This document shows positions 1 to 64,000 of a stretch of 64,000 nt of DNA, in pieces; position 1 is the stretch's first letter; every line of letters starts with the position of its first letter. Source of the DNA: Eledone cirrhosa (lineage: Eukaryota; Mollusca; Cephalopoda; Octopoda; Eledonidae). Location: positions 26,295,515-26,359,514 of the forward strand of contig OZ024748.1 in assembly GCA_964016885.1 (NCBI GenBank). Reading direction: 5' to 3'. Made by a program: the position numbers and the translations under genes. The notes below the pieces were generated by a model. It searched no databases. It saw only the letters and a program-made list of their open reading frames with translations, and was not told the origin of the DNA.

Positions 1-1
1 T

Positions 2-865
2 ATAACAGACATTGAAACAAGTACAGTGGAAAGAACAACACAAGTTACAGATATTGAAACTGAGCGCACAACTCAGACAGAAATTACACCACAACAAACA
101 ACATCTCCTGAAGAAACAACTCTGTCTACTCAGGTAGAGGAAATCGAAAAGGTGACACCAACACAAGTTGCTAGCACAATGCATACATCACCTGAAACAA
201 CAGTTGTTTCATCTCCTGAACACACCTCTATAACACCATCTACACACAAACTTACTAGTATTGAATATACAACTGAGATAACAACTGAAAAATCACTACC
301 TATGACAACACCAACAAGCACAGCAGAAAAGATCACTGAAATTAGAACAGACACAACAGCAACGACATCACAGCTTCCTTCAACAAGTGAAATCCATATA
401 GAAACTCCTAAATCTACTTCTGAACTGCCTCATATAACAGACATTGAAACAAGTACAGTGGAAAGAACAACACAAGTTACAGATATTGAAACTGAGCGCA
501 CAACTCAGACAGAAATTACACCACAACAAACAACATCTCCTGAAGAAACAACTCTGTCTACTCAGGTAGAGGAAATCGAAAAGGTGACACCAACACAAGT
601 TGCTAGCACAATGCATACATCACCTGAAACAACAGTTGTTTCATCTCCTGAACACACCTCTATAACACCATCTACACACAAACTTACTAGTATTGAATAT
701 ACAACTGAGATAACAACTGAAAAATCACTACCTATGACAACACCAACAAGCACAGCAGAAAAGATCACTGAAATTAGAACAGACACAACAGCAACGACAT
801 CACAGCTTCCTTCAACAAGTGAAATCCATATAGAAACTCCTAAATCTACTTCTGAACTGCCTCAT
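2..865 (+). repeat. Two identical 432-bp units at the left edge
   Basis: Units 2-433 and 434-865 look identical base for base, including rare marks not seen elsewhere: EEIEKV instead of EDIEKV, S-T-H-K in place of T-D-E before the LTSIEY motif (one codon longer), EITTEKS, TEIRT, and an ACG Thr codon near 361 and 793. They differ from the unit that follows at 866, so this is a very recent duplication or conversion. The next unit changes QV to QF and QQ to QL. The tract may continue to the left of the window. Confidence 0.9.
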
Positions 866-3800
866 ATAACAGACATTGAAACAAGTACAGTGGAAAGAAC
901 AACACAATTTACAGATATTGAAACTGAACGCACAACTCAGACAGAAATTACACCACAACTAACAACATCTCCTGAAGAAACAACACTGTCTACTCAGGTA
1001 GAGGACATCGTAAAGGTGACACCAACACAAGTTGCTAGCACAATGCATACAACAACTGAAACAACAGTTGTTTCATCTATTGAACAAACCTCTGTAGCAC
1101 CATCTTCAGAGGAACTCACTAGTATAAAATATACAACTGAGACATCAACTGAAAAATCACTACCTACAATAACACCGACAAGCACAGCAGAAAAGATCAC
1201 TGAAACTATAACAGACACAACAACAACAACATCACAGCTTCCTTCAACAAGTGAAATCCATATAGAAACTCCTAAATCTACTTCTGAACAGCCTCATATA
1301 AGTGAGATTGAAACAAGTACAGTGGAAAGAACAACACAATTTACAGATATTGAAACTGAACGCACAACTCAGACAGAACTTACACCACAACAAACAAGAT
1401 CTCCTGAAGAAACAACTCTGTCTACTCAGGTAGAGGACATCGAAAAGGTGAAACCAACACAAGTTGCTAGCACAATGCATACATCACCTGAAACAACAGT
1501 TGTTTCATCTCCAAAACACACCTCTATAACACCTACAGATGAACTTATTAGTATTGAATATACAACTGAGACATCAACTGAAAAACCACTACCTATCAAG
1601 ACACCTACAAGCACAGCAGAAAAGATCACTGAAACTAGAACAGACACAACAGCAACAACATCACAGGTTCCTTCAACAAGTGAAATCCATATAGAAACTC
1701 CTAAATCTACTTCTGAACTGCCTCATATAACTGACATTGAAACAAGTACAGTGGAAAGAACAACACAACTTACAGATATTGAAACTGAGCGCACAACTCA
1801 GACAGAACTTACACCACAACAAACAAGATCTCCTGAAGAAACAACTCTGTCTACTCAGGTAGAGGACATCAAAAGAGTGACAGCAACACAAGTTGCTAGC
1901 ACAATGCATACATCACCTGAAACAACAGTTGTTTCATCTCCTGAACACACTTCTATAACACCTACAGATGAACTCACTATTAAAGAATACACAACTGAAA
2001 CATCAACTGAAAAATCACTACCTATGACAACACCTACAAGCACAGCAGAAAAGATCACTGAAACTAGAACAGACACAACAGCAACAACATCACAGCTTCC
2101 TTCAACAAGTGAAATCCATATAGAAACTCCTAAATCTACTTCTGAACTGCCTCATATAACTGACATTGAAACAAGTACAGAGGAAAGAACAACACAAGTT
2201 ACAGATATTGAAACTGAGCACACAACTCAGACAGAAATTACACCACAACAAACAACATCTCCTGAAGAAACAACAGTGTCTACTCAGGTAGAGGACATCG
2301 TAAAGGTGACACCAACACAAGTTGCTAGCACAATGCATACAACAACTGAAACAACAGTTGTTTCATCTATTGAACAAACCTCTGTAGCACCATCTTCAGA
2401 GGAACTCACTAGTATAAAATATACAACTGAGACATCAACTGAAAAATCACTACCTACAATAACACCAACAAGCACAGCAGAAAAGATCACTGAAACTATA
2501 ACAGACACAACAACAACAACATCACAGCTTCCTTCAACAAGTGAAATCCATATAGAAACTCCTAAATCTACTTCTGAACTGCCTCATATAAGTGAGATTG
2601 AAACAAGTACAGTGGAAAGAACAACACAATTTACAGATATTGAAACTGAACGCACAACTCAGACAGAAATTACACCACAACTAACAACATCTCCTGAAGA
2701 AACCACTCTGTCTACTCAGGTAGAGGACATCAAAAGAGTGACAGCAACACAAGTTGCTAGCACGATGCATACATCACCTGAAACAACAGTTGTTTCATCT
2801 CCTGAACACACCTCTATAACACCTACAGATGAACTCACTAGTATTGAATATACAACTGAGACATCAACTGAAAAATCACTACCTATGACAACACCTACAA
2901 GCACAGTAGAAAAAATCACTGAAACTAGAACAGACACAACAGCAACAACATCACAGCTTCCTTCAACAAGTGAAATCCATATAGAAACTCCTAAATCTAC
3001 TTCTGAACTGCCTCATATAAGTGACATTGAAACAAGTACAGTGGAAAGAACAACACAAATTACAGATATTGAAACTGAGCGCACAACTCAGATAGAAATT
3101 ACACCACAGCAAACAACATCTCCTGAAGAAACAACACTGTCTACTCAGGTAGAGGACATCGTAAAGGTGACACCAACACAAGTTGCTAGCACAATGCATA
3201 CATCACCTGAAACAACAGTTGTTTCATCTCCTGAACACACCTCTATAACACCTACAGATGAACTTACTAGTATTGAATATACAACTGAGACATCAACTGA
3301 AAAACCACTACCTATCAAGACACCTACAAGCACAGCAGAACTGATCACTGAAACTAGAACAGACACAACAGCAACAACATCACAGCTTCCTTCAACAAGT
3401 GATATCCATATAGAAACTCCTAAATCTACTTCTGAACTGCCTCATATAACTGACGTTGAAACAAGTACAGTGGAAAGAACAACACAAGTTACAGATATTG
3501 AAACTGAACGCACAACTCAGACAGAACTTACACCACAACAAACAAGATCTCCTGAAGAAACCACTCTGCCTACTCAGGTAGAGGACATCGAAAGAGTGAC
3601 AGCAACACAAGTTGCTAGCACAAGGCATACATCACCTGAAACAACAGTTGTTTCATCTCCTGAACACACTTCTATGACACCTACACATGAACTCACTATT
3701 AAAGAATACAAAACCGAGACATCAACTGAAAAATCACTACCTATGACAACACCTACAAGCACATCAGAAAAGATCACTGAAACTAGAACAGACACAACAG

Positions 3801-6800
3801 CAACAACATCACAGCTTCCTTCAACAAGTGAAATTCATATTGAAACTCCTAAATCTACTTCTGAACTGCCTCATATAACTGACATTGAAACAAGTACAGT
3901 GGAAAGAACAACACAAGTTACAGATATTGAAACTGAGCGCACAACTCAGACAGAACTTACACCACAACAAACAAGATCTCCTGAAGAAACCACTCTGTCT
4001 ACTCAGGTAGAGGACATCGTAAAGGTGACACCAACACAAGTTGCTAGCACAATGCATACATCACCTGAAACAACAGTTGTTTCATCTCCTGAACACACCT
4101 CTATAACACCTACAGATGAACTTACTAGTATTGAATATACAACTGAGAGATCAACTGAAAAATCACTACCTATGACAACACCTACAAGCACAGCAGAAAA
4201 GATCACTGAAACTAGAACAGACACAACAGCAACAACATCACAGCTTCCTTCAACAAGTGAAATCCATATAGAGACTCATAAATCTACTTCTGAACTGCCT
4301 CATATAAGTGACATTGAAACAAGTACAGTGGAAAGAACAACACATATTACAGATATTGAAACTGAGCGCACAACTCAGACAGAACTTACACCACAACAAA
4401 CAACACCTCCTGAAGAAACCACTCTGTCTACTCAGGTAGAGGACATCGAAAGGGTGACAGCAACACAAGTTGCTAGCACAATGCATACATCACCTGAAAC
4501 AACAGTTGTTTCATCTCCTGAACACACTTCTATGACACCTACACATGAACTCACTATTAAAGAATACAAAACTGAGACATCAACTGAAAAATCACTACCT
4601 ATGACGACACCTACAAGCACATCAGAAAAGATCAATGAAACTAGAACAGACACAACAGCAACAACATCACAGCTTCCTTCAACAAGTGAAATCCATATAG
4701 AAACTCCTAAATCTACTTCTGAAATGCCTCATATAACTGACATTGAAACAAGTACAGTGGAAAGAACAACACAAGTTACAGATATTGAAACTGAGCGCAA
4801 AACTCAGATAGAAATTACACCACAGCAAACAACATCTGCTGAAGAAAAAACACTGTATACTCAGGTAGAGGACTTCGTAAAGGTGACACCAACACAAGTT
4901 GCTAGCACAATGCATACATCACCTGAAACAACAGTTGTTTCATCTCCAGAACACACCTCTATAACACCTACAGATGAACTTACTAGTATTGAATATACAA
5001 CTGAGAGATCAACTGAAAAATCACTACCTATGACAACACCTACAAGCACAGCAGAAAAGATCACTGAAACTAGAACAGACACAGCAGCAACAACATCACA
5101 GCTTCCTTCAACAAGTGAAATCCATATAGAAACTCATAAATCTACTTCTGAACTGCCTCATATAATTGACATTGAAACAAGTACAGTGGAAAGAACAAGA
5201 CAAATTACAGATATTGAAACTGAACGCACAACTCAGACAGAAATTACACCACAACAAACAACATCTCCTGAAGAAACAACTCTGTCTACTCAGGTAGAGG
5301 ACATCGAAAAGGTGACACCAACACAAGTTGCTAGCACAATGCATACATCACCTGAAACAACAGTTGTTTCATCTCCTGAACACACCTCTATAACAATTAC
5401 AGATGAACTTACTAGTATTGAATATACAACTGAGACATCAACTGAAAAACCACTACCTATCAAGACACCTACAAGCACAGCAGAAAAGATCACTGAAACT
5501 AGAACAGACACAACAGCAACAACATCACAGCTTCCTTCAACAAGTGAAATCCATATAGAAACTCCTAAATCTACTTCTGAACTGCCTCATATAACTGACA
5601 TTGAAACAAGTACAGTGGAAAGAACAACACAAATTACAGATATTGAAACTGAACGCACAACTCAGACAGAAATTACACCACAACAAACAACATCTCCTGA
5701 AGAAACAACTCTGTCTACTCAGGTAGAGGACATCGAAAAGGTGACACCAACACAAGTTGCTAGCACAATGCATACATCACCTGAAACAACAGTTGTTTCA
5801 TCTCCTGAACACACCTCTATAACAATTACAGATGAACTTACTAGTATTGAATATACAACTGAGACATCCACTGAAAAACCACTACCTATAAAGACACCTA
5901 CAAGCACAGCTGAAAAGATCACTGAAACTATAACAGACACAACAGCAACAACATCACAGCTTCCTTCAACAAGTGAAATCCATATAGAAACTCCTAAATC
6001 TACTTCTGAACTGCCTCATATAACTGACATTGAAACAAGTACAGTGGAAAGAACAACACAAGTTACAGATATTGAAACTGAACGCACAACTCAGACAGAA
6101 ATTACACCACAACTAACAACATCTCCTGAAGAAACAACTCTGTCTACTCAGGTAGAGGACATCGAAAAGGTGACACCAACAACAGTTGTTTCATCTCCTG
6201 AACACACCTCTATAACACCTACAGATGAACTTACTAGTATTGAATATACAACTGAGACATCAACTGAAAAACCACTACCTATCAAGACACATACAAGCAC
6301 AGCAGAAAAGATCACTGAAACTAGAACAGACACAACAGCAACAACATCACAGGTTCCTTCAACAAGTGAAATCCATATAGAAACTCATAAATCTACTTCT
6401 GAACTGCCTCATATAACTGACATTGAAACAAGTACAGTGGAAAGAACAACACAAGTTACAGATATTGAAACTGAGCACACAACTCAGACAGAAATTACAC
6501 CACAACAAACAACATCTCCTGAAGAAACAACACTGTCTACTCAGGTAGAGGACATCGTAAAGGTGACACCAACACAAGTTGCTAGCACAATGCATACATC
6601 ACCTGAAACAACAGTTTTTTCATCTCCAGAACACACCTCTATAACACCTACAGATGAACTTATTAGTATTGAATATACAACTGAGACATCAACTGAAAAA
6701 CCACTACCTATCAAGACACCTACAAGCACAGCAGAAAAGATCACTGAAACTAGAACAGACACAACAGCAACAACATCACAGCTTCCTTCAACAAGTGAAA

Positions 6801-9800
6801 TCCATATAGAAACTCCTAAATCTACTTCTGAACTGCCTCATATAACTGACGTTGAAACGAGTACAGTGGAAAGAACAACACAAGTTACAGATATTGAAAC
6901 TGAACGCACAACTCAGACAGAAATTACACCACAACTAACAACATCACCTGAAGAAACAACTCTGTCTACTCAGGTAGAGGACATCGAAAAGGTGACACCA
7001 ACAACAGTTGTTTTATCTCCTGAACACACCTCTATAACACCTACAGATGAACTTACTAGTATGGAATATACAACTGAGACATCAACTGAAAAACCACTAC
7101 CTATAAAGACACCTACAAGCACAGCTGAAAAGATCACTGAAACTATAACAGACACAACAGCAACAACATCACAGCTTCCTTCAACAACTGAAATCCATAT
7201 AGAAACTCCTAAATCTACTTCTGAACTGCCTCATATAACTGACATTGAAACAAGTACAGTGGAAAGAACAACACACGTTACAGATATTGAAACTGAACGC
7301 ACAACTCAGACAGAAATTACACCACAACTAACAACATCTCCTGAAGAAACAACTCTGTCTACTCAGGTAGAGGACATCGAAAAGGTGACACCAACAACAG
7401 TTGTTTCATCTCCTGAACACACCTCTATAACACCTACAGCTGAACTTACTAGTATTGAATATACAACTGAGACATCAACTGAAAAACCACTACCTATCAA
7501 GACACCTACAAGCACAGCTGAAAAGATCACTGAAACTATAACAGACACAACAGCAACAACATCACAGCTTCCTTCAACAAGTGAAATCCATATAGAAACT
7601 CATAAATCTACTTCTGAACTGCCTCATATAACAGACATTGAAACAAGTACAATGGAAAGAACAACACAAATTACAGATATTGAAACTGAACGCACAACTC
7701 AGACAGAAATTACACCACAACTAACAACATCTCCTGAAGAAACAACTCTGTCTACTCAGGTAGAGGACATCGAAAAGGTGCCACCAACACAAGTTGCTAG
7801 TACAATGCATACATCACCTGAAAGGACAGTTGTTTCATCTCCAGAACACACCTCTATAACACCTACAGATGAACTTACTAGTATTGAATATAGAACTGAG
7901 ACATCAACTGAAAAATCACTACCTACGATAACACCTAGAAGCACAGCAGAAAAGACCACTGAAACTATAACAGACACAACAGCAACAACATCACAGCTTC
8001 CTTCAACAAGTGAAATCCATATAGAAACTCCTAAATCTACTTCTGAACTGCCTCATATAACTGACATTGAAACAAGTACAGCGGAAAGGACAACACAAAT
8101 TACAGATATTGAAACTGAACGCACAACTCAGACAGAAATTAGACCACAACTAACAACATCTCCTGAAGAAACAACTCTGTCTACTCAGGTAGAGGACATC
8201 GTAAAGGTGACACCAACACAAATTGCTAGCACAATGCATACATCACCTGAAACAACAGTTGTTTCATCTCCAGAACACACCTCTATAACACCTACAGATG
8301 AACTTAGTAGTATTGAATATACAACTGTGACATCAACTGAAACACCACTACCTATAAAGACACCTACAAGCACAGCTGAAAAGATCACTGAAACTATAAC
8401 AGACACAACAGCAACAACATCACAGCTTCCTTCAACAAGTGAAATCCATATAGAAACTCCTAAATCTAGTTCTGAACTGCCTCATATAACTGACATTGAA
8501 ACAAGTACAGTGGAAAGAAAAACACAAGTTACAGATATTGAAACTGAGCGCACAACTCGGACAGAAATTACATCACAACAAACAACATCTCCTGAAGAAA
8601 CAACACTGTCTACTCAGGTAGAGGACATCGTAAAGGTGACACCAACACAAGTTGCTAGCACAATGCATACATCACCTGAAACAACAGTTGTTTCATCTCC
8701 AGAACACACCTCTATAACACCTACAGATGAACTTACTAGTATTGAATATAGAACTGAGACATCAACTGAAAAATCACTACCTACGATAACACCTACAAAC
8801 ACAGCAGAAAAGATCACTGAAACTATAATAGACACAACAGCAACAACATCACAGCTTCCTTCAACAAGTGAAATCCATATAGAAACTCCTAAATCTACTT
8901 CTGAACTGCCTCATATAACTGACATTGAAACAAGTACAGTGGAAAGAACAACACAAGTTACAGATATTGAAACTGAGCGCACAACTCAGACAGAAATTAC
9001 ACCACAACAAACAACATCTCCTGAAGAAACATCACTGTCTACTCAGGTAGAGGACATCGTAAAGGTGACACCAACACAAGTTGCTAGCACAATGCATACA
9101 TCACCTGAAACGACAGTTGTTTCATCTCCAGAACACACCTCTATAACACCTACAGATGAACTTACTAGTATTGAATATACAACTGAGACATCAACTGAAA
9201 AACCACTACCTATAAAGACACCTACAAGCACAGCAGAAAAGATCACTGAAACTAGAACAGACACAACAGCAACAACATCACAGCTTCCTTTAACAAGTGA
9301 AATCCATATAGAAACTCCTAAATCTACTTCTGAACTGCCTCATATAACAGACATTGAAACAAGTACAATGGAAAGAACAACACAAATTACAGATATTGAA
9401 ACTGAACGCACAACTCAGACAGAAATTACACCACAACTAACAACATCTCCTGAAGAAACAACTCTGTCTACTCAGGTAGAGGACATCGTAAAGGTGACAC
9501 CAACACAAGTTGCTAGCACAATGCATACATCACCTGAAACAACAGTTGTTTCATCTCCAGAACACACCTCTATAACACCTACAGATGAACTTACTAGTAT
9601 TGAATATACAACTGAGACATCAACTGAAAAACCACTACCTATAAAGACACCTACAAGCACAGCTGAAAGGATCACTGAAACTAGAACAGACACAACAGCA
9701 ACAACATCACAGCTTCCTTCAACAAGTGAAATCCATATAGAAACTCCTAAATCTACTTCTGAACTGCCACATATAACAGACATTGAAACAAGTACAATGG

Positions 9801-12800
9801 AAAGAACAACACAAATTACAGATATTGAAACTGAACGCACAACTCAGACAGAAATTACACCACAACTAACAACATCTCCTGAAGAAACAACTCTGTCTAC
9901 TCAGGTAGAGGACATTGAAAAGGTGACACCAACACAAGTTGCTAGCACAATGCATACATCACCTGAAACAACAGTTGTTTCGTCCCCAGAACACGCCTCT
10001 TTAACACCTACACATGAACTTACTAGTATTGAATATACAACTGAGACATCAACTGAAAAACCACTACCTATAAAGACACCTACAAGCACAGCTGAAAATA
10101 TCACTGAAACTATAACAGACACAACAGCAACAACATCACAGCTTCCTTCAACAAGTGAAATCCATATAGAAACTCCTAAATCTACTTCTGAACTGCCTCA
10201 TATAACTGACATTGAAACAAGTACAGTGGAAAGAACAACACAAATTACAGATATTGAAACTGAACGCACAACTCAGACAGAAATTAGACCACAACTAACA
10301 ACATCTCCTGAAGAAACAACTCTGTCTACTCAGGTAGAGGACATCGAAAGGTTGACACCAACACAAGTTGCTAGCACAATGCATACATCACCTGAAACAA
10401 CAGTTGTTTCATCTCCAGAACACACCTCTATAACACCTACAGATGAACTTACTAGTATTGAATATACAACTGAGACATCAACTGAAAAACCACTACCTAT
10501 AAAGACACCTACAAGCACAGCAGAAAAGATCACTGAAACTAGAACAGACACAACAGCAACAACATCACAGCTTCCTTCAACAAGTGAAATCCATATAGAA
10601 ACTCCTAAATCTACATCTGAACTGCCTCATATAACTGACATTGAAACAAGTACAGTGGAAAGAACAACACAAGTTACAGATATTGAAACTGAGCGCACAA
10701 CTCAGACAGAAATTACACCACAACAAACAACATCTCCTGAAGAAACAACACTGTCTACTCAGGTAGAGGACATCGTAAAGGTGACAGCAACACAAGTTGG
10801 TAGCACAATGCATACATCACCTGAAACGACAGTTGTTTCATCTCCTGAACACACCTCTATAACACCTACAGATGAACATACTAGTATTGAATATACAACT
10901 GAGACATCAACTGAAAAACCACTACCTATAAAGACACCTACAAGCACAGCTGAAAAGATCACTGAAACTATAACAGACACAACAGCAACAACATCACAGC
11001 TTCCTTCAACAACTGAAATCCATATAGAAACTCCTAAATCTACTTCTGAACTGCCTCATATAACTGACATTGAAACAAGTACAGTGGAAAGAACAACACA
11101 CGTTACAGATATTGAAACTGAACGCACAACTCAGACAGAAATTACACCACAACTAACAACATCTCCTGAAGAAACAACTCTGTCTACTCAGGTAGAGGAC
11201 ATCGAAAAGGTGACACCAACAACAGTTGTTTCATCTCCTGAACACACCTCTATAACACCTACAGATGAACTTACTAGTATTGAATATACAACTGAGACAT
11301 CAACTGAAAAACCACTACCTATCAAGACACCTACAAGCACAGCTGAAAAGATCACTGAAACTATAACAGACACAACAGCAACAACATCACAGCTTCCTTC
11401 AACAAGTGAAATCCATATAGAAACTCATAAATCTACTTCTGAACTGCCTCATATAACAGACATTGAAACAAGTACAATGGAAAGAACAACACAAATTACA
11501 GATATTGAAACTGAACGCACAACTCAGACAGAAATTACACCACAACTAACAACATCTCCTGAAGAAACAACTCTGTCTACTCAGGTAGAGGACATCGAAA
11601 AGGTGCCACCAACACAAGTTGCTAGTACAATGCATACATCACCTGAAAGGACAGTTGTTTCATCTCCAGAACACACCTCTATAACACCTACAGATGAACT
11701 TACTAGTATTGAATATAGAACTGAGACATCAACTGAAAAATCACTACCTACGATAACACCTAGAAGCACAGCAGAAAAGACCACTGAAACTATAACAGAC
11801 ACAACAGCAACAACATCACAGCTACCTTCAACAAGTGAAATCCATATAGAAACTCCTAAATCTACTTCTGAACTGCCTCATATAACTGACATTGAAACAA
11901 GTACAGCGGAAAGGACAACACAAATTACAGATATTGAAACTGAACGCACAACTCAGACAGAAATTACACCACAACTAACAACATCTCCTGAAGAAACAAC
12001 TCTGTCTACTCAGGTAGAGGACATCGTAAAGGTGACACCAACACAAATTGCTAGCACAATGCATACATCACCTGAAACAACAGTTGTTTCATCTCCAGAA
12101 CACACCTCTATACCACCTACAGATGAAATTACTAGTATTGAATATACAACTGAGACATCAACTGAAAAACCACTACCTATAAAGACACCTACAAGCACAG
12201 CAGAAAAAATCACTGAAACTAGAACAGACACAACAGCAACAACATCACAGCTTCCTTTAACAAGTGAAATCCATATAGAAACTCCTAAATCTACTTCTGA
12301 ACTGCCTCATATAACTGACATTGAAACAAGTACAGTGGAAAGAACACAAATTACAGATATTGAAACTGAACGCACAACTCAGACAGAAATTACACCACAA
12401 CTAACAACATCTCCTGAAGAAACAACTCTGTCTACTCAGGTAGAGGACATCGAAAGGGTGACACCAACACAAGTTGCTAGCACAATGCATACATCACCTG
12501 AAACAACAGTTGTTTCATCTCCAGAACACACCTCTATAACACCTACAGATGAACTTAGTAGTATTGAATATACAACTGTGACATCAACTGAAACACCACT
12601 ACCTATAAAGACACCTACAAGCACAGCTGAAAAGATCACTGAAACTATAACAGACACAACAGCAACAACATCACAGCTTCCTTCAACAAGTGAAATCCAT
12701 ATAGAAACTCCTAAATCTAGTTCTGAACTGCCTCATATAACTGACATTGAAACAAGTACAGTGGAAAGAACAACACAAGTTACAGATATTGAAACTGAGC

Positions 12801-15800
12801 GCACAACTCGGACAGAAATTACATCACAACAAACAACATCTCCTGAAGAAACAACACTGTCTACTCAGGTAGAGGACATCGTAAAGGTGACACCAACACA
12901 AGTTGCTAGCACAATGCATACATCACCTGAAACAAAAGTTGTTTCATCTGAACACACCTCTATAACACCTACAGATGAACTTACTAGTATTGAATATAGA
13001 ACTGAGACATCAACTGAAAAATCACTACCTACAATAACACCTACAACCACAGCAGAAAAGATCACTGAAACTAGAACAAACACAACACCAACAACATCAC
13101 AGCTTCCTTCAACAAGTGAAATCCATATAGAAACTCCTAAATCTACTTCTGGACTGCCTCATATAACTGTCATTGAAACAAGTACAGTGGAAAGAACAAC
13201 ACAAGTTACAGATATTGAAACTGAGCGCACAACTCAGACAGAAATTACACCACAACAAACAACATCTCCTGAAGAAACAACACTGTCTACTCAAGTAGAG
13301 GACATCGTAAAGGTGACACCAACACAAGTTGCTAGCACAATGCATACATCACCTGAAACAACAGTTGTTTCATCTCCAGAACACACCTCTATAACACCTA
13401 CAGATGAACTTACTAGTATTGAATATACAACTGAGACATCAACTGAAAAACCACTACCTATAAAGACACCTACAAGCACAGCTGAAAGGATCACTGAAAC
13501 TAGAACAGACACAACAGCAACAACATCACAGCTTCCTTCAACAAGTGAAATCCATATAGAAACTCCTAAATCTACTTCTGAACTGCCTCATATAACTGAC
13601 ATTGAAACAAGTACAGCGGAAAGGACAACACAAATTACAGATATTGAAACTGAACGCACAACTCAGACAGAAATTACACCACAACTAACAACATCTCCTG
13701 AAGAAACAACTCTGTCTACTCAGGTAGAGGACATCGTAAAGGTGACACCAACACAAATTGCTAGCACAATGCATACATCACCTGAAACAACAGTCGTTTC
13801 ATCTCCAGAACACACCTCTATACCACCTACAGATGAAATTACTAGTATTGAATATACAACTGAGACATCAACTGAAAAACCACTACCTATAAAGACACCT
13901 ACAAGCACAGCAGAAAAGATCACTGAAACTAGAACAGACACAACAGCAACAACATCACAGCTTCCTTTAACAAGTGAAATCCATATAGAAACTCCTAAAT
14001 CTACTTCTGAACTGCCTCATATAACTGACATTGAAACAAGTACAGTGGAAAGAACAACACAAATTACAGATATTGAAACTGAACGCACAACTCAGACAGA
14101 AATTACACCACAACTAACAACATCTCCTGAAGAAACAACTCTGTCTACTCAGGTAGAGGACATCGAAAGGGTGACACCAACACAAGTTGCTAGCACAATG
14201 CATACATCACCTGAAACAACAGTTGTTTCATCTCCAGAACACACCTCTATAACACCTACAGATGAACTTAGTAGTATTGAATATACAACTGTGACATCAA
14301 CTGAAACACCACTACCTATAAAGACACCTACAAGCACAGCTGAAAAGATCATTGAAACTATAACAGACACAACAGCAACAACATCACAGCTTCCTTCAAC
14401 AAGTGAAATCCATATAGAAATTCCTAAATCTAGTTCTGAACTGCCTCATATAACTGACATTGAAACAAGTACAGTGGAAAGAACAACACAAGTTACAGAT
14501 ATTGAAACTGAGCGCACAACTCGGACAGAAATTACATCACAACAAACAACATCTCCTGAAGAAACAACACTGTCTACTCAGGTAGAGGACATCGTAAAGG
14601 TGACACCAACACAAGTTGCTAGCACAATGCATACATCACCAGAAACAAAAGTTGTTTCATCTGAACACACCTCTATAACACCTACAGATGAACTTACTAG
14701 TATTGAATATAGAACTGAGACATCAACTGAAAAATCACTACCTACAATAACACCTACAACCACAGCAGAAAAGATCACTGAAACTAGAACAAACACAACA
14801 CCAACAACATCACAGCTTCCTTCAACAAGTGAAATCCATATAGAAACTCCTAAATCTACTTCTGAACTGCCTCATATAACTGACATTGAAACAAGTACAG
14901 TGGAAAGAACAACACAAGTTACAGATATTGAAACTGAGCGCACAACTCAGACAGAAATTACACCACAACAAACAACATCTCCTGAAGAAACAACACTGTC
15001 TACTCAGGTAGAGGACATCGTAAAGGTGACACCAACACAAGTTGCTAGCACAATGCATACATCACCTGAAACAACAGTTGTTTCATCTCCAGAACACACC
15101 TCTATAACACCTACAGATGAACTTACTAGTATTGAATATACAACTGAGACATCAACTGAAAAACCACTACCTATAAAGACACCTACAAGCACAGCTGAAA
15201 GGATCACTGAAACTAGAACAGACACAACAGCAACAACATCACAGCTTCCTTCAACAAGTGAAATCCATATAGAAACTCCTAAATCTACTTCTGAACTGCC
15301 TCATATAACTGACATTGAAACAAGTACAATGGAAAGAACAACACAAATTACAGATATTGAAACTGAACGCACAACTCAGACAGAAATTAGACCACAACTA
15401 ACAACATCTCCTGAAGAAACAACTCTGTCTACTCAGGTAGAGGACATCGAAAGGGTGACACCAACACAAGTTGCTAGCACAATGCATACATCACCTGAAA
15501 CAACAGTTGTTTCATCTCCAGAACACACCTCTATAACACCTACAGATGAACTTACTAGTATTGAATATACAACTGAGACATCAACTGAAAAACCACTACC
15601 TATAAAGACACCTACAAGCACAGCAGAAAAGATCACTGAAACTAGAACAGACACAACAGCAACAACATCACAGCTTCCTTCAACAAGTGAAATCCATATA
15701 GAAACTCCTAAATCTACATCTGAAATGCCTCATATAACTGACATTGAAACAAGTACAGTGGAAAGAACAACACAAGTTACAGATATTGAAACTGAGCGCA

Positions 15801-18800
15801 CAACTCAGACAGAAATTACACCACAACAAACAACATCTCCTGAAGAAACAACACTGTCTACTCAGGTAGAGGACATCGTAAAGGTGACAGCAACACAAGT
15901 TGCTAGCACAATGCATACATCACCTGAAACGACAGTTGTTTCATCTCCTGAACACACCTCTATAACACCTACAGATGAACTTACTAGTATTGAATATACA
16001 ACTGAGACATCAACTGAAAAACCACTACCTATAAAGACACCTACAAGCACAGCTGAAAAGATCACTGAAACTATAACAGACACAACAGCAACAACATCAC
16101 AGCTTCCTTCAACAAGTGAAATCCATATAGAAACTCCTAAATCTACTTCTGACCTGCCTCATATAACTGACATTGAAACAAGTACAGTGGAAAGAACAAC
16201 ACACGTTACAGATATTGAAACTGAACGCACAACTCAGACAGAAATTACACCACAACTAACAACATCTCCTGAAGAAACAACTCTGTCTACTCAGGTAGAG
16301 GACATCGAAAAGGTGACACCAACAACAGTTGTTTCATCTCCTGAACACACCTCTATAACACCTACAGATGAACTTACTAGTATTGAATATACAACTGAGA
16401 CATCAACTGAAAAACCACTACCTATCAAGACACCTACAAGCACAGCTGAAAAGATCACTGAAACTATAACAGACACAACAGCAACAACATCACAGCTTCC
16501 TTCAACAAGTGAAATCCATATAGAAACACATAAATCTACTTCTGAACTGCCTCATATAACAGACATTGAAACAAGTACAATGGAAAGAACAACACAAATT
16601 ACAGATATTGAAACTGAACGCACAACTCAGACAGAAATTACACCACAACTAACAACATCTCCTGAAGAAACAACTTTGTCTACTCAGGTAGAGGACATCG
16701 AAAAGGTGCCACCAACACAAGTTGCTAGTACAATGCATACATCACCTGAAACGACAGTTGTTTCATCTCCAGAACACACCTCTATAACACCTACAGATGA
16801 ACTTAGTAGTATTGAATATACAACTGTGACATCAACTGAAACACCACTACCTATAAAGACACCTACAAGCACAGCTGAAAAGATCACTGAAACTATAACA
16901 GACACAACAGCAACAACATCACAGCTTCCTTCAACAAGTGAAATCCATATAGAAACTCCTAAATCTACTTCTGAACTGCCTCATATAACTGACATTGAAA
17001 CAAGTACAGTGGAAAGAACAACACAAGTTACAGATATTGAAACTGAGCGCACAACTCGGACAGAAATTACATCACAACAAACAACATCTCCTGAAGAAAC
17101 AACACTGTCTACTCAGGTAGAGGACATCGTAAAGGTGACACCAACACAAGTTGCTAGCACAATGCATACATCACCTGAAACAACAGTTGTTTCATCTCCA
17201 GAACACACCTCTATAACACCTACACATGAACTTACTAGTATTGAATATAGAACTGAGACATCAACTGAAAAATCACTACCTACGATAACACCTACAAGCA
17301 CAGCTGAAAAGATCACTGAAACTAGAACATACACAACACCAACAACATCACAGCTTCCTTCAACAAGTGAAATCCATATAGAAACTCCTAAATCTACTTC
17401 TGAACTGCCTCATATAACAGACATTGAAACAAGTACAATGGAAAGAACAACACAAATTACAGATCTTGAAACTGAACGCACAACTCAGACAGAAATTACA
17501 CCACAACTAACAACATCTCCTGAAGAAACAACTCTGTCTACTCAGGTAGAGGACATCGAAAAGGTGACACCAACACAAGTTGCTAGCACAATGCATACAT
17601 CACCTGAAACAAAAGTTGTTTCATCTGAACACACCTCTATAACACCTACAGATGAACTTACTAGTATTGAATATAGAACTGAGACATCAACTGAAAAATC
17701 ACTACCTACGATAACACCTACAAGCACAGCAGAAAAGATCACTGAAACTAGAACAGACACAACACCAACAACATCACAGCTTCCTTCAACAAGTGAAATC
17801 CATATAGAAACTCCTAAATCTACTTCTGAACTGCCTCATATAACTGACATTGAAACAAGTACAGCGGAAAGGACAACACAAATTACAGATATTGAAACTG
17901 AACGCACAACTCAGACAGAAATTACACCACAACTAACAACATCTCCTGAAGAAACAACTCTGTCTACTCAGGTAGAGGACATCGTAAAGGTGACACCAAC
18001 ACAAATTGCTAGCACAATGGATACATCACCTGAAACAACAGTTGTTTCATCTCCAGAACACACCTCTATACCACCTACAGATGAAATTACTAGTATTGAA
18101 TATACAACTGAGACATCAACTGAAAAACCACTACCTATAAAGACACCTACAAGCACAGCAGAAAAAATCACTGAAACTAGAACAGACACAACAGCAACAA
18201 CATCACAGCTTCCTTTAACAAGTGAAATCCATATAGAAACTCCTAAATCTACTTCTGAACTGCCTCATATAACTGACATTGAAACAAGTACAGTGGAAAG
18301 AACACAAATTACAGATATTGAAACTGAACGCACAACTCAGACAGAAATTACACCACAACTAACAACATCTCCTGAAGAAACAACTCTGTCTACTCAGGTA
18401 GAGGACATCGAAAGGGTGACACCAACACAAGTTGCTAGCACAATGCATACATCACCTGAAACAACAGTTGTTTCATCTCCAGAACACACCTCTATAACAC
18501 CTACAGATGAACTTAGTAGTATTGAATATACAACTGTGACATCAACTGAAACACCACTACCTATAAAGACACCTACAAGCACAGCTGAAAAGATCACTGA
18601 AACTATAACAGACACAACAGCAACAACATCACAGCTTCCTTCAACAAGTGAAATCCATATAGAAACTCCTAAATCTAGTTCTGAACTGCCTCATATAACT
18701 GACATTGAAACAAGTACAGTGGAAAGAACAACACAAGTTACAGATATTGAAACTGAGCGCACAACTCGGACAGAAATTACATCACAACAAACAACATCTC

Positions 18801-21800
18801 CTGAAGAAACAACACTGTCTACTCAGGTAGAGGACATCGTAAAGGTGACACCAACACAAGTTGCTAGCACAATGCATACATCACCTGAAACAAAAGTTGT
18901 TTCATCTGAACACACCTCTATAACACCTACAGATGAACTTACTAGTATTGAATATAGAACTGAGACATCAACTGAAAAATCACTACCTACAATAACACCT
19001 ACAACCACAGCAGAAAAGATCACTGAAACTAGAACAAACACAACACCAACAACATCACAGCTTCCTTCAACAAGTGAAATCCATATAGAAACTCCTAAAT
19101 CTACTTCTGGACTGCCTCATATAACTGTCATTGAAACAAGTACAGTGGAAAGAACAACACAAGTTACAGATATTGAAACTGAGCGCACAACTCAGACAGA
19201 AATTACACCACAACAAACAACATCTCCTGAAGAAACAACACTGTCTACTCAAGTAGAGGACATCGTAAAGGTGACACCAACACAAGTTGCTAGCACAATG
19301 CATACATCACCTGAAACAACAGTTGTTTCATCTCCAGAACACACCTCTATAACACCTACAGATGAACTTACTAGTATTGAATATACAACTGAGACATCAA
19401 CTGAAAAACCACTACCTATAAAGACACCTACAAGCACAGCTGAAAGGATCACTGAAACTAGAACAGACACAACAGCAACAACATCACAGCTTCCTTCAAC
19501 AAGTGAAATCCATATAGAAACTCCTAAATCTACTTCTGAACTGCCTCATATAACTGACATTGAAACAAGTACAGCGGAAAGGACAACACAAATTACAGAT
19601 ATTGAAACTGAACGCACAACTCAGACAGAAATTACACCACAACTAACAACATCTCCTGAAGAAACAACTCTGTCTACTCAGGTAGAGGACATCGTAAAGG
19701 TGACACCAACACAAATTGCTAGCACAATGCATACATCACCTGAAACAACAGTTGTTTCATCTCCAGAACACACCTCTATACCACCTACAGATGAAATTAC
19801 TAGTATTGAATATACAACTGAGACATCAACTGAAAAACCACTACCTATAAAGACACCTACAAGCACAGCAGAAAAGATCACTGAAACTAGAACAGACACA
19901 ACAGCAACAACATCACAGCTTCCTTTAACAAGTGAAATCCATATAGAAACTCCTAAATCTACTTCTGAACTGCCTCATATAACTGACATTGAAACAAGTA
20001 CAGTGGAAAGAACAACACAAATTACAGATATTGAAACTGAACGCACAACTCAGACAGAAATTACACCACAACTAACAACATCTCCTGAAGAAACAACTCT
20101 GTCTACTCAGGTAGAGGACATCGAAAGGGTGACACCAACACAAGTTGCTAGCACAATGCATACATCACCTGAAACAACAGTTGTTTCATCTCCAGAACAC
20201 ACCTCTATAACACCTACAGATGAACTTAGTAGTATTGAATATACAACTGTGACATCAACTGAAACACCACTACCTATAAAGACACCTACAAGCACAGCTG
20301 AAAAGATCATTGAAACTATAACAGACACAACAGCAACAACATCACAGCTTCCTTCAACAAGTGAAATCCATATAGAAATTCCTAAATCTAGTTCTGAACT
20401 GCCTCATATAACTGACATTGAAACAAGTACAGTGGAAAGAACAACACAAGTTACAGATATTGAAACTGAGCGCACAACTCGGACAGAAATTACATCACAA
20501 CAAACAACATCTCCTGAAGAAACAACACTGTCTACTCAGGTAGAGGACATCGTAAAGGTGACACCAACACAAGTTGCTAGCACAATGCATACATCACCAG
20601 AAACAAAAGTTGTTTCATCTGAACACACCTCTATAACACCTACAGATGAACTTACTAGTATTGAATATAGAACTGAGACATCAACTGAAAAATCACTACC
20701 TACAATAACACCTACAACCACAGCAGAAAAGATCACTGAAACTAGAACAAACACAACACCAACAACATCACAGCTTCCTTCAACAAGTGAAATCCATATA
20801 GAAACTCCTAAATCTACTTCTGAACTGCCTCATATAACTGACATTGAAACAAGTACAGTGGAAAGAACAACACAAGTTACAGATATTGAAACTGAGCGCA
20901 CAACTCAGACAGAAATTACACCACAACAAACAACATCTCCTGAAGAAACAACACTGTCTACTCAGGTAGAGGACATCGTAAAGGTGACACCAACACAAGT
21001 TGCTAGCACAATGCATACATCACCTGAAACAACAGTTGTTTCATCTCCAGAACACACCTCTATAACACCTACAGATGAACTTACTAGTATTGAATATACA
21101 ACTGAGACATCAACTGAAAAACCACTACCTATAAAGACACCTACAAGCACAGCTGAAAGGATCACTGAAACTAGAACAGACACAACAGCAACAACATCAC
21201 AGCTTCCTTCAACAAGTGAAATCCATATAGAAACTCCTAAATCTACTTCTGAACTGCCTCATATAACTGACATTGAAACAAGTACAATGGAAAGAACAAC
21301 ACAAATTACAGATATTGAAACTGAACGCACAACTCAGACAGAAATTAGACCACAACTAACAACATCTCCTGAAGAAACAACTCTGTCTACTCAGGTAGAG
21401 GACATCGAAAGGGTGACACCAACACAAGTTGCTAGCACAATGCATACATCACCTGAAACAACAGTTGTTTCATCTCCAGAACACACCTCTATAACACCTA
21501 CAGATGAACTTACTAGTATTGAATATACAACTGAGACATCAACTGAAAAACCACTACCTATAAAGACACCTACAAGCACAGCAGAAAAGATCACTGAAAC
21601 TAGAACAGACACAACAGCAACAACATCACAGCTTCCTTCAACAAGTGAAATCCATATAGAAACTCCTAAATCTACATCTGAAATGCCTCATATAACTGAC
21701 ATTGAAACAAGTACAGTGGAAAGAACAACACAAGTTACAGATATTGAAACTGAGCGCACAACTCAGACAGAAATTACACCACAACAAACAACATCTCCTG

Positions 21801-24800
21801 AAGAAACAACACTGTCTACTCAGGTAGAGGACATCGTAAAGGTGACAGCAACACAAGTTGCTAGCACAATGCATACATCACCTGAAACGACAGTTGTTTC
21901 ATCTCCTGAACACACCTCTATAACACCTACAGATGAACTTACTAGTATTGAATATACAACTGAGACATCAACTGAAAAACCACTACCTATAAAGACACCT
22001 ACAAGCACAGCTGAAAAGATCACTGAAACTATAACAGACACAACAGCAACAACATCACAGCTTCCTTCAACAAGTGAAATCCATATAGAAACTCCTAAAT
22101 CTACTTCTGACCTGCCTCATATAACTGACATTGAAACAAGTACAGTGGAAAGAACAACACACGTTACAGATATTGAAACTGAACGCACAACTCAGACAGA
22201 AATTACACCACAACTAACAACATCTCCTGAAGAAACAACTCTGTCTACTCAGGTAGAGGACATCGAAAAGGTGACACCAACAACAGTTGTTTCATCTCCT
22301 GAACACACCTCTATAACACCTACAGATGAACTTACTAGTATTGAATATACAACTGAGACATCAACTGAAAAACCACTACCTATCAAGACACCTACAAGCA
22401 CAGCTGAAAAGATCACTGAAACTATAACAGACACAACAGCAACAACATCACAGCTTCCTTCAACAAGTGAAATCCATATAGAAACACATAAATCTACTTC
22501 TGAACTGCCTCATATAACAGACATTGAAACAAGTACAATGGAAAGAACAACACAAATTACAGATATTGAAACTGAACGCACAACTCAGACAGAAATTACA
22601 CCACAACTAACAACATCTCCTGAAGAAACAACTTTGTCTACTCAGGTAGAGGACATCGAAAAGGTGCCACCAACACAAGTTGCTAGTACAATGCATACAT
22701 CACCTGAAACGACAGTTGTTTCATCTCCAGAACACACCTCTATAACACCTACAGATGAACTTAGTAGTATTGAATATACAACTGTGACATCAACTGAAAC
22801 ACCACTACCTATAAAGACACCTACAAGCACAGCTGAAAAGATCACTGAAACTATAACAGACACAACAGCAACAACATCACAGCTTCCTTCAACAAGTGAA
22901 ATCCATATAGAAACTCCTAAATCTACTTCTGAACTGCCTCATATAACTGACATTGAAACAAGTACAGTGGAAAGAACAACACAAGTTACAGATATTGAAA
23001 CTGAGCGCACAACTCGGACAGAAATTACATCACAACAAACAACATCTCCTGAAGAAACAACACTGTCTACTCAGGTAGAGGACATCGTAAAGGTGACACC
23101 AACACAAGTTGCTAGCACAATGCATACATCACCTGAAACAACAGTTGTTTCATCTCCAGAACACACCTCTATAACACCTACACATGAACTTACTAGTATT
23201 GAATATAGAACTGAGACATCAACTGAAAAATCACTACCTACGATAACACCTACAAGCACAGCTGAAAAGATCACTGAAACTAGAACATACACAACACCAA
23301 CAACATCACAGCTTCCTTCAACAAGTGAAATCCATATAGAAACTCCTAAATCTACTTCTGAACTGCCTCATATAACAGACATTGAAACAAGTACAATGGA
23401 AAGAACAATACAAATTACAGATCTTGAAACTGAACGCACAACTCAGACAGAAATTACACCACAACTAACAACATCTCCTGAAGAAACAACTCTGTCTACT
23501 CAGGTAGAGGACATCGAAAAGGTGACACCAACACAAGTTGCTAGCACAATGCATACATCACCTGAAACAAAAGTTGTTTCATCTGAACACACCTCTATAA
23601 CACCTACAGATGAACTTACTAGTATTGAATATAGAACTGAGACATCAACTGAAAAATCACTACCTACGATAACACCTACAAGCACAGCAGAAAAGATCAC
23701 TGAAACTAGAACAGACACAACACCAACAACATCACAGCTTCCTTCAACAAGTGAAATCCATATAGAAACTCCTAAATCTACTTCTGAACTGCCTCATATA
23801 ACTGACATTGAAACAAGTACAGTGGAAAGAACAACACAAGTTACAGATATTGAAACTGAGCGCACAACTCAGACAGAAATTACACCACAACAAACAACAT
23901 CTCCTGAAGAAACAACACTGTCTACTCAGGTAGAGGACATCGTAAAGGTGACACCAACACAAGTTGCTAGCACAATGCATACATCACCTGAAACAACAGT
24001 TGTTTCATCTCCAGAACACACCTCTATAACACCTACAGATGAACTTACTAGTATTGAATATACAACTGAGACATCAACTGAAAAACCACTACCTATAAAT
24101 ACACCTACGAGCACAGCTGAAAAGATCACTGAAACTAGAACAGACACAACAGCAACAACATCACAGCTTCGTTCAACAAGTGAAATCCATATAGAAACTC
24201 CTAAATCTACTTCTGAACTGCCTCATATAACTGACATTGAAACAAGTACAGTGGAAAGAACAACACAAATTACAGATATTGAAATTGAACGCACAACTCA
24301 GACAGAAATTACACCACAACTAACAACATCTCCTGAAGAAACAACTCTGTCTACTCAGGTAGAGGACATCGAAAATGTGACACCAACACAAGTTGCTAGC
24401 ACAATGCATATATCACCTGAAACGACAGTTGTTTCATCTCCAGAACTCACCTCCATAACACCTACAGATGAACTTACTAGTATTGAATATACAACTGCGA
24501 CATCAACTGAAAAACCACTACCTATAAAGACACCTACAAGCACAGCTGAAAAGATCACTGAAACTATAACAGACACAACAGCAACAACATCACAGCTTCC
24601 TTCAACAAGTGAAATCCATATAGAAACTCCTAAATCTACTTCTGAACTGCCTCATATAACTGACATTGAAACAAGTACAATGGAAAGAACAACACAAATT
24701 ACAGATATTGAAACTGAACGCACAACTCAGACAGAAATTACACCACAACTAACAACATCTCCTGAAGAAACAACTCTGTCTACTCAGGTAGAGGACATCG

Positions 24801-27800
24801 AAAAGGTGACACCAACACAAGTTGCTAGCACAATGCATACATCACCTGAAACAAAAGTTGTTTCATCTCCTGAACACACCTCTATAACACTTACAGATGA
24901 ACTTACTAGTATTGAATATAGAACTGAGACATCAACTGAAAAATCACTACCTACGATAACACCTACAAGCACAGCAGAAAAGATCACTGAAACTAGAACA
25001 GACACAACACCAACAACATCATCGCTTCCTTCAACAAGTGAAATCCATATAGAAACTCCTAAATCTACTTCTGAACTGCCTCATATAACTGACATTGAAA
25101 CAAGTACAGTGGAAAGAACAACACAAATTACAGATATTGAAACTGAACGCACAACTCAGACAGAAATTACACCACAACTAACAACATCTCCTGAAGAAAC
25201 AACTCTGTCTACTCAGGTAGAGGACATCGAAAGGGTGACACCAACACAAGTTGCTAGCACAATGCATACATCACCTGAAACAACAGTTGTTTCATCTCCA
25301 GAATACACCTCTATAACACCTACAGATGAACTTACTAGTATTGAATATACAACTGAGACATCAACTGAAAAACCACTACCTATAAAGACACCTACAAGCA
25401 CAGCTGAAAAGATCACTGAAACTATAACAGACACAACAGCAACAACAACACAGCTTCCTTCAACAAGTGAAATCCATATAGAAACTCCTAAATCTACTTC
25501 TGAACTGCCTCATATAACTGACATTGAAACAAGTACAGTGGAAAGAACAACACAAGTTACAGATATTGAAACTGAGCGCACAACTCAGACAGAAATTACA
25601 CCACAACAAACAACATCTCCTGAAGAAACAACACTGTCTACTCAGGTAGAGGACATCGTAAAGGTGACACCAACACAAGTTGCTAGCACAATGCATACAT
25701 CACCTGAAACAACAGTTGTTTCATCTGAACACACCTCTATAACACCTACAGATGAACTTACTAGTATTGAATATAGAACTGAGACATCAACTGAAAAATC
25801 ACTACCTACGATAACACCTACAAGCACAGCAGAAAAGATCACTGAAACTAGAACAGACACAACACCAACAACATCACAGCTTCCTTCAACAAGTGAAATC
25901 CATATAGAAACTCCTAAATCTACTTCTGAACTGCCTCATATAACTGACATTGAAACAAGTACAGTGGAAAGAACAACACAAGTTACAGATATTGAAACTG
26001 AGCGCACAACTCAGACAGAAATTACACCACAACAAACAACATCTCCTGAAGAAACAACACTGTCTACTCAGGTAGAGGACATCGTAAAGGTGACACCAAC
26101 ACAAGTTGCTAGCACAATGCATACATCACCTGAAACAACAGTTGTTTCATCTCCAGAACACACCTCTATAACACCTACAGATGAACTTACTAGTATTGAA
26201 TATACAACTGAGACATCAACTGAAAAACCACTACCTATAAAGACACCTACAAGCACAGCTGAAAAGATCACTGAAACTAGAACAGACACAACAGCAACAA
26301 CATCACAGCTTCCTTCAACAAGTGAAATCCATATAGAAACTCCTAAATCTACTTCTGAACTGCCTCATATAACTGACATTGAAACAAGTACAATGGAAAG
26401 AACAACACAAATTACAGATATTGAAACTGAACGAACAACTCAGACAGAAATTACACCACAACTAACAACATCTCCTGAAGAAACAACTCTGTCTACTCGG
26501 GTAGAGGACATTGAAAAGGTGACACCAACACAAGTTGCTAGCACAATGCATACATCACCTGAAACAACAGTTGTTTCGTCTCGAGAACACACCTCTATAA
26601 CACCTACACATGAACTTACTAGTATTGAATATACAACTGAGACATCAACTGAAAAACCACTACCTATAAAGACACCTACAAGCACAGCTGAAAAGATCAC
26701 TGAAACTAGAACAGACACAACAGCAACAACATCACAGCTTCCTTCAACAAGTGAAATCCATATAGAAACTCCTAAATCTACTTCTGAACTGCCTCATATA
26801 ACTGACATTGAAACAAGTATAGTGGAAAGAACAACACAAATTACAGATATTGAAACTGAACGCACAACTCAGACAGAACTTACACCACAACTAACAACAT
26901 CTCCTGAAGAAACAACTCTGTCTACTCAGGTAGAGGACATTGAAAAGGTGACACCAACACAAGTTGCTAGCACAATGCATATATCACCTGAAACAACAGT
27001 TGTTTCATCTCCAGAACACACCTCTATAACACCTACAGATGAACTTACTAGTATTGAATATACAACTGAGACATCAACTGAAAAATCACTACCTACGATA
27101 ACACCTACAAGCACAGCTGAAAATATCACTGAAACTATAACAGACACAACAGCAACAACATCACAGCTTCCTTCAACAAGTGAAATCCATATAGAAACTC
27201 CTAAATCTACTTCTGAACTGCCTCATATAACTGACATTGAAACAAGTACAGTGGAAAGAACAACACAAGTTACAGATATTGAAACTGAACGCACAACTCA
27301 GACAGAAATTACACCACAACTAACAACATCTCCTGAAGAAACAACTCTGTCTACTCAGGTAGAGGACATCGAAAAGGTGACACCAACACAAGTTGCTAGC
27401 ACAATGCATACATCACCTGAAACAAAAGTTGTTTCATCTGAACACACCTCTATAACACCTACAGATGAACTTACTAGTATTGAATATAGAACTGAGACAT
27501 CAACTGAAAAATCACTACCTACGATAACACCTACAAGCACAGCAGAAAAGATCACTGAAACTAGAACAGACACAACACCAACAACATCACAGCTTCCTTC
27601 AACAAGTGAAATCCATATAGAAACTCCTAAATCTACTTCTGAACTGCCTCATATAACTGACATTGAAACAAGTACAGTGGAAAGAACAAGACAAGTTACA
27701 GATATTGAAACTGAGCGCACAACTCAGACAGAAATTACACCACAACAAACAACATCTCCTGAAGAAACAACACTGTCTACTCAGGTAGAGGACATCGTAA

Positions 27801-30800
27801 AGGTGACACCAACACAAGTTGCTAGCACAATGCATACATCACCTGAAACAACAGTTGTTTCATCTCCAGAACACACCTCTATAACACCTACAGATGAACT
27901 AACCAGTATTGAATATACAACTGAGACATCAACTGAAAAACCACTACCTATAAAGACACCTACAAGCACAGCTGAAAAGATCACTGAAACTAGAACAGAC
28001 ACAACAGCAACAACTTCACAGCTTCCTTCAACAAGTGAAATCCATATAGAAACTCCTAAATCTACTTCTGAACTGCCTCATATAACTGACATTGAAACAA
28101 GTACAGTGGAAAGAACAACACAAATTACAGATATTGAAATTGAACGCACAACTCAGACGGAAATTACACCACAACTAACAACATCTCCTGAAGAAACAAC
28201 TCTGTCTACTCAGGTAGAGGACATCGAAAAGGTGACACCAACACAAGTTGCTAGCACAATGCATATATCACCTGAAACGACAGTTGTTTCATCTCCAGAA
28301 CTCACCTCCATAACACCTACAGATGAACTTACTAGTATTGAATATACAACTGCGACATCAACTGAAAAACCACTACCTATAAAGACACCTACAAGCACAG
28401 CTGAAAAGATCACTGAAACTATAACAGACACAACAGCAACAACATCACAGCTTCCTTCAACAAGTGAAATCCATATAGAAACTCATAAATCTACTTCTGA
28501 ACTGCCTCATATAACAGACATTGAAACAAGTACAATGGAAAGAACAACACAAATTACAGATATTGAAACTGAACGCACAACTCAGACAGAAATTACACCA
28601 CAACTAACAACATCTCCTGAAGAAACAACTCTGTCTACTCAGGTAGAGGACATCGAAAAGGTGACACCAACACAAGTTGCTAGCACAATGCATACATCAC
28701 CTGAAACAAAAGTTGTTTCATCTGAACACACCTCTATAACACCTACAGATGAACTTACTAGTATTGAATATAGAACTGAGACATCAACTGAAAAATCACT
28801 ACCTACGATAACACCTACAAGCACAGCAGAAAAGATCACTGAAACTAGAACAGACACAACACCAACAACATCACAGCTTCCTTCAACAAGTGAAATCCAT
28901 ATAGAAACTCCTAAATCTACTTCTGAACTGCCTCATATAACTGACATTGAAACAAGTACAGTGGAAAGAACAACACAAGTTACAGATATTGAAACTGAGC
29001 GCACAACTCAGACAGAAATTACACCACAACAAACAACATCTCCTGAAGAAACAACACTGTCTACTCAGGTAGAGGACATCGTAAAGGTGACACCAACACA
29101 AGTTGCTAGCACAATGCATACATCACCTGAAACAAAAGTTGTTTCATCTCGAGAACACACCTCTATAACACCTACAGATGAACTTACTAGTATTGAATAT
29201 ACAACTGAGACATCAACTGAAAAACCACTACCTATAAAGACACCTACAAGCACAGCAGAAAAGATCACTGAAACTAGAACAGACACAACAGCAACAACAT
29301 CACAGCTTCCTTCAACAAGTGAAATCCATATAGAAATTCCTAAATCTACTTCTGAACTGCCTCATATAACTGACATTGAAACTAGTACAGTGGAAAGAAC
29401 AACACAAATTACAGATATTGAAACTGAACGCACAACTCAGACAGAAATTACACCACAACTAACAACATCTCCTGAAGAAACAACTCTGTCTACTCAGGTA
29501 GAGGACATCGAAAAGGTGACACCAACACAAGTTGCTAGCACAATGCATATATCACCTGAAACGACAGTTGTTTCATCTCCAGAACTCACCTCCATAACAC
29601 CTACAGATGAACTTACTAGTATTGAATATACAACTGCGACATCAACTGAAAAACCACTACCTAGAAAGACACCTACAAGCACAGCTGAAAAGATCACTGA
29701 AACTATAACAGACACAACAGCAACAACATCGCAGCTTCCTTCAACAAGTGAAATCCATATAGAAACTCATAAATCTACTTCTGAACTGCCTCATATAACA
29801 GACATTGAAACAAGTACAATGGAAAGAACAACACAAATTACAGATATTGAAACTGAACGCACAACTCAGACAGAAATTACACCACAACTAACAACATCTC
29901 CTGAAGAAACAACTCTGTCTACTCAGGTAGAGGACATCGAAAAGGTGACACCAACACAAGTTGCTAGCACAATGCATACATCACCTGAAACAACAGTTGT
30001 TTCATCTCCAGAACACACCTCTATAACACCTACAGATGAACTTACTAGTATTGTATATACAACTGAGACATCAACTGAAAAACCACTACCTATAAAGACA
30101 CCTACAAGCACAGCAGAAAAGATCACTGAAACTAGAACAGACACAACAGCAACAACATCACAGCTTCCTTCAACAAGTGAAATCCATATAGAAACTCCTA
30201 AATCTACTTCTGAACTGCCTCATATAACTGACATTGAATCAAGTACAGTGGAAAGAACAACACAAATTACAGATATTGAAACTGAACGCACAACTCAGAC
30301 AGAAATTACACCACAACTAACAACATCTCCTGAAGAAACAACTCTGTCTACTCAGGTAGAGGACATTGAAAAGGTGACACCAACACAAGTTGCTAGCACA
30401 ATGCATACATCACCTGAAACGACAGATGTTTCATCTCCAGAACACACCTCTATAACACCTACAGATGAACTTACTAGTATTGAATATACAACTGAGACAT
30501 CAACTGAAAAACCACTACCTATCAAGACACCTACAAGCACAGCAGAAAAGATCACTGAAACTATAACAGACACAGCAGCAACAACATCACAGCTTCCTTC
30601 AACAAGTGAAATCCATATAGAAACTCCTAAATCTACTTCTGAACTGCCTCATATAACAGACATTGAAACAAGTACAATGGAAAGAACAACACAAATTACA
30701 GATATTGAAACTGAACGCACAACTCAGACAGAAATTACACCACAACTAACAACATCTCCTGAAGAAACAACTCTGTCTACTCAGATAGAGGACATCAAAA

Positions 30801-33800
30801 AGGTGACACCAACACAAGTTGCTAGCACAATGCATACATCACCTGAAACAACAGTTGTTTCATCTCCAGAACACACCTCTATAACACCTACAGATGAACT
30901 TACTAGTATTGTATATACAACTGAGACATCAACTGAAAAACCACTACCTATAAAGACACCTACAAGCACAGCAGAAAAGATCACTGAAACTAGAACAGAC
31001 ACAACAGCAACAACATCACAGCTTCCTTCAACAAGTGAAATCCATATAGAAACTCCTAAATCTACTTCTGAACTGCCTCATATAACTGACATTGAAACAA
31101 GTACAGTGGAAAGAACAACACAAATTACAGATATTGAAACTGAACGCACAACTCAGACAGAAATTACAACACAACTAACAACATCTCCTGAAGAAACAAC
31201 TCTGTCTACTCAGGTAGAGGACATTGAAAAGGTGACACCAACACAAGTTGCTAGCACAATGCATACATCACCTGAAACGACAGATGTTTCATCTCCAGAA
31301 CACACCTCTATAACACCTACAGATGAACTTACTAGTATTGAATATACAACTGAGACATCAACTGAAAAACCACTACCTATCAAGACACCTACAAGCACAG
31401 CAGAAAAGATCACTGAAACTATAACAGACACAGCAGCAACAACATCACAGCTTCCTTCAACAAGTGAAATCCATATAGAAACTCCTAAATCTACTTCTGA
31501 ACTGCCTCATATAACAGACATTGAAACAAGTACAATGGAAAGAACAACACAAATTACAGATCTTGAAACTGAACGCACAACTCAGACAGAAATTACACCA
31601 CAACTTACAACATCTCCTGAAGAAACAACTCTGTCTACTCGGGTAGAGGACATCGAAAAGGTGACACCAACACAAGTTGCTAGCACAATGCATACATCAC
31701 CTGAAACGACAGTTGTTTCATCTCCAGAACACACCTCTATAACACCTACAGATGAACCTACTAGTATTGAATATACAACTGAGACATCAACTGAAAAACC
31801 ACTACCTATCAAGACACCTACAAGCACAGCAGAAAAGATCACTGAAACTATAACAGACACAGCAGCAACAACATCACAGCTTGCTTCAACAAGTGAAATC
31901 CATATAGAAACTCCTAAATCTACTTCTGAACTGCCTCATATAACAGACATTGAAACAAGTACAATGGAAAGAACAACACAAATTACAGATATTGAAACTG
32001 AACGCACAACTCAGACAGAAATTACACCACAACTAACAACATCTCCTGAAGAAACAACTCTGTCTACTCAGGTAGAGGACATCGAAAAGGTGACACCAAC
32101 ACAAGTTGCTAGCACAATGCATACATCACCTGAAACAACAGTTGTTTCATCTCCAGAACACACCTCTATAACACCTACAGATGAACTTACTAGTATTGAA
32201 TATACAACTGAGACATCAACTGAAAAACCACTACCTATAAAGACACCTACAAGCACAGCTGAAAAGATCACTGAAACAAAAACAGACACAACAGCAACAA
32301 CATCACAGCTTCCTTCAACAAGTGAAATCCATATAGAAACTCATAAATCTACTTCTGAACTGCCTCATATAACTGACATTGAAACAAGTACAGTGGAAAG
32401 AACAACACAAATTACAGATATTGAAACTGAACGCACAACTCAGACAGAAATTACACCACAACTAACAACATCTCCTGAAGAAACAACTCTGTCTACTCAG
32501 GTAGAGGACATCGAAAAGGTGACACCAACACAAGTTGCTAGCACAATGCATACATCACCTGAAACAACAGTTGTTTCATCTCCAGAACACACCTCTATAA
32601 CACCTACAGATGAACTTACTAGTATTGAATATACAACTGAGACATCAACTGAAAAACTACTACCTAGAAAGACACCTACAAGCACAGCTGAAAAGATCAC
32701 TGAAACTATAACAGACACAACAGCAACAACATCGCAGCTTCCTTCAACAAGTGAAATCCATATAGAAACTCATAAATCTACTTCTGAACTGCCTCATATA
32801 ACAGACATTGAAACAAGTACAATGGAAAGAACAACACAAATTACAGATATTGAAACTGAACGCACAACTCAGACAGAAATTACACCACAACTAACAACAT
32901 CTCCTGAAGAAACAACTCTGTCTACTCAGGTAGAGGACATCGAAAAGGTGACACCAACACAAGTTGCTAGCACAATGCATATATCACCTGAAACGACAGT
33001 TGTTTCATCTCCAGAACTCACCTCCATAACACCTACAGATGAACTTACTAGTATTGAATATACAACTGCGACATCAACTGAAAAACCACTACCTAGAAAG
33101 ACACCTACAAGCACAGCTGAAAAGATCACTGAAACTATAACAGACACAACAGCAACAACATCGCAGCTTCCTTCAACAAGTGAAATCCATATAGAAACTC
33201 ATAAATCTACTTCTGAACTGCCTCATATAACAGACATTGAAACAAGTACAATGGAAAGAACAACACAAATTACAGATATTGAAACTGAACGCACAACTCA
33301 GACAGAAATTACACCACAACTAACAACATCTCCTGAAGAAACAACTCTGTCTACTCAGGTAGAGGACATCGAAAAGGTGACACCAACACAAGTTGCTAGC
33401 ACAATGCATACATCACCTGAAACAACAGTTGTTTCATCTCCAGAACACACCTCTATAACACCTACAGATGAACTTACTAGTATTGTATATACAACTGAGA
33501 CATCAACTGAAAAACCACTACCTATAAAGACACCTACAAGCACAGCAGAAAAGATCACTGAAACTAGAACAGACACAACAGCAACAACATCACAGCTTCC
33601 TTCAACAAGTGAAATCCATATAGAAACTCCTAAATCTACTTCTGAACTGCCTCATATAACTGACATTGAATCAAGTACAGTGGAAAGAACAACACAAATT
33701 ACAGATATTGAAACTGAACGCACAACTCAGACAGAAATTACACCACAACTAACAACATCTCCTGAAGAAACAACTCTGTCTACTCAGGTAGAGGACATTG

Positions 33801-36800
33801 AAAAGGTGACACCAACACAAGTTGCTAGCACAATGCATACATCACCTGAAACGACAGATGTTTCATCTCCAGAACACACCTCTATAACACCTACAGATGA
33901 ACTTACTAGTATTGAATATACAACTGAGACATCAACTGAAAAACCACTACCTATCAAGACACCTACAAGCACAGCAGAAAAGATCACTGAAACTATAACA
34001 GACACAGCAGCAACAACATCACAGCTTCCTTCAACAAGTGAAATCCATATAGAAACTCCTAAATCTACTTCTGAACTGCCTCATATAACAGACATTGAAA
34101 CAAGTACAATGGAAAGAATAACACAAATTACAGATCTTGAAACTGAACGCACAATTCAGACAGAAATTACACCACAACTAACAACATCTCCTGAAGAAAC
34201 AACTCTGTCTACTCAGGTAGAGGACATCGAAATGGTGACACCAACACAAGTTGCTAGCACAATGCATACATCACCTGAAACAACAGTTGTTTCATCTCCC
34301 GAAAACACCTCTATAACACCTACACATGAACTTACTAGTATTGAATATACAACTGAGACATCAACTGAAAAACCACTACCTATAAAGACACCTACAAGCA
34401 CAGCTGAAAAGATCACTGAAACTAGAACAGACACAACAGCAACAACATCACAGCTTCCTTCAACAAGTGAAATCCATATAGAAACTCCTAAATCTACTTC
34501 TGAACTGCCTCATATAACTGACATTGAAACAAGTATAGTGGAAAGAACAACACAAATTACAGATATTGAAACTGAACGCACAACTCAGACAGAACTTACA
34601 CCACAACTAACAACATCTCCTGAAGAAACAACTCTGTCTACTCAGGTAGAGGACATTGAAAAGGTGACACCAACACAAGTTGCTAGCACAATGCATATAT
34701 CACCTGAAACAACAGTTGTTTCATCTCCAGAACACACCTCTATAACACCTACAGATGAACTTACTAGTATTGAATATACAACTGAGACATCAACTGAAAA
34801 ATCACTACCTACGATAACACCTACAAGCACAGCTGAAAAGATCACTGAAACTATAACAGACACAACAGCAACAACATCACAGCTTCCTTCAACAAGTGAA
34901 ATCCATATAGAAACTCCTAAATCTACTTCTGAACTGCCTCATATAACTGACATTGAAACAAGTACAGTGGAAAGAACAACACAAGTTACAGATATTGAAA
35001 CTGAACGCACAACTCAGACAGAAATTACACCACAACTAACAACATCTCCTGAAGAAACAACTCTGTCTACTCAGGTAGAGGACATCGAAAAGGTGACACC
35101 AACACAAGTTGCTAGCACAATGCATACATCACCTGAAACAAAAGTTGTTTCATCTGAACACACCTCTATAACACCTACAGATGAACTTACTAGTATTGAA
35201 TATAGAACTGAGACATCAACTGAAAAATCACTACCTACGATAACACCTACAAGCACAGCAGAAAAGATCACTGAAACTAGAACAGACACAACACCAACAA
35301 CATCACAGCTTCCTTCAACAAGTGAAATCCATATAGAAACTCCTAAATCTACTTCTGAACTGCCTCATATAACTGACATTGAAACAAGTACAGTGGAAAG
35401 AACAACACAAGTTACAGATATTGAAACTGAGCGCACAACTCAGAGAGAAATTACACCACAACAAACAACATCTCCTGAAGAAACAACACTGTCTACTCAG
35501 GTAGAGGACATCGTAAAGGTGACACCAACACAAGTTGCTAGCACAATGCATACATCACCTGAAACAACAGTTGTTTCATCTCCAGAACACACCTCTATAA
35601 CACCTACAGATGAACTAACCAGTATTGAATATACAACTGAGACATCAACTGAAAAACCACTACCTATAAAGACACCTACAAGCACAGCTGAAAAGATCAC
35701 TGAAACTAGAACAGACACAACAGCAACAACTTCACAGCTTCCTTCAACAAGTGAAATCCATATAGAAACTCCTAAATCTACTTCTGAACTGCCTCATATA
35801 ACTGACATTGAAACAAGTACAGTGGAAAGAACAACACAAATTACAGATATTGAAATTGAACGCACAACTCAGACGGAAATTACACCACAACTAACAACAT
35901 CTCCTGAAGAAACAACTCTGTCTACTCAGGTAGAGGACATCGAAAAGGTGACACCAACACAAGTTGCTAGCACAATGCATATATCACCTGAAACGACAGT
36001 TGTTTCATCTCCAGAACTCACCTCCATAACACCTACAGATGAACTTACTAGTATTGAATATACAACTGCGACATCAACTGAAAAACCACTACCTATAAAG
36101 ACACCTACAAGCACAGCTGAAAAGATCACTGAAACTATAACAGACACAACAGCAACAACATCACAGCTTCCTTCAACAAGTGAAATCCATATAGAAACTC
36201 ATAAATCTACTTCTGAACTGCCTCATATAACAGACATTGAAACAAGTACAATGGAAAGAACAACACAAATTACAGATATTGAAACTGAACGCACAACTCA
36301 GACAGAAATTACACCACAACTAACAACATCTCCTGAAGAAACAACTCTGTCTACTCAGGTAGAGGACATCGAAAAGGTGACACCAACACAAGTTGCTAGC
36401 ACAATGCATACATCACCTGAAACAAAAGTTGTTTCATCTGAACACACCTCTATAACACCTACAGATGAACTTACTAGTATTGAATATAGAACTGAGACAT
36501 CAACTGAAAAATCACTACCTACGATAACACCTACAAGCACAGCAGAAAAGATCACTGAAACTAGAACAGACACAACACCAACAACATCACAGCTTCCTTC
36601 AACAAGTGAAATCCATATAGAAACTCCTAAATCTACTTCTGAACTGCCTCATATAACTGACATTGAAACAAGTACAGTGGAAAGAACAACACAAGTTACA
36701 GATATTGAAACTGAGCGCACAACTCAGACAGAAATTACACCACAACAAACAACATCTCCTGAAGAAACAACACTGTCTACTCAGGTAGAGGACATCGTAA

Positions 36801-39800
36801 AGGTGACACCAACACAAGTTGCTAGCACAATGCATACATCACCTGAAACAAAAGTTGTTTCATCTCGAGAACACACCTCTATAACACCTACAGATGAACT
36901 TACTAGTATTGAATATACAACTGAGACATCAACTGAAAAACCACTACCTATAAAGACACCTACAAGCACAGCAGAAAAGATCACTGAAACTAGAACAGAC
37001 ACAACAGCAACAACATCACAGCTTCCTTCAACAAGTGAAATCCATATAGAAACTCCTAAATCTACTTCTGAACTGCCTCATATAACTGACATTGAAACTA
37101 GTACAGTGGAAAGAACAACACAAATTACAGATATTGAAACTGAACGCACAACTCAGACAGAAATTACACCACAACTAACAACATCTCCTGAAGAAACAAC
37201 TCTGTCTACTCAGGTAGAGGACATCGAAAAGGTGACACCAACACAAGTTGCTAGCACAATGCATATATCACCTGAAACGACAGTTGTTTCATCTCCAGAA
37301 CTCACCTCCATAACACCTACAGATGAACTTACTAGTATTGAATATACAACTGCGACATCAACTGAAAAACCACTACCTAGAAAGACACCTACAAGCACAG
37401 CTGAAAAGATCACTGAAACTATAACAGACACAACAGCAACAACATCGCAGCTTCCTTCAACAAGTGAAATCCATATAGAAACTCATAAATCTACTTCTGA
37501 ACTGCCTCATATAACAGACATTGAAACAAGTACAATGGAAAGAACAACACAAATTACAGATATTGAAACTGAACGCACAACTCAGACAGAAATTACACCA
37601 CAACTAACAACATCTCCTGAAGAAACAACTCTGTCTACTCAGGTAGAGGACATCGAAAAGGTGACACCAACACAAGTTGCTAGCACAATGCATACATCAC
37701 CTGAAACAACAGTTGTTTCATCTCCAGAACACACCTCTATAACACCTATAGATGAACTTACTAGTATTGTATATACAACTGAGACATCAACTGAAAAACC
37801 ACTACCTATAAAGACACCTACAAGCACAGCAGAAAAGATCACTGAAACTAGAACAGACACAACAGCAACAACATCACAGCTTCCTTCAACAAGTGAAATC
37901 CATATAGAAACTCCTAAATCTACTTCTGAACTGCCTCATATAACTGACATTGAATCAAGTACAGTGGAAAGAACAACACAAATTACAGATATTGAAACTG
38001 AACGCACAACTCAGACAGAAATTACACCACAACTAACAACATCTCCTGAAGAAACAACTCTGTCTACTCAGATAGAGGACATTGAAAAGGTGACACCAAC
38101 ACAAGTTGCTAGCACAATGCATACATCACCTGAAACGACAGATGTTTCATCTCCAGAACACACCTCTATAACACCTACAGATGAACTTACTAGTATTGAA
38201 TATACAACTGAGACATCAACTGAAAAATCACTACCTACGATAACACCTACAAGCACAGCAGAAAAGATCACTGAAACTAGAACAGACACAACACCAACAA
38301 CATCACAGCTTCCTTCAACAAGTGAAATCCATATAGAAACTCCTAAATCTACTTCTGAACTGCCTCATATAACTGACATTGAAACAAGTACAGTGGAAAG
38401 AACAACACAAGTTACAGATATTGAAACTGAGCGCACAACTCAGACAGAAATTACACCACAACAAACAACATCTCCTGAAGAAACAACACTGTCTACTCAG
38501 GTAGAGGACATCGTAAAGGTGACACCAACACAAGTTGCTAGCACAATGCATACATCACCTGAAACAAAAGTTGTTTCATCTCGAGAACACACCTCTATAA
38601 CACCTACAGATGAACTTACTAGTATTGAATATACAACTGAGACATCAACTGAAAAACCACTACCTATAAAGACACCTACAAGCACAGCAGAAAAGATCAC
38701 TGAAACTAGAACAGACACAACAGCAACAACATCACAGCTTCCTTCAACAAGTGAAATCCATATAGAAACTCCTAAATCTACTTCTGAACTGCCTCATATA
38801 ACTGACATTGAAACTAGTACAGTGGAAAGAACAACACAAATTACAGATATTGAAACTGAACGCACAACTCAGACAGAAATTACACCACAACTAACAACAT
38901 CTCCTGAAGAAACAACTCTGTCTACTCAGGCAGAGGACATCGAAAAGGTGACACCAACACAAGTTGCTAGCACAATGCATACATCACCTGAAACGACAGA
39001 TGTTTCATCTCCAGAACACACCTCTATAACACCTACAGATGAACTTACTAGTATTGAATATACAACTGAGACATCAACTGAAAAACCACTACCTATCAAG
39101 ACACCTACAAGCACAGCAGAAAAGATCACTGAAACTATAACAGACACAGCAGCAACAACATCACAGCTTCCTTCAACAAGTGAAATCCATATAGAAACTC
39201 CTAAATCTACTTCTGAACTGCCTCATATAACAGACATTGAAACAAGTACAATGGAAAGAACAACACAAATTACAGATCTTGAAACTGAACGCACAACTCA
39301 GACAGAAATTACACCACAACTTACAACATCTCCTGAAGAAACAACTCTGTCTACTCAGGTAGAGGACATCGAAAAGGTGACACCAACACAAGTTGCTAGC
39401 ACAATGCATACATCACCTGAAACGACAGTTGTTTCATCTCCAGAACACACCTCTATAACACCTACAGATGAACTTACTAGTATTGAATATACAACTGAGA
39501 CATCAACTGAAAAACCACTACCTATCAAGACACCTACAAGCACAGCAGAAAAGATCACTGAAACTATAACAGACACAGCAGCAACAACATCACAGCTTCC
39601 TTCAACAAGTGAAATCCATATAGAAACTCCTAAATCTACTTCTGAACTGCCTCATATAACAGACATTGAAACAAGTACAATGGAAAGAATAACACAAATT
39701 ACAGATCTTGAAACTGAATGCACAACTCAGACAGAAATTACACCACAACTAACAGCATCTCCTGAAGAAACAACTCTGTCTACTCAGGTAGAGGACATCG

Positions 39801-42800
39801 AAATGGTGACACCAACACAAGTTGCTAGCACAATGCATACATCACCTGAAACAACAGTTGTTTCATCTCCCGAAAACACCTCTATAACGGCTACAGATGA
39901 ACTTACTAGTATTGAATATACAACTGAGACATCAACTGAAAAACCACTACCTATAAAGACACCTACAAGCACAGCAGAAAAGATCACTGAAACTAGAACA
40001 GACACAACAGCAACAACATCACAGCTTCCTTCAACAAGTGAAATCCATATAGAAACTCCTAAATCTACTTCTGAACTGCCTCATATAACTGACATTGAAA
40101 CAAGTACAGTGGAAAGAACAACACAAATTACAGATATTGAAACTGAACGCACAACTCAGACAGAAATTACACCACAACTAACAACATCTCCTGAAGAAAC
40201 AACTCTGTCTACTCAGGTAGAGGACATCGAAAAGGTGACACCAACACAAGTTGCTAGCACAATGCATACATCATCTGAAACGACAGTTGTTTCATCTCCA
40301 GAACACACCTCTATAACACCTACAGATGAACTTACTAGCATTGAATATACAACTGTGACATCAACTGAAAAACCACTACCTATAAAGACACCTACAAGCA
40401 CAGCTGAAAAGATCACTGAAACTATAACAGACACAACAGCAACAACATCACAGCTTCCTTCAACAAGTGAAATCCATATAGAAACTCCTAAATCTACTTC
40501 TGAACTGCCTCATATAACAGACATTGAAACAAGTACAATGGAAAGAACAACACAAATTACAGATATTGAAACTGAACGCACAACTCAGACAGAAATTACA
40601 CCACAACTAACAACATCTCCTGAAGAAACAACTCTGTCTACTCAGATAGAGGACATCAAAAAGGTGACACCAACACAAGTTGCTAGCACAATGCATACAT
40701 CACCTGAAACGACAGATGTTTCATCTCCAGAACACACCTCTATAACACCTACAGATGAACTTACTAGTATTGAATATACAACTGAGACATCAACTGAAAA
40801 ACCACTACCTATCAAGACACCTACAAGCACAGCAGAAAAGATCACTGAAACTATAACAGACACAGCAGCAACAACATCACAGCTTCCTTCAACAAGTGAA
40901 ATCCATATAGAAACTCCTAAATCTACTTCTGAACTGCCTCATATAACAGACATTGAAACAAGTACAATGGAAAGAACAACACAAATTACAGATCTTGAAA
41001 CTGAACGCACAACTCAGACAGAAATTACACCACAACTTACAACATCTCCTGAAGAAACAACTCTGTCTACTCGGGTAGAGGACATCGAAAAGGTGACACC
41101 AACACAAGTTGCTAGCACAATGCATACATCACCTGAAACAACAGTTGTTTCATCTCCAGAACACACCTCTATAACACCTACAGATGAACCTACTAGTATT
41201 GAATATACAACTGAGACATCAACTGAAAAACCACTACCTATCAAGACACCTACAAGCACAGCAGAAAAGATCACTGAAACTATAACAGACACAGCAGCAA
41301 CAACATCACAGCTTGCTTCAACAAGTGAAATCCATATAGAAACTCCTAAATCTACTTCTGAACTGCCTCATATAACAGACATTGAAACAAGTACAATGGA
41401 AAGGACAACACAAATTACAGATATTGAAACTGAACGCACAACTCAGACAGAAATTACACCACAACTAACAACATCTCCTGAAGAAACAACTCTGTCTACT
41501 CAGGTAGAGGACATCGAAAAGGTGACACCAACACAAGTTGCTAGCACAATGCATACATCACCTGAAACAACAGTTGTTTCATCTCCAGAACACACCTCTA
41601 TAACACCTACAGATGAACTTACTAGTATTGAATATACAACTGAGACATCAACTGAAAAACCACTACCTATAAAGACACCTACAAGCACAGCTGAAAAGAT
41701 CACTGAAACAAAAACAGACACAACAGCAACAACATCACAGCTTCCTTCAACAAGTGAAATCCATATAGAAACTCATAAATCTACTTCTGAACTGCCTCAT
41801 ATAACTGACATTGAAACAAGTACAGTGGAAAGAACAACACAAATTACAGATATTGAAACTGAACGCACAACTCAGACAGAAATTACACCACAACTAACAA
41901 CATCTCCTGAAGAAACAACTCTGTCTACTCAGGTAGAGGACATCGAAAAGGTGACACCAACACAAGTTGCTAGCACAATGCATATATCACCTGAAACGAC
42001 AGTTGTTTCATCTCCAGAACTCACCTCCATAACACCTACAGATGAACTTACTAGTATTGAATATACAACTGCGACATCAACTGAAAAACCACTACCTAGA
42101 AAGACACCTACAAGCACAGCTGAAAAGATCACTGAAACTATAACAGACACAACAGCAACAACATCGCAGCTTCCTTCAACAAGTGAAATCCATATAGAAA
42201 CTCATAAATCTACTTCTGAACTGCCTCATATAACAGACATTGAAACAAGTACAATGGAAAGAACAACACAAATTACAGATATTGAAACTGAACGCACAAC
42301 TCAGACAGAAATTACACCACAACTAACAACATCTCCTGAAGAAACAACTCTGTCTACTCAGGTAGAGGACATCGAAAAGGTGACACCAACACAAGTTGCT
42401 AGCACAATGCATACATCACCTGAAACAACAGTTGTTTCATCTCCAGAACACACCTCTATAACACCTACAGATGAACTTACTAGTATTGTATATACAACTG
42501 AGACATCAACTGAAAAACCACTACCTATAAAGACACCTACAAGCACAGCAGAAAAGATCACTGAAACTAGAACAGACACAACAGCAACAACATCACAGCT
42601 TCCTTCAACAAGTGAAATCCATATAGAAACTCCTAAATCTACTTCTGAACTGCCTCATATAACTGACATTGAATCAAGTACAGTGGAAAGAACAACACAA
42701 ATTACAGATATTGAAACTGAACGCACAACTCAGACAGAAATTACACCACAACTAACAACATCTCCTGAAGAAACAACTCTGTCTACTCAGGTAGAGGACA

Positions 42801-45800
42801 TTGAAAAGGTGACACCAACACAAGTTGCTAGCACAATGCATACATCACCTGAAACGACAGATGTTTCATCTCCAGAACACACCTCTATAACACCTACAGA
42901 TGAACTTACTAGTATTGAATATACAACTGAGACATCAACTGAAAAACCACTACCTATCAAGACACCTACAAGCACAGCAGAAAAGATCACTGAAACTATA
43001 ACAGACACAGCAGCAACAACATCACTGCTTCCTTCAACAAGTGAAATCCATATAGAAACTCCTAAATCTACTTCTGAACTGCCTCATATAACAGACATTG
43101 AAACAAGTACAATGGAAAGCATAACACAAATTACAGATCTTGAAACTGAACGCACAACTCAGACAGAAATTACACCACAACTAACAACATCTCCTGAAGA
43201 AACAACTCTGTCTACTCAGGTAGAGGACATCGAAATGGTGACACCAACACAAGTTGCTAGCACAATGCATACATCACCTGAAACAACAGTTGTTTCATCT
43301 CCCGAAAACACCTCTATAACGGCTACAGATGAACTTACTAGTATTGAATATACAACTGAGACATCAACTGAAAAACCACTACCTATAAAGACACCTACAA
43401 GCACAGCAGAAAAGATCACTGAAACTAGAACAGACACAACAGCAACAACATCACAGCTTCCTTCAACAAGTGAAATCCATATAGAAACTCCTAAATCTAC
43501 TTCTGAACTGCCTCATATAACTGACATTGAAACAAGTACAGTGGAAAGAACAACACAAATTACAGATATTGAAACTGAACGCACAACTCAGACAGAAATT
43601 ACACCACAACTAACAACATCTCCTGAAGAAACAACTCTGTCTACTCAGGTAGAGGACATCGAAAAGGCGACACCAACACAAGTTGCTAGCACAATGCATA
43701 CATCATCTGAAACGACAGTTGTTTCATCTCCAGAACACACCTCTATAACACCTACAGATGAACTTACTAGCATTGAATATACAACTGTGACATCAACTGA
43801 AAAACCACTACCTATAAAGACACCTACAAGCACAGCTGAAAAGATCACTGAAACTATAACAGACACAACAGCAACAACATCACAGCTTCCTTCAACAAGT
43901 GAAATCCATATAGAAACTCCTAAATCTACTTCTGAACTGCCTCATATAACAGACATTGAAACAAGTACAATGGAAAGAACAACACAAATTACAGATATTG
44001 AAACTGAACGCACAACTCAGACAGAAATTACACCACAACTAACAACATCTCCTGAAGAAACAACTCTGTCTACTCAGATAGAGGACATCAAAAAGGTGAC
44101 ACCAACACAAGTTGCTAGCACAATGCATACATCACCTGAAACAACAGTTGTTTCATCTCCAGAACACACCTCTATAACACCTACAGATGAACTTACTAGT
44201 ATTGTATATACAACTGAGACATCAACTGAAAAACCACTACCTATAAAGACACCTACAAGCACAGCAGAAAAGATCACTGAAACTAGAACAGACACAACAG
44301 CAACAACATCACAGCTTCCTTCAACAAGTGAAATCCATATAGAAACTCCTAAATCTACTTCTGAACTGCCTCATATAACTGACATTGAAACAAGTACAGT
44401 GGAAAGAACAACACAAATTACAGATATTGAAACTGAACGCACAACTCAGACAGAAATTACAACACAACTAACAACATCTCCTGAAGAAACAACTCTGTCT
44501 ACTCAGGTAGAGGACATCGAAAAGGTGACACCAACACAAGTTGCTAGCACAATGCATACATCACCTGAAACGATAGATGTTTCATCTCCAGAACACACCT
44601 CTATAACACCTACAGATGAACTTACTAGTATTGAATATACAACTGAGACATCAACTGAAAAACCACTACCTATCAAGACACCTACAAGCACAGCAGAAAA
44701 GATCACTGAAACTATAACAGACACAGCAGCAACAACATCACAGCTTCCTTCAACAAGTGAAATCCATATAGAAACTCCTAAATCTACTTCTGAACTGCCT
44801 CATATAACAGACATTGAAACAAGTACAATGGAAAGAACAACACAAATTACAGATCTTGAAACTGAACGCACAACTCAGACAGAAATTACACCACAACTTA
44901 CAACATCTCCTGAAGAAACAACTCTGTCTACTCGGGTAGAGGACATCGAAAAGGTGACACCAACACAAGTTGCTAGCACAATGCATACATCACCTGAAAC
45001 GACAGTTGTTTCATCTCCAGAACACACCTCTATAACACCTACAGATGAACCTACTAGTATTGAATATACAACTGAGACATCAACTGAAAAACCACTACCT
45101 ATCAAGACACCTACAAGCACAGCAGAAAAGATCAGTGAAACTATAACAGACACAGCAGCAACAACATCACAGCTTGCTTCAACAAGTGAAATCCATATAG
45201 AAACTCCTAAATCTACTTCTGAACTGCCTCATATAACAGACATTGAAACAAGTACAATGGAAAGAACAACACAAATTACAGATATTGAAACTGAACGCAC
45301 AACTCAGACAGAAATTACACCACAACTAACAACATCTCCTGAAGAAACAACTCTGTCTACTCAGGTAGAGGACATCGAAAAGGTGACACCAACACAAGTT
45401 GCTAGCACAATGCATACATCACCTGAAACAACAGTTGTTTCATCTCCAGAACACACCTCTATAACACCTACAGATGAACTTACTAGTATTGAATATACAA
45501 CTGAGACATCAACTGAAAAACCACTACCTATAAAGACACCTACAAGCACAGCTGAAAAGATCACTGAAACAAAAACAGACACAACAGCAACAACATCACA
45601 GCTTCCTTCAACAAGTGAAATCCATATAGAAACTCATAAATCTACTTCTGAACTGCCTCATATAACTGACATTGAAACAAGTACAGTGGAAAGAACAACA
45701 CAAATTACAGATATTGAAACTGAACGCACAACTCAGACAGAAATTACACCACAACTAACAACATCTCCTGAAGAAACAACTCTGTCTACTCAGGTAGAGG

Positions 45801-48800
45801 ACATCGAAAAGGTGACACCAACACAAGTTGCTAGCAGAATGCATACATCACCTGAAACAACAGTTGTTTCATCTCCAGAACACACCTCTATAACACCTAC
45901 AGATGAACTTACTAGTATTGAATATACAACTGAGACATCAACTGAAAAACCACTACCTATAAAGACACCTACAAGCACAGCTGAAAAGATCACTGAAACT
46001 ATAACAGACACAACAGCAACAACATCGCAGCTTCCTTCAACAAGTGAAATCCATATAGAAACTCATAAATCTACTTCTGAACTGCCTCATATAACAGACA
46101 TTGAAACAAGTACAATGGAAAGAACAACACAAATTACAGATATTGAAACTGAACGCACAACTCAGACAGAAATTACACCACAACTAACAACATCTCCTGA
46201 AGAAACAACTCTGTCTACTCAGGTAGAGGACATCGAAAAGGTGACACCAACACAAGTTGCTAGCACAATGCATACATCACCTGAAACAACAGTTGTTTCA
46301 TCTCCAGAACACACCTCTATAACACCTACAGATGAACTTACTAGTATTGTATATACAACTGAGACATCAACTGAAAAACCACTACCTATAAAGACACCTA
46401 CAAGCACAGCAGAAAAGATCACTGAAACTAGAACAGACACAACAGCAACAACATCACAGCTTCCTTCAACAAGTGAAATCCATATAGAAACTCCTAAATC
46501 TACTTCTGAACTGCCTCATATAACTGACATTGAATCAAGTACAGTGGAAAGAACAACACAAATTACAGATATTGAAACTGAACGCACAACTCAGACAGAA
46601 ATTACACCACAACTAACAACATCTCCTGAAGAAACAACTCTGTCTACTCAGGTAGAGGACATTGAAAAGGTGACACCAACACAAGTTGCTAGCACAATGC
46701 ATACATCACCTGAAACGACAGATGTTTCATCTCCAGAACACACCTCTATAACACCTACAGATGAACTTACTAGCATTGAATATACAACTGTGACATCAAC
46801 TGAAAAACCACTACCTATAAAGACACCTACAAGCACAGCTGAAAAGATCACTGAAACTATAACAGACACAACAGCAACAACATCACAGCTTCCTTCAACA
46901 AGTGAAATCCATATAGAAACTCCTAAATCTACTTCTGAACTGCCTCATATAACAGACATTGAAACAAGTACAATGGAAAGAACAACACAAATTACAGATA
47001 TTGAAACTGAACGCACAACTCAGACAGAAATTACACCACAACTAACAACATCTCCTGAAGAAACAACTCTGTCTACTCAGATAGAGGACATCGAAAAGGT
47101 GACACCAACACAAGTTGCTAGCACAATGCATACATCACCTGAAACAACAGTTGTTTCATCTCCAGAACACACCTCTATAACACCTACAGATGAACTTACT
47201 AGTATTGAATATACAACTGAGACATCAACTGAAAAACCACTACCTAGAAAGACACCTACAAGCACAGCTGAAAAGATCACTGAAACTATAACAGACACAA
47301 CAGCAACAACATCGCAGCTTCCTTCAACAAGTGAAATCCATATAGGAACTCATAAATCTACTTCTGAACTGCCTCATATAACAGACATTGAAACAAGTAC
47401 AATGGAAAGAACAACACAAATTACAGATATTGAAACTGAACGCACAACTCAGACAGAAATTACACCACAACTAACAACATCTCCTGAAGAAACAACTCTG
47501 TCTACTCAGGTAGAGGACATCGAAAAGGTGACACCAACACAAGTTGCTAGCACAATGCATACATCACCTGAAACAACAGTTGTTTCATCTCCAGAACACA
47601 CCTCTATAACACCTACAGATGAACTTACTAGTATTGTATATACAACTGAGACATCAACTGAAAAACCACTACCTATAAAGACACCTACAAGCACAGCAGA
47701 AAAGATCACTGAAACTAGAACAGACACAACAGCAACAACATCACAGCTTCCTTCAACAAGTGAAATCCATATAGAAACTCCTAAATCTACTTCTGAACTG
47801 CCTCATATAACTGACATTGAAACAAGTACAGTGGAAAGAACAACACAAATTACAGATATTGAAACTGAACGCACAACTCAGACAGAAATTACAACACAAC
47901 TAACAACATCTCCTGAAGAAACAACTCTGTCTACTCAGGTAGAGGACATTGAAAAGGTGACACCAACACAAGTTGCTAGCACAATGCATACATCACCTGA
48001 AACGACAGATGTTTCATCTCCAGAACACACCTCTATAACACCTACAGATGAACTTACTAGTATTGAATATACAACTGAGACATCAACTGAAAAACCACTA
48101 CCTATCAAGACACCTACAAGCACAGCAGAAAAGATCACTGAAACTATAACAGACACAGCAGCAACAACATCACAGCTTCCTTCAACAAGTGAAATCCATA
48201 TAGAAACTCCTAAATCTACTTCTGAACTGCCTCATATAACAGACATTGAAACAAGTACAATGGAAAGAACAACACAAATTACAGATCTTGAAACTGAACG
48301 CACAACTCAGACAGAAATTACACCACAACTTACAACATCTCCTGAAGAAACAACTCTGTCTACTCAGGTAGAGGACATCGAAAAGGTGACACCAACACAA
48401 GTTGCTAGCACAATGCATACATCACCTGAAACGACAGTTGTTTCATCTCCAGAACACACCTCTATAACACCTACAGATGAACCTACTAGTATTGAATATA
48501 CAACTGAGACATCAACTGAAAAACCACTACCTATCAAGACACCTACAAGCACAGCAGAAAAGATCACTGAAACTATAACAGACACAGCAGCAACAACATC
48601 ACAGCTTGCTTCAACAAGTGAAATCCATATAGAAACTCCTAAATCTACTTCTGAACTGCCTCATATAACAGACATTGAAACAAGTACAATGGAAAGAACA
48701 ACACAAATTACAGATATTGAAACTGAACGCACAACTCAGACAGAAATTACACCACAACGAACAACATCTCCTGAAGAAACAACTCTGTCTACTCAGGTAG

Positions 48801-51800
48801 AGGACATCGAAAAGGTGACACCAACACAAGTTGCTAGCACAATGCATACATCACCTGAAACAACAGTTGTTTCATCTCCAGAACACACCTCTATAACACC
48901 TACAGATGAACTTACTAGTATTGAATATACAACTGAGACATCAACTGAAAAACCACTACCTATAAAGACACCTACAAGCACAGCTGAAAAGATCACTGAA
49001 ACAAAAACAGACACAACAGCAACAACATCACAGCTTCCTTCAACAAGTGAAATCCATATAGAAACTCATAAATCTACTTCTGAACTGCCTCATATAACTG
49101 ACATTGAAACAAGTACAGTGGAAAGAACAACACAAATTACAGATATTGAAACTGAACGCACAACTCAGACAGAAATTACACCACAACTAACAACATCTCC
49201 TGAAGAAACAACTCTGTCTACTCAGGTAGAGGACATCGAAAAGGTGACACCAACACAAGTTGCTAGCACAATGCATACATCATCTGAAACGACAGTTGTT
49301 TCATCTCCAGAACACACCTCTATAACACCTACAGATGAACTTACTAGTATTGAATATACAACTGTGACATCAACTGAAAAACCACTACCTATAAAGACAC
49401 CTACAAGCACAGCTGAAAAGATCACTGAAACTATAACAGACACAACAGCAACAACATCACAGCTTCCTTCAACAAGTGAAATCCATATAGAAACTCCTAA
49501 ATCTACTTCTGAACTGCCGCATATAACAGACATTGAAACAAGTACAATGGAAAGAACAACACAAATTACAGATATTGAAACTGAACGCACAACTCAGACA
49601 GAAATTACACCACAACTAACAACATCTCCTGAAGAAACAACTCTGTCTACTCAGATAGAGGACATCGAAAAGGTGACACCAACACAAGTTGCTAGCACAA
49701 TGCATACATCACCTGAAACAACAGTTGTTTCATCTCCAGAACACACCTCTATAACACCTACAGATGAACTTACTAGTATTGAATATACAACTGAGACATC
49801 AACTGAAAAACCACTACCTAGAAAGACACCTACAAGCACAGCTGAAAAGATCACTGAAACTATAACAGACACAACAGCAACAACATCGCAGCTTCCTTCA
49901 ACAAGTGAAATCCATATAGAAACTCATAAATCTACTTCTGAACTGCCTCATATAACAGACATTGAAACAAGTACAATGGAAAGAACAACACAAATTACAG
50001 ATATTGAAACTGAACGCACAACTCAGACAGAAATTACACCACAACTAACAACATCTCCTGAAGAAACAACTCTGTCTACTCAGGTAGAGGACATTGAAAA
50101 GGTGACACCAACACAAGTTGCTAGCACAATGCATACATCACCTGAAACGACAGATGTTTCATCTCCAGAACACACCTCTATAACACCTACAGATGAACTT
50201 ACTAGTATTGAATATACAACTGAGACATCAACTGAAAAACCACTACCTATCAAGACACCTACAAGCACAGCAGAAAAGATCACTGAAACTATAACAGACA
50301 CAGCAGCAACAACATCACAGCTTCCTTCAACAAGTGAAATCCATATAGAAACTCCTAAATCTACTTCTGAACTGCCTCATATAACAGACATTGAAACAAG
50401 TACAATGGAAAGAACAACAGAAATTACAGATATTGAAACTGAACGCACAACTCAGACAGAAATTACACCACAACTAACAACATCTCCTGAAGAAACAACT
50501 CTGTCTACTCAGGTAGAGGACATCGAAAAGGTGACACCAACACAAGTTGCTAGCACAATGCATACATCACCTGAAACAACAGTTGTTTCATCTCCAGAAC
50601 ACACCTCTATAACACCTACAGATGAACTTACTAGTATTGAATATACAACTGAGACATCAACTGAAAAACCACTACCTAGAAAGACACCTACAAGCACAGC
50701 TGAAAAGATCACTGAAACAAAAACAGACACAACAGCAACAACATCACAGCTTCCTTCAACAAGTGAAATCCATATAGAAACTCATAAATCTACTTCTGAA
50801 CTGCCTCATATAACAGACATTGAAACAAGTACAATGGAAAGAACAACACAAATTACAGATATTGAAACTGAACGCACAACTCAGACAGAAATTACACCAC
50901 AACTAACAACATCTCCTGAAGAAACAACTCTGTCTACTCAGGTAGAGGACATCGTAAAGGTGACAGCAACACAAGTTGCTAGCACAATGCATACATCACC
51001 TGAAACAAAAGTTGTTTCATCTCCTGAACACACCTCTATAACACCTACAGATGAACTTACTAGTATTGAATATAAAACTGAGACATCAACTGAAAAACCA
51101 CTACCTATCAAGACACATACAAGCACAGCAGAAAAGATCACTGAAACTAGGACAGACACAACAGCAACAACATCACAGGTTCCTTCAATAAGTGAAATCC
51201 ATATAGAAACTCCTAAATCTACTTCTGAACTGCCTCATATAACTGACATTGAAACAAGTACAGTGGAAAGAACAACACAAGTTACAGATGTTGAAACTGA
51301 GCGCACAACTCAGACAGAAATTACACCACAACAAACAACATCTCCTGAAGAAACAACACTGTCTACTCAGGTAGAGGACATCGTAAAGGTGACACCAACA
51401 CAAGTTGCTAGCACAATGCATACATCACCTGAAACAACAGTTGTTTCATCTCCTGAACACACTTCTATGACACCTACACATGAACTCACTATTAAAGAAT
51501 ACAAAACTGAGACATCAACTGAAAAATCACTACCTATGACAACACCTACAAGCACATCAGAAAAGATCACTGAAACCATAACAGACACAACAGCAACAAC
51601 ATCACAGCTTCCTTCAACAAGTGAAATCCATATAGAAACTCATAAATCTACTTCTGAACTGCCTCATATAACAGACATTGAAACAAGTACGATGGAAAGA
51701 ACAACACAAATTACAGATCTTGAAACTGAACGCACAACTCAGACAGAAATTACACCAGAACTAACAACATCTCCTGAAGAAACAACTCTGTCTACTCAGG

Positions 51801-54800
51801 TAGAGGACATCGAAAAGGTGACACCAACACAAGTTGCTAGCACAATGCATACATCACCTGAAACAAAAGTTGTTTCATCTGAACACACCTCTATAACACC
51901 TACAGATGAACTTACTAGTATTGAATATAGAACTGAGACATCAACTGAAAAATCACTACCTACGATAACACCTACAAGCACAGCAGAAAAGATCACTGAA
52001 ACTAGAACAGACACAACACCATCAACATCACAGCTTCCTTCAACAAGTGAAATCCATATAGAAACTCCTAAATCTACTTCTGAACTGCCTCATATAACTG
52101 ACATTGAAACAAGTACAGTGGAAAGAACAACACAAATTACAGATATTGAAATTGAACGCACAACTCAGACAGAAATTACACCACAACTAACAACATCTCC
52201 TGAAGAAACAACACTGTCTACTCAGGTAGAGGACATCGAAAAGGTGACACCAACACAAGTTGCTAGCACAATGCATATATCACCTGAAACGACAGTTGTT
52301 TCATCTCCAGAACTCACCTCTATAACACCTACAGATGAACTTACTAGTATTGAATATACAACTGAGACATCAACTGAAAAACCACTACCTATAAAGACAC
52401 CTACAAGCACAGCTGAAAAGATCACTGAAACTAGAACAGACACAACAGCAACAACATCACAGCTTCCTTCAACAAGTGAAATCCATATAGAAACTCCTAA
52501 ATCTACTTCTGAACTGCCTCATATAACAGACATTGAAACAATTACAATGGAAAGAACAACACAAGTTACAGATATTGAAACTGTGCGCACAACTCAGACA
52601 GAAATTACACCACAACAAACAACATCTCCTGAAGAAACAACACTGTCTACTCAGGTAGAGGACATCGTAAAGGTGACACCAACACAAGTTGCTAGCACAA
52701 TGCATACATCACCTGAAACAACAGTTGTTTCATCTCCCGAACACACCTCTATAACACCTACAGATGAACTTACTAGTATTGAATATACAACTGAGACATC
52801 AACAGAAAAACCACTACCTATCAAGACACCTACAAGCACAGCTGAAAAGATCACTGAAACTATAACAGACACAACAGCAACAACATCACAGCTTCCTTCA
52901 ACAAGTGAAATCCATATAGAAACTCCTAAATCTACTTCTGAACTGCCTCATATAACAGACATTGAAACAAGTACAATGGAAAGAACAACACAAATTACAG
53001 ATATTGAAACTGAACGCACAACTCAGACAGAAATTACACCACAACTAACAACATCTCCTGAAGAAACAACTCTGTCTACTCAGGTAGAGGACATCGAAAA
53101 GGTGACACCAACACAAGTTGCTAGCACAATGCATACATCACCTGAAACAACAGTTGTTTCATCTCCAGAACACACCTCTATAACACCTACAGATGAACTT
53201 ACTAGTATTGAATATACAACTGAGACATCAACTGAAAAACCACTACCTATAAAGACACCTACAAGCACAGCTGAAAAGATCACTGAAACCATAACAGACA
53301 CAACAGCAACAACATCACAGCTTCCTTCAACAAGTGAAATCCATATAGAAACTCCTAAATCTACTTCTGAACTGCCTCATATAACTGACATTGAAACAAG
53401 TACAGTGGAAAGAACAACACAAGTTACAGATATTGAAACTGAGCGCACAACTCAGACAGAAATTACACCACAACAAACAACATCTCCTGAAGAAACAACA
53501 CTGTCTACTCAGGTAGAGGACATCGTAAAGGTGACACCAACACAAGTTGCTAGCACAATGCATACATCACCTGAAACAACAGTTGTTTCATCTCCTGAAC
53601 ACACCTCTATAACACCTACACATGAACTTACTAGTATTGAATATAGAACTGAGACATCAACTGAAAAATCACTACCTACGATAACACCTACAAGCACAGC
53701 AGAAAAGATCACTGAAACCATAACAGACACAACAGCAACAACATCACAGCTTCCTTCAACAAGTGAAATCCATATAGAAACTCCTAAATCTACTTCTGAA
53801 CTGCCTCATATAACTGACATTGAAACAAGTACAGTGGAAAGAACAACACAAGTTACAGATATTGAAACTGAGCGCACAACTCAGACAGAAATTACACCAC
53901 AACAAACAACATCTCCTGAAGAAACAACACTGTCTACTCAGGTAGAGGACATCGTAAAGGTGACACCAACACAAGTTGCTAGCACAATGCATACATCACC
54001 TGAAACAACAGTTGTTTCATCTCCTGAACACACCTCTATAATACCTACACATGAACTTACTAGTATTGAATATAGAACTGAGACATCAACTGAAAAATCA
54101 CTACCTACGAAAACACCTGCAAGGACAGCAGAAAAGATCACTGAAACCATAACAGACACAACAGCAACAACATCACAGCTTCCTTCAACAAGTGAAATCC
54201 ATATAGAAACTCCTAAATCTACTTCTGAACTGCCTCATATAACTGACATTGAAACAAGTACAGTGGAAAGAACAACACAAGTTACAGATATTGAAACTGT
54301 GCGCACAACTCAGACAGAAATTACACCACAACAAACAACATCTCCTGAAGAAACAACACTGTCTACTCAGGTAGAGGACATCGTAAAGGTGACACCAACA
54401 CAAGTTGCTAGCACAATGCATACATCACCTGAAACAACAGTTGTTTCATCTCCCGAACACACCTCTATAACACCTACAGATGAACTTACTAGTATTGAAT
54501 ATACAACTGAGACATCAACAGAAAAACCACTACCTATCAAGACACCTACAAGCACAGCTGAAAAGATCACTGAAACTATAACAGACACAACAGCAACAAC
54601 ATCACAGCTTCCTTCAACAAGTGAAATCCATATAGAAACTCCTAAATCTACTTCTGAACTGCCTCATATAACAGACATTGAAACAAGTACAATGGAAAGA
54701 ACAACACAAATTACAGATATTGAAACTGAACGCACAACTCAGACAGAAATTACACCACAACTAACAACATCTCCTGAAGAAACAACTCTGTCTACTCAGG

Positions 54801-57800
54801 TAGAGGACATCGAAAAGGTGACACCAACACAAGTTGCTAGCACAATGCATACATCACCTGAAACAACAGTTGTTTCATCTCCAGAACACACCTCTATAAC
54901 ACCTACAGATGAACTTACTAGTATTGAATATACAACTGAGACATCAACTGAAAAACCACTACCTATAAAGACACCTACAAGCACAGCTGAAAAGATCACT
55001 GAAACTAGAACAGACACAACAGCAACAACATCACAGCTTCCTTCAACAAGTGAAATCCATATAGAAAATCCTAAATCTACTTCTGAACTGCCTCATATAA
55101 CAGACATTGAAATAAGTACAATGGAAAGAACAACACAAATTACAGATATTGAAACTGAACGCACAACTCAGATAGAAATTACACCACAACAAACAACATC
55201 TCCTGAAGAAACAACACTGTCTACTCAGGTAGAGGACATCGTAAAGGTGACACCAACACAAGTTGCTAGCACAATGCATACATCACCTGAAACAACAGTT
55301 GTTTCATCTCCAGAACACACCTCTATAACACCTACAGATGAACTTATTAGTATTGAATATACAACTGAGACATCAACTGAAAAACCACTACCTATCAAGA
55401 CACCTACAAGCACAGCAGAAAAGATCACTGAAACTAGAACAGACACAACAGCAACAACATCACAGCTTCCTTCAACAAGTGAAATCCATATAGAAACTCC
55501 TAAATCTACTTCTGAACTGCCTCATATAACTGACATTGAAACAAGTACAGTGGAAAGAACAACACAAATTACAGATATTGAAACTGAACGCACAACTCAG
55601 ACAGAAATTACACCACAACTAACAACATCTCCTGAAGAAACAACTCTGTCTACTCAGGTAGAGGACATCGAAAAGGTGACACCAACACAAGTTGCTAGCA
55701 CAATGCATACATCACCTGAAACAACAGTTGTTTCATCTCCTGAACACACCTCTATAACAATTACAGATGAACTTACTAGTATTGAATATACAACTGAGAC
55801 ATCAACTGAAAAACCATTACCTATCAAGACACCTACAAGCACAGCTGAAAAGATCACTGAAACTAGAACAGACACAACAGCAACAACATCACAGCGTCCT
55901 TCAACAAGTGAAATCCATATAGAAACTCCTAAATCTACTTCTGAACTGCCTCATATAACTGACATTGAAACAAGTACAGTGGAAAGAACAACACAAATTA
56001 CAGATATTGAAACTGAACGCACAACTCAGACAGAAATTACACCACAACTAACAACATCTCCTGAAGAATCAACTCTGTCTACTCAGGTAGAGGACATCGA
56101 AAAGGTGACACCAACAACAGTTGTTTCATCTCCTGAACACACCTCTATAACACCTACAGATGAACTTACTAGTATTGAATATACAACTGAGACATCAACT
56201 GAAAAACCACTACCTATCAAGACACATACAAGCACAGCAGAAAAGATCACTGAAACTAGAACAGACACAATAGCAACAACATCACAGCTTCCTTCAACAA
56301 GTGAAATCCATATAGAAACTCCTAAATCTACTTCTGAACTGCCTCATATAACTGACATTGAAACAAGTACAGTGGAAAGAACAACACAAGTTACAGATAT
56401 TGAAACTGAGCGCACAACTCAGACAGAAATTACACCACAACAAACAACATCTCCTGAAGAAACAACACTGTCTACTCAGGTAGAGGACATCGTAAAGGTG
56501 ACAGCAACACAAGTTGCTAGCACAATGCATACATCACCTGAAACGACAGTTGTTTCATCTCCTGAACACACCTCTATAACACCTACAGATGAACATACTA
56601 GTATTGAATATAGAACTGAGACATCAACTGAAAAACCACTACCTATAAAGACACCTACAAGCACAGCTGAAAAGATCACTGAAACTATAACAGACATAAC
56701 AGCAACAACATCACAGCTTCCTTCAAGAAGTGAAATGCATATAGAAACTCCTAAATCTACTTCTGAACTGCCTCATATAACTGACATTGAAACAAGTACA
56801 GTGGAAAGAACAACACACGTTACAGATATTGAAACTGAACGCACAACTCAGACAGAAATTACACCACAACTAACAACATCTCCTGAAGAAACAACTCTGT
56901 CTACTCAGGTAGAGGACATCGAAAAGGTGACACCAACACAAGTTGCTAGCACAATGCATACATCACCTGAAACAACAGTTGTTTCATCTCCAGAACACAC
57001 CTCTATAACACCTACAGATGAACTTATTAGTATTGAATATACAACTGAGACATCAACTGAAAAACCACTACCTATCAAGACACCTACAAGCACAGCAGAA
57101 AAGATCACTGAAACTAGAACAGACACAACAGCAACAACATCACAGCTTCCTTCAACAAGTGAAATCCATATAGAAACTCCTAAATCTACTTCTGAACTGC
57201 CTCATATAACTGACATTGAAACAAGTACAGTGGAAAGAACAACACAAATGACAGATATTGAAACTGAACGCACAACTCAGACAGAAATTACACCACAACT
57301 AACAACATCTCCTGAAGAAACAACTCTGTCTACTCAGATAGAGGACATCGAAAGGGTGACACCAACACAAGTTGCTAGCACAATGCATACATCACCTGAA
57401 ACAACAGTTGTTTCATCTCCAGAACACACCTCTATAACACCTACAGATGAACTTACTAGTATTGAATATACAACTGTGACATCAACTGAAACACCACTAC
57501 CTATAAGGACACCTACAAGCACAGCTGAAAAGATCACTGAAACTATAACAGACACAACAGCAACAACATCACAGCTTCCTTCAACAAGTGAAATCCATAT
57601 AGAAACTCCTAAATCTACTTCTGAACTGCTTCATATAACTGACATTGAAACAAGTACAGTGGAAAGAACAACACAAGTTACAGATATTGAAACTGAGCGC
57701 ACAACTCGGACAGAAATTACATCACAACAAACAACATCTCCTGAAGAAACAACACTGTCTACTCAGGTAGAGGACATCGTAAAGGTGACACCAACACAAG

Positions 57801-60800
57801 TTGCTAGCACAATGCATACATCACCTGAAACAACAGTTGTTTCATCTCCAGAACACACCTCTATAACACCTACAGATGAACTTACTAGTATTGAATATAG
57901 AACTGAGACATCAACTGAAAAATCACTACCTACGATAACACCTAGAAGCACAGCAGAAAAGATCACTGAAACTATAACAGACACAACAGCAACAACATCA
58001 CAGCTTCCTTCAACAAGTGAAATCCATATAGAAACTCCTAAATCTACTTCTGAACTGCCTCATATAACTGACATTGAAACAAGTACAGTGGAAAGGACAA
58101 CACAATTTACAGATATTGAAACTGAACGCACAACTCAGACAGAAATTACACCACAACTAACAACATCTCCTGAAGAAACAACTCTGTCTACTCAAGTAGA
58201 GGACATCGAAAAGGTGACACCAACACAAGTTGCTAGCACAATGCATACATCACCTGAAACAACAGTTGTTTCATCTCCAGAACACACCTCTATACCACCT
58301 ACGGATGAAATTACTAGTATTGAACATACAACTGAGACATCAACTGAAAAACCACTACCTATAAAGACACCTACAAGCACAGCAGAAAAGATCACTGAAA
58401 CTAGAACAGACACAACAGCAACAACATCACAGCTTCCTTTAACAAGTGAAATCCATATAGAAACTCCTAAATCTACTTCTGAACTGCCTCATATAACTGA
58501 CATTGAAACAAGTACAGTGGAAAGAACAACACAAATTACAGATATTGAAACTGAACGCACAACTCAGAGAGAAATTACACCACAACTAACAACATCTCCT
58601 GAAGAAACAACTCTGTCTACTCAGGTAGAGGACATCAAAAGGGTGACACCAACACAAGTTGCTAGCACAATGCATACATCACCTGAAACAACAGTTGTTT
58701 CATCTCCAGAACACACCTCTATAACACCTACAGATGAACTTACTAGTATTGAATATACAACTGTGACATCAACTGAAACACCACTACCTATAAAGACACC
58801 TACAAGCACAGCTGAAAAGATCACTGAAACTATAACAGACACAACAGCAACAACATCACAGCTTCCTTCAACAAGTGAAATCCATATAGAAACTCCTAAA
58901 TCTACTTCTGAACTGCTTCATATAACTGACATTGAAACAAGTACAGTGGAAAGAACAACACAAGTTACAGATATTGAAACTGAGCGCACAACTCGGACAG
59001 AAATTACATCACAAGAAACAACATCTCCTGAAGAAACAACACTGTCTACTCAGGTAGAGGACATCGTAAAGGTGACACCAACACAAGTTGCTAGCACAAT
59101 GCATACATCACCTGAAACAACAGTTGTTTCATCTCCAGAACACACCTCTATAACACCTACAGATGAACTTACTAGTATTGAATATACAACTGTGACATCA
59201 ACTGAAACACCACTACCTATAAAGACACCTACAAGCACAGCTGAAAAGATCACTGAAACTATAACAGACACAACAGCAACAACATCACAGCTTCCTTCAA
59301 CAAGTGAAATCCATATAGAAACTCCTAAATCTACTTCTGAACTGCCTCATATAACTGACATTGAAACAAGTACAGTGGAAAGAACAACACAAGTTACAGA
59401 TATTGAAACTGAGCGCACAACTCGGACAGAAATTACATCACAACAAACAACATCTCCTGAAGAAACAACACTGTCTACTCAGGTAGAGGACATCGTAAAG
59501 GTGACACCAACACAAGTTGCTAGCACAATGCATACATCACCTGAAACAACAGTTGTTTCATCTCCAGAACACACCTCTATAACACCTACAGATGAACTTA
59601 CTAGTATTGAATATAGAACTGAGACATCAACTAAAAAACCACTACCTATCAAGACACCTACAAGCACAGCAGAAAAGATCACTGAAACTATAACAGACAC
59701 AACAGCAACAACATCACAGCTTCCTTCAACAAGTGAAATCCATATAGAAACTCCTAAATCTACTTCTGAACTGCCTCCTATAACTGACATTGAAACAAGT
59801 ACAGTGGAAAGAACAAAACAAGTTACAGATATTGAAACTGAGCGCACAACTCGGAGAGAAATTACATCACAACAAACAACATCTCCTGAAGAAACAACAC
59901 TGTCTACTCAGGTAGAGGACATCGTAAAGGTGACACCAACACAAGTTGCTAGCACAATGCATACATCACCTGAAACAACAGTTGTTTCATCTGCAGAACA
60001 CACCTCTATACCACCTACAGATGAAATTACTAGTATTGAACATACAACTGAGACATCAACTGAAAAACCACTACCTATAAAGACACCTACAAGCACAGCA
60101 GAAAAGATCACTGAAACTAGAACAGACACAACAGCAACAACATCACAGCTTCCTTTAACAAGTGAAATCCATATAGAAACTCCTAAATCTACTTCTGAAC
60201 TGCCTCATATAACTGACATTGAAACAAGTACAGTGGAAAGAACAACACAAATTACAGATATTGAAACTGAACGCACAACTCAGACAGAAATTACACCACA
60301 ACTAACAACATCTCCTGAAGAAACCACTCTGTCTACTCAGGTAGAGGACATCGAAAAGGTGACACCAACACAAGTTGCTAGCACAATGCATACATCACCT
60401 GAAACAACAGTTGTTTCATCTCCAGAACACACCTCTATAACACCTACAAATGAACTTACTAGTATTGAATATAGAACTGAGACATCAACTGAAAAACCAC
60501 TACCTATCAAGACACCTACAAGCACAGCAGAAAAGATCACTGAAACTATAACAGACACAACAGCAACAACATCACAGCTTCCTTCAACAAGTGAAATCCA
60601 TATAGAAACTCCTAAATCTACTTCTGAACTGCCTCATATAACTGACATTGAAACAAGTACAATGGAAAGAACAACACAAATTACAGATATTGAAACTGAA
60701 CGCACAACTCAGACAGAAATTACACCACAACTAACAACATCTCCTGAAGAAACCACTCTGTCTACTCAGGTAGAGGACATCGTAAAGGTGACACCAACAC

Positions 60801-63800
60801 AAGTTGCTAGCACAATGCATACATCACCTGAAACAACAGTTGTTTCATCTGCAGAACACACCTCTATAACACCTACAGATGAACTTACTAGTATTGAATA
60901 TAGAACTGAGACATCAACTGAAAAACCACTACCTATAAAGACACCTACAAGCACAGCAGAAAAGATCACTGAAACTATAACAGACACAACAGCAACAACA
61001 TCACAGCTTCCTTTAACAAGTGAAATCCATATAGAAACTCCTAAATCTACTTCTGAACTGCCTCATATAACTGACATTGAAACAAGTACGATGGAAAGAA
61101 CAACACAAATTACAGATATTGAAACTGAACGCACAACTCAGACAGAAATTACACAACAACTAACAACATCTCCTGAAGAAACAACTCTGTCTACTCAGGT
61201 AGAGGACATCGAAAGGGTGACACCAACACAAGTTGCTAGCACAATGCATACATCACCTGAAACAACAGTTGTTTCATCTCCAGAACACACCTCTATAACA
61301 CCTACAGATGAACTTACTAGTATTGAATATAGAACTGAGACATCAACTGAAAAACCACTACCTATCAAGACACCTACAAGCACAGCAGAAAAGATCACTG
61401 AAACTATAACAGACACAACAGCAACAACATCACAGCTTCCTTCAACAAGTGAAATCCATATAGAAACTCCTAAATCTACTTCTGAACTGCCTCATATAAC
61501 TGACATTGAAACAAGTACAATGGAAAGAACAACACAAATTACAGATATTGAAACTGAACGCACAACTCAGACAGAAATTACACCACAACTAACAACATCT
61601 CCTGAAGAAACCACTCTGTCTACTCAGGTAGAGGACATCGAAAAGGTGACACCAACACAAGTTGCTAGCACAATGCATACATCACCTGAAACAACAGTTG
61701 TTTCATCTGCAGAACACACCTCTATAACACCTACAGATGAACTTACTAGTATTGAATATAGAACTGAGACATCAACTGAAAAACCACTACCTATAAAGAC
61801 ACCTACAAGCACAGCAGAAAAGATCACTGAAACTAGAACAGACACAACAGCAACAACATCACAGCTTCCTTTAACAAGTGAAATCCATATAGAAACTCCT
61901 AAATCTACTTCTGAACTGCCTCATATAACTGACATTGAAACAAGTACAGTGGAAAGAACAACACAAATTACAGATATTGAAACTGAACGCACAACTCAGA
62001 CAGAAATTACACCACAACTAACAACATCTCCTGAAGAAACAACTCTGTCTACTCAGGTAGAGGACATCGAAAGGGTGACACCAACACAAGTTGCTAGCAC
62101 AATGCATACATCACCTGAAACAACAGTTGTTTCATCTCCAGAACACACCTCTATAACACCTACAGATGAACTTACTAGTATTGAATATACAACGGTGACA
62201 TCAACTGAAACACCACTACCTATAAAGACACCTACAAGCACAGCTGAAAAGATCACTGAAACTATAACAGACACAACAGCAACAACATCACAGCTTCCTT
62301 CAACAAGTGAAATCCATATAGAAACTCCTAAATCTACTTCTGAACTGCCTCATATAACTGACATTGAAACAAGTACAGTAGAAAGAACAACACAAGTTAC
62401 AGATATTGAAACTGAGCGCACAACTCGGACAGAAATTACATCACAACAAACAACATCTCCTGAAGAAACAACACTGTCTACTCAGGTAGAGGACATCGAA
62501 AGGGTGACACCAACACAAGTTGCTAGCACAATGCATACATCACCTGAAACAACAGTTGTTTCATCTCCAGAACACACCTCTATAACACCTACAGATGAAC
62601 TTACTAGTATTGAATATACAACTGTGACATCAACTGAAACACCACTACCTATAAAGACACCTACAAGCACAGCTGAAAAGATCACTGAAACTATAACAGA
62701 CACAACAGCAACAACATCACAGCTTCCTTCAACAAGTGAAATCCATATAGAAACTCCTAAATCTACTTCTGAACTGCCTCATATAACTGACATTGAAACA
62801 AGTACAGTGGAAAGAACAACACAAGTTACAGATATTGAAACTGAGCGCACAACTCGGACAGAAATTACATCACAACAAACAACATCTCCTGAAGAAACAA
62901 CACTGTCTACTCAGGTAGAGGACATCGTAAAGGTGACACCAACACAAGTTGCTAGCACAATGCATACATCACCTGAAACGACAGTTGTTTCATCTCCAGA
63001 ACACACCTCTATAACACCTACAGATGAACTTACTAGTATTGAATATAGAACTGAGACATCAACTGAAAAACCACTACCTATAAAGACACCTACAAGCACA
63101 GCAGAAAAGATCACTGAAACTAGAACAGACACAACAGCAACAACATCACAGCTTCCTTTAACAAGTGAAATCCATATAGAAACTCCTAAATCTACTTCTG
63201 AACTGCCTCATATAACTGACATTGAAACAAGTACAGTGGAAAGAACAACACAAATTACAGATATTGAAACTGAACGCACAACTCCGACAGAAATTACACA
63301 ACAACTAACAACATCTCCTGAAGAAACAACTCTGTCTACTCAGGTAGAGGACATCGAAAGGGTGACACCAACACAAGTTGCTAGCACAATGCATACATCA
63401 CCTGAAACAACAGTTGTTTCATCTCCAGAACACACCTCTATAACACCTACAGATGAACTTACTAGTATTGAATATACAACTGAGACATCAACTGAAAAAC
63501 CACTACTTATCAAGACACCTACAAGCACAGCAGAAAAGATCACTGAAACTATAACAGACACAACAGCAACAACATCACAGCTTCCTTCAACAAGTGAAAT
63601 CCATATAGAAACTCCTAAATCTACTTCTGAACTGCCTCATATAACTGACATTGAAACAAGTACAATGGAAAGAACAACACAAATTACAGATATTGAAACT
63701 GAACGCACAACTCAGACAGAAATTACACCACAACTAACAACATCTCCTGAAGAAACCACTCTGTCTACTCAGGTAGAGGACATCGAAAAGGTGACACCAA

Positions 63801-64000: not shown

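Follow-up and report, generated by a model that had tools for sequence, protein, structure and literature searches.

What kind of gene, if it is one, leaves a single reading frame open across 64 kb of DNA? The window, by which we mean the whole 64,000-nucleotide stretch analysed here, carries no stop in the translation of the 21,333 codons of frame 2, which lacks both ends (Table 1), and the preliminary description of this DNA was right in claiming that the frame is open throughout. No start, stop, or non-repeat flank occurs within the 64,000 bases. If the frame is translated, its product exceeds 21,333 residues. Judging from the features of the sequence, we think it likely that the window is the exon, of at least 21,333 codons, that encodes the PTS (Pro/Thr/Ser) repeats of a giant eukaryotic mucin, secreted or membrane-tethered.

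An open frame made of tandem units

The whole window was identified by a tandem repeat finder as one tandem array with a period of 429, and 149 peptide anchors delimit 148 complete units (124 of 143 residues, 14 of 142, 7 of 131, and 3 of 144), the usual unit being 143 residues (429 nt) long. The consensus unit obtained by aligning the units is TPKSTSELPHITDIETSTVERTTQITDIETERTTQTEITPQLTTSPEETTLSTQVEDIEKVTPTQVASTMHTSPETTVVSSPEHTSITPTDELTSIEYTTETSTEKPLPIKTPTSTAEKITETITDTTATTSQLPSTSEIHIE. The mean pairwise nucleotide identity among units is 96.2% (range 90.0-100%), and the GC content is even, ranging from 38.1 to 38.6% across sixteen 4-kb blocks. Two tryptic peptides predicted in silico recur often along the array, TPTSTAEK 104 times and TTQITDIETER 73 times. 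Shorter ancestral sub-repeats within the unit are not claimed, as the best internal match was equalled by 506 of 1,000 shuffles.

The copy number of such an array could be misjudged, given exact repeats of up to 3,655 bp (the two copies of the longest one are 5,958 bp apart), and a shorter real array might have been inflated by false duplication during assembly. We regard such an artefact as very improbable, since no exact repeat is longer than 3,655 bp and 124 of the 148 units have distinct DNA sequences.

The openness of frame 2 is far beyond chance, since shuffling the 429-nt consensus unit 5,000 times at the mononucleotide level never gave an open frame, even over one unit. The other five frames contain 2,535 (+1), 1,110 (+3), and, on the reverse strand, 1,037, 450, and 2,087 stops, and the longest open stretch of the reverse strand is 142 codons. 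Across the 64 kb of the + strand, the donor-like motif GTRAGT and the hexamer AATAAA are both absent, and ATTAAA occurs four times. These absences are compatible with a block that escapes cuts by splicing and 3'-end formation, and they count as one observation rather than 150, because one unit is repeated about 150 times. The word "intronless" in the preliminary description is supported for the window only, where the repeat is never interrupted and the + strand has no GTRAGT. On the - strand, GTRAGT is found 147 times, about once per unit, probably as a by-product of the sequence.

Table 1. Coordinates of the features discussed in the text (positions in the 64,000-nucleotide window).
Feature	Position	Strand	Basis or remark
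Uninterrupted open reading frame, 21,333 codons, ends missing	2..64000	+	0 stops in frame 2
148 complete tandem units, partial units either side	404..63610	+	Peptide anchors, tandem repeat finder, alignment
Longest exact repeat, copy 1 (3,655 bp)	13796..17450	+	
Longest exact repeat, copy 2 (3,655 bp)	19754..23408	+	Likely trace of recent multi-unit exchange
Seven 393-nt units	within about 5785-7796, 10825-11621, 15928-16724, 21886-22682, 55720-56516		
First ten complete units, more diverged than interior	404..4702	+	Predicted near 5' array edge

Selection on the reading frame

A unit that is open by chance stays open only until mutations build up, and the differences between copies therefore serve as a coding test. 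The distinct single-base variants number 261 and comprise 195 non-synonymous ones, 65 synonymous ones, and one nominal stop, against 188.8, 62.8, and 9.3 expected from the mutational spectrum. The nominal stop is the intermediate of a two-base codon change from CAG to TCG (unit 24626-25054), and the frame contains no actual stop codon. Parsimony on a tree of the distinct units gave 354 non-synonymous events, 143 synonymous events, and one nominal stop, presumably the same CAG to TCG intermediate, with no reconstructed stop codon (expected 360.5, 120.1, and 17.4, respectively). The Poisson probability of zero stops is 9e-5 for the distinct variants and 2.8e-8 for the tree events; the former figure is the safer one, because parsimony overcounts events on recombining repeats. 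When the 148 units are aligned without regard to frame, 24 indel occurrences of four kinds appear (3, 36, 3, and 3 nt), all multiples of 3. The distance from one copy of a 20-mer to the next, taken 31,351 times over the 300 commonest 20-mers, is likewise always a multiple of 3. The missing stops and the multiple-of-3 indels among copies that differ from one another show that selection keeps the frame open.

The amino-acid sequence is another matter. Amino-acid changes accumulate near the neutral rate in both the distinct variants and the tree events, and the evidence against strict amino-acid constraint is as clear as that for openness, so that it is stops, frame, and composition, rather than a low dN/dS, that argue for coding. 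Of the 181 non-synonymous variants left when 14 T-S swaps are set aside, 79 fall in codons for Thr, Ser, Asp, and Glu, where 53.8% were expected (p = 0.007 in one uncorrected test); these residues are thus replaced less often than predicted, and perhaps selection also favours these residues rather than an exact sequence. A homogenised tandem array whose amino acids change almost neutrally does resemble satellite DNA, in which case the 429-nt unit would be non-coding and free of stops in one frame by chance. We give this explanation hardly any credence, in view of zero stops where 9.3 to 17.4 were expected, of indels that come in four kinds and never break the frame, and of a frame composition far from that of shuffled bases: Thr, Ser, and Pro make up 49.7% of the unit, compared with 26.1 +/- 3.3% when its bases are shuffled.

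The roughly 150 in-frame copies amount to an internal experiment on selection, in which stops and frameshifts are absent and amino acids drift almost freely. This outcome lends support to the view that what is preserved in a mucin repeat is composition and length, not exact sequence.

Composition, relatives, and the mucin reading

The translation of frame 2 is dominated by Thr (6,309 residues), followed by Glu (2,900), Ser (2,436), Ile (1,832), and Pro (1,693), and it has only four Gly, one Cys, and no Trp. The array unit is unusually acidic compared with mucin repeats, with 3,637 acidic residues in the frame against 1,195 Lys and Arg. Only 2,887 of the 8,745 Ser and Thr residues have Pro at -1 or within +3, which, like the acidity, counts against the mucin reading. 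PTS regions have been delimited by Ser+Thr of at least 20% and Pro of at least 5% (Lang et al., as quoted in PMC2515642); the frame has 41.0% Ser+Thr and 7.9% Pro overall, and 21,220 of its 21,234 100-residue windows reach both values. An alternative rule given in the same source asks for Ser+Thr above 25% and at least four repeats (PMC2515642), which compares with 41.0% and 148 complete units here. The repeats lie in one uninterrupted coding block over 64 kb, as in canonical mucins, the exon boundaries being beyond the window.

An AlphaFold2 model of two units, built with no alignment, has a mean pLDDT of 41.9 and no residue at or above 70, a very low confidence such as would be seen for a disordered chain. 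Weak strands that recur once per unit in this model were left uninterpreted. No signal peptide, SEA, VWD, or CysD domain, or transmembrane segment was found in the window, which consists of the repeat array only, and with one Cys in 21,333 residues the array has no place for a VWD, CysD, or cystine-knot domain.

In a mucin of this kind, the N- and C-terminal domains would lie outside the window, and the chain would enter the secretory pathway by means of an N-terminus beyond it. Many of the 8,745 Ser and Thr residues may be O-GalNAc sites, and the glycans together with the net negative charge would keep the disordered chain extended, giving a hydrated, negatively charged bottlebrush that could serve as a barrier, in lubrication, or in adhesion. 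An extended chain measures 0.25-0.34 nm per residue, which would make this segment about 5-7 micrometres long.

The same acidity suggests another product, namely a secreted, phosphorylated structural protein (a glue, a silk-like, or a mineral-binding protein) in which Ser-x-Glu would be phosphorylated and calcium-binding and O-glycans would be sparse. Acidic residues outnumber the basic ones by the counts given above, the frame holds 733 S-x-E motifs, and giant repetitive glue genes do exist: the spider AgSp1 gene is described as having a coding sequence of 42,270 bp in two exons with a central intron and a product that is likely O-glycosylated (PMC6553539). AgSp1 is like the array in being a giant repetitive gene for a secreted, likely O-glycosylated protein, as is proposed here. 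The two differ in that the AgSp1 repeats are Gly/Pro-rich with about 22% Gly and 17.8% Ser+Thr (PMC6553539), whereas the window is one uninterrupted repeat block with nearly no Gly and 41.0% Ser+Thr. The dominant residue is Thr, not the Ser of S-x-E, and PTS composition prevails nearly everywhere, and we consider such a structural protein rather unlikely. The S-x-E motifs are possible sites of secretory-kinase phosphorylation beside the likely O-glycosylation.

Homologues were sought widely. Some 5.8 billion protein predictions from public genomes and metagenomes yielded none, in a search that is weak for low-complexity sequence and covers few animal genes. The candidates scored in the homologue searches numbered 7,993 (none at E <= 0.001) and 7,962 (none at E <= 1). 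In viral contigs, one pattern had 0 matches and another had 30, none of them confirmed, and no relative was found in phages. A degenerate pattern matched 107 stretches in prokaryote genome contigs, with one match apiece in the 80 listed, which we read, from the pattern counts alone, as chance. The lack of relatives in these mainly prokaryotic, viral, and metagenomic collections is expected for an animal gene and is no proof of one.

Among profile matches, Pfam DUF7109 (48.7 bits) and HPS6 (40.5 bits) scored above their cut-offs of 27 in residues 1-1,500, and both were judged spurious because the stretches concerned are of Thr/Glu-rich low complexity and no other search supported them. The one NCBIfam match of a 700-residue piece (E 0.027) reached 13.3 bits, below the cut-off of 650, and was discarded; a 700-residue piece had no match in the PDB. 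Rfam searches at the gathering threshold and tRNA searches found nothing.

The CpG observed/expected ratio over the window is 0.196, and the consensus unit has 2 CpG against 13.7 expected. None of its 41 NCR codons ends in G (thus no NCG codon), compared with 8 of its 31 NAR codons. This depletion suggests a methylated host genome of vertebrate-like character, and we incline to an animal, on evidence that is one ancestral unit deep. It is not expected in a fly genome.

These two lines of evidence bear on the proposal that the array is the stalk of a Thr-rich cell-surface adhesin (flocculin-type) of a fungus, protist, or bacterium, which would be of record length. Adhesins of these organisms do have Thr-rich tandem-repeat stalks, and their genes are often intronless. 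The proteins of public genomes and metagenomes, the viral contigs, and the phages yielded no relative, however, and the CpG ratio points to a methylated genome, if only from one ancestral unit, so that we hold an adhesin to be distinctly improbable.

Size and growth of the array

Titin has many exons and folded Ig and Fn3 domains, and it shares only its protein size class with the array. No Pfam match to Ig or Fn3 was found in residues 1-1,500 of the 21,333, the remainder being the same repeat, and titin or a PEVK-like elastic protein was rejected on the composition, the absence of folded domains from the scanned piece, and the low-confidence model. The preliminary description had presented the frame as a single block of at least 21,333 codons and had measured it against titin. 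The block, kept open by selection, is supported; the yardstick is misleading, because a single huge repeat exon is the canonical mucin design (PMC13345508, preprint).

According to that preprint, all canonical mucins have a single large exon for their repeats, the proteins predicted from human MUC12 alleles reach 23,080 residues, and the MUC12 exon is said to be, in some people, the largest of all exons that code for protein (PMC13345508). PTS exons of 39,267 bp in MUC3B and 32,428 bp in the MUC12 of T2T-CHM13 are reported elsewhere (PMC9578598). The array resembles human MUC12 and the membrane mucins MUC3A, MUC3B, and MUC17 in being one uninterrupted Ser/Thr/Pro-rich tandem-repeat exon, and, unlike MUC3, for which a 17-residue unit is given (PMC9578598), it has a Glu-rich unit of 143 residues, and no terminal domains are seen. 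The window is longer than the mucin exon lengths stated in these two sources (PMC13345508, PMC9578598), but the exon of the longest MUC12 allele, judging from its 23,080 residues, would be of the same order. Our literature searches found no mucin exon larger than this one, which is no proof of absence from print. Drosophila mucins (Muc14A and others, and Dumpy, which is Mur24F) are listed as having 300-23,000 residues, several without a conserved domain (PMC2515642), and the array is like them, by description, as a PTS repeat protein. Bacterial proteins larger than eukaryotic ones are mentioned as well (PMC11573180).

Because of the one-exon design of mucins and the 23,080 residues of MUC12, the architecture of the array is already known and only its size is near the record, and the array would be a further mucin-type repeat exon at the top of the size range of its kind. 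Gene finders and short-read assemblies easily miss such arrays, and how large animal proteins can become is poorly known as a result. If transcript and flanks agree, the locus would test the limits of splicing, translation, and secretion on a coding block of at least 64 kb.

The array would grow and homogenise through unequal crossing-over and conversion between repeats, with selection acting mainly on the open frame and on the density of Ser, Thr, and acidic residues. The similarity of units peaks at lags of 14, 4, 10, 3, and 18 (z 8.4, 7.8, 5.9, 5.3, and 5.0 against permuted order) and drops slightly with distance (Spearman -0.16). These peaks and the 3,655-bp duplicate fit repeated unequal exchange of multi-unit blocks.

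The two edges of the array differ. Measured against the consensus of units 30-117, the first ten complete units are 95.0% identical and units 118-137 are 97.5% identical (p = 0.0008), whereas the last ten have 97.9% identity to this interior consensus (p = 0.55), with no decay at the right edge. In about half of the human mucins, repeats at the boundaries are reported to have degenerated more than those inside (PMC13345508, preprint). Because of the divergence at the left end without decay at the right, and of this degeneration in human mucins, the 5' boundary of the array probably lies near the left end of the window, and the array probably runs on rightward.

Two minor observations concern the layout of the units. 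Across positions 404-63610, a higher-order periodicity makes units 14, 4, 10, 3, or 18 apart more alike than adjacent ones. Seven scattered units of 393 nt have a 36-nt (12-codon) deletion in common, with short near-repeats at the deletion edges, and its scatter among the units likely marks past exchange.
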